From: Terriglobia bacterium
GTDB taxonomy: Bacteria; Acidobacteriota; Terriglobia; Terriglobales; Acidobacteriaceae
Assembly: GCA_020073565.1 (NCBI GenBank)
Contig: JAIQEY010000032.1
Coordinates: 1-64,000, forward strand
DNA length: 64,000 bases
Direction of reading: 5' to 3'
Shown: piece after piece, positions 1 to 64,000 of the stretch
How positions within the stretch are numbered: position 1 is the stretch's first letter
How the letters are laid out: every line of letters starts with the position of its first letter
Notes under the pieces: model-generated
Databases searched by the model: none
What the model was told of the DNA's origin: nothing
The model's input: only the letters and a program-made list of their open reading frames with translations
Program-made: the position numbers and the translations under genes

Positions 1-665
1 GAGGATGCGACCGGGCTGGCCAGCATGAAGTCAATCGGATGGAAAAGACGCAACTGGGCCTCGGCGAGTTTCCCAGCCGAGGCTAGCCGCAGGGTTTCGC
101 CGAGATCTCCCAGCAGCATGTTGGCGCGTTTCACCTGCTCCAGGGGCGCTTCGACAGCGCGCGCAATGGCTTCCTCGACCAGACTCGCTTTCAATCCGAT
201 CCGCAGATCCCCGCCGATAATCTTCACGATGTACTTCGCTTCGAGTGGCGTGGCTCGTCCAAGAAGCTGGCGCAGAAGTTGGGCCTTGGCCGCCGGACCG
301 CGAGCAGTGGCGATCTCGGAGAAGACTTGCTGCACTTCAATGAGCGAGAGAACAGCTTCGGTTTTTTCGGGAAGCACGTCGGCGGCGACTGAGCCGGCAT
401 CGCCGTGCTTGCGATAGATTTCGGTCAGTTCATGTTCCGATCTTCCCGAAAGCTCCCCAATGACGCGCCACAACAGCGCACCGCCGACTTGCAGAGTGGC
501 TTCGTCGTAGGCAGCGAAGGGGCGTCCCGAAAGGAAGAGGGCTGCAATCGCAGCTTCCTGCGAAGGCGAGGCGCGTATGTAATCGGCGACCAGGGCCGTC
601 TTCTCCAACTTCTTCGTGGTCGCGGCGATCGTGTCACAGACTTGCGCGAAGCGGAGCATAGTCAT
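1..665 (-). CDS. ATP-dependent DNA ligase, N-terminal part (runs off the left edge)
   Basis: About 221 residues are visible, reading leftward from ATG at 665 (a second ATG lies two codons later at 659) and open to the window edge. The translation is all-helical and contains GDLRIGL at residues 152-158, the signature of the DNA-binding N-terminal domain of archaeal/bacterial ATP-dependent ligases, followed by the approach to the nucleotidyltransferase domain. The lysine of the KxDG adenylation motif would lie beyond the edge, so activity cannot be judged. Such ligases seal nicks using ATP and, in bacteria, usually assist repair beside the NAD-dependent LigA. Upstream is a 190-bp gap before the divergent DUF1385 gene. 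No strong ribosome binding site is seen. Family assignment is fairly sure; the exact start is not. Confidence 0.82.
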   Translation of the reverse strand, partial: MTMLRFAQVCDTIAATTKKLEKTALVADYIRASPSQEAAIAALFLSGRPFAAYDEATLQVGGALLWRVIGELSGRSEHELTEIYRKHGDAGSVAADVLPEKTEAVLSLIEVQQVFSEIATARGPAAKAQLLRQLLGRATPLEAKYIVKIIGGDLRIGLKASLVEEAIARAVEAPLEQVKRANMLLGDLGETLRLASAGKLAEAQLRLFHPIDFMLASPVAS

Positions 666-854
666 TGGATTCTATGGCGGACCGGCGGGACTTGCCGAGG
701 TTAGGAGTCAGGTTGGCGGAAATAGACCCTAATCAACCGACTGATAAATAAGGAGATATGTCTCCGACGTGGCCACTAACACGCTCGAAATTCCCGTCGG
801 CTGTGGTACCCTAGTCGGAGGAGTCTTCCTTCCCTGAAGGGTCATCCAATCTCT

Positions 855-1856
855 ATGCGACGTTGGCGGCAAATTTTGCGTTTTCTGGCGGCGATCCAAC
901 TACTCCCGGCTCTTGAGAGCGGCGAGGAAACCCTCGTCGGCGGACAGGCCGTGCTGGAAGGCGTAATGATGCGGTCGCCCCACGCATGGGGGATTGCCGT
1001 GCGCAAACCGTCGGGGGAAATTACAACCCACAGTGAGCCGCTCGAACGGCCGTCCGAGAAACGGAAATGGATGGGATGGCCGGTCGTGCGCGGCGTGATC
1101 ACGCTGGGCCATGCCATGAGTCTCGGCTTCCGGGCGCTGCGCTTTTCCGCCAACGTGGTGTTGGACGAACTGCCCGCCGACCCCAGTGCTGATGGCAAGC
1201 CGGCGAAGAAGATGGAAGTGACCGGCTGGATGGCGGGCGTGAATATCGCGTTCTCCGTCGCCTTCTTCATCTTCATGTACAAATACCTGCCGCTGCTGGC
1301 GACGACAGAGCTGAAGAAAGTTAACCCGGCCTTCGGTCAGCAACTCGTTTTCAATCTGGTGGACGGGTTGATTCGCATCGCCATGTTCCTGCTGTTTGTG
1401 TGGGGAGTTTCGCTCTGGAAAGACATCCGACGCGTGTACGAGTACCACGGTGCAGAGCATAAGACAGTGTTCGCGTTTGAGAATGGCGATCCGCTCGAAA
1501 CCGCCGCCGTGCAAAAATATTCGACCTATCATCCGCGCTGCGGGACCAGTTTCCTGATGACGGTGATGATCATCTCGATGGTCGTATACATGTTCATTCC
1601 GGTTCACACTTTCTGGGCGCGCTTTGCGGAACGCATTGCGCTGCTGCCGCTGATTGCCGGAGTTTCCTACGAGATCATCCGCTTTGCCGCCAAGCATCGC
1701 GGCTCGTTGTTCGCGCTGATGACGGCGCCGGGGCTTTGGTTGCAGCGCATTACGACTCAGCCGCCGGATGACCGCGAGGTGGAGTGCGCGATTCTTGCGC
1801 TAGATGAAGCGATGAAGCTGGAAAAGCAGCATGGCGGCGAAATGGTAATCGCCTAG
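855..1856 (+). CDS. DUF1385 family membrane protein (YqhQ-like)
   Basis: A 333-residue protein with the DUF1385 hallmarks: GGQAVLEGVMMR at residues 29-40, a central YHGAEHKTVFAFE block near residue 200 and HPRCGTSF near 226. About four hydrophobic segments (roughly 129-150, 163-185, 233-252 and 258-275) make it an integral inner-membrane protein. Function is unknown; Bacillus YqhQ belongs to this family. Its place directly before prfA and prmC is a recurring bacterial gene order and supports co-transcription, although a 128-bp repeat-containing gap lies between it and prfA. ATG at 855 is the only reasonable start before the conserved block. Confidence 0.85.
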   Translation: MRRWRQILRFLAAIQLLPALESGEETLVGGQAVLEGVMMRSPHAWGIAVRKPSGEITTHSEPLERPSEKRKWMGWPVVRGVITLGHAMSLGFRALRFSANVVLDELPADPSADGKPAKKMEVTGWMAGVNIAFSVAFFIFMYKYLPLLATTELKKVNPAFGQQLVFNLVDGLIRIAMFLLFVWGVSLWKDIRRVYEYHGAEHKTVFAFENGDPLETAAVQKYSTYHPRCGTSFLMTVMIISMVVYMFIPVHTFWARFAERIALLPLIAGVSYEIIRFAAKHRGSLFALMTAPGLWLQRITTQPPDDREVECAILALDEAMKLEKQHGGEMVIA

Positions 1857-1917
1857 CGGCGCCCGCCGCTAATCATTTGCGCTCTTCATTTCCTAGTTCA
1901 ACATACAATTGAGAGGA

Positions 1918-1973
1918 GAGACGCGTTTGCCCGCGTCTCCTGCCGCACAGCGAGGCGGGGCAAGCCCCGTCTC
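1918..1973. repeat. Two short hairpins in the prfA leader
   Basis: GAGACGCG (1918-1925) pairs with CGCGTCTC (1932-1939), and a second stem of ten positions (1952-1961 with 1964-1973, one G-T pair, loop AA) follows immediately. Both carry the GAGACG..CGTCTC core seen in other acidobacterial intergenic repeats. They end 11 bases before prfA, close to its GGGGAGAT ribosome binding site. Confidence 0.7.
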
Positions 1974-1984
1974 TACGGGGAGAT

Positions 1985-3064
1985 ATGTTCGAGAGACTGG
2001 ACCAAATCGAAGCGCGCTACGAAGAGCTGACCCAAGCGCTGGCGTCGCCGGAGATCACAAATGACTCGGCGAAATACCAGAAGACCGCCAAGGCGCATAG
2101 CGAGATTTCAGAGATCGTCGAAAAGTATCGCGAGTACAAGGACCTGAAGCGCGGGATCACCGAGAGCAGGGCCATGCTGGTGGATGAGACCGACGCCGAG
2201 ATGCGCGCCTACGCCGAAGAAGAACTGGCGAAGCTCGAAGCGCGGATCGTGACCGTTGAAGAAGAACTCAAGGTGCTGCTGCTGCCCAAGGATCCGAACG
2301 ACGAGAAAAACGTCATCCTGGAAATCCGCGCTGGGACGGGCGGCGACGAGGCCACCCTGTTCGCTGCGGAAGTCTTCCGCATGTACAACCGCTACGCCGA
2401 GAGTCAGAAGTGGAAGGTCGAAGTCTTGTCCACCTCGGAGTCGGGTGTGGGCGGATTGAAAGAAGTGATCGCTCTGATTGAGGGCGATCGCGTTTATTCG
2501 CGCCTGAAATATGAAAGTGGCGTGCATCGCGTGCAGCGCGTGCCCGCCACCGAGCAGCAGGGACGCGTGCACACTTCGGCAATCACCGTGGCTGTGCTGC
2601 CCGAAGCGGAGGAAGTCGACATCAAGATTGAGGCGAAAGATCTGCGCATTGATACATTCTGTTCTTCGGGGCCGGGCGGGCAGTCGGTAAATACGACGTA
2701 TTCGGCGGTGCGGATCACTCACATTCCCACGAACACCGTTGTCAGCTGTCAGGACGAAAAATCGCAGATCAAGAACCGCGAAAAAGGCATGCGCGTGCTG
2801 CGGTCTCGATTGTACGAAGTCGAGATGCAGAAGCAGCAGGACGCGCTCGCCAAAGAGCGCAAGCAGATGGTTGGCTCGGGCGACCGCTCCGAAAAAATTC
2901 GCACCTACAACTTCCCGCAGAACAGGCTCACCGATCATCGTATCGGCTTCACGATTCACCAACTCGAACAGGTGATGGACGGCAAGTTGCAGCCGCTCAT
3001 CGACGCGCTCATTACCCACTTCCAGGCGGAGAAGCTGAAGCAGGAAACCGCGAGTGTGGTGTGA
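1985..3064 (+). CDS. prfA: Peptide chain release factor 1
   Basis: A 359-residue class-I release factor. The stop-codon-reading tripeptide is PAT at residues 187-189 (PxT type, so RF1 reading UAA and UAG, not RF2), and the peptidyl-tRNA hydrolysis motif GGQ is at 231-233 in the context [12 protein letters not shown]. Length matches the family. It releases the finished peptide from the ribosomal P-site tRNA in the cytoplasm. The next gene, prmC, encodes the methyltransferase that modifies the GGQ glutamine, so enzyme and substrate are neighbours. The ATG start has a GGAGA ribosome binding site just upstream. Nothing unusual is seen in the protein. Confidence 0.97.
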
Positions 3065-3068
3065 GACA

Positions 3069-3146
3069 AGTCAGAAGTCAGAATGCAGAAGTCAGCAGCG
3101 GTACGATCTGCAATCTACTTCTGCAGTCTGACTTCTGCATTCCTTC
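3069..3146. repeat. Inverted word repeat (AGAAGTCAG / CTGACTTCT) between prfA and prmC
   Basis: Tandem copies of the word (C)AGAAGTCAG with AATG linkers (about 3069-3091) are followed by their reverse complement (about 3117-3146), giving a long imperfect hairpin that starts a few bases after the prfA stop. A half copy of the same family is at 25128-25163, before another gene. Confidence 0.75.
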
Positions 3147-3170
3147 CTGTCTCCGTGGTGAAATAGAACC

Positions 3171-4055
3171 GTGCAACTGCGCCAGACCCTAAACTCAGCA
3201 ATTGAGCGTTTGACCAACTCGGGCGTTCCCTCCCCGCGGATGAACGCGGAACTTCTCATCATGTTTACGCTCGACTGCGACCGGGCGTATTTGTATGCGC
3301 ATCCGGAGCGGGAGCTGACGTCAGACGAACTGCAGCGCTATGACGAAGCTCTCGCGCGGCGAACTACTGGCATTCCGGCGCAGTACATCACGGGGCATCA
3401 AGAATTCTGGGGGTTGGATTTGATCGTTTCGCCGGCGGTGCTGATTCCAAGGCCGGAGACCGAGCATGTGGTGGAAACCGTGTTGGGGCTGATGTCAAGC
3501 CAGAGTCAAGATCAAAACCAAGATCAAGATCAAAAGCCGCGGACAGGAGTGTCCGCGCCACACATTGTGGATGTGGGGACTGGGTCGGGGGCGATTGCGC
3601 TTGCTCTGGCCAAAGAGCTGCCATCCGCCGAGATCGATGCGACAGACATCTCTGTCGAGGCGCTTGAGGTTGCTCGCGCGAACGCGGCTCGGCATGAGCT
3701 CAGTTCACGGATCAAATTTCACCAGGCGGACCTGCTTACCGGATTGCCACCTAGGGAGTTCGACTTCGTCGTTTCCAATCCTCCCTACGTCGGGGAATCA
3801 GAGGAAGACTCGGTGCAGCTTGAAGTCCGCAAATTCGAGCCGCGGAATGCAGTTTTCGCGGGTCCGACCGGCCTCGAATTGATCGACCGCCTGATTCCTC
3901 AGGCACATGAGGCGCTCAGGCCGGGTGGTTGGCTCGTATTCGAGATCAGCGGAACGATAGCCGATGGCGTCCGCGGGCGGTTATCGAGCTGGACGGATGT
4001 GGAAATTACGAATGATCTGCAAGGAATTGCGCGCGTAATCAGGGCGCGGAAATAA
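3171..4055 (+). CDS. prmC: Release factor glutamine methyltransferase
   Basis: A 294-residue SAM-dependent N5-glutamine methyltransferase (HemK/PrmC) that methylates the GGQ glutamine of release factors. Visible motifs: helical N-terminal substrate domain (1-90), IPRPETE near 92-98, SAM-binding VGTGSG at 135-140 and catalytic NPPY at 203-206. Between RPETE and the SAM loop, where relatives have a short linker, there is an unusual stretch at residues 109-131 (Q/D-rich, then PRTGVSAPH). Its DNA is half of a palindromic repeat found elsewhere in this window, preceded by AAGATC words. The frame is kept and all motifs are intact, so the enzyme is probably functional. The start is GTG at 3171; the preceding 100 bases hold an inverted repeat. 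Confidence 0.95.
   Translation: MQLRQTLNSAIERLTNSGVPSPRMNAELLIMFTLDCDRAYLYAHPERELTSDELQRYDEALARRTTGIPAQYITGHQEFWGLDLIVSPAVLIPRPETEHVVETVLGLMSSQSQDQNQDQDQKPRTGVSAPHIVDVGTGSGAIALALAKELPSAEIDATDISVEALEVARANAARHELSSRIKFHQADLLTGLPPREFDFVVSNPPYVGESEEDSVQLEVRKFEPRNAVFAGPTGLELIDRLIPQAHEALRPGGWLVFEISGTIADGVRGRLSSWTDVEITNDLQGIARVIRARK
3490..3563 (+). repeat. In-frame repeat insertion inside prmC (family A half-palindrome)
   Basis: Positions 3538-3563 match one arm of the palindromes at 27977-28058 and 52425-52500 (core CGCGGACA..TGTCCGCGCCACAC). Before it, about 3490-3536 is built of AAGATC/AAAACC words. The encoded residues 109-131 are absent from what I know of PrmC proteins. Confidence 0.75.
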
Positions 4056-4131
4056 ATCATTTCTTTTCCGGGCCAACAAAGCCGGCGTCCTTCCCGCTGT
4101 TGCATAGACGGCCCCTGGTAGATTTGCGATA

Positions 4132-4587
4132 ATGCAAGGGCTTTTCGGAGTTCGCGCAGTGAGGAGATCCTTTCCGTTTGTCTGGTCAGCTTCCGGAACC
4201 CAACTGGGGCCGCTCGAGCGGCAACTGCTGGAGGCGCTGTGGTCCCGGGGAAGCGCCACGGTTCGCGAACTGCTTGAGGATGAAAAACTCACGCAGGCGT
4301 ACACCACCGTGATGACCACGCTGGACCGTCTCTACAAGAAGCAACTGCTTGATCGGGTCGCCGAGGGCAGAGCATTTCGCTACTCTCCCCGGCAGACTCC
4401 CGAAGAGCTGCGTCGCGTGGCGGCCGTTGAGGGTATCCGTCAATTGCTCGGCTCGGGCGATACCTCGTCGCTTCCACTTTCTTATCTGGTGGAAGCCGTC
4501 GGCACGCACGATGCGCAATTGCTGGATGAGTTGCAGTTGTTGGTCGAACGCAAGCGTCTGGAGCTGAAGAAAGCGGAGCAGGAATAA
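4132..4587 (+). CDS. BlaI/MecI/CopY family transcriptional repressor
   Basis: A 151-residue protein whose residues about 20-95 form the winged helix of the BlaI/MecI family (LGPLERQLLEALW, then AYTTVMTTLDRLYKKQLL, then RAFRYSP). The C-terminal helices would dimerise. Family members bind operators of the linked protease and effector genes and are inactivated by the protease. Its stop codon overlaps the ATG of the following M56 peptidase by one base, the classic repressor-sensor operon arrangement. The first 20 residues are poorly conserved, so a later start is possible. The likely regulon includes its own operon and perhaps the TonB-dependent receptor downstream, which is inference from position only. 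Confidence 0.9.
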   Translation: MQGLFGVRAVRRSFPFVWSASGTQLGPLERQLLEALWSRGSATVRELLEDEKLTQAYTTVMTTLDRLYKKQLLDRVAEGRAFRYSPRQTPEELRRVAAVEGIRQLLGSGDTSSLPLSYLVEAVGTHDAQLLDELQLLVERKRLELKKAEQE

Positions 4588-5522
4588 TGTTTATCCTGCG
4601 CGGCACTGCCGTTTCGCTCACATTCTTCGTGCTGCTCTATTGTCTTCTGTCCGTGCTGGTGGTGTGCGCCTGGCGCGGCGTGATGGGGCTGTGCGGCGCT
4701 TCGGCGCGGAGCCAGGAAAACATGCTGTTTTGGATACGGCTCTCCCCTTTGCTGGCTTCAGCTGCTGCCACTCTTACTCTCGCGGTGCCTTCCTTTGTGC
4801 TGCTGGAACCCCGTTCCATCGACGAGGAAATGAGTGTGCCGCTGGTGCTCGGCCTTGCTTGCCTGGTGCTCTTTGCCTTCGGCTTGTCGCGGGTTGTAAT
4901 CGCCCAGGCAAAGAGTTCTCGTGTGGTGAGGGAATGGCTGAAGGAAGCCAATATTCTCGACGCAGGCGTGACGGTACCCACCATTCAGGCCAGTCGCAAA
5001 TCACCGCCCCTCGCGCTGGTTGGCGTCTGTGCGCCCAGAGTGGTGGTTTCGGAAGCTGCCGTTGCGCTCCTCAGCACTCCCGAACTGCGAGTTGCGGTCC
5101 GACATGAGATTGCGCACATGCGGTCCCGCGACAACCTGAAGAAACTGGTCTTTCATTGCTCTCCGTTCCCGGGCATGGCAAGTCTGGAAGGCGCGTGGCA
5201 GGAAGCGGCGGAACTGGCGGCGGATGACGCTGCAGTATCAAACTTTCGCGACGCGCTCGATCTGGCCGCGACCCTGATCAAGCTGTCCCGGCTGATTCCG
5301 GCGAAGGCCGCCCCCACCTTCACGATGGCACTCGTCAGTGGCCCGGGATCGGTCCGTGTTCGGGTGGAACGCCTCCTCGCCTGGGACGAATCCAGAGTGC
5401 TCGATGTTCATAAGCCCTGGCGCTATGCCGTCCCGGTTCTCGCGGCGATCTTGTGCACCGCCGCTCTCTACAGCCCGGCCCTGGCGCAGATCCACCGTGT
5501 GACTGAGTGGCTAGTTCGTTAG
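4587..5522 (+). CDS. M56 family membrane metallopeptidase (BlaR1/MecR1-like, no sensor domain)
   Basis: A 311-residue membrane protein with hydrophobic segments near residues 6-28, 50-72, 85-105 and at the C-terminus (about 282-302). The zinc motif HEIAH is at 173-177 and a plausible third ligand lies in EAAELAADDAA around residue 210, as in M56 peptidases. BlaR1 relatives cleave their partner BlaI repressor after sensing a signal outside the cell. Here the protein ends just after the last membrane helix, so the penicillin-binding sensor domain of BlaR1 is missing; many acidobacterial M56 proteins are like this and their signal is unknown. It overlaps the repressor gene by one base, so the two are translationally coupled. 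Confidence 0.88.
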   Translation: MFILRGTAVSLTFFVLLYCLLSVLVVCAWRGVMGLCGASARSQENMLFWIRLSPLLASAAATLTLAVPSFVLLEPRSIDEEMSVPLVLGLACLVLFAFGLSRVVIAQAKSSRVVREWLKEANILDAGVTVPTIQASRKSPPLALVGVCAPRVVVSEAAVALLSTPELRVAVRHEIAHMRSRDNLKKLVFHCSPFPGMASLEGAWQEAAELAADDAAVSNFRDALDLAATLIKLSRLIPAKAAPTFTMALVSGPGSVRVRVERLLAWDESRVLDVHKPWRYAVPVLAAILCTAALYSPALAQIHRVTEWLVR

Positions 5523-5664
5523 CCGGACGCGTTTACTAGCGCTGGTAGTACCACGCCTTCCCCGTTACATTGCGTTAGCAAGCGTCACCTGATCAATCAC
5601 TTCCTCGTGTGTGGCGTTGGTGGTCGCCCTGGTGCTTGCCAGATGCTGCTTTCGGAGCTTTCTA

Positions 5665-7896
5665 ATGCGGGCTTATACACTCTTGATGAGTCTGGTCCTT
5701 TTCTCATTGCCCTTTGGCTGGGCACAGACTGTGGTCGAAGGAACTGTCCACGAAAAGGGCGGCGCGGCAGTCGCCGGAGCAACTGTCGAACTCAAGCGCG
5801 ACAACGGTTCGCAAGTGGCGGCGCAGGTGACCGCCGCCGACGGCCATTTTCGCTTCAACACGGTGGAGGCTGACGCCTATCGGGTGCAGGCGACGGCGCC
5901 AGGTTTTTACTCGTCGGCGTATGAGTTCGTTCTCCGCCAGCGGCAACCCGTAGCCATTGATCTCGAGCTGGAACGGACGAAGTCGGTCGCAGAACGGGTT
6001 GAGGTTAAGGAACACTACCTGACCGTGGACCCACAAAAGACCGGCAGCTCCTACACCTTCACCCGGACAGAGCTGGAGCGGCTACCCGATCCGCTGACCG
6101 AGAGCACGAACGATCTGGCTAACAACCTGATGCCGGGGGCGAGCGATAGTCACGACAACTTCCTGGCGGTGCGCGGCACCGAGTTCTCGCTGCACGAGTT
6201 CGTCAACGGCGTGTCGTTTCTCGACAACATGCAGCCCCAATATGCGCCTGGGGTCAGCCCGCAGATCTTCGAAACCGTGGACTTGATGACGGGGGGCTTC
6301 CCGGCCGAATACGGCAACCGGTTTGGCGGAGTGCTCGATGTCACCACCCGGTCCGGCGCGTCCATGGATGGGCACGGAGACGTAAATTTCCGCGGCGCCA
6401 CCTACGACAACTACGACCTCAATGCCGATGTGGGAGGACAGTGGAACAAGATCGGCTACTACTTTTTTGCGGATGGGTTCACCTCCGGACGCTATCTGGA
6501 TCCGCCCGAACCGAAAGAACTCTATGACTTCGGCAAGGGGGCGCGCGGAACGGCCCAATTCGACTGGAAGGCGGGCGCGAGCGACGCTTTCAAATTGCTG
6601 CTCATGGGTGGCGGGAGCAACTTTCAGCAGCCCAACATCACCGAGGACCAGGAAGCCGGACGCGATGCGCAGCGTCACCTGCGCCAGCAGACGGTGATTC
6701 TGAACTGGATCCATACGTTTTCACCGGATACGGTGCTGGCCACCTCGGCGTATGAGCGCACCAGTTCAGACCGCGTGTTGCCAACCAGTGATCCGGATAC
6801 GCCCCTCTCGATCGCGTCACGGGCTCCGTTCACTCTCGGCATAAAGAGCGACCTGTCGCACGTGTGGCACGGACACGTGTTCAAGGGTGGGATCGATCTT
6901 GTCAAGCTGCGGGAGTTGGAGAGTTTCTTCTTCGACAGCCGGGGCGATCCGGATGTGTTTCCAGACTTCAGCGGCGGTCGGCATGGCGTGGAAGCCAGCA
7001 TCTACGGGCAGGATCATTTCTCGCCCTTCAAGAACCTGTGGGTGGACCTCGGGCTGCGCTACGACTACTTCAACCTGGTGGACACGCACGTGCAAATCAG
7101 CCCGCGCCTAGGACTGGCGTACCATTTCCCGAAATCGAAGTCGGTGTTGCATGCGTCCTACAACCGGTATTTTTCACCGCCGCCGATCGAGTATTCGGTG
7201 CTGGCGAGTTTCATCGGGAACAACGCGATCGATCCCAGTCAGCGGGTCGGGAACGTCAAGGCGTACACGCAGAATTACTTTGAAGGCGGTTGGTCGCAGG
7301 AGTTGCATTCGCGCGTCAGCCTCGAGGTGAATGCCTACCTCCACACCGGACACAACGCATTCGAAAACCACGAAATCTCGATCTCCCGGATTTTCGTTCC
7401 GATCAACTTCAGGACGGCGCGCGCCGAAGGCCTTGAGGTTGTGCTGAACGTGAAGCAGTTCGAAAAGCTTGGGATCAGCGGACGCTTGCAGTACGCAGCC
7501 TCGAAGACGTATTTCTATGGACCAATCACCGGTGGCTTCGCTGGTGACGAGCCCCTCGATGCGGGCGAACGCATTTCTCCCGCATTCGATCAGACCCATA
7601 CCGGTACGGCGCAACTCTTCTATCACAACCGCTGGCGGGGATTCTGGGCGGGTACAGCGCTGCGCTATGGAAGCGGCACAGTGGTGGAGAACGGCCCGCG
7701 CCTGCCGCAGCACTTCACGACCGACCTGGCATCAGGACTTACCATCTGGAACGCCGAGCCGCGGCGACTGGATCTGGAGTTCGACGTCACCAACGTCTCG
7801 AATAGCATCTACCAGATCGCTAAGGAAAGTGAAGAGATCCCAATCCAGTACGCTCCGGCGCGCACCGTCGGCGGGAGCATCAAGTTCCACTTTTAA
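5665..7896 (+). CDS. TonB-dependent receptor with N-terminal carboxypeptidase-regulatory-like domain
   Basis: A 743-residue outer-membrane protein. ATG at 5665 is chosen because it gives a clean signal peptide (RAYTLLMSLVLFSLPFGWA) with a GGAG site 7 bases upstream; the frame is open further up to 5611. After the signal, residues about 22-100 are a carboxypeptidase-regulatory (transthyretin-like) domain (VVEGTVHEKGGAAVAGATV), then a plug with the GGFPAEYGNRFGG motif near residue 220, then a long beta-barrel ending in a terminal phenylalanine (FHF). This architecture is typical of Acidobacteriota, where substrates are mostly unknown. It stands downstream of the BlaI/M56 pair with its own leader and converges on purF, with only 9 bases between the stop codons. 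Confidence 0.9.
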   Translation: MRAYTLLMSLVLFSLPFGWAQTVVEGTVHEKGGAAVAGATVELKRDNGSQVAAQVTAADGHFRFNTVEADAYRVQATAPGFYSSAYEFVLRQRQPVAIDLELERTKSVAERVEVKEHYLTVDPQKTGSSYTFTRTELERLPDPLTESTNDLANNLMPGASDSHDNFLAVRGTEFSLHEFVNGVSFLDNMQPQYAPGVSPQIFETVDLMTGGFPAEYGNRFGGVLDVTTRSGASMDGHGDVNFRGATYDNYDLNADVGGQWNKIGYYFFADGFTSGRYLDPPEPKELYDFGKGARGTAQFDWKAGASDAFKLLLMGGGSNFQQPNITEDQEAGRDAQRHLRQQTVILNWIHTFSPDTVLATSAYERTSSDRVLPTSDPDTPLSIASRAPFTLGIKSDLSHVWHGHVFKGGIDLVKLRELESFFFDSRGDPDVFPDFSGGRHGVEASIYGQDHFSPFKNLWVDLGLRYDYFNLVDTHVQISPRLGLAYHFPKSKSVLHASYNRYFSPPPIEYSVLASFIGNNAIDPSQRVGNVKAYTQNYFEGGWSQELHSRVSLEVNAYLHTGHNAFENHEISISRIFVPINFRTARAEGLEVVLNVKQFEKLGISGRLQYAASKTYFYGPITGGFAGDEPLDAGERISPAFDQTHTGTAQLFYHNRWRGFWAGTALRYGSGTVVENGPRLPQHFTTDLASGLTIWNAEPRRLDLEFDVTNVSNSIYQIAKESEEIPIQYAPARTVGGSIKFHF

Positions 7897-7905
7897 TGGG
7901 ATGGT

Positions 7906-9333
7906 CTACTCGGAAACCTGGACAGGCTGGATCTCTTCCACGTCGACCCACTTGGTGGGATAGTGACCGGTGTAGCAGGCGGAGCAGTAGGTGGTTTTTT
8001 CTCCCTCCGCGCAAGCTTTCTTTAGCCCCTCCAACGAAAGATAGGCGAGGGAGTCGGCGCCAATGTAGTCGCGGATTTCGTCAATCGACTTGTTGGCCGC
8101 GATCAACTGCTTTTTCGATGGAGTGTCAACACCATAGAAGCAGGGCGAGATCGTAGGCGGACAGGAGATCCGCATGTGCACTTCTTTCGCTCCCGCGTTC
8201 CGGATCATCCGTACGATTTTCTTGCTGGTGGTTCCGCGCACGATGGAATCGTCGAGCAGGACGACCCGCTTGCCTTCGAGGAGGCTGCGAATGGCGTTGA
8301 GCTTCAGCTTGACTCCAAAGTCGCGTACCGACTGCTGCGGCTCGATGAAGGTCCGCCCCACGTAGTGGTTGCGGATCAGGGCCAGCCGGAATGGAATGCC
8401 ACTCTCGGCCGAATATCCGATGGCGGCGGTGTTGCCGGAATCGGGGACCGGTACAACGATGTCGGCGTCCACCGGAGCTTCGCGCGCCAACTGGCGCCCC
8501 ATGGCGTCGCGGCTCAGGTCGACCGTACGGCCGAACACAATGCTGTCGGGACGCGAAAAATAGACGTGCTCAAAGATGCAGCTCGACTGCGCGGGGGAAG
8601 GAGAATAAAAGCGCGAGCTGATGCCCTCCGGTCCAACAATGACCAGTTCGCCTGGTTTCACGTCGCGCTCGTAGGTTGCCCCCAGCAAATCGAAGGCGCA
8701 AGTTTCCGAGGCGAACACGACCGTATCTTTCTTTTCTCCGGTGAGTGCGGCAAGATGCCCCATGGCGAGCGGGCGGAAGCCGCGCGGATCGCGGGCGGCG
8801 AAGATGCGGTCACGGCTAATCATGACCAGTGAGAAAGCGCCTTCCACGCGGCGCAGAGCATCGGCGATCGCATCGGGTAGGGTCTGCTCGCGGGAAAGCG
8901 CAATCAGGTGCACCAGCACTTCGGTGTCGCTATTGGTCTGGAAAATCGAGCCTTGGCCCTCCAGCTTTGCGCGAATCGCCAGCGCATTAACCAGGTTGCC
9001 ATTGTGCGCGATGGCGATTGCGCCTTTGTTCGATTGCACCATGATGGGCTGCGCATTCAGCAACGCTGAATCGCCCGCTGTGGAATAACGGGTGTGGCCG
9101 ATCGCCAGAATGCCGCGTAAAGAGGTCAGCACTTCCTCGTTGAAAATATCAGCGACCAGGCCCATCGATTTGTGGGCGCGCAGCCGCTCGCCGTCCGACG
9201 TCACGATGCCGGCCGATTCCTGTCCACGATGTTGCAAGGCATGCAGCCCCAGGTAGGCGAGTTTCTCGGCCTCGGGGTGCGCGTGGATGGCGACCACTCC
9301 ACACTCTTCGCGGAATTTGTCGGAAATCTGCAT
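7906..9333 (-). CDS. purF: Amidophosphoribosyltransferase
   Basis: A 475-residue enzyme for the first committed step of purine synthesis (PRPP plus glutamine to phosphoribosylamine). The short propeptide MQISDKFREE precedes the nucleophile Cys11 (ECGVVAIHAH), followed by LQHRGQESAG, the Ntn-type glutaminase. The PRPP-binding loop is VVLLDDSIVRGTT in the C-terminal half. Cysteines in RISCPP and YCSACY near the C-terminus fit the Fe-S-containing Bacillus type rather than the E. coli type. purL lies 49 bases upstream on the same strand, so purL-purF is probably an operon, although the gap is filled by a TAGCTTCTAGC-type repeat. Confidence 0.97.
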   Translation of the reverse strand: MQISDKFREECGVVAIHAHPEAEKLAYLGLHALQHRGQESAGIVTSDGERLRAHKSMGLVADIFNEEVLTSLRGILAIGHTRYSTAGDSALLNAQPIMVQSNKGAIAIAHNGNLVNALAIRAKLEGQGSIFQTNSDTEVLVHLIALSREQTLPDAIADALRRVEGAFSLVMISRDRIFAARDPRGFRPLAMGHLAALTGEKKDTVVFASETCAFDLLGATYERDVKPGELVIVGPEGISSRFYSPSPAQSSCIFEHVYFSRPDSIVFGRTVDLSRDAMGRQLAREAPVDADIVVPVPDSGNTAAIGYSAESGIPFRLALIRNHYVGRTFIEPQQSVRDFGVKLKLNAIRSLLEGKRVVLLDDSIVRGTTSKKIVRMIRNAGAKEVHMRISCPPTISPCFYGVDTPSKKQLIAANKSIDEIRDYIGADSLAYLSLEGLKKACAEGEKTTYCSACYTGHYPTKWVDVEEIQPVQVSE

Positions 9334-9386
9334 TTAGCAATTAGCCTTTAGCACTCAGCTACTAGCTTCTGGCTCCTAGCTTCTAG
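9334..9386. repeat. TAG-word repeat between purL and purF
   Basis: Imperfect tandem copies of (T)TAGCTTCTAGC / TTAGCCTTTAGC fill the whole gap between the two purine genes. The same word family, arranged as a palindrome, follows rplY at 50249-50273, and a fragment lies at 46349-46368. Confidence 0.7.
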
Positions 9387-11731
9387 CCAGCAACGGACGA
9401 ACTTCCCGGCTCTGATTGCAGCGCCCTTTCCAGGGCGCCTTCGTATGCTTCGCGTAACTCAGCGATGCTGGCTGAAATCGTCGGCTGGCCGTTCATCGCG
9501 ATCTCGACCCGGTCGGACACGGTTTCACCTATCACATCCGCCAGCAAGCCGTACTCCACCGCTGTCTGTTGGATTCGCGCCAGCTGATTCGGGTCGCAAC
9601 TCAGCACGATGCGGCTGGCATCTTCTCCAAAGAGCAGGAATTCAGGGGGCAGGAACTGCTCCGCAATATGAACCTTACAGCCCACCCCAGCCGGCAGCGC
9701 CGATTCGGCCAGTGCCACTGCGAGTCCGCCATCGGAGCAATCATGCGCCGACTCGACCAGTCCCGCGCGGATCATCGCTACCAGCGCCCGTTGCAGCGTG
9801 GCTTCCTTTTCAAGATCGAGCTGAGGGGGATAACCCCAGATCGCGCCCAGGACCTCCTTGGCATACTCGGAGGAGCCAAACTCCGACTCGACGTCCACTG
9901 CATCGCCAGCCTCGTTCCCCCGCAGCAGAACGATCTTTTGCCCAGCCTTGGCGAAGTGCATCTTCGCAGTCTTGTGCACGTCCTCGAGAATGCCCACTAC
10001 TCCAATAACGGGCGTCGGATAAATTCCCTCACCCAGAGTCTCGTTGTAGAAACTCACGTTGCCGCCCGTGATGGGAGTATCGAGTTCCTCGCAGGCCTTG
10101 GTCATGCCGTCAATCACCTGCGAGAACTGCCACATGATGTGAGGCTTCTCAGGATTGCCGAAGTTGAGGCAATTCGTCGCACCGACTGGAGTCGCACCGG
10201 CGCAAGCCACCTTGCGAGCGGCTTCCGCGACCGCGTGCATAGCGCCAAGCCGCGGATCGAGATAGCACCAGCGTCCGTTGCCGTCGAGCGCCATCGCGAG
10301 TCCGCGATCGAGACCTTTGATTCGGATCACGCCAGCATCGCCGGCACCAGGCGCCTCGACCGTATTGGTCTGCACCATGTGGTCGTACTGCTGCCACACC
10401 CAGCGTTTCGAGCAGATATTCGGGCTTGCCAGCAACAGTTTGAGTTGCCCGGTGAAATCGCCGCTTTCAACGAGTTGAATGTGCCCCGGCATGTCACGCT
10501 CCACCGGCGGTTCCCAGCGTGCCAGGGGGCGCTTGTAAACCGGCGCGTCGTCGGTGAGGGCAGAGTTCGGAATCTCCGCAACTACGTTGCCGTGCTCCAG
10601 AACGCGCATCTTTGCGTCTCGGGTGACTCGCCCGACCTCGACCGCGTCCAGTCCCCACTTCTGGAACACGCGAAACACTTCGTCTTCGCGGCCCTTTTGC
10701 GCGACCAGCAGCATGCGCTCCTGCGATTCGCTCAACATGATTTCGTAAGGAGTCATGCCGGTTTCGCGCTGTGGAACGCGGTCGAGTTCGATCTCGATGC
10801 CGGTGCCCCCCCGCGCGCCCATCTCGCAAGTTGAACAAGTAAGACCGGCCGCGCCCATATCCTGAATGCCGACAATCGCGCCGGTCTGCATCGCCTCGAG
10901 ACAGGCTTCCAACAGCAATTTTTCGAGGAACGGATCACCAACTTGAACGTTGGGCCGTTTCGCTTCCGATCCTTCGCTGAACTCCTCGCTCGCCATGGTG
11001 GCGCCATGGATGCCGTCGCGTCCGGTCTTGGCGCCGACGTAGATCACGGGATTGCCCTCGCCCGCCGCCCGCGCGTAGAAAATCTGGTTTCGGCGCACCA
11101 GGCCAAGAGCGAATGCGTTCACCAGCGGATTGCCGGAGTAGCAAGGCTCAAACTTTACCTCTCCCCCCAGGTTAGGCACACCAAAACAGTTTCCATAGGA
11201 AGCCACGCCCGAGACGACGCCTTCCATCACGGAATGATTCTTGTGGATCTCAGCTTGTGTGGGGACGGCCGCGCCCGCCCTCGGTCGTCCGGCCGAGCGA
11301 AGCTCGGCAGCTTCAATCGGCCCAAACCGCAGCGAGTCCATCACCGCCACCGGCCGCGCACCCATCGTGAAAATGTCGCGCAGAATCCCGCCCACACCGG
11401 TAGCGGCACCCTGAAATGGCTCAATAAACGACGGATGGTTATGCGATTCGATCTTGAATGCACAGGCCCAGCCGTCACCGATATCAATGATGCCGGCATT
11501 CTCGCCTGGCCCCTGCACGACCAGCTTGCTGCGCGTCGGCAGGCGCTTCAAGTGCACGCGCGAGGACTTGTAGGAGCAGTGCTCGCTCCACATCACGCTG
11601 AAGATGCCGAGCTCGGTCCGCGTGGGTTCGCGTCCACCGAGCAGCTGCTTGATTTTCTCGAATTCGTCAGGCGTGAGACCGTGCTCCCGGATCATCTCGG
11701 GGGTAATGACAAGTATCGCGGTGGTGGTCAT
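9383..11731 (-). CDS. purL: Phosphoribosylformylglycinamidine synthase subunit PurL (small type)
   Basis: A 782-residue synthetase subunit that converts FGAR to FGAM in purine synthesis; at this length it needs separate PurQ and PurS partners, which are not in the window. Motifs: [10 protein letters not shown] at 49-58, [17 protein letters not shown] near 86-101 and [16 protein letters not shown] near 114-129. Between SLRFG (133-137) and the conserved [13 protein letters not shown] block (169-181) is an extra segment, about residues 142-160, encoded by a palindromic repeat (11254-11308) also seen before xseA and der. The reading frame continues across it and later motifs are intact. ATG at 11731; the gene is first in a purL-purF unit. 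Confidence 0.96.
11254..11308 (-). repeat. In-frame repeat insertion inside purL (family C)
   Basis: Contains GCCGAGCgaaGCTCGGC (11292-11308), then GGAC and GGCGGnCGTCCC-type halves, matching the element at 59337-59384 upstream of xseA and the fragment at 54594-54612 upstream of der. It encodes an extra loop of about 19 residues in PurL. Confidence 0.7.
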
Positions 11732-11822
11732 GATGGGGAATCTCTATTTTCGCATCTCAACCGACTTTGCGCATGCTTATTCGTTCAATGCCCCGTGATG
11801 ACAGTTCCCCTGCCTTTTCGCT

Positions 11823-12130
11823 ATGCTTCCCGACACCATGAGCAGCGCTGCCATAGAATCGCCCACAGACCGCGACCCAGAACTGAGTTGGACCCGTAAC
11901 GGGATGCTCGCCGTGTGCGGCATTGCCCTCGCCAGCTTCGTAGTGCACTGGATCTTCAACGGCCGCTATGGCTACTTCCGCGACGAATTTGACTACATAG
12001 CCTGCGGTATGTGGGGACAACGCCGGACAATCCGTACGCACTGGGAAAAAATCTGACCGTCTTCCTCTGCCACGGCTTCAAGCACGGGACGCTGGCCCAG
12101 GTCTGGCCGCATATGAAGAGGTGGCGCTAG
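11823..12130 (+). pseudogene. Glycosyltransferase (GT39/ArnT-like) remnant with a large internal deletion
   Basis: The first frame encodes about 60 residues ending in FNGRYGYFRDEFDYIACG, the N-terminal membrane segment and first loop of the ArnT/GT39-like membrane glycosyltransferases common in Acidobacteriota. It soon reaches a stop at 12054. From about 12029, in another frame, the DNA reads DNPYALGKNLTVFLC and continues to VWPHMKRWR and a stop at 12128-12130, which looks like the C-terminus of the same kind of protein. The roughly 400-500 residues that should lie between are missing. I therefore read it as a gene whose middle was deleted, leaving both ends. Its tail overlaps the 3' end of the minus-strand gene that follows. 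Confidence 0.65.
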
Positions 12131-12749
12131 CTTTGGTGTCCGGGATCGAAGGGTGGGTTCCAAGAGCCAAGAGCGCAAGCGCTGCCGCCGTCTTGTGGTC
12201 CGCGCTCCAAGGCGCACCCAGCGATTTCCGCAAGGCGTCCACTTCTTTTCGCAACCCTGCTTCTGGGAGACCCCAAGCGCCCGCGGCGCGAGACCAGACT
12301 TCGCGTTCGCGCGTGGCGGTGACGGTCAACCCGCGGCTCTCACAGGCCAAGACGATCGCCTGCTGAAACAAGGCACCTTCCGCGGTGTGAATCAGAGCGT
12401 GTGATCGAAGTATCCCGGACAGGTCATCCGGGACCACGGTGGAGCCGGAAGGAATTCCGCAAACGCCTGCCTTGGCCCCGCGTGCATCGAGTTCGCGCAG
12501 GATACTCCTGATCGCGACTCGCGCGGTCTTCTGCGCGGCCTCTCGTGCACGACTCACGAGTGCGGTTGCTCGCGAGAGAGGCAGTTCAGCCGCCTCGTGG
12601 TACACGAAGCGAGGCACTGATTCGTCGGGCGGCAACAACTCCACGCGCCCCCGAAACAACACCTGAATTTCATTCGGATGGCCGGCCACCGCCACCGCCA
12701 TGGCCCAGCCTGTGTGAAGTTTGAATCCTAGTGCCGCGCGCACCGCCAT
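12078..12749 (-). CDS. Conserved hypothetical protein, possibly RNase H/RuvC-like fold
   Basis: A 223-residue soluble protein without signal peptide or membrane segment. I do not recognise a named family. Visible features: an N-terminal strand with GFKLHTGWAMAVAVAG, a GVCGIPSGS segment near residue 97 and a HALIHTAEGALFQQA helix near 116-130. The opening strand with a small-residue turn and the later acidic and histidine positions recall RNase H-like (RuvC/UPF0081) folds, but this is a weak inference. The last 20 residues overlap the glycosyltransferase remnant and may be a poorly conserved tail. It is divergent from selB, with 72 bases between starts and no clear ribosome binding site. Confidence 0.7.
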   Translation of the reverse strand: MAVRAALGFKLHTGWAMAVAVAGHPNEIQVLFRGRVELLPPDESVPRFVYHEAAELPLSRATALVSRAREAAQKTARVAIRSILRELDARGAKAGVCGIPSGSTVVPDDLSGILRSHALIHTAEGALFQQAIVLACESRGLTVTATREREVWSRAAGAWGLPEAGLRKEVDALRKSLGAPWSADHKTAAALALLALGTHPSIPDTKASATSSYAARPGPASRA

Positions 12750-12821
12750 GCGCGAAGTCTACTGGCCTGATGAATGCTCGGCAACCTCCGGCCCCAAAGC
12801 CTGCCACTATACTGTTTTCGC

Positions 12822-14714
12822 ATGAAGTCGGTCATCGTAGGTACCGCCGGACACATCGATCACGGCAAAACTTCGCTGGTCAAAGCCCTGACCGGCATCG
12901 ATGCCGACCGCCTCGAAGAAGAAAAACGCCGCGGCATCACCATCGATATCGGATTTGCACACCTCGAATTACCCGCGCCCAACGGCGAAACGCTGCGCCT
13001 CGGTTTTGTCGATGTCCCCGGCCACGAGCGCTTCGTCCGCAACATGCTTGCGGGGGTCGGCGGCATCGACCTCGTGGTGCTCGTCATTGCTGCCGATGAA
13101 GGCATCAAGCCGCAGACCCGCGAACACTTTGATATCTGCCGCCTGCTGGCAGTCCGGCGCGGGATGACCGTCTTAACCAAATCCGACGCGGTGGACCGCG
13201 ACACGCTCGAAGTCGTGCGTCTGGAGGTGGAAGACTTTTTACGAGGCTCGTTTCTCGATCCCACCAGTTCGCCTATCGTAGCCGCCAGTTCGCTGACCGG
13301 CGCCGGTCTTGATGAAGTGAAGAAGGCGCTCGCCAAAATCGCATCCGAGGTCACCACAAAAGACTCGACCGCCCTTGCCCGCCTCCCGATCGATCGCGTC
13401 TTCACCATGAAAGGTTTCGGGACCGTTGTAACTGGAACGCTGGTGTCGGGAACGGTCCGGAGGGAAGAAGAACTCGAAGTTTTCCCCGGCCGCAAGCGCG
13501 TCCGGGTGCGTGGCGTGCAAGTGCATGGTTCATCGTCCGACGAGGCTATAGCCGGACAACGCACCGCGCTGAACCTCGCCGGAGTGTCTACCGAAGACTT
13601 GGCACGCGGGATGACGTTGGCGAACATCGACACTTTTCGTTCCACCACACGCGTCGACACGTTGCTTTCTCTACTTCCCACCGCCAAGCCGCTCAAAGAA
13701 GGAGCACGCGTTCACTTCCACGCCTACACGATGGAGACGATCGTCGAAGCGAGGCTGTATGGAGCGAAAGAACGGAAGCCGGGCGAGGAGGCCTACGCGC
13801 AGTTACGATTGGCCGAGCCTGCATTGGTGTTGCCAGGCGACCGCTTCATCCTGCGCCAGCTTTCCCCCGTCGTTACGATTGGAGGCGGAGTTGTTCTGGA
13901 CGCCCTCCCTCCCGCCCGCAAACGCTCACCGGAAGTGGCCGCCGCATTTCTAAAAGTCATGAGGGAAGGCTCTCCACTGGAGATGCTCTCCGCGCGTGTG
14001 GCGAGGCGAGGCGCGACGGGGTTGCCCTTACAGGATCTACCCACCGAGATGAATCTGAGGCAGCAAGATGCCGCGAAACTGACGGCACCGGCCGGACTCC
14101 AATGGTGCAATCAGATCCTTGTTTCCCAGGTCGCTTTTGCCCAGGCCAAGGCCGACGTTGTGAAGATCGTCCAAGCATTTCACGATGTGAACCCCTTGGT
14201 TTCCGCGATCAGCAAGGAAGAGTTGCGTGACCGCTCGAACCTTGGCTCCGACGTTTTCTACGCGGTGCTCGCCAAGCTGGCCGAAGAAAAAAAGCTCGAG
14301 ATCGCCGGAGAACAAGCCCGCATCCCCGGCCGTGGCGTGGTCATGAAAGACGAGGAATCGGAATCAAAGAAAATTATCGAGCAGGCTTTCGCTTCCGCAG
14401 GGTTGAAAGTGCCGTCGCTGAAAGAAGTGTTGTCAGGGCTGAAAGTGGATAAACTGCGGGCCCAGAAGATTGTCACGCTTCTGCTCCGCGACAAAGTTCT
14501 GATCAAGATTTCCGAGGAACTCGTCTTTCACCAGAACGCGCTCGCGGATCTTCGTCAGAAGATCACAGCACTCAAGAGCGCAACTCCAAGAATTGACGTG
14601 GCTCGCTTCAAAGACCTGACCGGAGTAACCCGCAAATACGCAATCCCGTTGCTCGAATACTTGGATCGGGAACGAGTGACGCGGCGGGTAGGCGACGAGA
14701 GAGTCATTCTTTAA
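12822..14714 (+). CDS. selB: Selenocysteine-specific elongation factor SelB
   Basis: A 630-residue translational GTPase that delivers Sec-tRNA to UGA codons marked by a SECIS hairpin. The G domain starts at once: [11 protein letters not shown] at 7-17 (G1), [14 protein letters not shown] (G2), DVPGHERFV (G3) and TKSD (G4). Beta-barrel domains follow, and the last roughly 200 residues form the winged-helix domains that bind the SECIS element, which separates SelB from EF-Tu. ATG at 12822 is preferred over the upstream in-frame start at 12774 because homology begins here. No selA, selD, tRNA-Sec or selenoprotein is in the window, so selenocysteine use is implied but not shown. The TAA stop is formed by the start of the palindromic repeat that follows. 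Confidence 0.93.
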
Positions 14715-14800
14715 CCACAGAGGACACAGAGTTCCACAGAGGAACATCGCAAACGCAGGTAGGTCGCCTTCCTCTGTGATCCCCTGTGTCCTCTGTGGTT
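14713..14800. terminator. Perfect 17-bp inverted repeat between convergent selB and AhpD-like gene (family D)
   Basis: AACCACAGAGGACACAG (14713-14729) is exactly complementary to 14784-14800. The outer ends read TTAACC and GGTTAG, so the element supplies the TAA stop of selB and, on the other strand, the TAA stop of the AhpD-like gene. A run of six T follows the right arm. It looks like a two-way terminator. The same word family occurs at 36853-36888 and inside der (55163-55212). Confidence 0.75.
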
Positions 14801-15326
14801 AGATTTTTTCTTCCGGAAATTCCAGCGGCAGATCCAGGGGCCCTGTGACCCGATTCGTCAGATTCGCCAGACCGATCAGCATGTGCAGGTCAACGATCTG
14901 CTCGTCAGAGAAATGCTTCTTAAGTTCCGAGAAGTCGGCATCCGTAGCCCCATCCGGAGTGCGCGTGAGTTTTTCCGTATAGCGCAGCGCAGCTTGCTCT
15001 TTCTCGCCAAACGACGAGTAGTTGCCCGCTTTGAGCATCTTCATCTCATCCGGCGTCAATCCGGCACGCTTGGCTCCCTGAATGTGGTGCTGCGTGCAAT
15101 AGTGACATCCATTGATCAGCGAAGTGCGAAGGTAAACCGCCTCATACAATTTGCGTTCGAGCGAGCGCCCCACGTTCGCATAAGAGCTCAGAAAGGTGCC
15201 AAGCATCGCAGGCCGGTGAGCCAGCGCCTTCTGAATGCTGCCGGGCTTGCCCTTGAGCTTCCCGTCGTAGATCTCTTTCACTTCCGGGCTGGCGTGCTCC
15301 GGTTCAATCAAGCTGATGCGTGCCAT
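14799..15326 (-). CDS. Carboxymuconolactone decarboxylase / AhpD-like protein
   Basis: A 176-residue all-helical protein of the AhpD-like superfamily. The core motif is NGCHYCTQHHIQGAKRAG with Cys74 and Cys77 (CxxC) and nearby histidines, the redox centre of alkylhydroperoxidase-like members. The later segments FGEKEQAALRYTEKLT and LIGLANLTNRV are typical of the peroxidase-related subgroup, which probably reduces peroxides or alkyl hydroperoxides in the cytoplasm. ATG at 15326 is chosen because an AGGAGG site lies 7 bases upstream and homology starts at MARISLIEP, although the frame is open to 15512. It converges on selB. The substrate cannot be told. Confidence 0.88.
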   Translation of the reverse strand: MARISLIEPEHASPEVKEIYDGKLKGKPGSIQKALAHRPAMLGTFLSSYANVGRSLERKLYEAVYLRTSLINGCHYCTQHHIQGAKRAGLTPDEMKMLKAGNYSSFGEKEQAALRYTEKLTRTPDGATDADFSELKKHFSDEQIVDLHMLIGLANLTNRVTGPLDLPLEFPEEKI

Positions 15327-15386
15327 CCAATCGCCTCCTCGCTGCGCACTTATAATAACTAGATTCGGAAGGGTGCGTTTAGACGC

Positions 15387-16787
15387 ATGAATCGCGTTCG
15401 AATTATCGGGGCGGGTCTGGCTGGATCGGAGGCCGCATGGCAATGCGTGCGCCGCGGCGTTCCCGTCGATCTGTTCGAGATGCGCCCCGTGCGGACGACT
15501 CCCGCTCATCAAACAGCGGAGTTCGCGGAACTGGTTTGCTCGAACTCGCTCAAGTCTGACAGCGAAAACACCGCTCCCTGGCTGTTGAAAGAGGAAATGC
15601 GGCGTGCCGGATCACTGCTGCTGGAAATCGCACGCGAAACCTCAGTTCCTGCTGGACATGCCCTGGCGGTCGATCGCCGTGAGTTTTCCCGCAAAGTGAC
15701 GGAGGCAATCGCTCGCGAGCCGCTGATCAACGTCCGGCGGGAAGAAGTGGCGCAAATCGACGACGGCCAGATCACCGTCATTGCCACCGGGCCCCTCACC
15801 TCGGACGCACTGTCGGCGGAGATCCAGAGGTTGAGCTTGTCTCCTCCATCGGAAGGAGAGAGCACTTCAGACCTTTCGCGGGCAGGAGTGCCCGCGCCAC
15901 ACAACCTGTATTTCTACGATTCCATCAGCCCCATCGTCGAAGCCGACTCCATTAACATGGACCGGGTGTACATGGCCGCCCGCTACGACAAAGGCTCAGC
16001 CGACTACATCAACTGCCCCATGTCTAGGGAAGAGTACGACGCGTTCTATGATGCGCTGCTCGCTGCGCAGTCCGTGGAAGGAAAAGAGTGGGAGAAACTG
16101 AATTACTTCGAAGGCTGTCTGCCCATCGAAGAGATTGCCCGCCGCGGCCGCGACACGTTGCGCTTCGGCCCGATGAAACCAGTCGGCCTGATCAACCCGC
16201 GCACCGGCAAGATGCCCTACGCCGTCGTGCAACTTCGCCAGGAGAACCTGCGCGCCGATTCTTACAACCTCGTCGGCTTCCAGAATCACCTCAAGTTCGC
16301 CGAGCAGGCACGAGTGCTCCGCCTGATCCCCGGCCTCGAAGACGCCCGCTTTCTGCGCTACGGCCAGATCCACCGCAATACGTACATCAACGCTCCCACT
16401 CTGCTGACCGCAACGCTGCAAATGAAGCAACATCCGCGCACGCTGTTTGCCGGCCAGATTTGTGGAGTCGAAGGCTATGTTGAATCGATTGCCACCGGAC
16501 TGATGGCGGGCGTCCATGCGGCGGCTCTGGCGTCGGGCAGCGAGCCTGTGCCCCCGCCGCGCGCAACGGCATTCGGAAGTCTCATGCACTACATCACGCA
16601 AGCCGACGCGAAGAACTTTCAGCCCGCTAACATCACCTTCGATCTGCTGCCCGCGCTGGCAACGCGGATTCGTGACCGCAAGGAGCGCCATCGCCAGCAA
16701 TGCGAATGGGCTCTCGGCGAGTTCGCCCGCTGGCTCAGCCAGCTTCGCGACATACCCATCCCGCCGCCCGCGGAAGTTCCTGCTTGA
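15387..16787 (+). CDS. trmFO: FAD- and folate-dependent tRNA (uracil-54) C5-methyltransferase
   Basis: A 466-residue flavoprotein that makes ribothymidine at position 54 of tRNA using methylene-tetrahydrofolate. FAD-binding GAGLAGSE is at 8-15, the conserved ELVCSNSLKSD block puts one catalytic cysteine at residue 51, and FEGCLPIEE puts the other at 244. The spacing of 193 exceeds the 173 I recall for B. subtilis (Cys53/Cys226). The excess of about 20 fits an extra segment at residues 151-172 just before LYFYDSISPIVEA, whose DNA (15877-15902) is a family A repeat arm. The frame is intact. ATG at 15387, 60 bases from the divergent AhpD-like gene. Confidence 0.96.
   Translation: MNRVRIIGAGLAGSEAAWQCVRRGVPVDLFEMRPVRTTPAHQTAEFAELVCSNSLKSDSENTAPWLLKEEMRRAGSLLLEIARETSVPAGHALAVDRREFSRKVTEAIAREPLINVRREEVAQIDDGQITVIATGPLTSDALSAEIQRLSLSPPSEGESTSDLSRAGVPAPHNLYFYDSISPIVEADSINMDRVYMAARYDKGSADYINCPMSREEYDAFYDALLAAQSVEGKEWEKLNYFEGCLPIEEIARRGRDTLRFGPMKPVGLINPRTGKMPYAVVQLRQENLRADSYNLVGFQNHLKFAEQARVLRLIPGLEDARFLRYGQIHRNTYINAPTLLTATLQMKQHPRTLFAGQICGVEGYVESIATGLMAGVHAAALASGSEPVPPPRATAFGSLMHYITQADAKNFQPANITFDLLPALATRIRDRKERHRQQCEWALGEFARWLSQLRDIPIPPPAEVPA
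15838..15902 (+). repeat. In-frame repeat insertion inside trmFO (family A half-palindrome)
   Basis: 15877-15902 reads CGCGGGCAGGAGTGCCCGCG followed by CCACAC, the same arm as in prmC, moeA and the intergenic palindromes. With the preceding bases it encodes residues 151-172, ending in GVPAPH; in prmC the matching residues end in GVSAPH. Confidence 0.78.
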
Positions 16788-16838
16788 CCCATTTCTCGCG
16801 CCGCTTTAGGGTGCAAGTGTTCGAAACGAGGTTTCACC

Positions 16839-17960
16839 GTGTCGATCTCAGCCGTTGATTGCGTCCAACCCGCCATTCGGCATGCTCGGGAACAGCTTTT
16901 TACCCACTTCCGCTGGGGGCAGTGGTCACGCCTGGCACTCGTCGGGATTCTGGCGGCGGAATTGCGCGCGGGCGGATGCAATTTCGGGAATTTCGGTCAA
17001 GTCATGTCTCACCCCCAAACGCGCGGAGACGAGTTCCTGCCGACCGGGTTTCCGCGCGGGTTTCCGCAGGTTGACCCCACGCATCTGAGCCAGTTCATCG
17101 GACTCATCATGGCGGCCATCTTCGTTGTCATGGTCGTCGGTTTCATTTTCCTCTACATCAGCAGCGTCTTCCGCTTCATTCTGTTCGATTCCGTTCTCCA
17201 GCGGCGGTGCTCGATTGGAGAAGGGTGGCAACGCTGGCGCCGCGCGGGCGGCCGGTTCTTTCTCTGGCAGTTGGTCTTCCAGATTTCGGCCGGATTGTTG
17301 TTCCTGTTTCTGATTGGCGTTCCGGTCGCGATTGCCGCGGCCGCGGGATGGATACAAAACCCGCAGCAGGCTTTGGGCAGGATGATTGTTGGCGGCATCC
17401 TGCTCTTGGGCTTGTTCATATTGTTTGTGGTTGCGGCCGTCGTAGTACAAGTGCTGGCCAGGGATTTCCTGGTGCCCATCATGGCGCTGGAAGGCTTGGA
17501 CTTCGCCGATGGCTGGAGCCGCTTGCTGGCAATCATGCGTCCGGAACCGGGAAAGTACGTCGTCTACCTGCTGCTGAAACTCGTACTCTCGATCGCGGCA
17601 GCAATTCTGTTCGGGATCATCGCAATTTTTCCAGCCCTCGCCGTCATCATTCCCGCCGTCGTTCTCTTCTTGGTGGGCAAAGCGGCCGGGCTGGGATGGA
17701 ACGTCACGACCATCAGCCTGGCGGTGATCTTGGGAACCATCCTCCTGCTGATCTTGATTTACCTAATTGCGCTCGTCAGCGTCCCGGCCACGGTGTTCTT
17801 CCCCGCGTACTCGATTTATTTCTTCGCCGCCAGATATCCGAACCTTGATTCGCTCCTCCATCCGGCACCACCACCTGCGGCGCCGGCACCACCCACGGTT
17901 CCGGAGTCTTCGCCGCCCGAGCCACCTCCGCTGCCGCCATCGCCTGAGCTAATCGGTTGA
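16839..17960 (+). CDS. Multi-pass membrane protein of unknown function, proline-rich tail
   Basis: A 373-residue protein with about six hydrophobic segments (around residues 86-108, 143-168, 184-208, 240-262, 265-283 and 289-318), so an integral inner-membrane protein. The layout resembles the family of uncharacterised prokaryotic membrane proteins annotated DUF7544, in which a helical N-terminus (IRHAREQLFTHFRWGQW) precedes the membrane part. The last 35 residues are almost only proline, alanine, glutamate and serine. GTG at 16839 starts the frame 51 bases after trmFO, so co-transcription is possible. Function unknown. Confidence 0.78.
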   Translation: MSISAVDCVQPAIRHAREQLFTHFRWGQWSRLALVGILAAELRAGGCNFGNFGQVMSHPQTRGDEFLPTGFPRGFPQVDPTHLSQFIGLIMAAIFVVMVVGFIFLYISSVFRFILFDSVLQRRCSIGEGWQRWRRAGGRFFLWQLVFQISAGLLFLFLIGVPVAIAAAAGWIQNPQQALGRMIVGGILLLGLFILFVVAAVVVQVLARDFLVPIMALEGLDFADGWSRLLAIMRPEPGKYVVYLLLKLVLSIAAAILFGIIAIFPALAVIIPAVVLFLVGKAAGLGWNVTTISLAVILGTILLLILIYLIALVSVPATVFFPAYSIYFFAARYPNLDSLLHPAPPPAAPAPPTVPESSPPEPPPLPPSPELIG

Positions 17961-17989
17961 GGCCTGCGGCGGTGGCTAGTGTCCTCGAC

Positions 17990-18475
17990 TCACTTGAGCG
18001 GCACTTCTTGTTCCACCAGTAACAGCCACTTGCCATTGCGCCGGACCCAGATGTCGGAGCTCCAATAACGCCCGGAGATGTCCTGCCCAGCGTAGGTTTC
18101 GTGCATCGTCAAGACATCGCTGACTAGAATCAAGTCGTGACTCAAGCGCTTTACTTGCTGCCGCTCCACGTGCAGATCCACAAGATGAATCTTGGGGAAC
18201 TCCCGCTTGAGTGCCGAGAAGTCCCATTGCTCGTCCGCGGCAAACCCCGAGTAGTCCGGCGCGACGATCTTCTCCAGCGCAGCCCAGTCCTGTCGCAGGT
18301 AGACCTCGGTGAGTTGGTCATCCAGTGCCGCTCCTTCTGCTGAGCTATCTGCGGATTGAGGACTCGGCGCCTGGGAGCCCGTAAAGATAGTCGCAGCTCC
18401 CAGCAGCAGGGACGCCATTGTCAAGATGCCTGGAATGAATCTACGGGCTCCAGAGGTCATGGTTTGCCCGCGCAT
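17990..18475 (-). CDS. Exported NTF2-like (SnoaL/DUF4440) protein
   Basis: A 161-residue protein with an N-terminal hydrophobic signal or anchor (about residues 14-33), then a roughly 115-residue NTF2-like cone fold: LDDQLTEVYLRQDWAALEKIVAPDYSGF, HDLILVSDVLTMHETY and YWSSDIWVRRNGKWLLL. The final RxGKWLLVxxQ strand is typical of the DUF4440/SnoaL-like group. Members are small-ligand binders or enzymes of varied function; none can be chosen here. Its ATG follows the stop codon of the upstream TPR gene directly, so the two are cotranscribed and probably translationally coupled. Confidence 0.8.
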   Translation of the reverse strand: MRGQTMTSGARRFIPGILTMASLLLGAATIFTGSQAPSPQSADSSAEGAALDDQLTEVYLRQDWAALEKIVAPDYSGFAADEQWDFSALKREFPKIHLVDLHVERQQVKRLSHDLILVSDVLTMHETYAGQDISGRYWSSDIWVRRNGKWLLLVEQEVPLK

Positions 18476-20116
18476 CTAGACCAAGTCCTCCACCTTCAAC
18501 TCCTCCCCGCCCTTCCACGCATTGTGAAACTCCTTCTCGACGAACCAGGCATCGGAGTTCCGCTCCTGCGCCTTGAGCGCCCGGTGCAGGCCAAACAACG
18601 ACCGCGGATTCCGAGGATTCCTCGTCAGATCCTCCCGGAACACCTGCTCCGCTCCCTGGGCATCCCCGCTTAGCAGCAGCACTCCACCCAGCGACTCGCG
18701 CACCGGGAAAAACCAATCCGGAGGCTCGTCATACTTCAACCCATCCTGCACCGCCACCGCGTCCCGCAGCCTGCTTACCGCCGCAGCGTTGTCTTTTTTC
18801 GCGAAGGCGATCTGCGCGCCCAAGACATTCTCAGCAATTTTCAGGATGTCTTTCGTCTTGTTGTTGATCGGCATCGTGAACACGACATCGGGCGACGTGG
18901 CCTTCTCCGCGTCCGCCACAACTTTGTATTCCGCTTCCGCCTCGCTGGTCTTTCCCTTTCCCGCCAGCGCCATGCCGCGCGCAAAATGCCAGAACCCGAC
19001 CGCCGTCTTCATCTCCGGATCGGGCGCCTTCATTGCCAGAATTTCGTCCCACTTGTGGAAGCGGACGGCCACCGCCATGGGGATCGTCATGAAGCCTTCG
19101 AGCGGCGGCATGTCCTTCACTGCCGGCCCCACATGCGCTGCCAGCATGTCGCCCGCTTTTTTCGCTTCGACATAATCGCCCGTCATGGCCGAGCACATCG
19201 CGATGAAATGCAGGTTGTGGCTGTAGTACATCATCGGATAAATGCCCTGTACCCCACTCCCCTTGATGTAGGCTCGGTCGGCTTCCGCCGCTTCCTGATT
19301 GGTCTTCACGGCCGCCGCATAATCCCCGGTGCGTATGTAAATGTGGGCCGGCATGTGCACGATGTGTCCCGCCGCAGGCGCAAGCGCCGCCAACCGGTTC
19401 GCACCTGCCAGGGCACGCTCCGGAGAGTTCGAAGCTTCGACCGTATGAATGTAGTAGTGAATCGCGCCCATGTGATTCGGGTCGCGTTTCAGTACCGACT
19501 CCAGCGTCGCAACGATCTCTTCCGTGCCCGCCTCGGGCGTTCCATCCGGATGCCACAGTCCCCACGGATGCAAATTCATCCCCGATTCCGCGAACAGAGT
19601 CGCCGCATCGAGATCGTCAGGAAAGTTCTTCACGCCCTCGCGCATAGCATCGTGATAGTCCTCCGCCGCCTTGCGCAGGTCCGCCTTGGGATCGGCCGGA
19701 AACCGCTTCGCCATGGCCGCGATGTAAGCACGCTCGCTGTCGCCGGCGCCGCCGCTCAAGTCCACTGCTTTCTGGATCGCCTCGTGCGCTTGCTTGAATC
19801 GGTCTTCACTCGCCGGATCGTTGTAATTCGGACCGACTGCCTCCGCGATCCCCCAATACGCCATCGCCAGTTTCGGATCGAGCTCCGATGCCCTCTGGAA
19901 CGACCGCGCGGCCTCGTCATGGTTGAAGGCGTAAATCAGCCGCAGCCCCTGATCGAAGAACTGCTGTGCCTCCGCGTTTTTCGTGGAAACCGGATGGTGC
20001 AAATCGCCCAGTCCAGTCATCAGCGTGACCGGCTTGGGCGCTTCCATCGCGTGATTTTGTGCAAAGGTGCAGATGCCAAGACACACAACAGCACAAACGG
20101 CAGCCAGCAGTTTCAT
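18476..20116 (-). CDS. Secreted TPR-repeat protein
   Basis: A 546-residue protein with a clear signal peptide (MKLLAAVCAVVCLGICTFA, cut before QN). After it come TPR-like helix pairs: AEAQQFFDQGLRLIYAFNHD, AARSFQRASELDPKLAMAYW, a middle region with HYYIHTVEAS and HMPAHIYIRTGDY, and further repeats to residue 520. The HYYIH and PAHIYIR motifs mark a group of bacterial secreted TPR proteins of unknown role. An enzyme function is not evident. It heads a two-gene unit with the NTF2-like gene, and its start is preceded by GGAGG 9 bases upstream. Confidence 0.85.
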   Translation of the reverse strand: MKLLAAVCAVVCLGICTFAQNHAMEAPKPVTLMTGLGDLHHPVSTKNAEAQQFFDQGLRLIYAFNHDEAARSFQRASELDPKLAMAYWGIAEAVGPNYNDPASEDRFKQAHEAIQKAVDLSGGAGDSERAYIAAMAKRFPADPKADLRKAAEDYHDAMREGVKNFPDDLDAATLFAESGMNLHPWGLWHPDGTPEAGTEEIVATLESVLKRDPNHMGAIHYYIHTVEASNSPERALAGANRLAALAPAAGHIVHMPAHIYIRTGDYAAAVKTNQEAAEADRAYIKGSGVQGIYPMMYYSHNLHFIAMCSAMTGDYVEAKKAGDMLAAHVGPAVKDMPPLEGFMTIPMAVAVRFHKWDEILAMKAPDPEMKTAVGFWHFARGMALAGKGKTSEAEAEYKVVADAEKATSPDVVFTMPINNKTKDILKIAENVLGAQIAFAKKDNAAAVSRLRDAVAVQDGLKYDEPPDWFFPVRESLGGVLLLSGDAQGAEQVFREDLTRNPRNPRSLFGLHRALKAQERNSDAWFVEKEFHNAWKGGEELKVEDLV

Positions 20117-20383
20117 ACAGACTCCTCCCTCGAAATAACCACGATGAGCCTTTGCTTGCGAAATAAAAGACGCACCTCAGCTTGAGCGGAAGCTTAATGC
20201 AGAAATGCTCGGCCACGCAATACCTGACAACTCTGTCCTCACGAGCGAAACCCTCCCACCCTTGTCATCCTGAACGGAGGAAGGTGCCTGCTCTTCTCTG
20301 TGCTCCCCTGTACACCCCGTGGTTCGCTCTTGCGATGCGTTGCATGCTCCGCCGCCGCGTCTGTTCTAAACTCGAATACACGC

Positions 20384-21352
20384 ATGCACAAAGCCACCAT
20401 CCTCTTCAATCCCAACTCCGGCCCCCGGCGCCGCGATACCGAACTGGACCACGCCATCGGCATCATCCAATCCGCCGGCATCCGCACAGACCTCACCATC
20501 TGCCGCTCCAGCCAGGAAGCGACCATCCACGCGCGCTATGCGGTCGCAGCGGGGAGGGACACCGTTTTCGCCTGCGGAGGTGACGGCACTATCCACGACA
20601 TCCTTCAGGGATTGGCGGGCACGCCGGTCGCGCTCGCTATTCTTCCCTTCGGCACCGCCAACGCGCTCGCCCACGACCTGGGCATCCCGCTCCGCCCGAG
20701 CGCCGCCGCACGTGCCGCTGTTAGCGGCACGGTTCGCCGCATTCCGCTTGGCCGCATCGGGTATCACGATTTTGAAGGAAAGCCCTCCGAGCGTTACTTC
20801 ACCGTCGCAGCCGGAGTCGGCGTCGATGCGCACCTCTTCTACAAGCTGAATCGGGATCTGAAGAAGCAGGCTGGCATGGCCGCCTATTACCTGAAAGCCT
20901 GGAACCTGTGGGCCACTCACCGCATGAGGAAATTTGAAGTCGAGTATGCCAATGGCAGCGGCGCGAAGCTGCAAGCCACGCTGACCGAGCTGCTCGCGGT
21001 CCGCATCCGCTTCTTCGGCAACATCCTGCGCGAACTCGTCCCCGGAGCATCGCTCGAATGCGCCGATCTGCGGGCGGTGATGTGCCGTACCGACAGCCGT
21101 ACGGCATACCTGCGCTACGTTGCCAACACCTTGCTGGGACGCCCCCGCAACATCGATGGCATCGACCTCGTGAGTTGCTCCGAACTCACCTGCCGACTGC
21201 CAGCTTCAAGCGGAGCCGAAGATCGGGTCTACGTAGAGGCCGACGGAGAACTCCTGGGCCGCCTCCCCGCCCGCATGACCATGCTCCCGGACGCCTTGTC
21301 GCTGGTGGTTCCTGCCACGAAGAACGAGAAGCCTGGCTCCGCAACCGCGTGA
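20384..21352 (+). CDS. Diacylglycerol/lipid kinase family protein
   Basis: A 322-residue member of the DagK/YegS/sphingosine-kinase-like family, which phosphorylates lipid hydroxyls with ATP at the inner membrane face. The N-terminus ATILFNPNSGPRRRD is the phosphate-binding strand and loop, FACGGDGTIHDILQGL carries the GGDGT nucleotide motif near residues 64-68, and LPFGTANALAHDLG is the following conserved block. The C-terminus VYVEADGELLGRLPARM is the usual family ending. ATG at 20384 starts exactly at the homology; the frame is open to 20300. The lipid substrate cannot be predicted. Confidence 0.92.
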   Translation: MHKATILFNPNSGPRRRDTELDHAIGIIQSAGIRTDLTICRSSQEATIHARYAVAAGRDTVFACGGDGTIHDILQGLAGTPVALAILPFGTANALAHDLGIPLRPSAAARAAVSGTVRRIPLGRIGYHDFEGKPSERYFTVAAGVGVDAHLFYKLNRDLKKQAGMAAYYLKAWNLWATHRMRKFEVEYANGSGAKLQATLTELLAVRIRFFGNILRELVPGASLECADLRAVMCRTDSRTAYLRYVANTLLGRPRNIDGIDLVSCSELTCRLPASSGAEDRVYVEADGELLGRLPARMTMLPDALSLVVPATKNEKPGSATA

Positions 21353-21769
21353 TTGCTATTGCGGTCACCTCAAGCTGCTGGTGAAGACCGGCGGAACTTC
21401 AGCGATTTCCGTCGTGCCATACGGACTCATGCCGATTTCGGAAATTGAGGGCGGAACTGTATCACTTTCCCACGTTGCGACGCAGGAATCCATCTCAGGA
21501 GTTTGCGGAATTTCTCTGGAACGTAAAATTCAATCACCTTCGCCATATCAACGTGCCCCTACCTTTCCTGTGATTGTTATTCCCGTAATGGCGGGAGAAA
21601 GGGAAGATGGGGGAGCGATTGAGATCTTGCACTAGCCTGCAAGGAACGTCCATAGAGCCGGTCTGAAGTGGCATGAATCGATCTGAAGAATAGTTCTGGG
21701 GGAGGAGAGCCAATCGCAATTGCGCCAGCAACGGGTTGTGCGTGAGAGCGCCTGTTTACATCAGTTGGC
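21353..21769. other. 417-bp stretch without a recognisable gene
   Basis: Only short open frames are present (for instance 21381-21635 on the plus strand, 84 codons, no ribosome binding site and no recognisable family). Base composition is lower in GC than the neighbours. I see no RNA gene or repeat. Confidence 0.5.
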
Positions 21770-22099
21770 ATGGTTATCAGCACACTTGTGCCACCCACCT
21801 TAGTCCTTAAAGGCCATTCTTATCGAAGCGCAACAACGGTAGTCTGGTACAAACGAAAAGCATACGGAAGGTGCTGTCTGGAAAAAGGGCCGCCAATATC
21901 GGAGCCATGGGTTGTTGCGCACGAAATCAGCAATGACTTGAGGGTTATTATCAAGCGCTGCGAGATGCTGGGAAGCCTCGTCAAAGAACCGGAAATGGCG
22001 AAACACCTGCATCTCATTCGTGAGGCGGCTCACCACATGGCCGACACAATTGCCCGAGCGGACATGTCAGCTCGACGGCGGACGAGTCGTACTGCCTGA
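21770..22099 (+). CDS. Small protein with an isolated histidine-kinase dimerisation (HisKA-like) segment
   Basis: A 109-codon frame whose residues about 46-96 (WVVAHEISNDLRVIIKRC, then EMLG and LIREAAHHMADTI) resemble the HisKA H-box helix and second helix of sensor kinases (usual form HELNNPL..I.GYAELL). No ATPase domain, sensor or phosphatase part follows. Short orphan HisKA proteins or remnants are seen in Acidobacteriota. The first 45 residues look non-coding, so the start is uncertain and the frame may be a remnant of a longer kinase. It stands alone in a gene-poor region. Confidence 0.4.
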   Translation: MVISTLVPPTLVLKGHSYRSATTVVWYKRKAYGRCCLEKGPPISEPWVVAHEISNDLRVIIKRCEMLGSLVKEPEMAKHLHLIREAAHHMADTIARADMSARRRTSRTA

Positions 22100-22237
22100 T
22101 GTGGGTAAGAAATCCCTCGCCATCGCACGCGTTCTCAATTAGCGTAATCGGCCTAATTTCGTGAATTGAGCAGCCTGGAGATTGATGGCGGCTGTTCACC
22201 GGGAGCGTAGATAATCGCCCCGGCTGACGTACTAATG

Positions 22238-22573
22238 TCAGGGTTGCGCACCTGCAGGCAACTCAGCGGGGTTTAGGGGGGTGCTCCTTTGTGCCAAGAG
22301 GATCAAGGGCACAATCACACCAAAAGGAACCAGCGCCAGAAGTTGCCACCAGCCACTTCGATTCGTATCATGCAGCCGCCTCGCTCCCACTGCGATCATC
22401 GGCAGCAGAGCCACGAGCGAGAACAGCGCGTAAACCCTAAGAGCGATGAGCGACGCGATGGCACTCCCAAGCAGGACGGCTAGAAAGAACCACCAGTACT
22501 CGGTGCGCGTCGCCCGCCCATCGAAATGCGCATACTTCCTGAAGCACGCCTTCACCGCATCAACAATTGGCAT
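22238..22573 (-). CDS. DUF805 family small membrane protein
   Basis: A 111-residue inner-membrane protein. Motifs of DUF805: ACFRKYAHFDGRATRTEYWWF at the N-terminus and GARRLHDTNRSGWWQLLALVP in the second half, with three hydrophobic segments (about 26-45, 48-65 and 80-100). The family has no known function. ATG at 22573 is chosen because homology begins there and an AGGGGGG site lies upstream; the frame is open to 22657. It appears monocistronic. Confidence 0.88.
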   Translation of the reverse strand: MPIVDAVKACFRKYAHFDGRATRTEYWWFFLAVLLGSAIASLIALRVYALFSLVALLPMIAVGARRLHDTNRSGWWQLLALVPFGVIVPLILLAQRSTPLNPAELPAGAQP

Positions 22574-22810
22574 TCGAACACCCCCCTGTTCTGGACTCTG
22601 AGACCGCGCGAAACAATCCTGGGTATGGCGGAAATTCGCCGGGCATTCTCGCGCCACACGAGTGATTGCCTTGGTTTCATCAGACTCGTCTGAAACCTAG
22701 AGTGTAAAGCAAGTGTGGATTGTTGGCGATAAATCGCGATATCGCTCTTGAGGGGTTTTGAGCGCTATCGCCTGATAACAGAAGTTACGCGCAACACCGT
22801 GAACATTGAT

Positions 22811-22841
22811 GCAAAGAAAGGCCGCCCAGACCTCGGGCGGC
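22811..22841 (-). terminator. Rho-independent terminator downstream of the HAF-repeat gene
   Basis: Read on the minus strand: GCCGCCC, seven-base loop, GGGCGGC (22841 down to 22821), then CTTTCTTTGC. It lies about 95 bases past the second stop codon (22935) of the HAF-repeat reading frame, and nearly 280 bases past the first stop. Confidence 0.75.
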
Positions 22842-22934
22842 TGTCCTGCAAGAGATGCGCGAGCCTTAGCTTCCAGCTCAAACTGTCTTGCCCTTGCGTA
22901 CTGCGGGTCGCCGGTGTCCGCAAGAGTTCACAAA

Positions 22935-23117
22935 TCAACTGGGTCGGTCGCCTTGGTCCAAGGCCACAGCATGCACCTGCCCGTCTGCGATGGAGCTACT
23001 GACGACCAGCCCGGTGTTGGAGATGTCGTTGTTGGGCTCTTCCCACCGGTTGGGCGGTTCCCCATACTCGCCTCCATGACGACTCGGAGTGAAGGCGCAG
23101 TTCCACAGACATGCCGC
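22935..23117 (-). pseudogene. In-frame continuation of the HAF-repeat gene beyond a TAG stop
   Basis: Immediately after the TAG at 23118-23120 the same frame stays open for 60 codons to TGA at 22935-22937. It includes NDISNTGLVVSSSIADG followed by QVHAVALD, which fits the HAF repeat pattern (INNxGxVVGxSxxxDGxxHAfxW). I read it as the true C-terminus, cut off by a nonsense change or reached by readthrough. Confidence 0.5.
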
Positions 23118-24419
23118 CTAGTGGATCGCAACGGCAGCGGCTTGCTCAGGGTTGTCGCCGACCCCGTATGTGCCCACCGCAATTCCGAAGTTGTTCACGG
23201 CATAGCCGGTGCTCCACTCTCCCGGGAAACCAAGCACCACCGCCTTGGATGGATCCTTGCTCTTCCACCGCGTTGCCAGCCAATTCCAGTCAGCATCGTT
23301 GCTCACTCCCACCACGTCGCCAACGTCATTGATGCCCCAGGCGATATTCCATCCCTGCAGCAATCCTGAAAGGGTTGCAAATACCGTCAGGCTCCCATTA
23401 CAAACACCGGAAGTTCTTACCTTCCAGAGGGCCGGGAGGGCAGTGCACGCCTCCTCGGTGCACTCCCAGTAATCACCGACGATCTCGCCGCGATTGTTTA
23501 TCGCCAGCGCTTCGGTGTACGGGTAGTCAGCGACAGCGGATTGATAAGGAAGCCGTTGAATCTTCCATCCCCCTCTGAGGGTGGGGGTCCAGATCACGGC
23601 AATTTCATCGAAGTTATCGCTCCAGGCGTCTCCTACAATCTGACCGAGATCGTTGACCCCCCAGCCGCCCCAATTGTTCAAGATTACGTTCTCGAAGACC
23701 TTGCCCCGTTGTTCGAAACCGCCCATTGGCAGGGCATGGACTTCCCAAGTCAAGGTTTGCTGGCCTTTATGCCACTGGAATCTTGGCGTCCACGCGACAG
23801 GACTGAGCCATATCGTAAGGCCGTTCGGATCATTGACCAGCGCTCGCACACTGAAGCCGACGATGAGTGTTCCGAGGTGGTTTACCGCGATTGCCGCGCT
23901 TCCGTCATCACCTGGGAGGGGGCCCAAGTCGAACGTGGTTTGGTGATTAGCGGTCCAGGCATAGCCTCTGGGATAGCCGTTTCCCCCTGTCATGTAGCCG
24001 ATGATCATGCCGAACAGGGTTATTCCCGCGCCTTCCCCAGCCTGGTCTGGAGCGGTACTGACGCCACTTTCGACCCAGTGGCCGGCCTTCGGACCGAAGA
24101 TCGGAACGCCGAGCACGCGGATGTCTCCACCGGCAACGTCACCCCAACCAGTAGCGACACCAAGGTCGTTGATGGCGCCCAACTGCGCCCAACTGCCTTC
24201 GGGATAGTGGCCCAAGTCGTAGATCGTGTTGTCTTGCGCAGTCACCGCCGGCGCGGCGCTGCGCGGACTCATCAAGCGAAGATTGTGTTTCTGATGAATG
24301 GCTAGATTCTTCGGACCAGCGTGTTTGCCAACATGTGGCACGACAGTTTGCCGCTGTGCCCATGCCCCCGAACAGAAGATTGCACAAAGGACCAAAGCGA
24401 GAGTGCTGATGCGTTTCAT
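23118..24419 (-). CDS. Exported HAF-repeat protein
   Basis: A 433-residue protein with a signal peptide (MKRISTLALVLCAIFCSGAWA, cut before QR). The mature part holds about five to six HAF-type beta repeats, each with a core such as AINDLGVATGWGD, AVNHLGTLIVGFS, GVNDLGQIVGDAW, AINNRGEIVGDYW, GINDVGDVVGVSN and AVNNFGIAVGTYG. Such repeats probably build a surface-located beta-propeller or similar; no enzymatic role is known. ATG at 24419 is chosen for the signal peptide, though the frame is open to 24509. The ending at TAG 23118 is suspicious: the frame continues with another repeat-like unit to 22935, followed by a good terminator. Confidence 0.78.
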   Translation of the reverse strand: MKRISTLALVLCAIFCSGAWAQRQTVVPHVGKHAGPKNLAIHQKHNLRLMSPRSAAPAVTAQDNTIYDLGHYPEGSWAQLGAINDLGVATGWGDVAGGDIRVLGVPIFGPKAGHWVESGVSTAPDQAGEGAGITLFGMIIGYMTGGNGYPRGYAWTANHQTTFDLGPLPGDDGSAAIAVNHLGTLIVGFSVRALVNDPNGLTIWLSPVAWTPRFQWHKGQQTLTWEVHALPMGGFEQRGKVFENVILNNWGGWGVNDLGQIVGDAWSDNFDEIAVIWTPTLRGGWKIQRLPYQSAVADYPYTEALAINNRGEIVGDYWECTEEACTALPALWKVRTSGVCNGSLTVFATLSGLLQGWNIAWGINDVGDVVGVSNDADWNWLATRWKSKDPSKAVVLGFPGEWSTGYAVNNFGIAVGTYGVGDNPEQAAAVAIH

Positions 24420-24776
24420 GGTTTCCTCCCCATGACGAAGAGCGCGTCCGTTCTTGCTCGCGCCTGGAAGTGTTGAGGGCCGACTCGCCTCAGGGGGTGT
24501 GCGTCTCAACGGGCGGGAACTGCGCTTCGGGGAGGCGAGTACACTACGTTCATTTGAGTCGTCGGTTACATTCTCTCGCCGTCGGTGGCTGTCCTAGCGA
24601 AAAAATCTGAACAGGTGAATCGACCCATTCCCGAAATGGAACGGCTGTGGCTCGTTTACCGTTGGGGAAGGTGCTAGCGGCAAGAACCTTCGCTCAAAGG
24701 ATGGTTGACGTAATATCGCTGTTAGCAACAGTTGACTTGATTTGTACCGGGATTGCGACGAAGGTAAGATTCGTAA
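24420..24776. other. 357-bp intergenic region, divergent promoters expected
   Basis: It separates the leftward HAF-repeat gene from a rightward small gene, so both promoters should lie here, but no convincing -35/-10 pair stands out. An imperfect repeat (CGACTCGCCTCA and GGGAGGCGAGTACA, around 24481-24545) could pair. No gene is seen. Confidence 0.45.
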
Positions 24777-25049
24777 ATGCCGAAAGAGCAGCGGGCCGAC
24801 GTAGCAAAGAAGCGGTTCGTCCTGCGTCAGGTACTCATTTTCGGAGGCTTGTCGTCGATGCTGGGGATTCTTTCCGTGTACCACCGCCATTTCGTCTGGC
24901 ATCTCGGATTCGACTTTTGTTTCGTTGTTCGTGGACTCGGTGTGCTCGTGTTTTGGGTCGCATGCTGGTATTTCGTGTCGTTGTGGATGTGGTCACGGAC
25001 CCCTCAAATCCTCGCGGATAAACGCAAGGAAGATCGCCGCCGAACATAA
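24777..25049 (+). CDS. Small two-helix membrane protein, unknown
   Basis: A 90-residue frame with a charged N-terminus (PKEQRADVAKKRF), two hydrophobic segments (about residues 18-36 and 44-68) and a basic tail (DKRKEDRRRT), the pattern of a small inner-membrane protein with both ends in the cytoplasm. An AAGGTAAG stretch lies about 10 bases before the ATG. I do not recognise a family, and its conservation is unknown. Confidence 0.5.
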   Translation: MPKEQRADVAKKRFVLRQVLIFGGLSSMLGILSVYHRHFVWHLGFDFCFVVRGLGVLVFWVACWYFVSLWMWSRTPQILADKRKEDRRRT

Positions 25050-25127
25050 CTGCGAAAAATCGCGTTTACACTCATTAACCGCGTAGTGAGAGTGCAAAAG
25101 CTGACACCAGCGCAATTTTCCGCCTCC

Positions 25128-25163
25128 TACTTCTGCAATCTAACTTCTGACTTCTGCATTCAG
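25128..25163. repeat. Half copy of the AGAAGTCAG word repeat
   Basis: CTACTTCTGCAATCTAACTT followed by CTGACTTCTGCATTCAG matches the right arm of the inverted repeat between prfA and prmC (3117-3146). Here only one orientation is present. Confidence 0.65.
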
Positions 25164-25183
25164 TTAAACTCTCTTCAGCTCGC

Positions 25184-26236
25184 TTGGAACCTGTCACCCA
25201 TTTCCTATTCGGCGCCGCCATGGGCCGCGCCGGCCTGAACCGCAAGACGGCGCTTGCCACCGCCACGCTCACGCTTGCCGCCGAGGCGGCTGACCTCGAT
25301 GTCGTCAGCCGCTTCTGGGGCTCGGCGGTCGGCCTCAATCATCACCGCGGCTTCACTCACTCGTTTCTCGGCGTCCCGCTGGTGGCCGCCGTCGTGGTTG
25401 GCTTCATATACCTGATCTGGCGATTGCGCGGAGGCTTAATCAAAGACCCCAACCTTCCGCCGCGCTGGGGACTGCTGTTCGCCTACGGCTGCCTCGCTGG
25501 GGTCAGCCACATCCTGCTCGACTTCACCAACAACTACGGTGTGCGTCCCTTCTGGCCCTTCTCCGAGCGCTGGATCTCCTGGGACATCGTCTTCATCGTC
25601 GAGCCCGTCATCCTGGTCGCGCTGATCCTCGGTCTGATCGTGCCCGGCTTGTTTTCGCTGATCAATGAAGAAATCGGCGCTCAACGTAAGGGCCCGCAGG
25701 GCAGGCTCGCGGCCAGCGCCGCCCTACTCGCCGTCTTCGCGTGCTGGGGAGTTCGTGATTACGAGCATCGCCGCGCGGTGGCTGTCCTCCAGTCGCGGAA
25801 TTATCAGGAAGCCGATCCGGTCCGGGTTTCCGCCTATCCCTACTGGCTTAATCCCTTTCGCTGGTATGGCGTGGTTGAGACACCTGCGTTCTTTGCCACT
25901 GCAGACGTCGATTCGTTGACCCCCGAAGTCGATCCCGAAGACCGGATGCAAATCCTGTATAAGCCGGAGGAAACGCCCGTCACACTGGCTGCCAAGAAGA
26001 CTTATCTCGGCCAAGTGTATTTAAGCTGGGCGCAATATCCTGTTACGGAAACCGAGCAGTTACAGAGCGGCCGCGCCGCCTACGTGGTCCGCTTCCGCGA
26101 TCTCCGTTATGCCTACCCGGGCCGTGATGCCCGCGCCATGCTCGGCGCCCGGGTCTTTCTGAGCCGCGATCTGCAATTGGTGAGTGAGCAGTTCGGGATG
26201 CGAGGCGCGGATACACGGAGTGAGCCACAGCGATAG
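25184..26236 (+). CDS. YdjM/YbcI-type membrane-bound metal-dependent hydrolase family protein (DUF457)
   Basis: A 350-residue protein starting with EPVTHFLFGAAMGRAGL and containing ADLDVV near residue 38 and HHRGFTHSFLG near 56-66: the histidine/aspartate motifs of the LexA-regulated YdjM-like family, annotated as membrane-bound metal-dependent hydrolases. Hydrophobic segments lie around residues 67-88, 100-115, 142-162 and 180-195. The C-terminal 150 residues (after HRRAVAVLQSRNYQEADP) form a soluble domain, giving a protein longer than E. coli YdjM. The start appears to be TTG at 25184, because homology begins there and no ATG is available. The substrate is unknown. Confidence 0.82.
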   Translation: MEPVTHFLFGAAMGRAGLNRKTALATATLTLAAEAADLDVVSRFWGSAVGLNHHRGFTHSFLGVPLVAAVVVGFIYLIWRLRGGLIKDPNLPPRWGLLFAYGCLAGVSHILLDFTNNYGVRPFWPFSERWISWDIVFIVEPVILVALILGLIVPGLFSLINEEIGAQRKGPQGRLAASAALLAVFACWGVRDYEHRRAVAVLQSRNYQEADPVRVSAYPYWLNPFRWYGVVETPAFFATADVDSLTPEVDPEDRMQILYKPEETPVTLAAKKTYLGQVYLSWAQYPVTETEQLQSGRAAYVVRFRDLRYAYPGRDARAMLGARVFLSRDLQLVSEQFGMRGADTRSEPQR

Positions 26237-26310
26237 AAGGCGGTATGATGAAGTCTTGGAGCATTTCAAGGGAAGAAGGCGGTCTACAATAACCTGAGTC
26301 AGGGAACGGC

Positions 26311-26664
26311 ATGAAGAACCGAATCATGTACATCGAGACGAAAGAAGATGGAGTCAGCGGGTCAGCACGGATTGGCCGTGTGACTTTTTCCAAGACCGGC
26401 AGGTCTGTCTACTATCGTGGCCGCCGCTTTGAAGCTCTCAAGAACGGCGGCTTCAAGTCGAACTACTTCGATTGTGAAACCGGCGAGGAATATTGGGTCT
26501 CCGGTTGCAAAAAGAAGGGCGGGGACCGTCTCTATCCCGGCACAGTCGAGATCGATGTGGATGTCCGAGAGGAGTACTGGACTGAAATTCGTGAGATGCC
26601 AGAAAAACGGCGGACCGCAACGATCCGATGTCCTGGCAAATACGGCGGCCGAGGACCGAACTGA
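26311..26664 (+). CDS. Conserved small cytoplasmic protein of unknown function
   Basis: A 117-residue protein beginning MKNRIMYIETKEDG and carrying the conserved blocks ARIGRVTFSKTGRSVYYRGR, FKSNYFDCETGEEYWVSGCK and VDVREEYWTEIR. It belongs to a widespread uncharacterised family that is sometimes wrongly labelled 1-deoxyxylulose-5-phosphate synthase in databases; there is no thiamine-enzyme motif here. It contains many aromatic and basic residues and no signal peptide. It is transcribed alone between two membrane protein genes. I cannot suggest a function. Confidence 0.8.
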   Translation: MKNRIMYIETKEDGVSGSARIGRVTFSKTGRSVYYRGRRFEALKNGGFKSNYFDCETGEEYWVSGCKKKGGDRLYPGTVEIDVDVREEYWTEIREMPEKRRTATIRCPGKYGGRGPN

Positions 26665-26766
26665 ACCGAGCCTTCCCTTGTTTTGTCTGTGTGGAACGTT
26701 CCTCACCGTTCCCTTGACCAGCCGCACTGATCCGCGCAACAATTCCAATGTTCCAACGAGGTGACC

Positions 26767-27297
26767 ATGCTGGCTTACATATTTGTCCTGTTCGCAGTCG
26801 CGGTCCGGTTCATGCCCCATCCTCTGGCCTTCACTCCGGTCATGGCCGCCCTGCTCTATTTCGGTGCACGCGGTCCGCGTCGCCAACTCTGGGCACCACT
26901 CGCTCTACTCGCCGCCTCCGACGTCGTGCTGACCAAGATCGTCTACGCCTATCCATTCTCCTGGGATCATTTCGTTACCTGGGCGTGGTACGCAGCTATC
27001 CTGTGGCTTGGCACCAGTCTGCGCGACCATACGTCTGTGCTGCGCGTTGCAGCAGCAGCGCTCACCGGCTCCGTCTCGTTCTTTGTCGTGAGTAATCTCG
27101 CCGTGTGGGCTTCCTGGAATATGTATCCCAAGACCCTGTCTGGCCTGATGACGTGCTACACAGCAGCGCTGCCGTACTTCCGCCGCGGATTTGAAGGGGA
27201 CATGCTCTTTACCGCCGCCATGTTCGGCCTGCCCGTAGCCGTCAGCGCCATTGTCCGCTGGATGGATGGCGCGAACAGCACTCCGACCGCGGCCTAA
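26767..27297 (+). CDS. Small integral membrane protein (DUF6580-like)
   Basis: About 176 residues with five or six hydrophobic segments spanning nearly the whole length and the pattern VRFMPHPLAFTPVMAALLYFG, SDVVLTKIVYAYPFSWDHF and SNLAVWASWNMYPKTLSGLM. Phe-Xaa-Pro and WNMYPKTLxGL motifs are typical of the DUF6580 family; some members resemble S components of ECF vitamin transporters, but no ATPase or T component is nearby. ATG at 26767 or GTG at 26761 could start it, with GAGG just upstream. It converges with the VTT-family gene, separated by 13 bases. Confidence 0.75.
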   Translation: MLAYIFVLFAVAVRFMPHPLAFTPVMAALLYFGARGPRRQLWAPLALLAASDVVLTKIVYAYPFSWDHFVTWAWYAAILWLGTSLRDHTSVLRVAAAALTGSVSFFVVSNLAVWASWNMYPKTLSGLMTCYTAALPYFRRGFEGDMLFTAAMFGLPVAVSAIVRWMDGANSTPTAA

Positions 27298-27310
27298 CGA
27301 ACCTAAGCTC

Positions 27311-27994
27311 TTACCCACGCAGCGCGGACTCTTCTTTCCTCGCTGCGTTTTTTCTTTTAGTCACCAGCCGCCACACGATCCAGGCCGCTACGATTTCTGC
27401 CACAATCGCCAGAATCCAGAACAAATGATGCGTCAGCAGATTCCCGGTCAGTGCGACGATGCCCGGCCCAAACCACAGCGTCAGCATCGCCTCGATCAGA
27501 AACCGCAAGAAACGCCCCGCAAAGATTGCCAGCAGAAAATGCGTGAAGCGCATCTCAAACGCCGCCGCCGCCAGCACAAAGATCTTGAACGGGGTCGGAG
27601 GCGGCAGCATGGCCGGAAACATCAGCGCCCAGAATTCATGCTTGTCGAACGAGGCGTGAATTTTTTCGAAGCGCTCGGGCGATAGCCGCTTGCGCAGCAG
27701 CACCTCACCGCCCGTGTATCCAACCACGTAGAGAACAATGCTGCCCAGCGCCGACCCCACCGCGCCGAGCAGAGCATAAAGCCAGAAGCGGGAGCGATCG
27801 TGGTACACGTAGCCCACAAAGATCGCATCCAGCGGCATGCCCAGAAACGAGCCATCGACCGCCGCAAACGCAAGCATCCCCCAGGGCCCAAGCGGAGCCA
27901 GCACGGCTTTAATCCACTCGCTATAGGAGTGCAGAAAATGTTTGAGCTTGTTCAAGAATGCACTAGCAGTGTACAGGTAGTGTGGCGCGGACAC
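27311..27994 (-). CDS. DedA/VTT (SNARE-associated) family membrane protein
   Basis: A 227-residue inner-membrane protein with the VTT-family core: WGMLAFAAVDGSFLGMPLDAI, an amphipathic loop FEKIHASFDKHEFWALMFPAM and LPPPTPFKIFVLAAAAFEM, which contains the conserved proline-rich re-entrant hairpin, then further membrane helices. Such proteins are linked to lipid scrambling or flipping and envelope homeostasis. The start is doubtful: GTG at 27994 lies inside a palindromic repeat (family A), so the first 13 residues would be repeat-encoded; TTG at 27955 is an alternative. The gene is followed on the same strand by no close partner. Confidence 0.82.
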   Translation of the reverse strand: MSAPHYLYTASAFLNKLKHFLHSYSEWIKAVLAPLGPWGMLAFAAVDGSFLGMPLDAIFVGYVYHDRSRFWLYALLGAVGSALGSIVLYVVGYTGGEVLLRKRLSPERFEKIHASFDKHEFWALMFPAMLPPPTPFKIFVLAAAAFEMRFTHFLLAIFAGRFLRFLIEAMLTLWFGPGIVALTGNLLTHHLFWILAIVAEIVAAWIVWRLVTKRKNAARKEESALRG

Positions 27995-28058
27995 TCTTGT
28001 CCGTGTGTTTGCAGTGCGCAGGCGGTCCGCGCGAACAAGAGTGTCCGCGCCACACTAC
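27977..28058. repeat. Complete family A palindrome, 24-bp perfect stem
   Basis: 27977-28000 and 28035-28058 are exact reverse complements (GTAGTGTGGCGCGGACACTC and four more bases), with a 34-base spacer. One outer end provides the TAG stop of mogA (28055-28057) and the other contains the GTG that starts the VTT-family frame. A near-identical copy is at 52425-52500; in-frame relatives lie in moeA, trmFO and prmC. Confidence 0.85.
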
Positions 28059-28552
28059 TCATGTCCCGTCTTTCCGTCCAGCAGATCCAACGCGTGCGGC
28101 AGCAAATCCACCACCGCCTCCAACGACTCCACCGCGCCAGCGGGACTACCGGGAAGATTCAGAATCAGGCTCGTTCCCCGAATACCGCAGACCGCGCGGC
28201 TGAGCGCAGCGAAGCGAGTCTTGCGGATTCCCTTCGAGCGCATCTGTTCTGCGATCCCATCGACGAAACGATCACACACTGCACGGGTAGCTTCCGGCGT
28301 CACGTCGCGGGGAGCGATTCCCGTTCCGCCCGTCGTCACTACCAGCCGGGCCGAGCCGCACAATTCAATCAGTTTTTCCTGGATCGCGGTCTTTGCGTCG
28401 GGGACGACGCTGCGCACGACTACCTGAAAGTTCCTCCGTCGAAGAGCCTCGGTAACAGCCGGACCGCTGAGATCACTCTTCTCGCCGCGCGAACAGGAAT
28501 CACTTACCGTCAGCACCGCAGCCCGCGTCCGATCAGGTGTCGAGGAGGACAT
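28055..28552 (-). CDS. mogA: Molybdopterin adenylyltransferase / MoaB-like protein
   Basis: About 165 residues of the MoaB/MogA family, which adenylates molybdopterin so that MoeA can insert molybdate. Conserved motifs: [19 protein letters not shown] near the N-terminus, [20 protein letters not shown] in the middle and [14 protein letters not shown] near the C-terminus. MogA and MoaB are hard to separate by sequence. ATG at 28552 fits the family start; an upstream in-frame ATG at 28585 also exists. It overlaps the end of the response-regulator gene by 20 bases and its TAG stop lies in the following palindrome. moaC and moeA are close upstream, so this is a molybdenum cofactor cluster. Confidence 0.9.
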
Positions 28553-29285
28553 CTTCTCCCTCGGCCGCATCTCGCTGCGCTTCATCCAGCAAGCGCAGCC
28601 CCTCCATCAGCAGGCCCTGCGTGTTCAGCGTAGTCGTCTCCTGGGTAGTTTTGCCTTCGAAGTTGATTTGAAAGTTGCCGTCGGTCCAACGCAGCACCTT
28701 GAAAACCGCTTCATCGCCGCTGATGGACCCGTAGGTGGCGTGCTTCACTTGTCCACCCGCGAAATACAGCTCACACTTTTCGTTGCCGTTGGTCATGGTG
28801 AGCTGGCAGCTCTTGCGTCCCATCTCGAGCGACTGCACCAGGTCAATCACATTCATCTGTGACAGGCTGCCGCGCAGCACGCCATCCGACGCAGTCTTGC
28901 TCAGCTTCTCGAGCGCGATCCGGTCCACCACGCGCTTGATTTTCCGGATGGCGTCCTTCAGAAAGAAAGGCTTCTCCAGATAATCCTCCACCGGATCCTG
29001 CAATGACAGGCGGTCGCTCAAATCGGCCTTGCTGGCCATGAGGATGACCGCGATTCCAGACGTGGCCGGCCGGCTCTTCAGCTTTTCCAGAAGTTGCCGC
29101 CCGTCCATTCCGGGCATGCGGAAGTCGCTGACGAGCAGGTCGGGAAGTTCGTCTACCGCTTTCAGCAGGGCATCCGCTGCGTCCGTGGCGGTTGAGACTT
29201 CGGCCAGCGCGGAGAGAGATTGCCGCAGCATCCCGAGCACCATCGGGTTGTCATCCACCAACAGAATTTTGACGTTGCTGCTCAT
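28533..29285 (-). CDS. Response regulator: receiver domain fused to DUF4388 (PATAN-like)
   Basis: A 250-residue protein. Residues 1-120 are a CheY-like receiver: acidic pair D11-D12, phospho-acceptor D54 in [13 protein letters not shown] and lysine K105 in EDYLEKPF. After a helical linker, residues about 135-235 form a DUF4388/PatA-N-terminal-like domain ([53 protein letters not shown]), a domain found in gliding, development and signalling proteins and not a DNA binder. The kinase partner is not nearby. It sits between moaC (3 bases away) and mogA (20-base overlap), so it is tightly built into the cofactor operon, which is unusual. Confidence 0.9.
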
Positions 29286-29288
29286 TGG

Positions 29289-29795
29289 TTATCGGCGGTT
29301 ATCGGCCGCGGGCCGCGATTTGCGTTTGCTGTCTCTCCGGTAATCTCCGCTCGTGCCGCCGGATTTCCGCTCCAATACGACTTCGCGGATTTCGATGCCC
29401 TTATCAAGCGCCTTGCACATGTCGTAGACGGTGAGAGCCGCGACGCTGGCTGCGACCAGCGCTTCCATCTCGACGCCCGTCTCGGCGGTGGTCTTTACTT
29501 TTGAGGCAATGGAAACGCCATTCTCGCACACGCGCAAGGTCACAGCAATGTGCGACAGCGGCAGCGGATGACACATCGGAATCAGGTCCGACGTGCGCTT
29601 CGCCGCCATGATGCCCGCGGTGCGCGCGACTTCGAGCGGATCGCCCTTGGGATTTTCGGGCAGCGCGCGCAGCACTTGCGGCTTCATGCGAACGAACGCA
29701 CTCGCCTCTGCCTCCCGCGCCGTGCGTGCCTTCAACGAAACGTCGACCATGCGGGCTCGGCCTTGCGCATCGTAATGGGAGAGCTTTTTCGGCAT
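29289..29795 (-). CDS. moaC: Cyclic pyranopterin monophosphate synthase accessory enzyme MoaC
   Basis: A 168-residue enzyme that converts the cyclised GTP product of MoaA into cyclic pyranopterin monophosphate in molybdenum cofactor synthesis. Family motifs: MVDVSLKARTAREAEASAFV, AGIMAAKRTSDLIPMCHPLPLS (catalytic His and Lys region) and KTTAETGVEMEALVAASVAALTVYDMCKAL. The C-terminal 20 residues (GDYRRDSKRKSRPAADNRR) form a basic tail beyond the usual end. It lies 39 bases downstream of moeA and 3 bases before the response-regulator gene. moaA is not in the window. Confidence 0.95.
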   Translation of the reverse strand: MPKKLSHYDAQGRARMVDVSLKARTAREAEASAFVRMKPQVLRALPENPKGDPLEVARTAGIMAAKRTSDLIPMCHPLPLSHIAVTLRVCENGVSIASKVKTTAETGVEMEALVAASVAALTVYDMCKALDKGIEIREVVLERKSGGTSGDYRRDSKRKSRPAADNRR

Positions 29796-29834
29796 CGAAC
29801 ACAGGGTAACGCATTCGCTCGCCGTGCCGCACTT

Positions 29835-31127
29835 TCATGCCGTCAACAAGGAGACCCACTCGCCCGCGGCGATCTGCTCGCGATCGGGTGGGATCACCAG
29901 AAAGCAGTTGGCGCGAGCCAGAGCGGCGATGTCTCCGGAGCCTTGCCAGGCAGCTAGTTCGACTTCCACATTCTCGAATTCTCCGGACAGCACGGCTGGC
30001 AGAAACCGCCTCAGCCCGGTTTTTGTGCGGATCTTGGACTTCAGCCGAGCCTTCAAAAAGATCAGCGGCTGAGGTTTCATGCCGGCCAGAGCGGCAATCA
30101 TCGACTGCGCGAAAAGCCTGAACGTCACCATGGTCGAAACGGGGTTCCCGGGGAGACCGAAGAAGTATTTCTTGTGTGGTGCGGGCATTTCTGCCCGCGC
30201 CAACTGCGGATTTGCTGCCAACACGCGGGCAGGAATGCCCGCGCCACACGAACCAAAGACGATCGGCTTACCGGGCTGAATCTTTGCTCCGGTGAAGTAG
30301 AACTCGGCTTTCCGTTCTGTCAGCACCTGCTCTACCAGGTCATACTTGCCCATCGAGACTCCGCCAGTCAGTAGAAGCAGATCGCACGTCAGACCTTCTT
30401 CGATCAGCGCCCGCAGGCGAACAGGCTCGTCGGGCGCTATGGGAAGCCTTATCGCCTCGCCGCCTGCGTGCTCGATCTGCGCGGCCAGTGAATAGGTATT
30501 CGAATTTCGAATCTGCGCTGGACCGGGCGTCGCTCCAATCTCTACAACTTCGTCTCCGGTGGAAAGCACCGCCACCCGCGGTTTCCGGAATACCGGCAGC
30601 GTGCTGGTACCCGCCGACGCTGCGATGGCGATGGCCGCATGGTCCAGTCTCGTTCCGCGATCGACAAGCAGGTGGCCTTGGCGTGCTTCGGCTCCGCGTG
30701 GAACGAAGTTTTCGCCGCGTTGCACGCTGCGTTGAATATCGACTGACTTCCCTGCGACCGCCGTGTATTCGACCATCACGACCGCGTCCGCACCCGCCGG
30801 CAGCGGTGCGCCGGTCATGATCGAGACGGTTTGTCCAACGCCGACGGTGCAGGTTCCGGGTTCGGGCCAATCGCCCGCCCGGATTTCACCCACCAGTTCG
30901 AGCCGCTTGGGGACCTGTTCCACGTCTGCGGCACGAACTGCGTAACCGTCCCGCGTGGCGCGGGGGAAAGGAGGGAAGTCGCGATCCGCCACGATCGGCT
31001 CGGCCAGCACTCGTCCCGCCGCTGCCAGAAGATCGACCCTTTCGACTTCTCCTGGGGCGACCTTCGCCGCGTGCTGCTCCACGGTGTGCCGCGCTTCTTC
31101 AAAGGTCACGATGCTGGCTGAAGACAT
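29835..31127 (-). CDS. moeA: Molybdopterin molybdenumtransferase MoeA
   Basis: A 430-residue enzyme that inserts molybdate into adenylated molybdopterin. Motifs: FPRATRDGYAV near residue 54, IMTGAPLPAGADAVVMVE near 104, RVAVLSTGDEV near 186, LLLTGGVSMGKYD near 256 and GLPGNPVSTMVTF near 323. Between KIQPGKPIVFGS and KKYFFGLPGNPVS, where relatives have only a few residues, there are 25 extra residues (294-318), encoded exactly by a 75-bp palindromic repeat at 30174-30248. All conserved motifs remain in frame, so the protein should fold with a surface loop. ATG at 31127 matches the family start. First gene of the moeA-moaC-regulator-mogA run. Confidence 0.95.
   Translation of the reverse strand: MSSASIVTFEEARHTVEQHAAKVAPGEVERVDLLAAAGRVLAEPIVADRDFPPFPRATRDGYAVRAADVEQVPKRLELVGEIRAGDWPEPGTCTVGVGQTVSIMTGAPLPAGADAVVMVEYTAVAGKSVDIQRSVQRGENFVPRGAEARQGHLLVDRGTRLDHAAIAIAASAGTSTLPVFRKPRVAVLSTGDEVVEIGATPGPAQIRNSNTYSLAAQIEHAGGEAIRLPIAPDEPVRLRALIEEGLTCDLLLLTGGVSMGKYDLVEQVLTERKAEFYFTGAKIQPGKPIVFGSCGAGIPARVLAANPQLARAEMPAPHKKYFFGLPGNPVSTMVTFRLFAQSMIAALAGMKPQPLIFLKARLKSKIRTKTGLRRFLPAVLSGEFENVEVELAAWQGSGDIAALARANCFLVIPPDREQIAAGEWVSLLTA
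30174..30248 (-). repeat. Complete family A palindrome inserted in frame in moeA (75 bp, 25 codons)
   Basis: Left arm 30174-30199 (GTGTGGTGCGGGCATTTCTG and six more) pairs with right arm 30224-30248. It covers residues 294-318 exactly, beginning with C and ending PAPH. Intergenic relatives at 27977 and 52425 differ mainly by GGACA against GGGCA in the stem, with compensating changes on the other arm. Confidence 0.88.
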
Positions 31128-31229
31128 GCAGAAATCATACCCTGCGAGACTTCGCCTAAGAGCATGGTTCAGTATCGCGGAACGCAACGGGTATTTCGCT
31201 CGTCAATCGTTTTGTCCAGCCTTGACCGG

Positions 31230-33026
31230 TCAGGCCGCTTTTTTCATCGGATCCTTAGCCTCCGGCGGCTCCTTCTTTTCCCCGAACAGTTTCCCGAGCA
31301 GTTGGTCCAGTATCCACTGGCCCCCGTAGCCGCCGAGTACGCCGAAAAAGACCGCGAACCACACTGTACCGCTCACCCCGGTTGCGGCCTGGGGCACGGC
31401 GAGAAACCCGATCTTAGCGGCGAGGAGCAGGATCATTCCGAAGACGAACCCCAGAGGAAGGTTGCCAATCAACCCCAAGTCGAGCGCCCCGGCATCGCGC
31501 TTGGGCATCAGACGGGTCATTCTTTCGGTGTGCGTCAGGCGGATGAAAGCGCCCACGATGCCGAGCAATCCCGCCCAAAGGACCAGATTGACCATGGGGG
31601 TGAACACTTGGATCTTCAGTGCGCCCTGGGCCAATCCGCTGCTCATGGCGGCGATGGTTACATCACCCGTCGCATTGGAGGCAGTGTATTCAACGTCGCC
31701 ACTCTCCGATCCCCGCGAAATCAGCAGCCGATTGGGCTTCACTCTTCCGCTGCTGGAAACCAGGTTGACACCACGGTCCCAGTCCGCTTTGGCCGGACGG
31801 CCGTTCTTGTCTTGAAACGACACGTGGAGTGGGCGGCTCTTGCCGCGTGCTATCTGCGCCGGTCCGCTCACAACGACACTGTTCAGTTGACTCTCGAACG
31901 CCAGAGTCAGGTTCGCGGGCTCCAGATCCCCGCTCGGGTCTCCCGCTTCTATGGCGACTCGCCCGCCGGAAGGGGAGCTGCTGAGCGAAAGACTGGCCGA
32001 ACCTACCGGATGATTGGGCTGGAGTTTTACCTGATCAGGGTTGATGGAAACAATCTCGGGCTCGCTTAGCGCGCGGAGTCGGACCGTGCACCTTTGAGCG
32101 AGTTGCGTGACCGGCACTCCGTCCTGATCGGCCAGGCGGATCGTGAGTGGGATTACCTGCTGGCCGGCAGGAATGAGAGCGGAAACATTGTCAAAGAGAA
32201 ACTTGTTTGGCTTGGGGCTCATGAACGCGACTGCCAGAGAATCTTGTGCGGAGGACTGGAGCACGCGCGCGCTGATCGTGGCCGGACCAGGCCGTTTTCG
32301 AGTGATGGCAATCTCATCGGTCGATGCCATTCCCTCCCCGAGGACGATGTCGAGTGGGACGGTAGTTGTTTGACCCCTGTACCGCATCGGACAGGCGCAA
32401 TTGTTCTGCACACGAATGGTGAGGGTTTCTCCATTCCTCACGCTGCGGTTCAGTGTGATCTTAAAGGGGATGGGTGTGATTCCATTCGCTGGAATGGGAC
32501 CCACGTCCTTCGGCAAGATCTCCAGTTGCAGGGAATCCTGCGCATACACCAAGGGGAGGAAGCGGAACGACGCTCCTCTCTCGGGAACGATCACAAGCAC
32601 AGTGCGGCCCGGAGAAAGCCCCTGGGATTCAGCTTGCACCTCAACCTTGCCTGCAGCTTTCGCAACAAATCCTAGTTCTCCAGTTTGTCCCGGACCAACC
32701 TTGATTTCGGTGTACTGCAACTCTCCGGCGCCGCTGGCACCCAGTGGTACAACCTTCAGGTTGACGACTCGCTCCTGGTTATTGGCGACTGGCTCATAAC
32801 TGCTTCCCAGAAATTCGACAAAAATCCTGGTAGCTTCACCCACTTTCAGGGTGCTGTGTTCCATTCTCACGCGCAGTCGACTGGGAGCCGTCTGGGCTTC
32901 GGATGTACAGACCGGCCCTCCTGCCAATACGAGCAGAGTGACGAGCGCGAGAAACCCTGTGAGACGGGCGGTCTTGCGTAAAGCTACCCGCCATTCTTCG
33001 AGAAAGCGGCACTTAGTCCATGACAT
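31230..33026 (-). CDS. Exported, membrane-anchored Ig-like repeat protein
   Basis: A 598-residue protein. ATG at 33026 has an AGGAGGTG site 5 bases upstream and is followed by a signal sequence (about residues 20-45, TARLTGFLALVTLLVLAGG). The large middle part is beta-rich with Big/invasin-like features (LRVRMEHSTLKVGEATRIFV, PIPANGITPIPFKITLNRS, ARGKSRPLHVSFQDKNGRP). Three hydrophobic stretches near residues 480-500, 520-545 and 550-575 anchor it, ending in a lysine-rich tail. The topology suggests an extracytoplasmic beta domain held in the inner membrane. It may interact with surface polymers, but no function is known to me. It is transcribed alone. Confidence 0.75.
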   Translation of the reverse strand: MSWTKCRFLEEWRVALRKTARLTGFLALVTLLVLAGGPVCTSEAQTAPSRLRVRMEHSTLKVGEATRIFVEFLGSSYEPVANNQERVVNLKVVPLGASGAGELQYTEIKVGPGQTGELGFVAKAAGKVEVQAESQGLSPGRTVLVIVPERGASFRFLPLVYAQDSLQLEILPKDVGPIPANGITPIPFKITLNRSVRNGETLTIRVQNNCACPMRYRGQTTTVPLDIVLGEGMASTDEIAITRKRPGPATISARVLQSSAQDSLAVAFMSPKPNKFLFDNVSALIPAGQQVIPLTIRLADQDGVPVTQLAQRCTVRLRALSEPEIVSINPDQVKLQPNHPVGSASLSLSSSPSGGRVAIEAGDPSGDLEPANLTLAFESQLNSVVVSGPAQIARGKSRPLHVSFQDKNGRPAKADWDRGVNLVSSSGRVKPNRLLISRGSESGDVEYTASNATGDVTIAAMSSGLAQGALKIQVFTPMVNLVLWAGLLGIVGAFIRLTHTERMTRLMPKRDAGALDLGLIGNLPLGFVFGMILLLAAKIGFLAVPQAATGVSGTVWFAVFFGVLGGYGGQWILDQLLGKLFGEKKEPPEAKDPMKKAA

Positions 33027-33370
33027 TGAGCACCTCCTGATTCCAATGGGCCTTCCCTCGGCTTGTGTGGGTCGAGCGAAGGCGAGACAGGTGGACGTGC
33101 GACCCGGCGGGGCATAGCGGTGCGGACGGGAAGGTGTCAGAGGCACGTGATCGTCTCCCCAACGGAAAGAGCGAACGGGCCGTAGAGATGGTGGCATACC
33201 TTCCTCCAAATGGGGAGAATGAAGAGCGCGCTTCCCGCCTTGGGTTGGAAGAAAAAGGCCTGGGTACGACGTGGCAACGGGGAAAGGAAGTTACCCGGTC
33301 CTACCAACCGAACCTATAGCAAATCCGGACGGTTTTGTCAGTGACCCGGGCTGACGGCTGGTTCTGGAGT
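33027..33370. other. 344-bp region between the Ig-like gene and the PilT-like gene
   Basis: No gene, RNA or strong repeat is seen. It should hold the leftward promoter of the Ig-like protein gene. I looked for riboswitch-like conserved cores on both strands and found none. Confidence 0.45.
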
Positions 33371-34534
33371 TCAGTTTCTGGCGAGTTCCTGGCCAAGCAC
33401 GGTGGCGTTGCTGGCGAAGCAGAGGCCGGTTTCGAGATCGACCAGTCCGGAGCGGACGAGTTTGGCGATCTCGCCGTCGAAGTGTTGCATGCCTTCGCTC
33501 TCACTGGCTTTGATGGCATCGAGCAGAGTACGGCCGGCACGCTCGCCTTGTTCGACACAATCACGGGTGCGGGAGTTTGATTTCAGAATTTCGACGACGG
33601 CAATGCGATCTCCGCCATCGGTGCGCGGAATCAGTCGTTGGGCAATGATGTAGCGAAAGGTTTTGGCTAGACGTTCTCTCACGGCCTGTTGTTCAGCGGC
33701 GGCGAAACCAGCGATGATGCGCTCGACGGTTTTTGAGGCGTCGACGGTGTGCATGCTGGAGAGAACCAGGTGGCCGTTTTCGGCGGCTTCCAAAAGTATC
33801 TCAAGGGTTTCGCGATCGCGAATTTCGCCGACCATGATGACCCGAGGCGCCTGCCGCAGGGCTGCGCGCAGCGCCAGCGTGAAGTTGGGCGCGTCACTGT
33901 GCAGCTCGCGTTGATGCACGGTGGATTTCTTGTGGTTGTGCAGAAACTCGATGGGATCTTCGACGGTCAGAATGTGATAGCAGTGCTGGCTGTTGATGCG
34001 ATCGATGAGGGCTGCCAGAGTGGACGACTTGCCGGATCCACTACCGCCGGTGACGAGAATGATGCCGTTGCGCACCTGAGCCGCGTCTTCCAACTGCGCG
34101 GGAAGGTGAAGGGAGCTGAAGGTCGGGATGATGGTCGGGATCACGCGCATGACGATGGCACAGCTGCCGCGCTGGATGAAGACGTTGACCCGGAAGCGGG
34201 CCATGCCTGGCAATCCGTAAGAGACGTCGCAGGAACCCTGCTCGCGCAGGGTATGGATGGCTTGCTTGTTCGTGCCGATCAGGTCAGCCGCGATCCGGCG
34301 CGTGTCATCGGCAGAGAGAGTAGTGCTCCCGGGAATCTCAACCGCGGTGAGCTGCCCATGGATTTCGACTTGCGGGGGACGGCCGGGCGAAAAAATCAGG
34401 TCGCTTACTTTTTCCGAGGCGCGCAACATGCCGGCGAGCAGAACCGGGGTCGAGATCGAACCCGCACCGCTGAGGCCTTCGAAGGCAATCGCAATCGGGG
34501 AATTCCCCGGAGCAGCCATTCCACACACTCCCAA
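33371..34534 (-). CDS. PilT-like secretion/twitching ATPase
   Basis: A 387-residue hexameric ATPase of the PilT/PilU group, which powers retraction of type IV pili. Walker A is GGSGSGKS at 163-170, the Asp box reads TVEDPIEFLHNHKKS, Walker B is IMVGEIRD and the His box ENGHLVLSSMHT. An N-terminal domain with SDLIFSPGRPPQVEIHGQL is typical of PilT. The C-terminus lacks the PilT signature AIRNLIRE, so it may be PilU-like. No other pilus gene is nearby, which is common for pilT paralogues. Start at 34534 or the nearby ATG at 34519. Confidence 0.88.
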   Translation of the reverse strand: MGVCGMAAPGNSPIAIAFEGLSGAGSISTPVLLAGMLRASEKVSDLIFSPGRPPQVEIHGQLTAVEIPGSTTLSADDTRRIAADLIGTNKQAIHTLREQGSCDVSYGLPGMARFRVNVFIQRGSCAIVMRVIPTIIPTFSSLHLPAQLEDAAQVRNGIILVTGGSGSGKSSTLAALIDRINSQHCYHILTVEDPIEFLHNHKKSTVHQRELHSDAPNFTLALRAALRQAPRVIMVGEIRDRETLEILLEAAENGHLVLSSMHTVDASKTVERIIAGFAAAEQQAVRERLAKTFRYIIAQRLIPRTDGGDRIAVVEILKSNSRTRDCVEQGERAGRTLLDAIKASESEGMQHFDGEIAKLVRSGLVDLETGLCFASNATVLGQELARN

Positions 34535-34700
34535 ACAGACGAATTGGCACCACAGGGGAGACTCAGCGCAAAGCGCGGGGAGACAGTGATATTAATGTAG
34601 CGCGATTGCGTGGGAGTGCGAAGGACAGGTAGGTCATAGACCTCGGTAACTGACTGGAACGATACAGACGATACAGCCGGACAACGGACGTTGTGGAAAT

Positions 34701-34731
34701 CCCACTCATCGCAATGTACGCGATGAGTGGG
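34701..34731. terminator. 12-bp perfect hairpin downstream of the TPR gene
   Basis: CCCACTCATCGC (34701-34712) pairs with GCGATGAGTGGG (34720-34731). It starts 20 bases after the stop of the leftward TPR gene and resembles a common acidobacterial repeat (CCCACTC..GAGTGGG). There is no T run, so termination is uncertain. Confidence 0.55.
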
Positions 34732-34750
34732 GCACCCGGTTCGTTTTGGG

Positions 34751-35890
34751 TTACTTCTTGACAGGCTTTTTCTTGGTAGTGCCGAAGCTGGTTTCGATGC
34801 TCGCGCCGATGCTGGCTAGCATGTCTTTCGCGGGTTGAGCAAGCGGACCGTTGGGCTGGAGTTCAAGATATTTCTGGAAAGCCTCGGCGGTGCCTTCCGG
34901 CGCAACCATCTTGTCGCCTTTCAACGTGGCTTTGCCGATGAGGTTTACGCCTTTCCAATAGTAGGCATCGGCCTTGGTGGGATCGGCCGCAATCACCTTG
35001 TCAAAGGCTACGATGGCATCGTCAACCTTGCCTGCGTTCGTGAGGACTGCGCCGGTGTTGAATAAGTATTGTCCGGCTTTGGCAGGGTCGAGCTGAGCAG
35101 CCTTGGCGTAGTTGGCCACGGCATCGTCAATCTTATTGGACTTGGCATTGGTCTCGGCAAGATTGTTGTAGTACGCGGCCAGGGTAGCGTTGTTGTTGGG
35201 GTCTTTTTGCGCTTGCTCGGAGGCGGTGCGAAGCTCAATGGCTTTCTGGTAGTTGGTGGCGGCTGCTTCGTAGCGTTTCTGCTTCTCGGCGGGGTCGGTT
35301 TGCTTGGGAGCAGACGAGCGGTACGCGTCCGCGAGCTTGAACCAGAGCAGATCACGGGTGCTGTCGATCTGGTTGGCCTCGGTCAGGGTGGCGATGGCAG
35401 TTTCAAAGTCACCGGCATCGGAGGCGGCCTTGGCGGCGTTCAGCTTGTCATTGAGGGCTTTGACGGTGTTGGTTTCTTTGGCGGCCTTGGCTTGCTGTTC
35501 TTGAACCTGCTTGGCTTGTTCGGCGGTCAGACCCTGGCCCTGAGCGGCCGCGGACTGCTCCTTCTTCAGGTCAAAATCGAGCACCACTTCGTCGAGGTTG
35601 ACCATGACGCCGTTGAAGTGAAAGAGTTCCTTGTCGTCCTTGCTGAGCTTGACGTTGTACTTTCCCGGAGAAATGCCAAGCGAGAAATACTCGCCCCTGC
35701 TGCTAGTTTTCAGATTGTACTTGCGGCCGGTTTCAACCCCGGTCCATTCGACCTGCGCCCCGGCGATGGGCTTGCCATCCACGTCCTTGCAGACACCCTT
35801 CACGCTGCCCATGGCCTGCGCGAACACGGGTGGAGCCGATAGACCAGCCACGAGGACGAGCAGCAGGGGGATGATGAAATGCTTCTTCAT
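34751..35890 (-). CDS. Secreted TPR protein with carboxypeptidase-regulatory-like N-terminus
   Basis: A 379-residue protein. ATG at 35890 is preferred: a GGGAGG site precedes it and a signal peptide follows (KKHFIIPLLLVLVAGLSAPPVFA). Next is a carboxypeptidase-regulatory-like beta domain (GSVKGVCKDVDGKPIAGAQV, SLGISPGKYNVKLSKDDKE; about residues 28-105), a Gln/Ala-rich coiled linker and then TPR units (ALNDKLNAAKAASDAGDFE, LLWFKLADAYRSS, AAYYNNLAETNAKSNKIDDA, YLFNTGAVLTNAGKVDDAIV). A lysine-rich C-terminus closes it. Probably a periplasmic or surface scaffold. The frame is open upstream to 36055, but that part looks non-coding. Confidence 0.83.
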   Translation of the reverse strand: MKKHFIIPLLLVLVAGLSAPPVFAQAMGSVKGVCKDVDGKPIAGAQVEWTGVETGRKYNLKTSSRGEYFSLGISPGKYNVKLSKDDKELFHFNGVMVNLDEVVLDFDLKKEQSAAAQGQGLTAEQAKQVQEQQAKAAKETNTVKALNDKLNAAKAASDAGDFETAIATLTEANQIDSTRDLLWFKLADAYRSSAPKQTDPAEKQKRYEAAATNYQKAIELRTASEQAQKDPNNNATLAAYYNNLAETNAKSNKIDDAVANYAKAAQLDPAKAGQYLFNTGAVLTNAGKVDDAIVAFDKVIAADPTKADAYYWKGVNLIGKATLKGDKMVAPEGTAEAFQKYLELQPNGPLAQPAKDMLASIGASIETSFGTTKKKPVKK

Positions 35891-36077
35891 AATTTTGCCT
35901 CCCGGCACTAAACCTGGATTTACTAAGACATCAGAGTTTTCAAAGCTCGATGCACAATTCCGGTACTGCAGATCTCCTCGCTCCCTCACCGCAGCAAGCA
36001 AAATCGGCTTCCACCCCCGAACGGCAAAGACGGCCGATCGGGATGACAACGCCACCGGCGGGATCCGGACGAATTCA

Positions 36078-36779
36078 CTACACCTTCACCTCGGCCTCAG
36101 CGTAGGGGATCGGATCTCTTGCGCCGGCGTCATGAAAGGCGCGCAATCGAAGTGCGCAGCTGTCGCAGACGCCACAAGCGCGGTCCTGGCGCTGATAGCA
36201 AGACCACGTTAAATCGAAGGGTGCGCCCAATTCAAGGCCGAGCATCACAATCTCACGTTTGCGCATGGCGATGAGCGGTGTCACGACCTCGATGGCACCA
36301 TCTTTCGTCCCCATTTTCACAACTTCGTTGAACGCACGATAGTACGCTGGGCGGCAGTCGGGATAGCCGGAACTGTCGGGCTCGACCGCCCCAATGTAGA
36401 CCTTTTCCGCTCCCAGAACTTCGGCCCAACTGACCGCAACCGCCAGGAAGTGCGCGTTGCGAAAGGGCACGTAGGTGACCGGGACACCCGTTCCAATAGC
36501 GTGGGATGCGGGGACGGCGATGCTGGCATCAGTCAAGGCCGAGCCTCCAATGGCACGCAATGCCTCGTTGCGCACGAGGAGGTGATCGCGGATGCCGAGG
36601 CGGTCGCAGATAGCTTCGAACGAACGCCGCTCGCGGTCTTCGGTCCGTTGGCCATAGCTTACGTGCACGGCCGCAGGTTGGTGGTCGCGGGCGGCGAGCG
36701 CCGCGCAGACGCATGAGTCCATGCCGCCGCTGAGCAGGACTACAGCACGAGTCCGGCTGCCTGTTAAGTTCGATGACAT
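36078..36779 (-). CDS. queC: 7-cyano-7-deazaguanine synthase
   Basis: A 233-residue enzyme that makes preQ0 from 7-carboxy-7-deazaguanine with ATP and ammonia. ATP-pyrophosphatase motif SGGMDS at 17-22; FRNAHFLAVAVSWAE and AVEPDSSGYPDCRPAY are family blocks; zinc cysteines are C194, C202, C205 and C208. With queE and queD downstream on the same strand it forms the preQ0 pathway. queF is not in the window, so whether the product goes to queuosine in tRNA or to another deazaguanine use cannot be decided here. ATG at 36779 fits the family start. Confidence 0.95.
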   Translation of the reverse strand: MSSNLTGSRTRAVVLLSGGMDSCVCAALAARDHQPAAVHVSYGQRTEDRERRSFEAICDRLGIRDHLLVRNEALRAIGGSALTDASIAVPASHAIGTGVPVTYVPFRNAHFLAVAVSWAEVLGAEKVYIGAVEPDSSGYPDCRPAYYRAFNEVVKMGTKDGAIEVVTPLIAMRKREIVMLGLELGAPFDLTWSCYQRQDRACGVCDSCALRLRAFHDAGARDPIPYAEAEVKV

Positions 36780-36852
36780 TCCGTGGTTGCTCGCACAGGA
36801 ATACGCTTCTTCCTAATTTTATGACAGTGGGGAGTGTTTAGGGCGAGACCCC

Positions 36853-36888
36853 CTCAACCACAGAGGGTACAGAGGAACACAGAGAAGC
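36853..36888. repeat. CCACAGAGG word repeat between queC and queE (family D)
   Basis: Reads TCAACCACAGAGGGTACAGA then GGAACACAGAG. Same words as the perfect inverted repeat at 14713-14800 and the in-frame copy in der, here in one orientation only. Confidence 0.65.
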
Positions 36889-36889
36889 G

Positions 36890-37597
36890 CTACACGCCTT
36901 TGGCGGCGGGGTCCCAGATCAGTTTGTGGATTTGCAGGCTTAGGCGGGCCGGGAGATTGTCGGCCACGATCCAGTCGGCGAGTTCCTGCGGATCGAGAAG
37001 GCAGTGAGATGTGTCTCGCGCTCCTGAAGCTTCTTTCGCGAAGGCCGGGGAGAACAGGATCGCGTGGACGCGCGCGGGAAGTTCGTGGCGGCGAATGAAG
37101 TCGCGTGCGAACTCGTAGTCGGTGCGGTCGGTCAGGACGAACTTGAGTTCATCGTGAGGCTGGAGAGATTCGAGATTCTCCTCCGCAAAGGTGTCGGGCT
37201 CGCCGGAGTGGGGGCATTTCACGTCGACGATTTTGATGACTGCCTCCGGCACGCGAGCGAGCGGACGTTCGCCGCTGGTTTCGAGCAGAACTTGGTATCC
37301 GGCTTCGAGCAGGCGCTCCATCAGGGGGACGACTTCGCGCTCCTGCAGCATGGGTTCACCACCGGTGATTTCGACTAAAGGACCGGGGTGGGCAGAAATG
37401 CGCGCCTCACACGGGCTCAGGCGCATGACTTCGCTGAGGACTTCCTGCACCGCCATCTTGTGGCCGCCATAGAAACTGAATTCGCTGTCACACCAGGAGC
37501 AGCGGAGATTGCATCCGGTGAGGCGGACGAAGACACAGGGGAGGCCAGCGTGGGTGGATTCGCCTTGGAGTGATTTGTAGATTTCGGTTACTTGCAT
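36890..37597 (-). CDS. queE: 7-carboxy-7-deazaguanine synthase
   Basis: A 235-residue radical-SAM enzyme that converts carboxytetrahydropterin into 7-carboxy-7-deazaguanine. The cluster motif is C29, C33 and C36 (CNLRCSWC, Cx3Cx2C) followed by DSEFSFYGG, and the substrate/SAM motif VEITGGEPMLQ is near residues 71-81. The N-terminus YKSLQGESTHAGLPCVFVRL is typical. ATG at 37597. It lies 80 bases upstream of queD's stop-to-start gap, which is filled by a TTTCTGG word repeat, and downstream of queD, so the transcription order is queD, queE, queC. Confidence 0.96.
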   Translation of the reverse strand: MQVTEIYKSLQGESTHAGLPCVFVRLTGCNLRCSWCDSEFSFYGGHKMAVQEVLSEVMRLSPCEARISAHPGPLVEITGGEPMLQEREVVPLMERLLEAGYQVLLETSGERPLARVPEAVIKIVDVKCPHSGEPDTFAEENLESLQPHDELKFVLTDRTDYEFARDFIRRHELPARVHAILFSPAFAKEASGARDTSHCLLDPQELADWIVADNLPARLSLQIHKLIWDPAAKGV

Positions 37598-37671
37598 GGT
37601 TTCTGGTTGCTAGTTTCTGGTTTCTGGTTCGCCGGGCAGCACGAGAAACGAGCAACTAGAACCAGAAACTC
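37598..37671. repeat. Inverted word repeat GTTTCTGGTTGCTA (family E) between queD and queE
   Basis: GGTTTCTGGTTGCTAGTTTC and further copies are followed by ACGAGAAACGAGCAACTAGA and ACCAGAAACT, the reverse complement in imperfect form. The copy begins directly at the queE ATG. The closest relative is at 48233-48290, after ispE. Confidence 0.75.
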
Positions 37672-37677
37672 CACACG

Positions 37678-38055
37678 CTATTCCGAATACCTCGCCGTGG
37701 TCGTGTCGGTCTCGAACACGGTTACGTCTTTCACTCTCACCCGGCCATTGGTTACGTTGCGGAGGCGGACGTTGGTTTCGTCGAAGAAATACTTGGACAG
37801 ATTTTCAGCGGAGGGGTTGAGGATCGTAAAGGGTTCGATCTCGTTGATCATCTGATGGTCGAGGCGGTCGATGACGTGTTTCATGACGTCTTTCAGGTCT
37901 TTGAAGTCGAGCAGAAGACCGGCTTTGTCGAGTTCGGCTCCTGCGAGAGTGACCCGGATCTTGTAGTTGTGGCCGTGCGGCTTCTCGCACTTGCCTTTGT
38001 AGTTGCGCAGGTAGTGGCCTGCGGCGAATGTGTCTTCGACGGTTACTTCGTACAT
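37678..38055 (-). CDS. queD: 6-carboxy-5,6,7,8-tetrahydropterin synthase
   Basis: A 125-residue enzyme that turns dihydroneopterin triphosphate into carboxytetrahydropterin, the first committed step to 7-deazaguanines. Zinc ligands are H14 (FAAGHYL), H27 and H29 (KPHGHNY), with catalytic C23 just before. The segments LDFKDLKDVMKHVIDRLDHQMIN and NPSAENLSKYFFDE are typical of the PTPS/QueD family. ATG at 38055. First gene of the queD-queE-queC set; GTP cyclohydrolase is not in the window. Confidence 0.95.
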   Translation of the reverse strand: MYEVTVEDTFAAGHYLRNYKGKCEKPHGHNYKIRVTLAGAELDKAGLLLDFKDLKDVMKHVIDRLDHQMINEIEPFTILNPSAENLSKYFFDETNVRLRNVTNGRVRVKDVTVFETDTTTARYSE

Positions 38056-38181
38056 GAACTCGGCCTCAGCCCCCGGGACACGTCTTTGGCAGAGATTATT
38101 GTACCTTTTGAGGGGGCGAGGGGGATTGGAACGACGTGGCGAGTGGCCGCCCCGTAGGGGGTAGGGGTCCTTCGACTCCCC

Positions 38182-38206
38182 ATACCCTTCACTTCGTGAA
38201 GGGTAT
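38182..38206. repeat. Hairpin ATACCCTTCAC/GTGAAGGGTAT upstream of the acetyltransferase
   Basis: An 11-bp perfect stem with a TTC loop, embedded in TCCTTCGACTC..CGCTCAGGATGAC, a common acidobacterial intergenic repeat. It ends about 35 bases before the downstream start codon. Confidence 0.7.
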
Positions 38207-38239
38207 CCACCGCTCAGGATGACTCAGGCAGGATGACTT

Positions 38240-38722
38240 ATGAAAGAGGACGAGATCAGGATTCGGACGGCAACGGTGGCGGACACGTCGACGATCCTTC
38301 ACCATCGCAGGTCGATGTTTCGCGACATGGGGGAAGGCACGACTGACGAACTGGACCGGATGGCTGCGATGACTGAGCCATGGCTCGCGCAAGCCTTGTC
38401 CGACAACTCTTACCGGGGATGGCTGGCGGAGGACAATCACGGGCGAGTGGTGGGCGGCGGTGGAGTGCTGCTTTGCCCGTGGCCGGCGAGTCCGAAAGAT
38501 CCACTTCTTCGGCGGGCCATCATTTTGAACGTGTATACAGAGCCGCCGTTTCGCCATCGGGGGATTGCGCGGCGACTCATGAAGACGATTCTGGAGTGGC
38601 TTAAGGAGCAGGCTTTTGTATCCGTGTTTTTGCATGCCAGCGATGAGGGGCGGGCGCTGTATGGGCAACTTGGGTTCAAGGCTACGAACGAGATGCGGCT
38701 GCGATTCGGCGCGGGCGAATAG
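38240..38722 (+). CDS. GNAT family N-acetyltransferase
   Basis: A 160-residue GCN5-like acetyltransferase. The N-terminus IRIRTATVADTSTILHHRRSMF is the usual first strand and helix; motif A is ILNVYTEPPFRHRGIARRLM, with the acetyl-CoA pyrophosphate loop RHRGIA near residues 107-112, and the family end is ALYGQLGFKATNEMRL. The acceptor substrate is unknown. It is transcribed alone; the next gene starts 218 bases on with its own likely promoter. Confidence 0.9.
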   Translation: MKEDEIRIRTATVADTSTILHHRRSMFRDMGEGTTDELDRMAAMTEPWLAQALSDNSYRGWLAEDNHGRVVGGGGVLLCPWPASPKDPLLRRAIILNVYTEPPFRHRGIARRLMKTILEWLKEQAFVSVFLHASDEGRALYGQLGFKATNEMRLRFGAGE

Positions 38723-38746
38723 AGGCTTGACTGCGCTTCCACGGGT

Positions 38747-38773
38747 GGTGGGCGAGGCCGCCCGCCTCTCCAT
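38747..38773. repeat. Family B short palindrome (GGTGGGCGAGGCCGCCCGCC type)
   Basis: GGGCGAGGCCGCCCGCCTCT followed by CCAT. Relatives with a GGGCG(a)G..CGCCCGTC core and CTCCAT end lie at 47196-47223, 47817-47843 (in ispE), 51426-51451 and 53351-53377 (in the helicase gene). Confidence 0.65.
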
Positions 38774-38856
38774 GTCCAAAGGGGGACCGGCCAGGAAAGC
38801 CCGTGTCTCCAACTGGCAGTGTTTTCTACTGTTAAGCAAATAAAGGGCCAACTGCT

Positions 38857-38862
38857 TATAAT
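38857..38862 (+). promoter_or_regulatory. Possible -10 box TATAAT for the sigma-factor operon
   Basis: A consensus TATAAT lies 78 bases before the sigma-factor ATG, in an AT-richer patch. No good -35 is found: the best, TTAAGC at 38832, is 19 bases away and matches half of the consensus. Suggestive only. Confidence 0.35.
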
Positions 38863-38940
38863 CTGCTAACGTTCCTGGGGCTGTACCGTCTATTTCTCAG
38901 CAAGCCAAGGTTGGTTTACTTGTAGAGGAATAAGACGAAA

Positions 38941-39639
38941 ATGCCGGCCGATTCCTACGTGGCAGCAATTCCGGTTGGCGACCTTTCCGGTACCAGACGG
39001 CGCGCGCAGGGCATTAGTACCCAGAACCCCACCGTGAGGGGCTCCGTGGCAGCACAGAGTAATCGCATCGACGATACGACTCTGATCCGAGAGGCGCAGC
39101 ATGGAAACCGCGCTGCCTTCGAGGTGTTGGTGCGCCACTACGATCAATCCGTGTTGCGGCTGGCATATCACCTGACCGGATCGGAATCGGACGCCCAGGA
39201 CATCTACCAGGAGGCCTTCCTCAAGGCCTACAAGAACCTCGGGAGTTTTCGGTTCGAGTGCTCCTTCTACACGTGGATCTACCGGATCGTCACGAACTTG
39301 TGCCTGGATCATCTGCGCAAGCGGACCGTGCGCAAGGAAGATGCTCCGGTGGCGGTGGACCGGTCGGGCGAAGAGTACAGCCTGCTCGAACAGGTGGCGG
39401 ACGGACGGGCGGGAGCGAATCCGGAGCGCGACCTGATGCGCCGGGAACTGGGCAAAAAGATCAGCGCAGCTTTGGAGCGGCTGACGCCGCGGGAACGGAT
39501 GGTGTTCGAACTGAAGCACTATCACGGGCTGCGGCTGCGCACGGTGGGCGAGATGCTGAATACGACCGAAGAAACGGCGAAAAATACGTTGTTCCGGGCG
39601 ACGCAAAAACTGCGCAGCGCGCTGACGGAGATGCGATGA
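38941..39639 (+). CDS. ECF-type RNA polymerase sigma factor (RpoE-like)
   Basis: A 232-residue sigma-70 family protein. A non-conserved N-terminal extension of about 45 residues precedes region 2 (AAFEVLVRHYDQSVLRLAYH, SDAQDIYQEAFLKAYKNL, FYTWIYRIVTNLCLDHLRKR; residues about 57-130). After a linker, region 4 (LERLTPRERMVFELKHYHGL, then VGEMLNTTEETAKNTLFRA) reaches the C-terminus. The following gene is a zinc-finger membrane anti-sigma factor 37 bases downstream, so this is a typical ECF sigma/anti-sigma pair. The genes behind it (DUF4097, PDZ, TonB-like) suggest an envelope-stress regulon, which is inference. GAGGAATAAG lies just before the ATG. Confidence 0.94.
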   Translation: MPADSYVAAIPVGDLSGTRRRAQGISTQNPTVRGSVAAQSNRIDDTTLIREAQHGNRAAFEVLVRHYDQSVLRLAYHLTGSESDAQDIYQEAFLKAYKNLGSFRFECSFYTWIYRIVTNLCLDHLRKRTVRKEDAPVAVDRSGEEYSLLEQVADGRAGANPERDLMRRELGKKISAALERLTPRERMVFELKHYHGLRLRTVGEMLNTTEETAKNTLFRATQKLRSALTEMR

Positions 39640-39676
39640 AGGCTTTGAACTTTTTCCCCGCGGAAGGGGTACACCA

Positions 39677-40633
39677 ATGAAATGCGATTGGGTTCGACAG
39701 AACATTCTGTTCTACGTCTACAACGAACTGGAAGACGACGCCAGGTACGAGGTCGAGCAGCATCTGGGGCGGTGTCCGGAGTGCGCGACCGAACTGAAGG
39801 CGACGCGCAAATTTCATACAACGCTGTCGCAGCTGCCGGTGGCGGAGCCGACGCCGAACCTGGTGGCGTCGTCGCGAATGCGGCTGCAGGAGGCGCTCGA
39901 AACGGCGAGCCAGGGCGGCTTTTGGCAGCGCGTGATTTTTGAGCCCGGAACATGGCTGCGGCAGGTTCGAATGTCGCCGGCACTGGCGGCGGTGATTTTC
40001 ATCGTGGGATTTGGCGGGGGGATTGGGGCGACCTACAACTTCCTGACAAATCGAACAGGCATCAACAACGTTGCTCAGACCGACTCCTCTTCTTCCAGCA
40101 CCTCCTCCCAGATTGAAGCATCCGCGATTACCGGCATTCGTTCCGTCACCCAGGAACCGGGATCCAATCAAGTCAACATCAAGTACGACACCGTTTCCAC
40201 CAAGGAAGAGAAGGGTTCGCTGAGCGATGAGCGCATCCAGCAGTTACTCCTTTTTGCCGCACGCAACAACTTCAACTCCGGCGTTCGGATGGATTCTGTG
40301 GACCTGCTGACGCAGGCGCCCAACGAGACGAATGTGCGCGAGGCGCTGCTGTATGCGTTGCAGAATGATTCCAATCCGGGAGTGCGGCTGAAGGCGTTGG
40401 ATGGGTTGAGCGGATTCGTGAAGCAAGATCCGCGCGTTCGGGATGCGGTTCTGCAGGCGCTGATCGGCGATGCCAATCCGGGCGTGCGGATGCAGGCGTT
40501 GCGGATGGTGGAGCCGATGAAGGCGGACAGCAGTGTGAGGTCGGTGCTGACGAGGCTGGCGGAGACGGATCAGAACGTGTCGATTCGCTCGCAGGCGCGC
40601 ACCATGGTAAGGCAGATGCCGGAGATGGATTGA
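39677..40633 (+). CDS. Membrane anti-sigma factor with zinc finger and HEAT-like repeats
   Basis: A 318-residue protein. The zinc-binding anti-sigma motif is H29-x3-C33-x2-C36 (EQHLGRCPEC) within the first 45 residues. One membrane helix lies at about 96-116 (ALAAVIFIVGFGGGIGATY), then a Ser-rich linker and, outside the membrane, an array of HEAT-like helical repeats (about 180-318: VRMDSVDLL, NPGVRLKALDGLSGF, NPGVRMQALRMVEPM). The zinc domain should bind the sigma factor encoded just upstream; the HEAT part may sense an envelope signal. A HEAT sensor domain on an anti-sigma factor is not the common arrangement. Confidence 0.88.
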   Translation: MKCDWVRQNILFYVYNELEDDARYEVEQHLGRCPECATELKATRKFHTTLSQLPVAEPTPNLVASSRMRLQEALETASQGGFWQRVIFEPGTWLRQVRMSPALAAVIFIVGFGGGIGATYNFLTNRTGINNVAQTDSSSSSTSSQIEASAITGIRSVTQEPGSNQVNIKYDTVSTKEEKGSLSDERIQQLLLFAARNNFNSGVRMDSVDLLTQAPNETNVREALLYALQNDSNPGVRLKALDGLSGFVKQDPRVRDAVLQALIGDANPGVRMQALRMVEPMKADSSVRSVLTRLAETDQNVSIRSQARTMVRQMPEMD

Positions 40634-40707
40634 AGATCAGTGGTACGTGGTCGGTGGTTAGTGGTCAGTAGCTGTTTGATACGAACTATTCATCAAGGAG
40701 TAATAAA

Positions 40708-41910
40708 TTGAAACGGGCTCTTAAATTCGCTGGCGGTGCGGTGGTGGCGTTGGGCACGCTGGCTTCTCTGGCGGTGTGTCAGGAATCACGGGTGTATCGA
40801 GACGGCAGCAACTGGATGCAGGAAATCAAAGGAGATCTCGGTGGAGCGAGAAATCTCCGGGTAAAGCTGGAAGCAGGTTCGGTGCGGGTGGAAGGCGGAT
40901 CGCAGTCCGGTGTCAGTTATGTAATTCATCGTCGTTCTTATACCTCTTCGGAGCAGAGCGCCCGGCGGGAGTTTGAGAGGTACAAAATTGAAGCCTACGT
41001 ACGGGGTGACACGGCGTTCATCGAGGCACAGTCGAGAGGCGGGCGGAATCGGGAATGTTCAGGGGATTTTGTGATCCATGTGCCGCGGGCCATGGAGTTG
41101 GCGAAGATCGAGACGGACGGAGGCAGCGTCACCGCGACCGGGATTGCGGGTCGCGCCGAGGTTGAAAGCGGCGGCGGGAGCATTCACATCGACGACATTG
41201 GCGGGCCGGTGACGGCGGAGACGGGCGGAGGCTCGATTGAAGTCGGCAACGTCGGCAGCGACGTGAGTCTGCAGACAGGCGGAGGCAACATCAAGATTAT
41301 TTCCGCCAAGGGCAAGATCAACGCAGAAAGCGGCGCGGGCAACGTGGTGGTGCTCTCCGGCCTGCAAGGCGCAGTGCTCGAGACAGGCGCGGGCAGTATT
41401 CGAGTCGAGAAATGCGCCGGCAAGGTGCGCGCCACGACCGGGGGCGGCAGCGTGGACTTCGGCGAGATCGGAGGAGCGGCGGAGATCGAGTCGGGCGCAG
41501 GAAGTATCCGGCTCAGCTCGGCGAAGGGGCCCGTGTGGGTGCAGACCGGCGGAGGAAGTATTCAGCTGGATGGAGCGCCGTCGGTGCGGGCGGAGACGGC
41601 GGCCGGCGGGATCATTGCGAAGTTGCTTTCGTCAAGTGGCGAGCGCTCCGACTCCGTGCTGGAAACAACGGCGGGCGACATCACGGTTTATCTGTCCGAC
41701 AATCTGCAGGTTTCCATTCGAGCCGCCATCGAACTGGCCAACGGCCATATGATCCGCAGCGATTTTTCGGACATTCACATCTCGAGCGAAGGTGCAACCT
41801 GGCCGGGACCGCGCACGGTGACGGCGGAGGGACAGCTGAATGGTGGCGGACCGGTGCTGAAGGTTCGCACCAGCTCTGGGAACATTAATTTTCGCCGCGC
41901 TAGCCACTAG
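40708..41910 (+). CDS. DUF4097-type secreted beta-repeat protein
   Basis: A 400-residue exported protein. The start is TTG at 40708, with AAGGAG 7 bases upstream, giving a signal peptide (KRALKFAGGAVVALGTLASLAVC). The mature protein is a right-handed beta-helix-like series with a roughly 18-20-residue period: GGSVTATGIAGRAEVESGGG, SIHIDDIGGPVTAETGGGSI, EVGNVGSDVSLQTGGGNIKI and so on, the DUF4097/adhesin-like pattern. The residue before the cleavage region is Cys (VCQES), so a lipoprotein is possible. It lies third in the run behind the sigma and anti-sigma genes, 74 bases after the latter. Confidence 0.88.
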   Translation: MKRALKFAGGAVVALGTLASLAVCQESRVYRDGSNWMQEIKGDLGGARNLRVKLEAGSVRVEGGSQSGVSYVIHRRSYTSSEQSARREFERYKIEAYVRGDTAFIEAQSRGGRNRECSGDFVIHVPRAMELAKIETDGGSVTATGIAGRAEVESGGGSIHIDDIGGPVTAETGGGSIEVGNVGSDVSLQTGGGNIKIISAKGKINAESGAGNVVVLSGLQGAVLETGAGSIRVEKCAGKVRATTGGGSVDFGEIGGAAEIESGAGSIRLSSAKGPVWVQTGGGSIQLDGAPSVRAETAAGGIIAKLLSSSGERSDSVLETTAGDITVYLSDNLQVSIRAAIELANGHMIRSDFSDIHISSEGATWPGPRTVTAEGQLNGGGPVLKVRTSSGNINFRRASH

Positions 41911-42012
41911 GATTGTAGCGTCGCCTCGGCGCCTGTCCGGCGGGCGACTCCGCCCGCCGCGACGAGGGCGGGGCGCTCGCGAAACAGCCGGCAAGGTACC
42001 GGCGCTACGATC
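41911..42012. repeat. GTAGCG..CGCTAC repeat region before the PDZ gene
   Basis: GATTGTAGCG (41911-41920) opens and CGCTACGATC (42003-42012) closes a GC-rich stretch with an internal hairpin (GGCGGGCGAC..CGCCCGCC). The right part (AAGGTACCGGCGCTACGATC) matches the end of the repeat after glmM (AAGGTGCCGGCGCTACGTTC, 63931-63950). Confidence 0.65.
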
Positions 42013-42050
42013 GAAGTGCAACGGTGAGATACGGGGTTCGAGGAGGGCTT

Positions 42051-43112
42051 ATGACGCATCGCATCCTGATTTGCCTGGTGTTTCTCGCATTAGTGCCGGT
42101 CGCGCAATCGGAACAGCTGGGTTACGACACGACGGGCGAGAACTGGAACTGGGGCTACAGCTCGGATGAAGGTGGAAGCGGATCGTCCTACATGGGAGTG
42201 GACATCGCCGATGTCACCTCGGAGCGCCTCGCGGATTTGAAGCTCAAGGAGGAGCACGGTGCGGAGATCACCATGGTCGATCAGGACGCACCCGCGGGCA
42301 AGGCCGGGCTGCATGAGCATGATGTGATCCTGACCTTGAATGGGACCGCGGTTGAGAGTGCCGCACAGTTGCGCAGGATGATCAAGGAAACTCCTTCGGG
42401 CAGAGTAATCACGCTCGGCGTCAGTCGCGACGGCCAGCCGCTCACCATCAAGCTGCAACTGGCGGACCGTCGCAAATCGATGGCCTACAAACCGGGTCTC
42501 CCGGAAATGCCCCGCATGCCGGACATGCCGCTGATGCCTGAGTTCGAAGCGCCGATCTCGGTGGTGATCGCGCACTCCTCCTTGCGTAGCGGGTTGATGG
42601 TAGAGAACATTACTCCACAGCTGGGAGAATTTTTTGGAGTTAAGAGCGGCAAGGGCGTGCTGGTGCGCTCGGTGGAGAAGGGGAGTAAGGCAGAGAAGGC
42701 CGGATTCCGCGCGGGGGACGTGGTGGTGAAGGTCAACAGCCAGGTGGTAAATGACGCGTCCGACTTCACGCATGCGCTGCGGTCATCTTCGGGTGGCTCG
42801 GCAGCGGTCACGGTGGTTCGTGAGAAAAAGGAACAGAATCTGAACTTGACGCTCCCGGCGAAAAGGGATTCTGGGGGCCTGATCGAGGACAGTTTCGACA
42901 TCGACATACCCGAAATCACCGCCGAAACAGAAATACAACTCGGCCGGCTGGGCGACGAAATTGCGCGCATCGGTCCAGTGATGGAGAAGGTGCAGCGGAA
43001 GATACAGTCGAAGGACTTTCAGAAGAAGCTGCAGGATTCTCAACGGAAAATGATGCGGGACCTCCAGGAAAAACTCGGTCACGAGATGTGCGGAGATGGG
43101 GCTGAGTTGTAA
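42051..43112 (+). CDS. Periplasmic twin-PDZ domain protein
   Basis: A 353-residue protein. ATG at 42051 is chosen for the GAGGAGGG site and the signal peptide that follows (THRILICLVFLALVPVAQS). PDZ 1 spans about residues 48-140 (SYMGVDIADVTSERLADLKL, DAPAGKAGLHEHDVILTLNG) and PDZ 2 about 180-270 (GKGVLVRSVEKGSKAEKAGF, RAGDVVVKVNSQVV). No protease domain is present, so it may be an adaptor or regulator rather than a DegP-type enzyme. The last 80 residues are helical and charged. Fourth in the envelope cluster; the gap to the next gene is 151 bases. Confidence 0.87.
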   Translation: MTHRILICLVFLALVPVAQSEQLGYDTTGENWNWGYSSDEGGSGSSYMGVDIADVTSERLADLKLKEEHGAEITMVDQDAPAGKAGLHEHDVILTLNGTAVESAAQLRRMIKETPSGRVITLGVSRDGQPLTIKLQLADRRKSMAYKPGLPEMPRMPDMPLMPEFEAPISVVIAHSSLRSGLMVENITPQLGEFFGVKSGKGVLVRSVEKGSKAEKAGFRAGDVVVKVNSQVVNDASDFTHALRSSSGGSAAVTVVREKKEQNLNLTLPAKRDSGGLIEDSFDIDIPEITAETEIQLGRLGDEIARIGPVMEKVQRKIQSKDFQKKLQDSQRKMMRDLQEKLGHEMCGDGAEL

Positions 43113-43263
43113 CGATTCCAGGTGTCGAGGAAGGTTACGGAAGTCACCGGCCTGAGAAAGCCTGACTGGTGCAGGCTGTGGGGGATGGCCGGATTCCTGC
43201 CGGGGTGCAATACCCACTGGTTACCTGTCGCGGAGGAGGAAATACCGATAGCCTGTAGCCGAG

Positions 43264-44658
43264 ATGGCTCTCCGCGCCCTGCTGTTTTCGAAAAGCCCTG
43301 AACCTGCCGAGTTGCTGGCGCAGGTGTTCAAAGAGTTGGGGATTCGGGCCGAGGTCTGTTCGGACATCTTCAATGCCATCGAAAAAGGGACGAAGCAGAA
43401 CTTCTCGTGTGTGATCGTGAATTGGTCGGATCAGCCAGAGGCGAACTTCCTGTTGAAGCGCGCCCGAGAGTCGGCCGCCAACGGCAACGCGGTCATGATT
43501 GCCATCGTCGACAAGGAGTTGACACCGGAAGAACTGCGCGAGAGCCGGCTGGAATTTCTCCTCTATCGTCCGCTGGCTGTCGATGAAGCCCGCGCGGTCT
43601 TGATGAAGGCGTGCAGGCAGATGCAGATTCAAGCGGCCGCACTGGACGCCGATGAGGGTGGATCAGTCCAGCAATTCGAGACAGCTGAGGCGTCCCGCGG
43701 ACCCGAGGATCCAGACCTGGTTTCCATTGCCGCCGAAGCGCCCAAGCGGCGAGCGGCCGCGCCAGAGACGGATTCCCAACACCGGCAGCCAGAAGAAAGC
43801 ACTGAGTTTCCGGAAGAAAGCGCTGAGTTTGATGAGGCAGCCATCGACGAGGCAAAGCCGGAGCGGTCACGGCCCGTCATTCAATTCCGCACGGTCTGTG
43901 CCGCGGTGCTGGCTTGCGCGGCCGTGTTCAGCCTTTGGCGATCGCGCGAGACGGTGTTGTATCTGAGCCAGACTCACGAGGGCATTTTCCAGGTGTTGAA
44001 AGAGTCGATGGCCGCGCTCCTGTATACGAACCGGACCGGGGCGCAGCCGGTTGATTCGGTGATTGCCGACGCGCACCAGGACGCATATTTTGCGCGAACT
44101 GCTGAGAAAGGGCACGGCGATCCCCTAGGACTCGTCTCGACGGAAGCGAGTGTGCCGGAAGGCGCGGTGCGCCTGCCCAAGGCGTTTGATTTTCCACTAC
44201 CCACGCCCGAACTCCTGCACACAGACCCGCCACCGCTGCACGTACAACACGGCCCGGTTCCAGAGAGTCTGAGGGGTACTGCTCCCATCGGTCCACCAGT
44301 GATCGCGACGGTGGGTCCGGCGCAGATCATGCCCGTATCGACTCCAACGCCGCCGATTCCGCAGTTCAGTGAACCGGTTCACTTGAGCGAGGACGCGGCC
44401 AGAGCAATACTGGTTCACAGCGTGGACCCGGTGTACCCGCCCCAAGCTGCGGCGCAGAAGCTTCAAGGGCCGGTTGTGCTGCAGGCGACCATCGGCCGGG
44501 ATGGAAGCGTGGAAGACCTGAAGATCGTGCGCGGGTACTTTGTACTCGGCCGGGCCGCCATTGCCGCGGTCAAGCAATGGCGCTTTCAGCCCTACATCCT
44601 CAATGGACGTCCGGCAGAGACGCAGACGGTCCTGACGATCAATTTCAACCGACCGTAG
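43264..44658 (+). CDS. Receiver-like domain / membrane helix / TonB C-terminal domain fusion protein
   Basis: A 464-residue protein. Residues 1-120 resemble a CheY-type receiver (ALRALLFSKSPEPAELLAQV, then CVIVNWSDQPEANFLLK), but the acidic pair is absent and the usual phospho-Asp position reads Asn in VIVNW, so it is probably not phosphorylated. An acidic linker leads to one membrane helix (about 205-222, TVCAAVLACAAVFSLW), a Pro-rich stretch, and a TonB C-terminal domain (about 375-464: YPPQAAAQKLQGPVVLQATI, then GRDGSVEDLKI and AAVKQWRFQPYILNGRP). A TonB with a cytoplasmic receiver-like domain is unusual. It closes the sigma-factor cluster. Confidence 0.85.
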   Translation: MALRALLFSKSPEPAELLAQVFKELGIRAEVCSDIFNAIEKGTKQNFSCVIVNWSDQPEANFLLKRARESAANGNAVMIAIVDKELTPEELRESRLEFLLYRPLAVDEARAVLMKACRQMQIQAAALDADEGGSVQQFETAEASRGPEDPDLVSIAAEAPKRRAAAPETDSQHRQPEESTEFPEESAEFDEAAIDEAKPERSRPVIQFRTVCAAVLACAAVFSLWRSRETVLYLSQTHEGIFQVLKESMAALLYTNRTGAQPVDSVIADAHQDAYFARTAEKGHGDPLGLVSTEASVPEGAVRLPKAFDFPLPTPELLHTDPPPLHVQHGPVPESLRGTAPIGPPVIATVGPAQIMPVSTPTPPIPQFSEPVHLSEDAARAILVHSVDPVYPPQAAAQKLQGPVVLQATIGRDGSVEDLKIVRGYFVLGRAAIAAVKQWRFQPYILNGRPAETQTVLTINFNRP

Positions 44659-44710
44659 AACTGAAGTAGTCTCCGCGCAGCGCGAGCGTCCAGGTTCGCC
44701 CCTCTAGTAT

Positions 44711-45262
44711 TTATTTGTGTTTGTGCTCTTCCGGAGCTTCGGTGGGAGGGTTGGCGCCACTGGCCTTTTTCCAGTAGTCCTGAACGGCCGGCGGCAACTT
44801 CTCAACCCGGGTGAGAAAGGCGGTTACCTTCCACATGTCGGACTCGGAGATGTTCTTCTCCCAGGAGGGCATGCCGGTGTAGCGGACCCCGGTGCGGATG
44901 GCGTAGAAAACGTGCCACTCCGGATCATCGGGAGGATCAAGAATGAGGTTGGGGGCCGGGGGATAGAACGACCGTCCGAGTTCCACCGGCTTACGATCGA
45001 GCCCGCCGTGGCATTGCGCGCAATTCATGGTGTAGATCTTCATTCCCTCGATCAGGTTCTCGTCGGTCGGCGCCACGGGATTGTTGACGCGGGGAGCGTG
45101 GCGCTCCATGGAAGCGTCGAGCGCAGTCATGGCAATGTGCTGCTCCATCTTCGGTGGTGTGGTGTTGGCATTGGTGGGAATAAGGCCGAGCAGGGCGAGC
45201 CCAGCGCCTCCGATCACCTGAACCAGAATCGTGACGACGACACCATAGATGAAGTTGCGCAT
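44711..45262 (-). CDS. Membrane-anchored c-type cytochrome
   Basis: A 183-residue monohaem cytochrome. An N-terminal hydrophobic helix (about 5-28) serves as signal or anchor, the haem motif CAQCH is at 81-85, and a likely distal methionine is in TGVRYTGMPSWE near residue 132. Helices before the C-terminus (SDMWKVTAFLTRVEKLP) match the cytochrome c/cbb3 class-I fold. The C-terminus EEHKHK is charged. It probably carries electrons in the periplasm; the partner complex is not in the window. ATG at 45262; no close neighbours in an operon. Confidence 0.92.
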   Translation of the reverse strand: MRNFIYGVVVTILVQVIGGAGLALLGLIPTNANTTPPKMEQHIAMTALDASMERHAPRVNNPVAPTDENLIEGMKIYTMNCAQCHGGLDRKPVELGRSFYPPAPNLILDPPDDPEWHVFYAIRTGVRYTGMPSWEKNISESDMWKVTAFLTRVEKLPPAVQDYWKKASGANPPTEAPEEHKHK

Positions 45263-45362
45263 GTGAGTCCTCTGGGAGATCCGAAGAAAAAGCAGCCACA
45301 GGCTATATATAACAGCAGAGGCCCACGGGGGAGCAACCGGTTGGGAAGAAAAGCCAGGCGAG

Positions 45363-46337
45363 TCAGTAAGCGTGCAACCGGCGCGCTTCCCGCACCAGGT
45401 CGGCCATCTTGGGTAAGTAGAACTCTTCCTGTGGGGGCGAGAACGGAACCGGGGTGTCGGGGGCGGTTAAGCGGACGATCGGGCCGTCGAGTTCGTGGAA
45501 AGCGTCCTCGTGGATGAGTGCAGAGATTTCCCCCGCCAAACCGCCGGTACGGGCGTGCTCGTGCAAAATGATGACTTTGTTTGTTTTCGAGACGGTGGCC
45601 GCAATGGCTTGGCGATCGAGCGGCGAGACGGTGCGCAGGTCGAGGATTTCGATCTCGATACCTTCTTTACTGAGGATTTCTGCGGCCTCAAGCGCGGTGT
45701 GCACCATGGCGGCGTAGGTAATCACACTGAGGTGACGGCCTTCGCGGGCGACACGGGCTTGGCCGAGAGGGACTGTGTAGTCGTCGGCGGGAATCTCTTC
45801 TTTGATCCGGCGGTAGAGATATTTGTGTTCGAAGAAGATGACCGGGTTGTTGTCACGGATGGCGGACTTGATCAGACCCTTCGCGTCGTAGGCGGTCGCC
45901 GGACACACGACTTTCAGGCCGGGGGCGTGCACGAACCACATCTCCGGATTTTGCGAATGGAAGGGGCCGCCGTGGACGTTGCCTCCGCTGGGTCCGCGAA
46001 TCACGAGCGGCGCCGGCGCTCCCCAGCGATAGTGCGACTTGGCGGCCATGTTGACGATTTGATTGAAGGCGCAGCCGATGAAGTCCATGAACTGGAACTC
46101 GGCGACGGGGCGCAGGCCGGTGAGAGCGGCGCCAAACGCAGCGCCCACGATGGCGGATTCCGCAATGGGCGTGTCGATTACGCGTTCGGGGCCGAAGCGA
46201 TCGATGAATCCGTCGGTGACCTTGAAGGCACCGCCGTAGATGCCGATGTCTTCTCCGAGACAGAAGACAGCGGGATCGCGTTCCATTTCCTCCCAGATTC
46301 CCTGGCGAATGGCTTCGAGGTAGGTGACGGCTGGCAC
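45363..46337 (-). CDS. 2-oxo acid dehydrogenase E1 component, beta subunit
   Basis: A 324-residue thiamine-diphosphate enzyme subunit of pyruvate or branched-chain oxoacid dehydrogenase type. Motifs: YLEAIRQGIWEEMERDPAVF, GEDIGIYGGAF, FGPERVIDTPIAESAIVGAA, the RGPSGGNVHGGPFHSQ loop and ILDLRTVSPLDRQAI. The alpha subunit, E2 and E3 are not beside it: the next gene upstream is on the other strand, so the partner must be encoded elsewhere. Whether it is PdhB or BkdAB cannot be settled from sequence alone. The ATG at 46337 fits the family start. In the 120-bp gap upstream lies a fragment of the TAG-word repeat (46349-46368). Confidence 0.93.
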   Translation of the reverse strand: MPAVTYLEAIRQGIWEEMERDPAVFCLGEDIGIYGGAFKVTDGFIDRFGPERVIDTPIAESAIVGAAFGAALTGLRPVAEFQFMDFIGCAFNQIVNMAAKSHYRWGAPAPLVIRGPSGGNVHGGPFHSQNPEMWFVHAPGLKVVCPATAYDAKGLIKSAIRDNNPVIFFEHKYLYRRIKEEIPADDYTVPLGQARVAREGRHLSVITYAAMVHTALEAAEILSKEGIEIEILDLRTVSPLDRQAIAATVSKTNKVIILHEHARTGGLAGEISALIHEDAFHELDGPIVRLTAPDTPVPFSPPQEEFYLPKMADLVREARRLHAY

Positions 46338-46457
46338 GCAGGGAGTTTAGCACTTGGCTTCTAGCTGTTACTTTTGTCCGTTAGGAATTGGTTTATGGGG
46401 ATCTCGGGGATCGATCTTTCAACCTTAACACCTGCGACCTTGTAGACTTGATGCAGA

Positions 46458-47195
46458 ATGAAGCGTGTGTTTATCATCGTCGTCCTGCTCGGTGGCTTGG
46501 GCAGGATGGCCGCCGATATAGCCTCGCAATACGGCCGGATCTGGGAGATCAAGAAATCCACCTCCAGCTACACGAAGACCTGGGTGGCAAACACCCCGAT
46601 CATGGAAGAAGTCACAACCTACACAATTTCGGTTCAGGTCGGGAAAGCGTTGCTGGTCGGGACCTATGACATCTCTGAGCAGCAGCCTCAACCGCCTCCG
46701 GACTGGGGCAAGGGCTACGCGGTGAAGGTGCAAGAAGAGGGCGATTTACTGTCCGTGCGATCGGTGACGGGCCAGTTGCGGCTCCATCTCAAGCAGCGTA
46801 AGACGGGAAAGCCGATGGACCCGCTCGCCGCCGCGGAGAAGAAACGGCTGGATGAACTGGACGCTCCGCTGCAATCGCTGATCGGCTTCTCATCGGAAGG
46901 CAGTTCGAAGGGCGGAAGCGCGAAGGGAGCTTCTCAGGCCGCTTCCGAACCGGCACCACCAGCGCCATCACCCGCGCCGCTGGCCACGGGAACGGTGACC
47001 GTGCGCTCCACGCCGTACCTGTCGGAAGTGTTTGTGGACGGCGAATCGATGGGATACACGCCGGCCAAGATCGCGCTGCCCCCTGGCAAACACACGTTCC
47101 GTGTCGAAAAACCCGGCTACAAGCCGTGGACCAAAGAGATGACGATTACAGGAGGCTCGGACCTTACGCTGGACGCGAGTCTCGCGAGGAAGTAG
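46458..47195 (+). CDS. Exported PEGA-domain protein
   Basis: A 245-residue protein with a short hydrophobic N-terminus (KRVFIIVVLLGGLGRMAA), a middle beta domain that contains YTISVQVGKALLVGTYD and GYAVKVQEEGDLLSVRS, an Ala/Pro/Ser linker (about 150-178) and a C-terminal PEGA domain (GTVTVRSTPYLSEVFVDGES, then MGYTPAKIALPPGKHTFRVEKPGY). PEGA domains are surface beta modules of unclear ligand. It is the only gene between the divergent E1-beta gene and ispE; a family B repeat follows the stop at 47196-47223. Confidence 0.83.
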   Translation: MKRVFIIVVLLGGLGRMAADIASQYGRIWEIKKSTSSYTKTWVANTPIMEEVTTYTISVQVGKALLVGTYDISEQQPQPPPDWGKGYAVKVQEEGDLLSVRSVTGQLRLHLKQRKTGKPMDPLAAAEKKRLDELDAPLQSLIGFSSEGSSKGGSAKGASQAASEPAPPAPSPAPLATGTVTVRSTPYLSEVFVDGESMGYTPAKIALPPGKHTFRVEKPGYKPWTKEMTITGGSDLTLDASLARK

Positions 47196-47223
47196 GACGT
47201 GCGGGCACGCCCGTCGCTCTATC
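47196..47223. repeat. Family B short palindrome after the PEGA gene
   Basis: GACGTGCGGGCACGCCCGTC followed by GCTCTAT, starting directly after the TAG stop of the PEGA gene. Same family as the in-frame segment of ispE (47817-47843). Confidence 0.65.
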
Positions 47224-47256
47224 AAGTAAATCTAAATCGCTTACAATTCCTCCTTC

Positions 47257-48255
47257 ATGACAGTTGCGGTGCGGTCGTTTGCCAAGATTAATCTCGGGCT
47301 GTACCTCGGACGTGTGCGGGCAGATGGCTTTCATGATCTGCGCACGGTCTATCAGACGATTGCATTGCACGACGTCATTCGGGTGACGGTGGGACGCGGG
47401 AGCGGAATTGAGATCCTGTGCGAAAACCCGCGCGTTCCACGTGATTCGTCGAACACTTGCTATCGCATGGCCGAGCGGGTGATGGATGAGTTGGGGGGGA
47501 AAGGCAAAGTCACCGTCGCAATCGAGAAGCGGCTGCCGGTGCAGGCCGGGCTGGGGGCGGCTTCGTCGAATGCGGTGGCTACGATGATTGGGCTGGAACG
47601 GGGGTTGAAGAAATCTCTCCCGGGTGCAACCAGATTGCGCATTGCTGCCGAGGTCGGGTCGGATCTTCCCCTTTTCTTGGTTGGCGGGACGGTGCTGGGG
47701 GTGGGGCGGGGGGAGGAAGTTTATCCGCTGCCGGATTGGGGGGCTGCGCCGATGGTAGTGGTCATGCCGGAGATGGGGGTTTCGACGCCCCGGGCGTTTG
47801 CGGATTGGGACGCGCTGACGGGCGAGGGCGCCCGTCGCTCCATTGAGAATCATGAATTGACGCAGTCTGGTGCGTCCGATAGACTGTTGGAGGTTGGCCG
47901 CGTGCTTGCTTCGTGGCTGAGTGATTTACCTAACACCGGTGCTCCTGCAAAAGGTTGGAGCCGGGCCGGGAGCCTGCTTCTCGACCTTGTCCGTACCGGG
48001 ATTGAAAACGACTTTGAAAAAGTCGTTTTTCCGCAACATCCCGAATTGCGTGACATAAAACTTGCGCTGGAACGCGCGGGGGCTCGATACGCTTCGCTCT
48101 CTGGATCAGGGTCAGCCCTGTACGGACTGTTTCGTTCGCCCGCCGAGGCGCGGAAAGCCGCCGGCCGCCTGCAGAAGCAGGGTGTGAAGGCAGTGGCGAC
48201 GAGTACGTTGACGCGTCCGCATTATTGGCAAAGGTTTCTAGTTTCTGGTTGCTAG
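47257..48255 (+). CDS. ispE: 4-diphosphocytidyl-2-C-methyl-D-erythritol kinase
   Basis: A 332-residue GHMP kinase of the MEP isoprenoid pathway. Motifs: AVRSFAKINLGLYLGRVRADG at the N-terminus, the ATP loop PVQAGLGAASSNAVA near residues 99-113, and SLSGSGSALYGLF near 286-298. About 20-30 residues longer than usual. Residues 187-196 (TGEGARRSI) come from a 27-bp family B palindrome in frame, and the C-terminal FLVSGC with its TAG stop is read from the TTTCTGGTTGCTAG word repeat that follows. The ispE, tRNA-Gln, prs, rplY, pth order is a known bacterial neighbourhood. Confidence 0.94.
   Translation: MTVAVRSFAKINLGLYLGRVRADGFHDLRTVYQTIALHDVIRVTVGRGSGIEILCENPRVPRDSSNTCYRMAERVMDELGGKGKVTVAIEKRLPVQAGLGAASSNAVATMIGLERGLKKSLPGATRLRIAAEVGSDLPLFLVGGTVLGVGRGEEVYPLPDWGAAPMVVVMPEMGVSTPRAFADWDALTGEGARRSIENHELTQSGASDRLLEVGRVLASWLSDLPNTGAPAKGWSRAGSLLLDLVRTGIENDFEKVVFPQHPELRDIKLALERAGARYASLSGSGSALYGLFRSPAEARKAAGRLQKQGVKAVATSTLTRPHYWQRFLVSGC
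47817..47843 (+). repeat. Family B palindrome in frame inside ispE
   Basis: GACGGGCGAGGGCGCCCGTC followed by GCTCCAT, 27 bp, the same element as the intergenic copy before rpsR (51426-51451). It encodes TGEGARRSI in a variable loop. Confidence 0.6.
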
Positions 48256-48290
48256 TTTCTGGTTCTTCGCTAGAAACTAGAAACCAGCAA
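48233..48290. repeat. Inverted word repeat GTTTCTAGTTTCTGG (family E) overlapping the ispE stop
   Basis: Forward words (48233-48271) face their reverse complement CTAGAAACTAGAAACCAGCA (48271-48290). The TAG stop of ispE lies in the first arm, and the element ends 7 bases before the tRNA. Confidence 0.75.
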
Positions 48291-48297
48291 CTTTTAC

Positions 48298-48371
48298 TGG
48301 GCCGTCGACTAATGGTAGGTCAAGTGCCTTTGGAGCACTTTGTCTAGGTTCGAATCCTAGCGGCCCAGCCA
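48298..48371 (+). tRNA. tRNA-Gln (anticodon TTG), CCA encoded
   Basis: Acceptor stem TGGGCCG (48298-48304) pairs with CGGCCCA (48361-48367). The D arm contains TAATGGTAGG, the anticodon stem AGTGC/GCACT encloses loop CTTTGGA (anticodon TTG), and the T arm is CTAGGTTCGAATCCTAG. Discriminator G and genomic CCA follow. Flanked on both sides by inverted word repeats. Confidence 0.96.
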
Positions 48372-48379
48372 AGACACCA

Positions 48380-48455
48380 GTTCTCGGTTCCCCGTTCTCA
48401 GTTCTCAGCGAGAACCGGAGCCAAAACTGAGAACTGAGAACCGGGGACTGAGAAC
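48380..48455. repeat. Inverted word repeat GTTCTCAGTTCTCAG (family G) between tRNA-Gln and prs
   Basis: Arms 48380-48408 and 48427-48455 are complementary at 26 of 29 positions. The hairpin ends 6 bases before the prs ATG and could affect its translation. Confidence 0.78.
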
Positions 48456-48461
48456 AGCACC

Positions 48462-49496
48462 ATGGCTACTGTTGCGACGACTGCCGAAAAGACGGCCGCG
48501 GAAAAAAAGCCGACGACCGACGAGAAGACAGAACGCAAGCCACAACGTGCCCGGGTCGACGACAGGTTCAAGGTCTTTTGCGGAACCGCCAACGAGGCGC
48601 TTTGCGATGAGGTCTGCCACTTCCTGGGACTGACGCGGGGCCAGGCCCTGGTCACGCGCTTCAAGGACGGGGAAGCGTATGTGCAGATTCAGGAGAACGT
48701 GCGCGGCGCCGACGTCTTCGTCATGCAGCCCACCTGCCAGCCGGTGGACATGCACCTGATGGAGTTGCTGTTGATGATCGACGCGCTCAAGCGGGCGTCG
48801 GCGCGACGTATTACGGCGGTGATTCCGTACTTCGGCTATGCGCGCCAGGACCGGAAAGACAAGCCGCGCGTTCCGATTTCGTCGAAGCTGGTGGCCGACC
48901 TGCTGACGACCGCGGGCGCGGATCGGGCGCTGGTGGTGGATTTGCATGCGCCCCAGTTGCAGGGATTTTTCAATATTCCAGTGGATCACCTGTTTGCTTC
49001 GCCGGTGCTGGTGGACCACTTCAAGAAGTTGAACCTGCCGAACTTGACGGTGGTTTCACCCGATGCGGGTGGTGTGGAGCGCGCGCGCTTTTTCGCGAAA
49101 AAAGTAGATGCGGCGCTGGCTATCGTGGACAAACGGCGCGTCGATATGAACGTGGCCGAAGTGATGCACGTGATCGGCGATGTCAAGGGACGGACGTGCT
49201 TGATCATTGACGACTTGATCGACACGGCGGGCACGCTGGTGAAAGTGGCGCAGGCGCTGGTAGAGAACGGTGCCAGCACGGTGTACGCCTGCTGCTCGCA
49301 CCCGGTGCTTTCCGGGGCGGCGGTGGAGAACATTGTGAATTCTCCGATTACCGAGGTGGTCGTCACCAATACAATTCCCCTGGCCGAGGCGGCACGGCAG
49401 GTCCCTAAGATCAAAGTGCTATCGATTGCGGGGCTGATTGGACGCGCCATTCAGTCCATTCACGAAGAGACCTCAGTCAGCAGACTTTTTATTTAG
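48462..49496 (+). CDS. prs: Ribose-phosphate pyrophosphokinase
   Basis: A 344-residue PRPP synthase, feeding purine (purF, purL here), pyrimidine, histidine and tryptophan synthesis. Family motifs: FKDGEAYVQIQENVRGADVF, AVIPYFGYARQDRKDKPRVP, VVSPDAGGVERARFFAKK and the PRPP loop CLIIDDLIDTAGTLVKVA. The first 30 residues (TTAEKTAAEKKPTTDEKTER) are Lys/Glu/Thr-rich and precede the normal start at VDDRFKVFCGTANEA, an extension of unknown use; a later start is not supported by an in-frame ATG. The gene leads a group with rplY and pth. Confidence 0.95.
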   Translation: MATVATTAEKTAAEKKPTTDEKTERKPQRARVDDRFKVFCGTANEALCDEVCHFLGLTRGQALVTRFKDGEAYVQIQENVRGADVFVMQPTCQPVDMHLMELLLMIDALKRASARRITAVIPYFGYARQDRKDKPRVPISSKLVADLLTTAGADRALVVDLHAPQLQGFFNIPVDHLFASPVLVDHFKKLNLPNLTVVSPDAGGVERARFFAKKVDAALAIVDKRRVDMNVAEVMHVIGDVKGRTCLIIDDLIDTAGTLVKVAQALVENGASTVYACCSHPVLSGAAVENIVNSPITEVVVTNTIPLAEAARQVPKIKVLSIAGLIGRAIQSIHEETSVSRLFI

Positions 49497-49514
49497 AAGG
49501 ACGGAAAAGGAATT

Positions 49515-50243
49515 ATGGCGACAGCAACGGACATCAACATTCTGGAAGCACAGAAGCGCGAGCCCGGCACCAAGAACGCCGCCCGGCGCGTGCGCGTGGA
49601 GGGAAAGATCCCGGCGATCGTGTACGGCGCGGGCAAGGACTCAGCTTCGGTCGCGGTGGATCCGCGGCAGGTGCTGCGCATTCTGAAGTCTGAGAGCGGA
49701 CATAACACGATTTTCGATCTGGCGCTCGACAACGATCGCGTGAAGGCCATGATCGTGGACTGGCAATTCGAACCCATCAAGGGAAAGCTGCTGCATGTGG
49801 ACCTTCTGCGCATCGCGATGGACAAGAAACTCACCGTCACGGTTCCGGTGGTCCTCAAGGGCGAGGCGCAGGGCGTGAAGACTGAGGGCGGCATCTTGGA
49901 GCAGTTGCTGCGTGAGGTCGAGATTGAGTGCTTGCCAGCCGACATCCCGAAGTCGATCGAGGTGGACGTGAGCCATCTCGTTTTCGGCGTCGAGGTGCGC
50001 GTGAAGGACCTGCCGCACAGCGAAAAAGTGAAGTTCCTGACCGACGAAAACCAGATGATCGCGCACATCACTTCGGTGAAGGAAGAAGTGGCTCCGACTC
50101 CGGAAGCGGTGGCGGAGGCAGCGACGGCAACTCCGGCTGAGCCTGAGGTCATCAAGAAGGGCAAGCAGGAAGTTGAGGGCGAAGGTGAGGCTGAAGCTAA
50201 GCCCGAAAAGGCTGAGAAGGCCGAGAAGAAGGAAAAGAAATAG
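49515..50243 (+). CDS. rplY: 50S ribosomal protein L25/general stress protein Ctc
   Basis: A 242-residue 5S-rRNA-binding protein of the long (TL5/Ctc) type. The N-terminal L25 domain contains GTKNAARRVRVEGKIPAIVY and HNTIFDLALDNDRVKAMIVD, and the C-terminal beta domain (about 105-190) has PVVLKGEAQGVKTEGGILEQ and PKSIEVDVSHLVFGVEVRV. The last 50 residues are a Glu/Lys/Ala tail. AGAAGGACGG precedes the ATG by about 10 bases. It lies 18 bases after prs, so prs-rplY are one unit; the TAG stop is followed at once by a TAG-word palindrome. Confidence 0.95.
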   Translation: MATATDINILEAQKREPGTKNAARRVRVEGKIPAIVYGAGKDSASVAVDPRQVLRILKSESGHNTIFDLALDNDRVKAMIVDWQFEPIKGKLLHVDLLRIAMDKKLTVTVPVVLKGEAQGVKTEGGILEQLLREVEIECLPADIPKSIEVDVSHLVFGVEVRVKDLPHSEKVKFLTDENQMIAHITSVKEEVAPTPEAVAEAATATPAEPEVIKKGKQEVEGEGEAEAKPEKAEKAEKKEKK

Positions 50244-50248
50244 CTATG

Positions 50249-50273
50249 AGCTTCTAGCTACTAGCTAGAAGCT
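50249..50273. repeat. Palindrome AGCTTCTAGCT/AGCTAGAAGCT (family F) between rplY and pth
   Basis: An 11-bp perfect stem with a three-base loop, followed by AGAAGCTAAGAGCT words up to the pth start. Same words as between purL and purF. Confidence 0.75.
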
Positions 50274-50294
50274 AGAAGCTAAGAGCTGACTTGC

Positions 50295-50879
50295 GTGAAA
50301 CTGATCGTCGGTTTGGGCAATCCTGGAATCGAGTATCAATTCACGCCGCATAACCTCGGGTTCCTGACAATCGATCAAATTGCCAACGGACTCGGGATTG
50401 AAGTCAGGAATCGCCAGTGCCGCGCGCTGACCGCGCGGGCGGTGATCGCCGGCGAGCCGGTGGTCCTGGCTAAACCGGAAACCTACATGAACCTGAGTGG
50501 GCTCTCGGTGCGGGAGCTGGTGGTGGAGCATCAGGTCGATGTAACGCGCGATCTGATTGTGATTTACGACGAGCTGGACCTGCCGCTGGGCACGATTCGC
50601 ATCCGGCAGCGGGGGAGTTCGGCGGGGCACAACGGGATGGAATCCATCCTGGGGGCTCTGAACACGGACGAGTTCTTGAGGATTCGGCTGGGGATTGCGC
50701 CGGATCGTAAAGTGGCGGACAGCGTGAAGTATGTGCTGACTCCCTTTCGGAAGGCACAGGAAAAGGTTGTGGTTGAGATCATCGAAACGGCAGCCCTGGC
50801 GGTCGAAGTGATTTTGAAGGAGGGGCCAGCGGTTGCGATGAACCGGTTCAATCGCAAGTCGGAAGACAGTGGCCAATGA
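50295..50879 (+). CDS. pth: Peptidyl-tRNA hydrolase
   Basis: A 194-residue enzyme that recycles tRNA from prematurely released peptidyl-tRNA. Motifs: KLIVGLGNPGIEYQFTPHNL with the catalytic His in TPHNLGF near residue 19, KPETYMNLSG near 56-65 and VIYDELDLPLGTIRIRQRGS near 89-108, followed by GHNGMESI. GTG at 50295 starts the gene. The last residues (DSGQ) and TGA stop come from the AGTGGCCAATGA words of the repeat that follows, suggesting that the repeat inserted at the gene's end. rplY-pth is a classic pair. Confidence 0.95.
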   Translation: MKLIVGLGNPGIEYQFTPHNLGFLTIDQIANGLGIEVRNRQCRALTARAVIAGEPVVLAKPETYMNLSGLSVRELVVEHQVDVTRDLIVIYDELDLPLGTIRIRQRGSSAGHNGMESILGALNTDEFLRIRLGIAPDRKVADSVKYVLTPFRKAQEKVVVEIIETAALAVEVILKEGPAVAMNRFNRKSEDSGQ

Positions 50880-50970
50880 TCGGTGGTCAGTGGCCAGCGG
50901 TCGCAACTCATAGCGGGCTTGTAAAGTTTTGGGCAACTGGTCACTGACCACCGGCCACTGCCCATTGATT
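50867..50970. repeat. Inverted word repeat GGTGGTCAGTGGCC (family H) between pth and rpsF
   Basis: Forward words (AGTGGCCAATGATCGGTGGT and on, about 50867-50905) face the reverse complement TGGTCACTGACCACCGGCCA (about 50938-50957). A related one-sided copy is at 40641-40671, after the anti-sigma gene. Confidence 0.72.
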
Positions 50971-50983
50971 TTGGAGACAACGA

Positions 50984-51388
50984 ATGAATCGTACTTATGA
51001 ATTGATGTTCATCGTTCGCCCTGACATGGTGGACGAGGATTTGAACAAACTGATTTCCACGCTGGGGTCTTCGGTGACCTCGGCGGGCGGAACGATCAAG
51101 AGCGAGGTCTGGGGTAAGCGCCGTCTCGCCTACACCGTGCGCAGGTTCAACGACGGCATTTTCGTGTTGCTGATCATCGAGGGAACGGGCGCCATGGTGC
51201 ACGAAGTGGAACGCCGGCTGCGCGTCACGGAGCAGGTAATCAAGTTCATCACCGTGCGCACCGACGAAGAGCTAAAGCGGCTCGACAAGATCAAGAAGCT
51301 CCGCGACGCAAAGAAGAAGACCAGCGCCGCGCCCGCTGCTCCGGTGACTCCGGAAGCGGGGGGAGAGCCGACTCCGGCGGCGGTTTAA
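50984..51388 (+). CDS. rpsF: 30S ribosomal protein S6
   Basis: A 134-residue protein beginning MNRTYELMFIVRPDMVDEDL, with GGTIKSEVWGKRRLAYTVRR and VEHEVERRLRVTEQ-type blocks (here VHEVERRLRVTEQVIKF), the standard S6 alpha/beta fold that pairs with S18 on the 30S platform. The C-terminal 30 residues (KKTSAAPAAPVTPEAGGEP) are a Pro/Ala tail. A GGAGACAACGA site precedes the ATG. rpsR and rplI follow in the usual order, but with gaps of 82 and 123 bases filled by repeats, wider than is usual for this operon. Confidence 0.96.
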   Translation: MNRTYELMFIVRPDMVDEDLNKLISTLGSSVTSAGGTIKSEVWGKRRLAYTVRRFNDGIFVLLIIEGTGAMVHEVERRLRVTEQVIKFITVRTDEELKRLDKIKKLRDAKKKTSAAPAAPVTPEAGGEPTPAAV

Positions 51389-51425
51389 TGCTGAGCCTCC
51401 GGCAGACGATGAGGACTAGGGAGTA

Positions 51426-51451
51426 GACGGGCGAGACGCCCGTTTCTCCAT
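51426..51451. repeat. Family B short palindrome between rpsF and rpsR
   Basis: GACGGGCGAGACGCCCGTTT followed by CTCCAT; GACGGGCG pairs with CGCCCGTT. It lies 19 bases before the rpsR ATG, just upstream of AAGGAGC. Confidence 0.7.
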
Positions 51452-51470
51452 CAGAAAGTTAAGGAGCATT

Positions 51471-51839
51471 ATGGCAGAAGAAACGAAAGCACCATCCGCG
51501 GCAACCAGCGGCGAGACTCGGCCGGCAGAACGCAGCGAACGCCCCGAGCGCAGCGACCGTGGCCCGCGCGGCCCACGTCCGGGCGGAGGCCCAGGCGGTC
51601 CCCGCGAAGGCGGCCGGAAATATTTTCGGCGCAAGAAAGTTTGCAAGTTCTGCACCGAGAAAATCGAAGCCATCAACTACAAGGACGTGCGGCTGCTGGC
51701 GGGCTTTGTGGCGGAGAGCGGCAAAATCGTCCCGCGGCGTCTGACGGGCGTGTGCACGCCGCACCAACGTCGGCTTTCGACGGCTATCAAGCAGGCTCGG
51801 AACATCGCGCTGCTGCCGTTTGCAGGGCGCGCCCAATAG
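51471..51839 (+). CDS. rpsR: 30S ribosomal protein S18
   Basis: A 122-residue S18. The conserved core is the last 75 residues: [40 protein letters not shown] and [20 protein letters not shown] ending [11 protein letters not shown]. The first 45 residues are an added Glu/Arg then Arg/Gly/Pro-rich tail ([20 protein letters not shown]), longer than the usual S18. The CKFC pair is a cysteine-containing (zinc-type) S18. The AAGGAG site is 7 bases before the ATG. Second gene of the rpsF-rpsR-rplI operon. Confidence 0.96.
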
Positions 51840-51865
51840 TTCGGTTTTAGAAAAGATCAAAGGTT

Positions 51866-51939
51866 CCTTCGTGTACCTTCGTGCCCTTGGTGGTTTAGAA
51901 GAAAGCGTCAACCACCACGGGCACGAAGGTACACGAAGG
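51866..51939. repeat. 30-bp inverted repeat (CCTTCGTGTACCTTCGTGCC type, family J) between rpsR and rplI
   Basis: Arms 51866-51895 and 51910-51939 are complementary at 29 of 30 positions, with a 14-base loop. Each arm is itself built of CCTTCGTG words. Such a stable stem inside a ribosomal protein operon may attenuate or process the transcript. Confidence 0.82.
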
Positions 51940-51962
51940 GGACCCAAGAAGACGGAGCCATC

Positions 51963-52418
51963 ATGGAAGTCATCCTGAAGGAAGACGTGCCCAAGCTGGG
52001 CAACCGCGGCGAGGTGGTGAAGGTCGCGGAAGGCTACGGGCGGAATTTTCTGCTGCCGAAGAAACTGGCTATTGAAGCCAATGCCGCCAACAAGGCCGTC
52101 ATTGAGCAGATGAAGGCGGCTGCTGTGCGCCGCTCCGCCAAGGAGAAATCTGAGGCTGAGGCGCTGGCCACGCAGTTTGACGGACTGGAAGTGAAGTTCC
52201 AGCGCAAATCGGGCGAGAACGATCAGCTGTTCGGTTCGGTCACATCGGGCGACATTGCGGAAGCCCTCGAAAAGAAGAGCTTTCACATCGACCGCCGCAA
52301 GATTCAGTTGCACGAGCCGCTGAAGATCGTTGGCGAATTTACGATTCCGGTGAAGCTGCACAAGGACGTGACCACGCACTTGAAGGTCGTAGTGGAGAAA
52401 GAAGCAGTAGTCGAGTAG
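51963..52418 (+). CDS. rplI: 50S ribosomal protein L9
   Basis: A 151-residue L9 with the N-terminal domain MEVILKEDVPKLGNRGEVVK, then VAEGYGRNFLLPKKLAIEAN, a central helix (about 42-75) and the C-terminal domain with KSGENDQLFGSVTSGDIAEA and HEPLKIVGEFTIPVKLHKDV. Length and motifs are normal. Third gene of the rpsF operon, with GACGGAGCC before the ATG. Its stop is followed by a complete family A palindrome that separates it from the convergent helicase gene. Confidence 0.96.
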   Translation: MEVILKEDVPKLGNRGEVVKVAEGYGRNFLLPKKLAIEANAANKAVIEQMKAAAVRRSAKEKSEAEALATQFDGLEVKFQRKSGENDQLFGSVTSGDIAEALEKKSFHIDRRKIQLHEPLKIVGEFTIPVKLHKDVTTHLKVVVEKEAVVE

Positions 52419-52424
52419 CGGCTT

Positions 52425-52500
52425 GTGTGGCGCGGACACTCTTGTCCGCGTGTCGGCAGTGCATGAACAGTCCGCGCGGACAAAAGTGTCCGCGCCACAC
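52425..52500. repeat. Complete family A palindrome between rplI and the helicase gene
   Basis: Arms 52425-52450 and 52475-52500 (26 bases, one mismatch) with a 24-base loop. Nearly identical to 27977-28058. It sits between two convergent genes, 5 bases before the helicase stop codon, and may terminate both. Confidence 0.83.
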
Positions 52501-52505
52501 GGCTA

Positions 52506-54548
<2,043 letters not shown>

Positions 54549-54593
54549 CGAGTATCTATAATACAGTTCGCAGCTACGCGGACCGCAGAGATC

Positions 54594-54612
54594 AGCCGGC
54601 TGTCCCTACGTG
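54594..54612. repeat. Family C fragment upstream of der
   Basis: AGCCGGCTGTCCCTACGTG matches the right end of the element before xseA (59337-59384). It ends 14 bases before the der start codon. Confidence 0.6.
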
Positions 54613-54626
54613 AGCATTTCCAATTC

Positions 54627-56081
54627 ATGAATTCGAGATCCACCACGGAAACCTCTGTCCTTCCCCTGCTTGCGATCGTGGGCCGGCCCAACGTCGGCAA
54701 ATCTACGCTCTTCAACAAGCTGACGGGGTCGCGGCGCGCCATCGTGGGCGATGAGTCTGGCATCACGCGCGACCGCCTCTATGGCGAGGCCGAGTGGCGC
54801 GGGCACGAGTTTCGCGTTGTGGATACCGGCGGCATCGTTCCCGACGACAAGGACTTCATACCGTCGGAAATTTTCCGCCAGGCCAAGGTCGCGTTTGAAG
54901 AAGCGGCGGGCATCATCATGGTGGTCGATGCCCGCACCGAAATCGCCGGACCCGATCGTGAGTTGGCGAGATTACTTGCCCGCACTGGGAAACCTCTCTT
55001 TCTCGCCGTCAACAAGATGGACTCGGACAAGCAGGACTCTTTGATTGGCGAATTCCATTCACTCGGAATTCGGAATGTATTTCCGGTATCGGCTGAGCAC
55101 GGACGCGGCATCGACGATTTGCTTGATGCCGTGCTTCTGGTGCTGCCTGCCGCCAAAGAGCCAACCACAGAGGACACAGAGATCACAGAGATCACAGAGG
55201 AAGGCACAGAGGCCTCTTCCTCAACTCCCGACGAGCCACATGAAATCAAAGTCGCCATCATTGGCCACCCTAACGTCGGCAAGTCCACGCTGCTGAACCA
55301 GCTCACCGGCAAGTCGCGCGCCATCGTCTCGCCGATTCCAGGCACTACGCGCGATTCGGTCGACGAAGTCGTTCGCTACCACGACCGCGATATTCGTTTC
55401 ATTGATACGGCCGGGATCCGCCGCAAGGGCAAAACGAGGGCGATGGCCGAGAAGCTTTCCGTGGTCTTTTCGCGCAAGAGTATCGAAGATGCTGACATCG
55501 TGCTCTTCATGATCGACGCCACTGAAGGCGCCAGCGGCCTGGACGCGAACATTGCCGGCTACGCGCACGAGAGCGGGCGGTCCGTCATTATCCTCGTTAA
55601 CAAATGGGACCTGGTGGCGAGCGGCGAGAAGCGGGCCATCAGCCAGTCGAAGGCCGCGCGGATTCAGGATGCCAAGCGCCCTCATGATCGCGCTCTGTAC
55701 GAGCAGCGCCTGCGCTACGGGCTCAAATTTCTCAGCTACGCCCCGGTGCTCTTCCTCTCCGCGCACACCGGAACGGGGACCGACAAGATTCTCCCGCTGA
55801 TTGAAAGAGTGGCGGCCGAGCGGCGGAAACGCATCACGACCGGCGAGATGAATCGCTTCCTGAAGAAGGTAGATTTTGACCGCGCCTCGGTTCCGGTAAG
55901 CAAGCGGGTAAAGATTCTCTACATGACACAGGCGGGTGTGGCGCCGCCCACGTTTGTGCTGTTCACAGACCGGGCCGTAAAGCTGCATTTTTCCTACCAG
56001 CGGTTCCTCGAAAACCAGATTCGGCACGTGTTTGGATTCATGGGGACGCCGATCTGGATTAAGAATCGGTCGCGGGACTGA
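54627..56081 (+). CDS. der: Ribosome assembly GTPase Der (EngA)
   Basis: A 484-residue protein with two G domains in tandem and a C-terminal KH-like domain, needed for 50S subunit maturation. First G domain: GRPNVGKST near residues 20-28, DTGG and NKMD. Second: GHPNVGKST near 216-224, DTAGIRRKGKT and NKWD. The linker between them holds TTEDTEITEITEEGTEA (residues 179-195), encoded by tandem CACAGAG words (55163-55212) of the family D repeat. The linker is naturally variable, so function should be kept. ATG at 54627 lies just before the homology; the frame is open upstream to 54531. Confidence 0.95.
   Translation: MNSRSTTETSVLPLLAIVGRPNVGKSTLFNKLTGSRRAIVGDESGITRDRLYGEAEWRGHEFRVVDTGGIVPDDKDFIPSEIFRQAKVAFEEAAGIIMVVDARTEIAGPDRELARLLARTGKPLFLAVNKMDSDKQDSLIGEFHSLGIRNVFPVSAEHGRGIDDLLDAVLLVLPAAKEPTTEDTEITEITEEGTEASSSTPDEPHEIKVAIIGHPNVGKSTLLNQLTGKSRAIVSPIPGTTRDSVDEVVRYHDRDIRFIDTAGIRRKGKTRAMAEKLSVVFSRKSIEDADIVLFMIDATEGASGLDANIAGYAHESGRSVIILVNKWDLVASGEKRAISQSKAARIQDAKRPHDRALYEQRLRYGLKFLSYAPVLFLSAHTGTGTDKILPLIERVAAERRKRITTGEMNRFLKKVDFDRASVPVSKRVKILYMTQAGVAPPTFVLFTDRAVKLHFSYQRFLENQIRHVFGFMGTPIWIKNRSRD
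55163..55212 (+). repeat. In-frame CCACAGAGG/ATCACAGAG repeat inside der (family D)
   Basis: AACCACAGAGGACACAGAGA then three further ACAGAG units. The first 17 bases are identical to the arm of the inverted repeat at 14713-14729. Read in frame it gives TTEDTE-type acidic repeats. Confidence 0.75.
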
Positions 56082-56091
56082 GGTGTTTGAA

Positions 56092-56535
56092 ATGACAAAA
56101 TTGACCTTTTGTATTTTTCTTTTTGCGACGGTCTGGGCACAAACTCCAACTCCATCTCCATCTGCTCCATTGCCCCACGTCACGAAGTTCGTTGCTCCCG
56201 CCTACCCATGGAAGGCCCGTGAGATACGCATGCAAGGGGAAACGACCACTGAACTTCAGGTCCGAGCGGACGGGACGATCGAGTTGGTAAACGTGATGAT
56301 GGCCCACCCCTTCTTCAGGGACTACGTGGAAGCTGCCCTAAAGCAGTGGGAATTTGAGCCGACCGGAAAAACGTTCGTACAGAAGGTGACAGTGCGCTTC
56401 TCGTTGGTGGATGGTTGCGACGATCTTCGATCAAGCCGTCCCAACGCATACAGAGAAACCCGCGTGCAGGCGCGTCTTCCGCAACTCGTTGAAGTCAGAA
56501 CGTGTCCGGAACTCTTAATCACCAACACGGACTAG
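56092..56535 (+). CDS. Exported TonB C-terminal domain protein
   Basis: A 147-residue protein with a signal peptide (TKLTFCIFLFATVWA, cut before QT), a Pro/Ser linker and a TonB-type C-terminal domain: HVTKFVAPAYPWKAREIRMQ, then GETTTELQVRADGTIELVN and FRDYVEAALKQWEFEPTGKT. There is no membrane anchor after the signal, so it cannot transduce energy like full TonB; short free TonB domains are common in Acidobacteriota. It starts 10 bases after der, so it is probably cotranscribed. It converges on exbD. Confidence 0.83.
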   Translation: MTKLTFCIFLFATVWAQTPTPSPSAPLPHVTKFVAPAYPWKAREIRMQGETTTELQVRADGTIELVNVMMAHPFFRDYVEAALKQWEFEPTGKTFVQKVTVRFSLVDGCDDLRSSRPNAYRETRVQARLPQLVEVRTCPELLITNTD

Positions 56536-56572
56536 AAACTGCTTAAACTGCTTCTTGGAAACCCCTTCTAGG

Positions 56573-56641
56573 CGGCCCTCAGGGGCTGAAGCCCGCATTT
56601 CGAGCGGTTCCTATCGGCACGGCTGAAGCCGTGCCCTTCCC
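56573..56641. repeat. GGCTGAAGCC repeat (family M) between convergent genes
   Basis: Contains CTCAGGGGCTGAAGCCCGCA and GGCACGGCTGAAGCCGTGCC; the second forms a hairpin (GGCACGGCT..AGCCGTGCC). An inverse relative lies at 58427-58474. Confidence 0.72.
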
Positions 56642-56651
56642 AAAACCACTT

Positions 56652-57107
56652 CTAACCCGTCACCGGAGCATGCTTCCCGTCTTCAGTGAGTAACCCAACC
56701 CGGTCCACGCCGGCGATGCGGGCGATGGCGATCACGTCGGCTACATCCTGAAAATCAATGTCATCGTCGGCTTCGACGTAGGCGATGCGTTCGATGCGGA
56801 TGGCGTAGATGTCGCGCAGGCGGTCACGCAGGTGATCCCAGTCCACCGCTTCTTTGTTGATCATCACCTGCGGATGTTCCGCGCCGGCCTTCGCATGATG
56901 AACCAGAATCACAATCGTCGTGTCGGGCGGCGGAACGTTGTGAGCCGTCGGGGGCGCGGGCTGCGGGATTTGCGCCTCCAGACCCTTGGGTTTTTGCTCG
57001 ATCACCACGAGCATGAAAATAATGAGCAGCACCAGCAGAACGTCAATCAGGGGCGTGACGTTCATCTGGGGCGCAGACGGACCACCGCCTGCCGTTGAGA
57101 AGGCCAT
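56652..57107 (-). CDS. exbD: Biopolymer transport protein ExbD/TolR
   Basis: A 151-residue inner-membrane protein. The N-terminus contains APQMNVTPLIDVLLVLLIIF, the ExbD/TolR helix with its essential Asp (Asp22 in PLIDVLLV), followed by a periplasmic domain (DTTIVILVHHAKAGAEHPQV through GVDRVGLLTED). With ExbB it uses proton motive force to drive TonB. No exbB is adjacent, so this is an orphan copy; the TonB-domain gene next to it is convergent. ATG at 57107, divergent from the outer-membrane protein gene with a 196-base gap. Confidence 0.9.
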   Translation of the reverse strand: MAFSTAGGGPSAPQMNVTPLIDVLLVLLIIFMLVVIEQKPKGLEAQIPQPAPPTAHNVPPPDTTIVILVHHAKAGAEHPQVMINKEAVDWDHLRDRLRDIYAIRIERIAYVEADDDIDFQDVADVIAIARIAGVDRVGLLTEDGKHAPVTG

Positions 57108-57303
57108 TGAAATTACTCCTCATTGTTACGGAAACGGCACGCGCGTGTCTGAAGCATTGGACACCCGCTCGGGACGCGGAGTTCCAGAATGTGAACGATC
57201 GCAAGCATGGATTGGCCGATTCGGCTCGCGCGCCTTTACAATCAAGGATCCAGCGTACGGATCGTCTGCGTGGGGCAGCATCCCGCTCTGGCAATCAAGA
57301 ATC

Positions 57304-58158
57304 ATGGCCACACACCTTCTACCGTTGCTCGGCCTATTGATATTTGTGCTCAGTCGCCCGGGGCACGCGCAAGACAACTACGAGATCCAGGTCTACGACT
57401 CGGAACCGCTCGGGAAGGGCGTGACCATGGTGGAAATCCATTCGAATTTCACCGTGAACGGCGAGAAGCAAGTCGTCAATGGCGTCGCTCCTTCGAACCA
57501 TTCCATGCATGAAACGCTGGAAATCACGCACGGCTGGACGGACTGGTTCGAAACCGCTTTCTATGTGTTCTCAAGCATTCAGCCCGACGATGGTTCGAAC
57601 GGCGCGGGCTGGAACTGGGTGGGCGACCACATTCGTCCCCGGATCAGCGCCCCAGAGTCGTGGCATTTGCCGGTCGGGCTGAGTTTGTCGCAGGAAATTG
57701 GTTATCAGCGTCGAAAGTTTTCCGAGGACAGCTGGAACTACGAACTGCGGCCCATCATCGACAAGAAGATTGGCCGCTGGTATTTTTCGTTTAATCCAAC
57801 CTTTGACCGCTCCCTGCACGGCCTGAACGTGGGCAGGGGCTGGGAGTTCTCTCCCAATGTGAAAGCCAGTTATGACTTTACCAGGAAGATCACGGGCGGG
57901 TTTGAATACTACGGGGCGCTGGGGCCGGTCTCGAATTTCGATCCCATTTCACACCAGTCGCAGCAGATCTTTCCCACCATCGATCTGAATCTCTCGCCGA
58001 AGTGGGAGCTCAATTTTGGCGTCGGCGTTGACGTCACCAATTCCGACGACCACTTGATTGTGAAATGCATCGTAGGGCGTCGCTTCACCTGGGGACGCGA
58101 GCGCAAGTCGGGGTTGGGGAAAGGACAGCCACCCACACAACGCAAGCAGGAAGAGTGA
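57304..58158 (+). CDS. Putative outer-membrane beta-barrel protein
   Basis: A 284-residue protein. ATG at 57304 gives a signal peptide (ATHLLPLLGLLIFVLSRPGHA, cut before QD); the frame is open far upstream but that part looks non-coding. The mature chain is rich in alternating aromatic/polar beta strands (TLEITHGWTDWFETAFYVFS, RPRISAPESWHLPVGLSLSQ, KKIGRWYFSFNPTFDRSLHG, FTRKITGGFEYYGALGPVS), as in small barrels. The C-terminus is a lysine-rich tail rather than a terminal Phe. No named family is recognised. Confidence 0.75.
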   Translation: MATHLLPLLGLLIFVLSRPGHAQDNYEIQVYDSEPLGKGVTMVEIHSNFTVNGEKQVVNGVAPSNHSMHETLEITHGWTDWFETAFYVFSSIQPDDGSNGAGWNWVGDHIRPRISAPESWHLPVGLSLSQEIGYQRRKFSEDSWNYELRPIIDKKIGRWYFSFNPTFDRSLHGLNVGRGWEFSPNVKASYDFTRKITGGFEYYGALGPVSNFDPISHQSQQIFPTIDLNLSPKWELNFGVGVDVTNSDDHLIVKCIVGRRFTWGRERKSGLGKGQPPTQRKQEE

Positions 58159-58222
58159 AACCCGCGGGCTCGGCTCCTGAAGTCCGATGGGTGGGATCTA
58201 CGCTGACTGTCTAGAACTGGTT

Positions 58223-58410
58223 TGGCTCTGTTGACATCCCTGGAATCGAACCTGGGGCGACTGGAGACTGACGACGACGTTGCAACTCAGTCGTGCCTCC
58301 GGCACTCCGGAATCGACGCAGCGCGCGTTCCCGCCAATAAACTGGCGGGCTATTTTCGATGGTCCCTCCGGGACCGACCATCGTTCGCACTTAGGGTGTC
58401 AACAGAGCCA
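58223..58410. mobile_element. MITE-like element, 188 bp, with terminal inverted repeats and target duplication
   Basis: TGGCTCTGTTGACA at the left end (58223-58236) is the exact reverse complement of the right end (58397-58410). Both sides are flanked by the direct repeat ACTGGTT (58216-58222 and 58411-58417). Inside are hairpins CCCGCCA..TGGCGGG (58330-58349) and GTCCCTCCGGGAC (58362-58374), but no gene. It would need a transposase from elsewhere. Confidence 0.6.
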
Positions 58411-58426
58411 ACTGGTTTCAAGAATC

Positions 58427-58474
58427 GGTTTTGGGAAGGGCACGGCTTCAGCCCCTGAGGGTCGCCTTTCTTAA
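58427..58474. repeat. Inverse family M repeat before the acetyltransferase stop
   Basis: GGTTTTGGGAAGGGCACGGC then TTCAGCCCCTGAGGGTCGCC is the reverse complement of words at 56573-56641. It reaches the TAA stop of the leftward acetyltransferase gene. Confidence 0.65.
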
Positions 58475-59001
58475 CCCCCAAAAGTATTCTTGCAACCAGT
58501 TCTGGTTACGGAATAGACGTAGTGATGCAGGCCTCGCCATGGCACTTCTTTCCAGATGGTCATGCCGTTGCGCTCGGCGACTCGGCAGGAGGGAAGGTTC
58601 TCGGGGCGAATCAGGGAAATGAGGCGGCCGACTGAAAGGTGCGCGAATCCCCATTCCCGGCAGGCGATGGCGGCTTCAGTGGCCAAGCCTTGTCCCCAGA
58701 GATCGCGGCGCAGGTGATATCCGATTTCGTAGAGAGACTCCCCGTCGACCTGCTGGCGAATGATGCCACAGTCGCCGATCATTTCGCCGGTAGCTTTCAG
58801 GACCATGGCCCAGAGGCCGACGCCGTCGTCGGCGTAGCGGCGGCGGTTGCGCTCGATCCACTCACCTACTCCTTTGCGGTCGATGGGCGCTGGATAGTGG
58901 CGCATGGTTTCTGGGTCGCAGAGAACTTGGGCCAGCGCCTCGACATCTTCTGGGACGAATTCGCGCAGGGTGAGGCGGGCGGTTTCCAGGATTTCTCCCA
59001 C
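58471..59001 (-). CDS. GNAT acetyltransferase, RimJ/RimL-like
   Basis: About 176 residues of the acetyltransferase-3 group: ETARLTLREFVPEDVEALAQ, PETMRHYPAPIDRKGVGEWI, EIGYHLRRDLWGQGLATEAA (acetyl-CoA loop WGQGLATEA) and NLPSCRVAERNGMTIWKEVP. Such enzymes acetylate protein N-termini or small molecules; the acceptor is unknown. The start is taken as GTG at 59001, where homology begins. The frame continues up to 59076, but that part is a repeat (59025-59076), and no good ribosome site is seen. Confidence 0.85.
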   Translation of the reverse strand: MGEILETARLTLREFVPEDVEALAQVLCDPETMRHYPAPIDRKGVGEWIERNRRRYADDGVGLWAMVLKATGEMIGDCGIIRQQVDGESLYEIGYHLRRDLWGQGLATEAAIACREWGFAHLSVGRLISLIRPENLPSCRVAERNGMTIWKEVPWRGLHHYVYSVTRTGCKNTFGG

Positions 59002-59024
59002 AACGTAGTTTAGCAATCGGCTTT

Positions 59025-59076
59025 GGGCGGGCAGAGCCTGCCCTGAGCGCAGTCGAAGGGAATGCCCGCCCCACAC
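59025..59076. repeat. GGCGGGCA..TGCCCGCC repeat upstream of the acetyltransferase and DUF2905 genes
   Basis: GGGCGGGCAGAGCCTGCCCT and GGGAATGCCCGCCCCACAC. The end resembles family A (TGCCCGCGCCACAC). The inner CCTGCCCTGAGCGCAGTCGA also occurs in related form after glmM. Confidence 0.65.
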
Positions 59077-59091
59077 TTGTTAGACTTGGGC

Positions 59092-59316
59092 ATGGCGGAG
59101 ATGGGGCGGGTGTTGGTGGTTCTTGGCGTTGTGCTGGTTGTGATGGGCGTCGTCGTGATGCTGCTGGGACGGTCGGGCTTGCCCTTCGAAAGACTTCCGG
59201 GGGATTTTCTTTACCGCGGAAAGAACACTACGTTTTATTTTCCACTGGCTACGTCGATCCTGGTTAGCGTGGTTCTGTCTCTGCTCGTTTTCCTGATTGG
59301 GCGGTTGAAGCGGTAA
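59092..59316 (+). CDS. DUF2905 family small membrane protein
   Basis: A 74-residue protein with two membrane helices (about residues 7-26 and 46-68) and the family core GRSGLPFERLPGDFLYRG followed by KNTTFYFPL between them. DUF2905 proteins are widespread small inner-membrane proteins of unknown function. ATG at 59092, or ATG at 59101 three codons on. It lies 91 bases upstream of xseA, with a family C repeat between. Confidence 0.9.
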   Translation: MAEMGRVLVVLGVVLVVMGVVVMLLGRSGLPFERLPGDFLYRGKNTTFYFPLATSILVSVVLSLLVFLIGRLKR

Positions 59317-59336
59317 TCGGCCTCGCGAAAGACGTT

Positions 59337-59384
59337 GCCGAGCTGCGCTCGGCTGGACAGCCGGAGGCGGCTGTCCCTACGTGT
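59337..59384. repeat. Family C repeat before xseA
   Basis: GCCGAGCTGCGCTCGGC hairpin followed by TGGACAGCCGGAGGCGGCTG and TCCCTACGTG. The in-frame purL segment (11254-11308) and the fragment before der (54594-54612) belong to the same family. Confidence 0.7.
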
Positions 59385-59407
59385 GTCTCGGGTACACTGA
59401 AACTTTC

Positions 59408-60802
59408 ATGGATGCGGCGGATCAACTCGGGTTCCAGTTTCGTGCGCCGGAGCGGCATATCTGGACGGTGCGAGCCCTGGTTTCGGCGGTGCGGTCGCTC
59501 GTTGAGCGACAGTACTCCGATTGCTGGGTGGAAGGCGAGATTTCGAACCTGCGCATTCCCGATTCTGGCCACCTGTACTTCACGCTGAAAGAAGAGAGCG
59601 CCCAGGTTCGGGTGGTGATGTTTCGGTCGTCGGCTCGGCTGCTGCGGTTTCGTCCGGAGAACGGGTTGCATGTAACGGTGCGCGGGCGAATCACGGTCTA
59701 TGAAGAGCGAGGGGAACTGCAGATCTCGGCGGAGTTCATGGAACCGCAGGGAGCGGGCGCGCTCCAGCTTGCGTTTGAGCAACTGAAGGCACAGTTGCAG
59801 GCGGAAGGGCTGTTTGACGCTTCACGGAAGAAGACGATTCCAGCGCTACCGCAGCGGATTGGGATCATCACTTCGCCACAAGGCGCAGCCCTGCGCGACA
59901 TCCTGAACATCCTGGCGCGCCGGCATCACTCGGCGAACGTGCTGATCTATCCGGCGCAGGTGCAGGGAGACGCGGGGGCGGTCGAGGTCACGGCGGGGGT
60001 GCGGCACTTCAATCGGAGCCGCTCGGTCGAGGTCATCATCATTGCGCGCGGCGGCGGATCCGTTGAAGACCTCGCAGCATTCAATCATGAAGGACTGGCG
60101 CGAGCGGTGGCGGCGTCGGAGATTCCAGTGATCTCGGCGATTGGCCATGAGACCGATTTTACGATTATGGATTTTGTGGCGGACCTGCGCGCGCCCACGC
60201 CCTCAGCCGCGGCGGAACTCGTGATCCGTTCGCGGCAGGAGATAGAAGCCCAGGCAGACGAGTTGCACCGTCGGCTGGAGCGCGCGGTTCGGTACCGGCT
60301 GCTGATGGCCCGCCAGGAACTGACGCAACGGGCGCAGCACGGGGCTTTCGGGCGGGTGATGGATGGGATCAACCGGCGTCAGCAAAAGCTGGATGACCAG
60401 CGCTTCCGGCTGGAAAAGGCGCAACGGCAGATTCTGGAGCGCTGGCGACGGCGTTGGGAGGGCGCTTCATCCGCGGTCCGCCACTATGATGCGCGGCACC
60501 GGCTAGCTGCGGTGCGGCAGCGGCTGGATGCGGAAGTCGCGAAGTTGGGGGCGGCTGCGAACGCCCGGCTGCTAGCGAATCGAGCCCTGTTGGATCGACG
60601 GATGGCCAGCCTGGAGGCACTTTCTCCGGTTGCCATTCTCAACCGCGGGTACGCTCTGGTGTTCGATGCGAATGGGCGGCTGGTGAAAGATGCGGCCCAG
60701 TTGCATGTGGGAGATGAAGTTTTCGCCCGGCTTGCCCGGGGGCGCGTTCGTGCCCGGGTGGCTGGAACCGAACCAGAATCCGGCGGCCCTGCATTAGAAT
60801 GA
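59408..60802 (+). CDS. xseA: Exodeoxyribonuclease VII large subunit
   Basis: A 464-residue catalytic subunit. The N-terminal OB domain (WTVRALVSAVRSLVERQYSD, SGHLYFTLKEESAQVRVVMF; residues about 20-110) binds single-stranded DNA. The core has PQRIGIITSPQGAALRDILN, ARGGGSVEDLAAFNHEGLAR and SAIGHETDFTIMDFVADLRA, then a long coiled-coil arm (about 280-400) and the ending SPVAILNRGYALVFD. It degrades single-stranded DNA into short oligonucleotides together with several XseB subunits; xseB is not adjacent. ATG at 59408 is preferred over the upstream in-frame start at 59381. Confidence 0.95.
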   Translation: MDAADQLGFQFRAPERHIWTVRALVSAVRSLVERQYSDCWVEGEISNLRIPDSGHLYFTLKEESAQVRVVMFRSSARLLRFRPENGLHVTVRGRITVYEERGELQISAEFMEPQGAGALQLAFEQLKAQLQAEGLFDASRKKTIPALPQRIGIITSPQGAALRDILNILARRHHSANVLIYPAQVQGDAGAVEVTAGVRHFNRSRSVEVIIIARGGGSVEDLAAFNHEGLARAVAASEIPVISAIGHETDFTIMDFVADLRAPTPSAAAELVIRSRQEIEAQADELHRRLERAVRYRLLMARQELTQRAQHGAFGRVMDGINRRQQKLDDQRFRLEKAQRQILERWRRRWEGASSAVRHYDARHRLAAVRQRLDAEVAKLGAAANARLLANRALLDRRMASLEALSPVAILNRGYALVFDANGRLVKDAAQLHVGDEVFARLARGRVRARVAGTEPESGGPALE

Positions 60803-60827
60803 AATTCAACTCTGACGCGAGGATTGC

Positions 60828-61700
60828 GTGACGCCGCACTTGTCCTGGCCGCACATCTCGGTGGTCTCGATCGTGGACATCGTGCTGGTCGCGATCCTGA
60901 TCTACCAGTTTTTGGGGCTGGTGCGCGGCACGCGAGCAGCTCCGATGCTGGTTGGTGTTGCCGTGCTCGCGCTGGCTTTTTACTTTGCGCGTCTCGGCGA
61001 ATTGCGCACCCTGAACTGGCTGCTGAGCACGCTGCTACCTTATGTGGTCTTCGCGCTCATCGTAGTTTTTCAGTCGGAGATTCGGCAGGGACTGGCAAAC
61101 CTGGGGAGCCGGGTTTCGCGAATACGGGCGTCGACTTCGGCAGCGGATGTCTACGATGACGTTGTTCTGGCGGCGAATCTTTTTTCGCAGAATCAGACCG
61201 GCGCGCTGATTGTGATCGAGCGCGAGATCGGTCTTCGCACCTACATCGAAAGCGGCGTGGCCCTGGACGCTCGGCTCTCTTATGACCTGCTGGCGACGGT
61301 GTTTCGTCCCAGCGCTCCATTGCACGATGGCGCGGTCATTGTGCAGCGGGACCGGATCGCGGCCGCCGCCTGTTTTCTCCCGCTGTCCATGAACCCGGTG
61401 CTTTCGACCCAACTCGGAACCCGCCATCGGGCCGCGATCGGAATTACAGAAGAAACCGACGCGGTGGCGGTGGTCATCTCCGAAGAAACGGGCGCGATCA
61501 GCCTGGCGGTAGCAGGGAACATCGAGCGCGATTTGACGGTGGAACGGCTGCGGCAGCGGTTGAGCAGCCTGCTCCGGCGCTATGCTCCCGCGCCCACTCT
61601 GCATACTCCGATGGAGGAAAGCTTCATCGAAGACGAGCCCCCGAGTTCAAAGTCGATCCCCAGGCAGGATTCCAGTGTTCGTCCCGGGAGCGATGACTGA
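60828..61700 (+). CDS. cdaA: Diadenylate cyclase CdaA
   Basis: A 290-residue enzyme that makes cyclic di-AMP from two ATP. Three N-terminal membrane helices (about 14-32, 38-54 and 62-80) precede the DAC domain, with catalytic DGA at 167-169 (LHDGAVIV) and GTRHR at 197-201. A GTG start at 60828 follows GAGG by 6 bases. The gene order cdaA, cdaR, glmM is conserved in many bacteria; CdaR and GlmM both bind and control CdaA, joining the second messenger to peptidoglycan precursor supply. The last 40 residues form a polar tail. Confidence 0.95.
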   Translation: MTPHLSWPHISVVSIVDIVLVAILIYQFLGLVRGTRAAPMLVGVAVLALAFYFARLGELRTLNWLLSTLLPYVVFALIVVFQSEIRQGLANLGSRVSRIRASTSAADVYDDVVLAANLFSQNQTGALIVIEREIGLRTYIESGVALDARLSYDLLATVFRPSAPLHDGAVIVQRDRIAAAACFLPLSMNPVLSTQLGTRHRAAIGITEETDAVAVVISEETGAISLAVAGNIERDLTVERLRQRLSSLLRRYAPAPTLHTPMEESFIEDEPPSSKSIPRQDSSVRPGSDD

Positions 61701-61702
61701 CG

Positions 61703-62380
61703 ATGCCCAGCCTTTTCCAGCGGACGTTCGTTCAGAACATTGGCCTGAAGCTAGTTTCCCTGCTGCTGGCAGTCGGGCTGTGGTTTGTCGTGGCGCACGA
61801 TCGCATCGCAGAAGTGGAGATGAGGGTTCCGCTCGAGTTCCACAGTCTGCCGGAGAACCTGGAGATCGACTCGGCCAGCTTTACGCAGGCGCAGATTCGA
61901 GTGCGCGGACCGGAACGCGTGATTCATCGTCTGGAAGCGTCTGATGTTCGTGCGGAAATCAATCTGACGAACGTCCGCCCGGGCGAACGGACATTTGATT
62001 TGACAGCGCGGCAGGTCCACGTGCCGCAGGGTCTTGAGGTCGTTCAGATCATTCCCAGCCAGTTTCAACTCTCCTTTGACACCCGAACCACGCGGACGGT
62101 GGCAGTGCGCGCGCGGGTGATCGGAACTTTTGCCGGCGGAATGCGGGTTTCCCAGGTGATTGCGGACCCGTCGAGCATCATGATCTCCGGGCCTCGCCGC
62201 CGGGTGGAGGCCGTGGAATCGGCCACGACCGATCCGGTGGACGTCAGTGGGACTATGACGCGCGCAGCTTTCCTCACCCAAGCCTATGTTCCCGACCCTC
62301 TGGTTCAGGTTGTGCACCCCACACCCATTCGCGTGACGGTTATTATGGAACGCTCGGGACAGGAGAAGAAGACAGAGTGA
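61703..62380 (+). CDS. cdaR: CdaR (YbbR-domain) regulator of CdaA
   Basis: A 225-residue protein with one N-terminal membrane helix (about 12-31, NIGLKLVSLLLAVGLWFVVA) and two YbbR-like beta domains outside (MRVPLEFHSLPENLEIDSAS, then VRGPERVIHRLEASDVRAEI; and VAVRARVIGTFAGGMRVSQV, then ISGPRRRVEAVESATTDPVD). It modulates the diadenylate cyclase. It begins 2 bases after cdaA, so translation is coupled. Relatives often have three to four YbbR domains; this is a short form. It is followed by a family I word repeat. Confidence 0.9.
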   Translation: MPSLFQRTFVQNIGLKLVSLLLAVGLWFVVAHDRIAEVEMRVPLEFHSLPENLEIDSASFTQAQIRVRGPERVIHRLEASDVRAEINLTNVRPGERTFDLTARQVHVPQGLEVVQIIPSQFQLSFDTRTTRTVAVRARVIGTFAGGMRVSQVIADPSSIMISGPRRRVEAVESATTDPVDVSGTMTRAAFLTQAYVPDPLVQVVHPTPIRVTVIMERSGQEKKTE

Positions 62381-62484
62381 GCTCAGGCTTTGGGCTTTAG
62401 GCTCTGGGCTTTAGGCCGTAGCGTTGAATCCCCGAGGAGAGACCTAAAGCCGAAAGCCTAGAGCCTACCGCCTAAAGCCTACCT
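62381..62484. repeat. Inverted word repeat GGGCTTTAGGC (family I) between cdaR and glmM
   Basis: GGCTTTGGGCTTTAGGCTCT and a further copy (62385-62418) face ACCTAAAGCCGAAAGCCTAG and CCGCCTAAAGCCTACC (62440-62482). It starts straight after the cdaR TGA and ends a few bases before the glmM ATG. Confidence 0.75.
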
Positions 62485-62486
62485 TC

Positions 62487-63860
62487 ATGACGCAGACCAG
62501 GCAGCTTTTTGGGACCGACGGAATTCGCGGAGTGGCGGGAGAATATCCGCTCACCCGCGACAGTGTTTACCTGATTGGACGCGCTTTAGGCCACGATCTT
62601 GCGCGAATGAACACAAGAGCACGGGCGGTCATTGGACAGGATACGCGCACATCCAGCGCCTGGATTGCCGACCGGCTGTGGCAGGGTCTAGCGACCGTCG
62701 GAGTCGTAGTGCGCAGCGCCGGGGTTATTACCACGCCGGGCGTTGCCTACCTGGCGCGCTCGCAAAAGTTTGATGCGGGCGTAGTGATTTCCGCGTCGCA
62801 CAATCCGTGGACCGACAACGGCATCAAGGTTTTCTCCGGCGACGGGTACAAGCTGCCCGATGCGCACGAGTTGGCCATCGAGCAGGAGATCTTTTCGCTG
62901 TTGAACGATGCGGTCGCGGTACCGGTTGATTCGCCTCAGGCGATGGCCAGTCTGCCGGGCGAGGCTGATCTGAGGCAGGCGTATGTCCAGTGGCTTGCGG
63001 GCAGCGTCGGCACGGACTTGAGCCGCCTGCGGGTCGCGGTTGATTGCGCTAATGGCGCCGCCGCGGCTGAGGCGCCGGAGCTGTTTCGTGCGCTCAAAAT
63101 CGAAACCGCTTTCCTGCACTGCTCGCCGGACGGCCAGAACATCAATGAGAGTTGCGGCGCACTCCATCCGGAGACCGTGGCGCGGTTCGTTTCGGAAAAC
63201 CAAGCCAAGTTTGATCTGGGCGTGACCTTTGACGGCGATGCAGACCGGGCTCTGTTCTCCGACGCCGAAGGAAGGGTGGTCAATGGCGACGCAGTTCTGC
63301 TTCTGGCTGCGCGTGAAATGCAGTCGCGCGGCACGCTCGCCAATGCGACGGTGGTCGCCACGACGATGTCGAATATGGGGTTGGAACTGGCGCTGAAGCG
63401 TTCCGGCATTCGCATGTTGCGCGCCAATGTCGGCGACAAGTATGTGCTGGAAGAAATGCAACGGGCGGGGGCCACTCTCGGCGGCGAACAATCAGGTCAT
63501 ATTCTATTTCGCGACGGAGAGGCGACCACCGGCGACGGTCTGCTGACTGCCCTGCGGGTAATGGAGATCATGGTTCGCTCGGGCAAGTCACTGGCGGAAC
63601 TGGTGGGCGATCTGAAGGTATTTCCGCAGGTAATTCGGAATGTGCGTGTCCGAGAGAGAACTCCCTTTGCTCAGATCCCGGCGGTGCAGACGGCAATTCG
63701 TGACGCCGAGCGGGAACTCGACGGCGTTGGCCGGGTGGTCGTGCGCTATTCGGGCACCGAAGCTCTCGCCCGGGTGATGATTGAAGCGGAGTCGAAAGAA
63801 CGGATGGATCGGCTGGCCGAGTCGATTGTGGGCGCGATCCGAACGGCTCTGGGCGCATAG
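62487..63860 (+). CDS. glmM: Phosphoglucosamine mutase
   Basis: A 457-residue enzyme converting glucosamine-6-phosphate to glucosamine-1-phosphate for UDP-GlcNAc, hence peptidoglycan and lipopolysaccharide. N-terminus RQLFGTDGIRGVAGEYPLTR, phosphoserine loop ISASHNP at 101-107 (active Ser104), metal loop TFDGDADRALFSD near 248-260, substrate loop GGEQSGHILFRD near 333-344 and phosphate-binding VVRYSGTEALARVMIE near 414-430. It closes the cdaA-cdaR-glmM operon. The ATG at 62487 follows the repeat directly and no clear ribosome site is seen. Confidence 0.96.
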   Translation: MTQTRQLFGTDGIRGVAGEYPLTRDSVYLIGRALGHDLARMNTRARAVIGQDTRTSSAWIADRLWQGLATVGVVVRSAGVITTPGVAYLARSQKFDAGVVISASHNPWTDNGIKVFSGDGYKLPDAHELAIEQEIFSLLNDAVAVPVDSPQAMASLPGEADLRQAYVQWLAGSVGTDLSRLRVAVDCANGAAAAEAPELFRALKIETAFLHCSPDGQNINESCGALHPETVARFVSENQAKFDLGVTFDGDADRALFSDAEGRVVNGDAVLLLAAREMQSRGTLANATVVATTMSNMGLELALKRSGIRMLRANVGDKYVLEEMQRAGATLGGEQSGHILFRDGEATTGDGLLTALRVMEIMVRSGKSLAELVGDLKVFPQVIRNVRVRERTPFAQIPAVQTAIRDAERELDGVGRVVVRYSGTEALARVMIEAESKERMDRLAESIVGAIRTALGA

Positions 63861-63872
63861 CGTTGCTGCCTC

Positions 63873-63955
63873 CTCTGCGAGGGCGAGGGCCCCTTCGGCA
63901 GGCTCAGGGCAGGCTCTCGCGACAGCAGTCAAGGTGCCGGCGCTACGTTCGGCCT
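63873..63955. repeat. Repeat region after glmM
   Basis: Contains GGCAGGCTCAGGGCAGGCTC and AAGGTGCCGGCGCTACGTTC. The latter matches the end of the repeat at 41911-42012; the former resembles part of 59025-59076. The remaining 45 bases to the window end show no feature. Confidence 0.6.
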
Positions 63956-64000
63956 CACCCTTCGGCAACCCCCTTCTACTTCCAAAAGCACGTCCATTCG

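What the first reader, a model, noticed from the sequence alone, without database searches (positions are those of the whole stretch)
3490..55212. Seven housekeeping proteins carry segments encoded by short repeat families
prmC (3490-3563), purL (11254-11308), trmFO (15838-15902), moeA (30174-30248), ispE (47817-47843), the Rad3/DinG helicase (53351-53377) and der (55163-55212) each contain, in frame, a member of a repeat family that is also intergenic in this window. Four unrelated families (A, B, C, D) do this, in both orientations relative to the genes. This suggests continuous creation of new protein loops from spreading palindromes, filtered by selection for open frames. I regard this as the main candidate for an undescribed system.
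Basis: partly seen in the sequence, partly recalled or inferred. Interest (0 to 1): 0.85.

Follow-up and report, generated by a model that had tools for sequence, protein, structure and literature searches.

The report
Mobile palindromes inside essential protein loops
In a group of soil Acidobacteria, short palindromic DNA repeats that are scattered through the genome also sit in frame inside loops of essential enzymes, and related species carry different repeats in the same loop; this kind of event is already known from Rickettsia and a few other bacteria, but here it is unusually varied and recurrent.

Summary
All seven proteins contain a segment related to a dispersed repeat, but only part of the prmC and trmFO stretches is repeat, dinG is a weak match and purL a diverged composite. 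I count three superfamilies in the window (A; K/L; C), not four. In 1.65 Mb (27%) of the genome, 15 repeat profiles find 34 strong elements inside 26 called genes (priA, trmD, ddl and others) and 355 outside or at gene edges: per base, 48-fold rarer in coding DNA. In relatives, 82 of 179 distinct orthologous loops carry a recognisable repeat; upstream, downstream and reversed controls give 0 of 179 each, codon-shuffled 1 of 895. The same loop holds different families in different species (prmC, dinG, purL). In trmFO, 25 of 77 loops are short and repeat-free. The frames used encode fewer hydrophobic residues than other open frames (p = 0.002), suggesting a peptide-level filter. The elements are REP/REPIN-like. 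Some repeat types flank RAYT transposase genes in this genome; A and K/L, the commonest inside genes, do not. It works like Rickettsia palindromic elements and published intragenic REPs: a multi-family variant, not an undescribed system.

The parts
3171..4055 (+). prmC ORF (294 aa) carrying a REP-derived loop
   Evidence: TIGR03534, E 5.7e-81; matches in 23 of 24 genus genomes, some fragmentary
3538..3563 (-). family-A REP, translated ...PRTGVSAPH
   Evidence: profile hit +29 above the reversed control
9383..11731 (-). purL ORF (782 aa)
   Evidence: NF002290; 21-residue gap in PDB chain 3viu_A at the loop
11254..11313 (-). diverged composite K/L-type element in the purL loop; sister species G010 has family A at this site
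   Evidence: blastn best E 5e-8 to intergenic copies; no profile hit; G010
15387..16787 (+). trmFO ORF (466 aa)
   Evidence: NF003739; residues 153-180 have pLDDT under 50 in a model of mean 67
15877..15902 (-). family-A REP, translated SRAGVPAPH
   Evidence: +25; short 13-aa loop without repeat in 25 of 77 relatives
29835..31187 (-). moeA ORF (450 aa)
   Evidence: MoeA-type NCBIfam matches, below the equivalog cut-offs; 25 query residues against 2 in the solved MoeA 2nro_A at the loop
30174..30249 (.). complete family-A REPIN (30174-30199 + and 30224-30249 -, 24 nt between) at a strand-turn-strand position of MoeA
   Evidence: +19 and +25; covariation; between strands 309-314 and 340-344 of a low-confidence model
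47257..48255 (+). ispE ORF (332 aa)
   Evidence: TIGR00154 above its cut-off
47817..47844 (-). family-L (K/L) element, translated TGEGARRSI
   Evidence: +16
52506..54548 (-). dinG/yoaA helicase ORF (680 aa)
   Evidence: NF053712
53351..53378 (-). decayed family-L element, translated HRAPGAPVRR; in G010 the site also carries an M-type element
   Evidence: +0.4; blastn E 0.003
54531..56081 (+). der ORF (start may be 54627)
   Evidence: TIGR03594; gene-caller start 54627
55163..55212 (+). family-C element (ACCACAGAGGACACAGAG type) in the linker between the two GTPase domains, translated TTEDTEITEITEE
   Evidence: 55163-55191 +11
   Evidence: +3.5; Pfam Radical_SAM; 37 nt against 13 other nt in G010
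27980..28055 (.). family-A REPIN outside the named genes, reference copy
52425..52500 (.). family-A REPIN between genes, reference copy
47195..47256 (.). intergenic stretch with a K/L-type copy next to ispE
   Evidence: blastn hit from the dinG element
59316..59407 (.). intergenic stretch with a K/L-type copy
   Evidence: blastn hit from the purL element, E 9.8e-5

Best explanation
The segments are copies of REP/REPIN-type mobile palindromes that insert around the genome. Some families are probably moved by RAYT (Y1/HUH) transposases, which this genome encodes. Most copies that land inside genes are lost by selection. Copies survive when the net length change is a multiple of three, when the site is a tolerant surface loop or inter-domain linker, and when the frame used encodes a hydrophilic peptide. 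Such a loop then stays permissive, so later elements insert beside, into or in place of earlier ones, and orthologous loops in congeners end up holding different families. Hairpin arms of older copies can stay matched despite divergence, perhaps because template switching across the hairpin, or replacement by another copy, corrects them. Shown: identity to dispersed repeats, in-frame position, repeat-free orthologous loops, different families at one site, depletion in genes, the frame bias, and RAYT genes flanked by some families. Inferred: transposition as the entry route (no donor-target event was seen, and A and K/L have no visible cognate), template switching, and neutrality of the added peptides.
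For: Genome sample: 444 elements in 1.65 Mb = 360 intergenic, 28 at gene edges, 56 in genes; strong only, 34 in 26 called genes against 355 elsewhere (330 intergenic, 25 edge), 2.5 against 120 per 100 kb. Loops in relatives: 82 of 179 distinct non-own loops with a family; controls 0, 0, 0 of 179 and 1 of 895. A separate blastn test gave 82 of 173 against 0 in four controls, duplicates counted. On a species tree the recognised labels need at least 5 changes at prmC, 3 at dinG, 1 at purL and 1 at ispE, combined labels counted as their own state. Repeat-free loops. Coding indel clusters between window and G010: 13 of 13 net multiples of three against 15 of 37 outside genes. Frame bias: hydrophobic fraction 0.133 against 0.206 in other open frames, Wilcoxon p 0.0023 per element and 0.0034 per gene. 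Strong single A copies: 8 of 8 genes in the orientation opposite to the gene. RAYT-type genes with inverted flanking repeats: B at L009, D/E at L003, L005, L007, O-like at L001. REPIN geometry: 9 of 10 close A pairs inverted.
Against: No RAYT in this MAG is immediately flanked by A or K/L; the nearest are an A copy about 0.5 kb from the L008 gene and an L copy about 1.3 kb from the L003 gene. Several of the nine Y1_Tnp matches look truncated or interrupted (L006 has an internal TAA; L009 continues in another frame). No target-site duplication or excision footprint was established. 55 of 77 trmFO loops (25 of them the short form), 9 of 15 purL, 7 of 10 der, 10 of 18 dinG and 8 of 18 ispE loops of relatives carry no recognised family. 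By profile, moeA shows family A only (16 of 20), which fits one old insertion, although blastn finds another repeat there in G005 and G001. The weak A copy at 37387 has the other orientation. Expression was not tested. The data are MAGs; the window's own has 6% estimated contamination.
Confidence: 0.8

Rival explanations
1. One old insertion per site followed by divergence: each loop received one REP in the ancestor, and the different 'families' are diverged descendants kept palindromic by compensatory change.
For: moeA holds family A in 16 of 20 relatives, mostly at constant length. Arms of nine moeA REPINs co-vary: 7 cells changed on both sides, 0 of 500 shuffles as high.
Against: prmC, dinG and purL loops contain families with unrelated arms and different lengths, each matching dispersed copies. 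In prmC of G016 a P element sits inside an A element. 25 of 77 trmFO loops are short and repeat-free. In one search the number of further pair types is no higher than in shuffles (337 of 500).
Confidence: 0.15
2. The intragenic copies are kept because the DNA or RNA hairpin has a function (mRNA stability, protein binding, translation pausing), not because the loop merely tolerates them.
For: Well-matched hairpins with differing arms are found in many of the loops (a best-hairpin search without shuffled control), and moeA shows compensatory changes.
Against: 48-fold depletion in genes. Repeat-free orthologues of the same genes exist. The frame bias acts on the peptide.
Confidence: 0.12
3. The added peptides are adaptive: some loops gained a function and are positively selected.
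For: RTGVSAPH-like and TGAPAR-like peptides recur in different genes; trmFO and moeA inserts are found over many species.
Against: Recurrence follows from using the same element in the same frame. Loop sequence and length vary freely between congeners, and the loop is modelled with very low confidence in TrmFO.
Confidence: 0.05
4. Artefact: pseudogenes, misassembly or chance similarity.
For: MAG data; window genome 6% contamination estimate; gene calls in the 1.65 Mb come from a simple caller of mine.
Against: Inserts at the same sites in many MAGs with different accession series; conserved ORFs on both sides; controls near zero.
Confidence: 0.02

Closest known systems
Rickettsia palindromic elements (RPE) and their Wolbachia counterparts
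   Same: Dispersed palindromes found both between genes and in frame inside unrelated, often conserved proteins; for gmk the product is translated and active, with changed substrate affinity (review PMC2229807, passages read; the original papers were seen only as its references).
   Different: Here an uncultured soil Acidobacteriota lineage with a 6 Mb GC-rich genome, at least eight repeat groups inside genes, units of about 25-80 nt, and different families at one site. No sequence comparison with RPEs was made.
Intragenic GTAG/CGTC-tagged REPs (PMC3733652, 2013; passages and the whole of section 15 read; supplements not seen)
   Same: REPs, often dimers, lying entirely inside ORFs and encoding about 20-30 aa; many in DNA repair genes; different REPs at about the same site of recB in X. 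campestris and X. oryzae; loops and linkers suggested as tolerant sites.
   Different: In the text I read, recB is the one such site coincidence; here several loops hold different families across a genus, with repeat-free loops, a frame bias and near-zero controls. Family A has a GTGTGG head, not GTAG. Koribacter (Acidobacteria) appears there for three TIRYT genes and one TIR family; section 15 names no intragenic elements for it.
REPIN/RAYT systems (PMC3116915, 2011; search listing only)
   Same: Inverted REP pairs with a short spacer, dispersed copies, RAYT-type genes flanked by repeats (B, D/E).
   Different: No cognate RAYT seen for families A and K/L in this MAG.
Bacterial MITEs with fused ORFs (ERIC, RU, NEMIS; review PMC2229807, passages read)
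   Same: Small non-autonomous mobile sequences fused in frame to proteins.
   Different: Terminal inverted repeats with target duplications were not tested here.

Membership tests
REP/REPIN elements | Short (20-40 nt) imperfect palindrome in many dispersed copies, mostly intergenic | tested here: met
   118 A matches genome-wide; 360 of 444 elements intergenic; 8-nt arms, mean 7.2 of 8 paired in 43 intergenic A copies
REP/REPIN elements | Inverted pairs with short spacer | tested here: met
   9 of 10 close family-A pairs inverted, spacer 22-46 nt
REP/REPIN elements | GTAG (or CGTC) tag at one end | tested here: inconclusive
   Family B: GTAG nearly invariant in 41 copies; K: mostly GTAG in 20; family A: GTGTGG instead, 49 copies. 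CGTC was not tested
REP/REPIN elements | Cognate RAYT gene flanked by the repeat | tested here: inconclusive
   B on both sides of L009 (gene apparently frame-shifted); D/E on both sides of L003, L005, L007 and on one side of L004 and L006; O-like palindromes around L001; M-like at L008; none immediately beside A or K/L
Protein-coding palindromes of the RPE kind | Same element both intergenic and in frame inside conserved proteins | tested here: met
   34 strong elements in 26 called genes; Pfam domains for host genes outside the seven
Protein-coding palindromes of the RPE kind | Orthologues without the insert are otherwise collinear | tested here: met
   trmFO 25 of 77 short loops; solved homologues of MoeA, TrmFO, PurL and PrmC have shorter loops there; moeA of G004 69 nt shorter, possibly by deletion
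Protein-coding palindromes of the RPE kind | Sequence homology to an RPE/WPE family | not tested
   No RPE sequence was compared
Protein-coding palindromes of the RPE kind | Insert translated and enzyme active | not testable with these tools
   needs proteomics and enzymology
MITE | Terminal inverted repeats and target-site duplication | not tested
   No recent filled/empty pair at strain level was available

The most novel reading that the evidence does not exclude
In this Acidobacteriota genus a few dozen loops in essential enzymes act as reusable landing sites: successive, unrelated families of mobile palindromes are inserted, swapped and nested there, their hairpins are kept matched by template switching, and the genome thereby keeps rewriting the surface of its housekeeping proteins by a process distinct from point mutation.
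Probability: 0.35. Interest if true: 0.78.

Novelty: new variant of a known kind. Interest (0 to 1): 0.55.

Why it matters
How new protein segments arise is usually studied from ancient alignments. Here the donor repeats are still identifiable, repeat-free loops exist, and the same loop holds different repeats in species after species, so the filter (length, frame, peptide chemistry, site) can be measured directly. It also warns annotators that repeat-encoded peptides such as RTGVSAPH or AELRSAG are not conserved motifs.

Tried and rejected
Four unrelated families in the window: reduced to three superfamilies, since K and L profiles mostly hit the same elements. Stop codons as the main filter: rejected. 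Known structured RNA: Rfam finds only a tRNA in the window. A cognate RAYT for families A or K/L: looked for beside nine Y1_Tnp matches, none immediately flanking. AlphaFold of MoeA was poor (mean pLDDT 50.6) and is used only for the strand-turn-strand position; TrmFO has mean pLDDT 67 with other stretches under 50 besides the loop. A k-mer search with too high a cut-off gave nothing and was replaced. A first profile scan of 864 kb with a looser threshold gave 59 coding and 255 intergenic hits, many of the coding ones chance-like; one search supersedes it.

Losses before counts: one search cut 173 loops from 202 locus entries tried (der 1 of 19, its anchor failed); one search cut 190 from 211 entries (der 11 of 21); the rest had fragmentary genes or missed anchors. 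include a few second matches of one gene; removes identical loops (190 to 186) and own copies (to 179). The tree is midpoint-rooted, has several weakly supported nodes, and der gave it only 5 columns; combined labels (such as A+P) count as separate states. The own-genome sample is made of long contigs, not drawn at random. The best-hairpin search lists only loops above a cut-off and has no shuffled control. The two-frames-of-six probability was chosen after seeing the data and is not used. The preference of strong coding A copies for the GGGCA core (6 of 10 against 8 of 43, p 0.014) is unexplained. In one search two of five measures do not clearly exceed the shuffles (pairs with a change on both sides 29 of 500; further pair types 337 of 500).

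That intragenic repeats of this kind in Acidobacteria are not in print rests only on searches of open-access PMC papers.
Full report
What was checked. The window is G000:C78:1-64000 of a 6.1 Mb, 123-contig genome. The seven ORFs match housekeeping protein models.

The repeats are real and dispersed. Family A (GTGTGGCGCGGACA..TGTCCGCG) has 118 genome-wide matches with up to one mismatch and none for the reversed pattern. Two complete inverted pairs of 76 nt lie in the window, and 9 of 10 close A pairs in the sample are inverted, spacer 22-46 nt. This is REPIN geometry.

Genome-wide count. I took 1,654,900 bases of the same genome (27%, long contigs), called 1,234 genes with a simple codon-usage caller, and trained 15 repeat profiles on non-coding DNA. 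Each threshold was set above the best score on the reversed sequence. Of 444 elements, 360 are intergenic, 28 touch a gene edge and 56 lie inside genes. Keeping those at least 5 bits above threshold leaves 34 in 26 genes against 355 elsewhere (330 intergenic, 25 edge): 2.5 against 120 per 100 kb, a 48-fold depletion. Hosts outside the window include PriA, an RNB-domain (RNase R-like) protein, TrmD, a D-Ala-D-Ala ligase, UbiD, an ABC transporter (between its two domains), a HemN-like enzyme and a molybdopterin dehydrogenase. The window is enriched: 5 such genes in 64 kb against 21 in the rest.

Per-gene check in the window. prmC, trmFO, moeA, ispE and der are strong. dinG is only just above threshold and has a blastn match of E 0.003 to an intergenic stretch. 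purL fails the profiles but matches 13 intergenic segments below E 0.001, best 5e-8, as a composite K/L-type element. A decayed A copy sits in a further gene, 36890-37597.

Comparison with relatives. Loops were cut out between conserved anchors in orthologues from the genus and from 80 trmFO loci. By blastn against own intergenic DNA (154 kb), 82 of 173 loops matched at E < 0.001; upstream, downstream, codon-shuffled and reversed controls gave 0 each. With the profiles, 91 of 190 matched, own loops included, and the four controls gave 0. After removing identical loops and own copies, 82 of 179 matched; upstream, downstream and reversed gave 0 of 179 each and codon-shuffled 1 of 895. The same loop holds different families: prmC has A, K/L and P, alone or combined; dinG has K/L, M/N or both; purL has A or K/L; trmFO mostly A, with single loops of K/L, M/N and A+M/N+O. 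In the sister species G010 the purL site has family A where the window has the K/L-type element, and the dinG site has an extra M-type stretch. On a tree from concatenated proteins the recognised labels need at least 5 changes at prmC, 3 at dinG, 1 at purL and 1 at ispE; moeA, trmFO (14 species) and der need none. Some of these are gains of a second element, since combined labels count separately. In prmC of G016 a P element sits inside an A element, still in frame.

Sites without repeats. In trmFO, 25 of 77 loops are 13 aa between anchors and none of these carries a family; 46 are 20 aa or longer and 22 of those do. In moeA, G004 is 69 nt shorter with the same flanking bases, but it keeps TGTGGC, the start of the REP, so it may be a deletion and not the original empty site. 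Solved homologues of MoeA, TrmFO, PurL and PrmC have shorter loops at these places. So the segments are insertions, but not every long loop is a recognisable repeat.

The filter. Between the window and the syntenic G010 contig (72-87% identical by block), 13 of 13 coding indel clusters are net multiples of three against 15 of 37 outside genes. Most alternative frames of the strong elements are open, so stop codons filter little. The frames actually used have a lower hydrophobic fraction than the other open frames (0.133 against 0.206, p 0.0023; per gene p 0.0034; Monte Carlo p 0.002). Strong single family-A copies are opposite to the gene in 8 of 8 genes (binomial p 0.008); the decayed copy at 37387 is in the other orientation. 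This points to selection on the peptide and indirectly to translation.

Hairpins inside genes. A best-hairpin search finds well-matched stems with differing arm sequences in many of the coding loops; it has no shuffled control. In nine moeA REPINs, seven cells show changes on both sides of a pair (0 of 500 shuffles as high) and the covariation score is exceeded by 1 of 500 shuffles and by no slid version; the number of such pairs (29 of 500) and of further pair types (337 of 500) is less telling. Relatedness can inflate this, so it is suggestive only. Template switching as a source of compensatory hairpin change is published (PMC8794818, opening of the abstract seen in the listing). Replacement by another copy would do the same.

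How they move. The own genome has nine Y1_Tnp matches. L009 has family-B repeats, with a near-invariant GTAG head, on both sides in inverted orientation, though the gene seems frame-shifted; L003, L005 and L007 have inverted D/E repeats on both sides, L004 and L006 on one side; L001 lies between O-like palindromes, and L008 among M-like repeats. Families A and K/L, the commonest inside genes, have no immediately flanking RAYT in this MAG. Entry by transposition is therefore inferred for them.

Compared with what is known. In-frame palindromes in proteins were described in Rickettsia (Ogata and others 2000, seen as cited in the review PMC2229807, passages read). REPs inside genes of several species were described in 2013 (PMC3733652, passages and section 15 read), including different REPs at about the same site of recB in two Xanthomonas species. 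The present case works like those. It differs in lineage, in the number of families, and in the different fillings of the same loops across a genus. I file it as a new variant of a known kind.

Noticed in passing
window 33371-34519: A type II/IV secretion ATPase-like gene carries a 96-nt in-frame segment absent from G010 that I did not recognise as one of my repeat families.
   Followed up: no
L246 (G016 prmC): Nested element: family P inside family A, reading frame still open.
   Followed up: partly
L003, L005, L007, L009 (own genome): RAYT-type genes with inverted repeats on both sides (D/E or B), that is, REPtron-like loci; L009 looks frame-shifted.
   Followed up: partly
own genome sample: Strong family-A copies inside genes more often have the GGGCA arm than intergenic ones (6 of 10 against 8 of 43, p 0.014); unexplained.
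   Followed up: no
window 48380-48455, 51866-51939, 14712-14801: Other inverted pairs built from low-complexity units (GTTCTCAGTTCTCAG, CCTTCGTGTACCTTCGTG, CCACAGAGGACACAGAG types), also dispersed in the genome sample.
   Followed up: partly
window 9383-56081: purL and der are about 6-15 kb apart in seven congeners but about 43 kb apart in the window genome and 37 kb in G010, so this region was rearranged.
   Followed up: no
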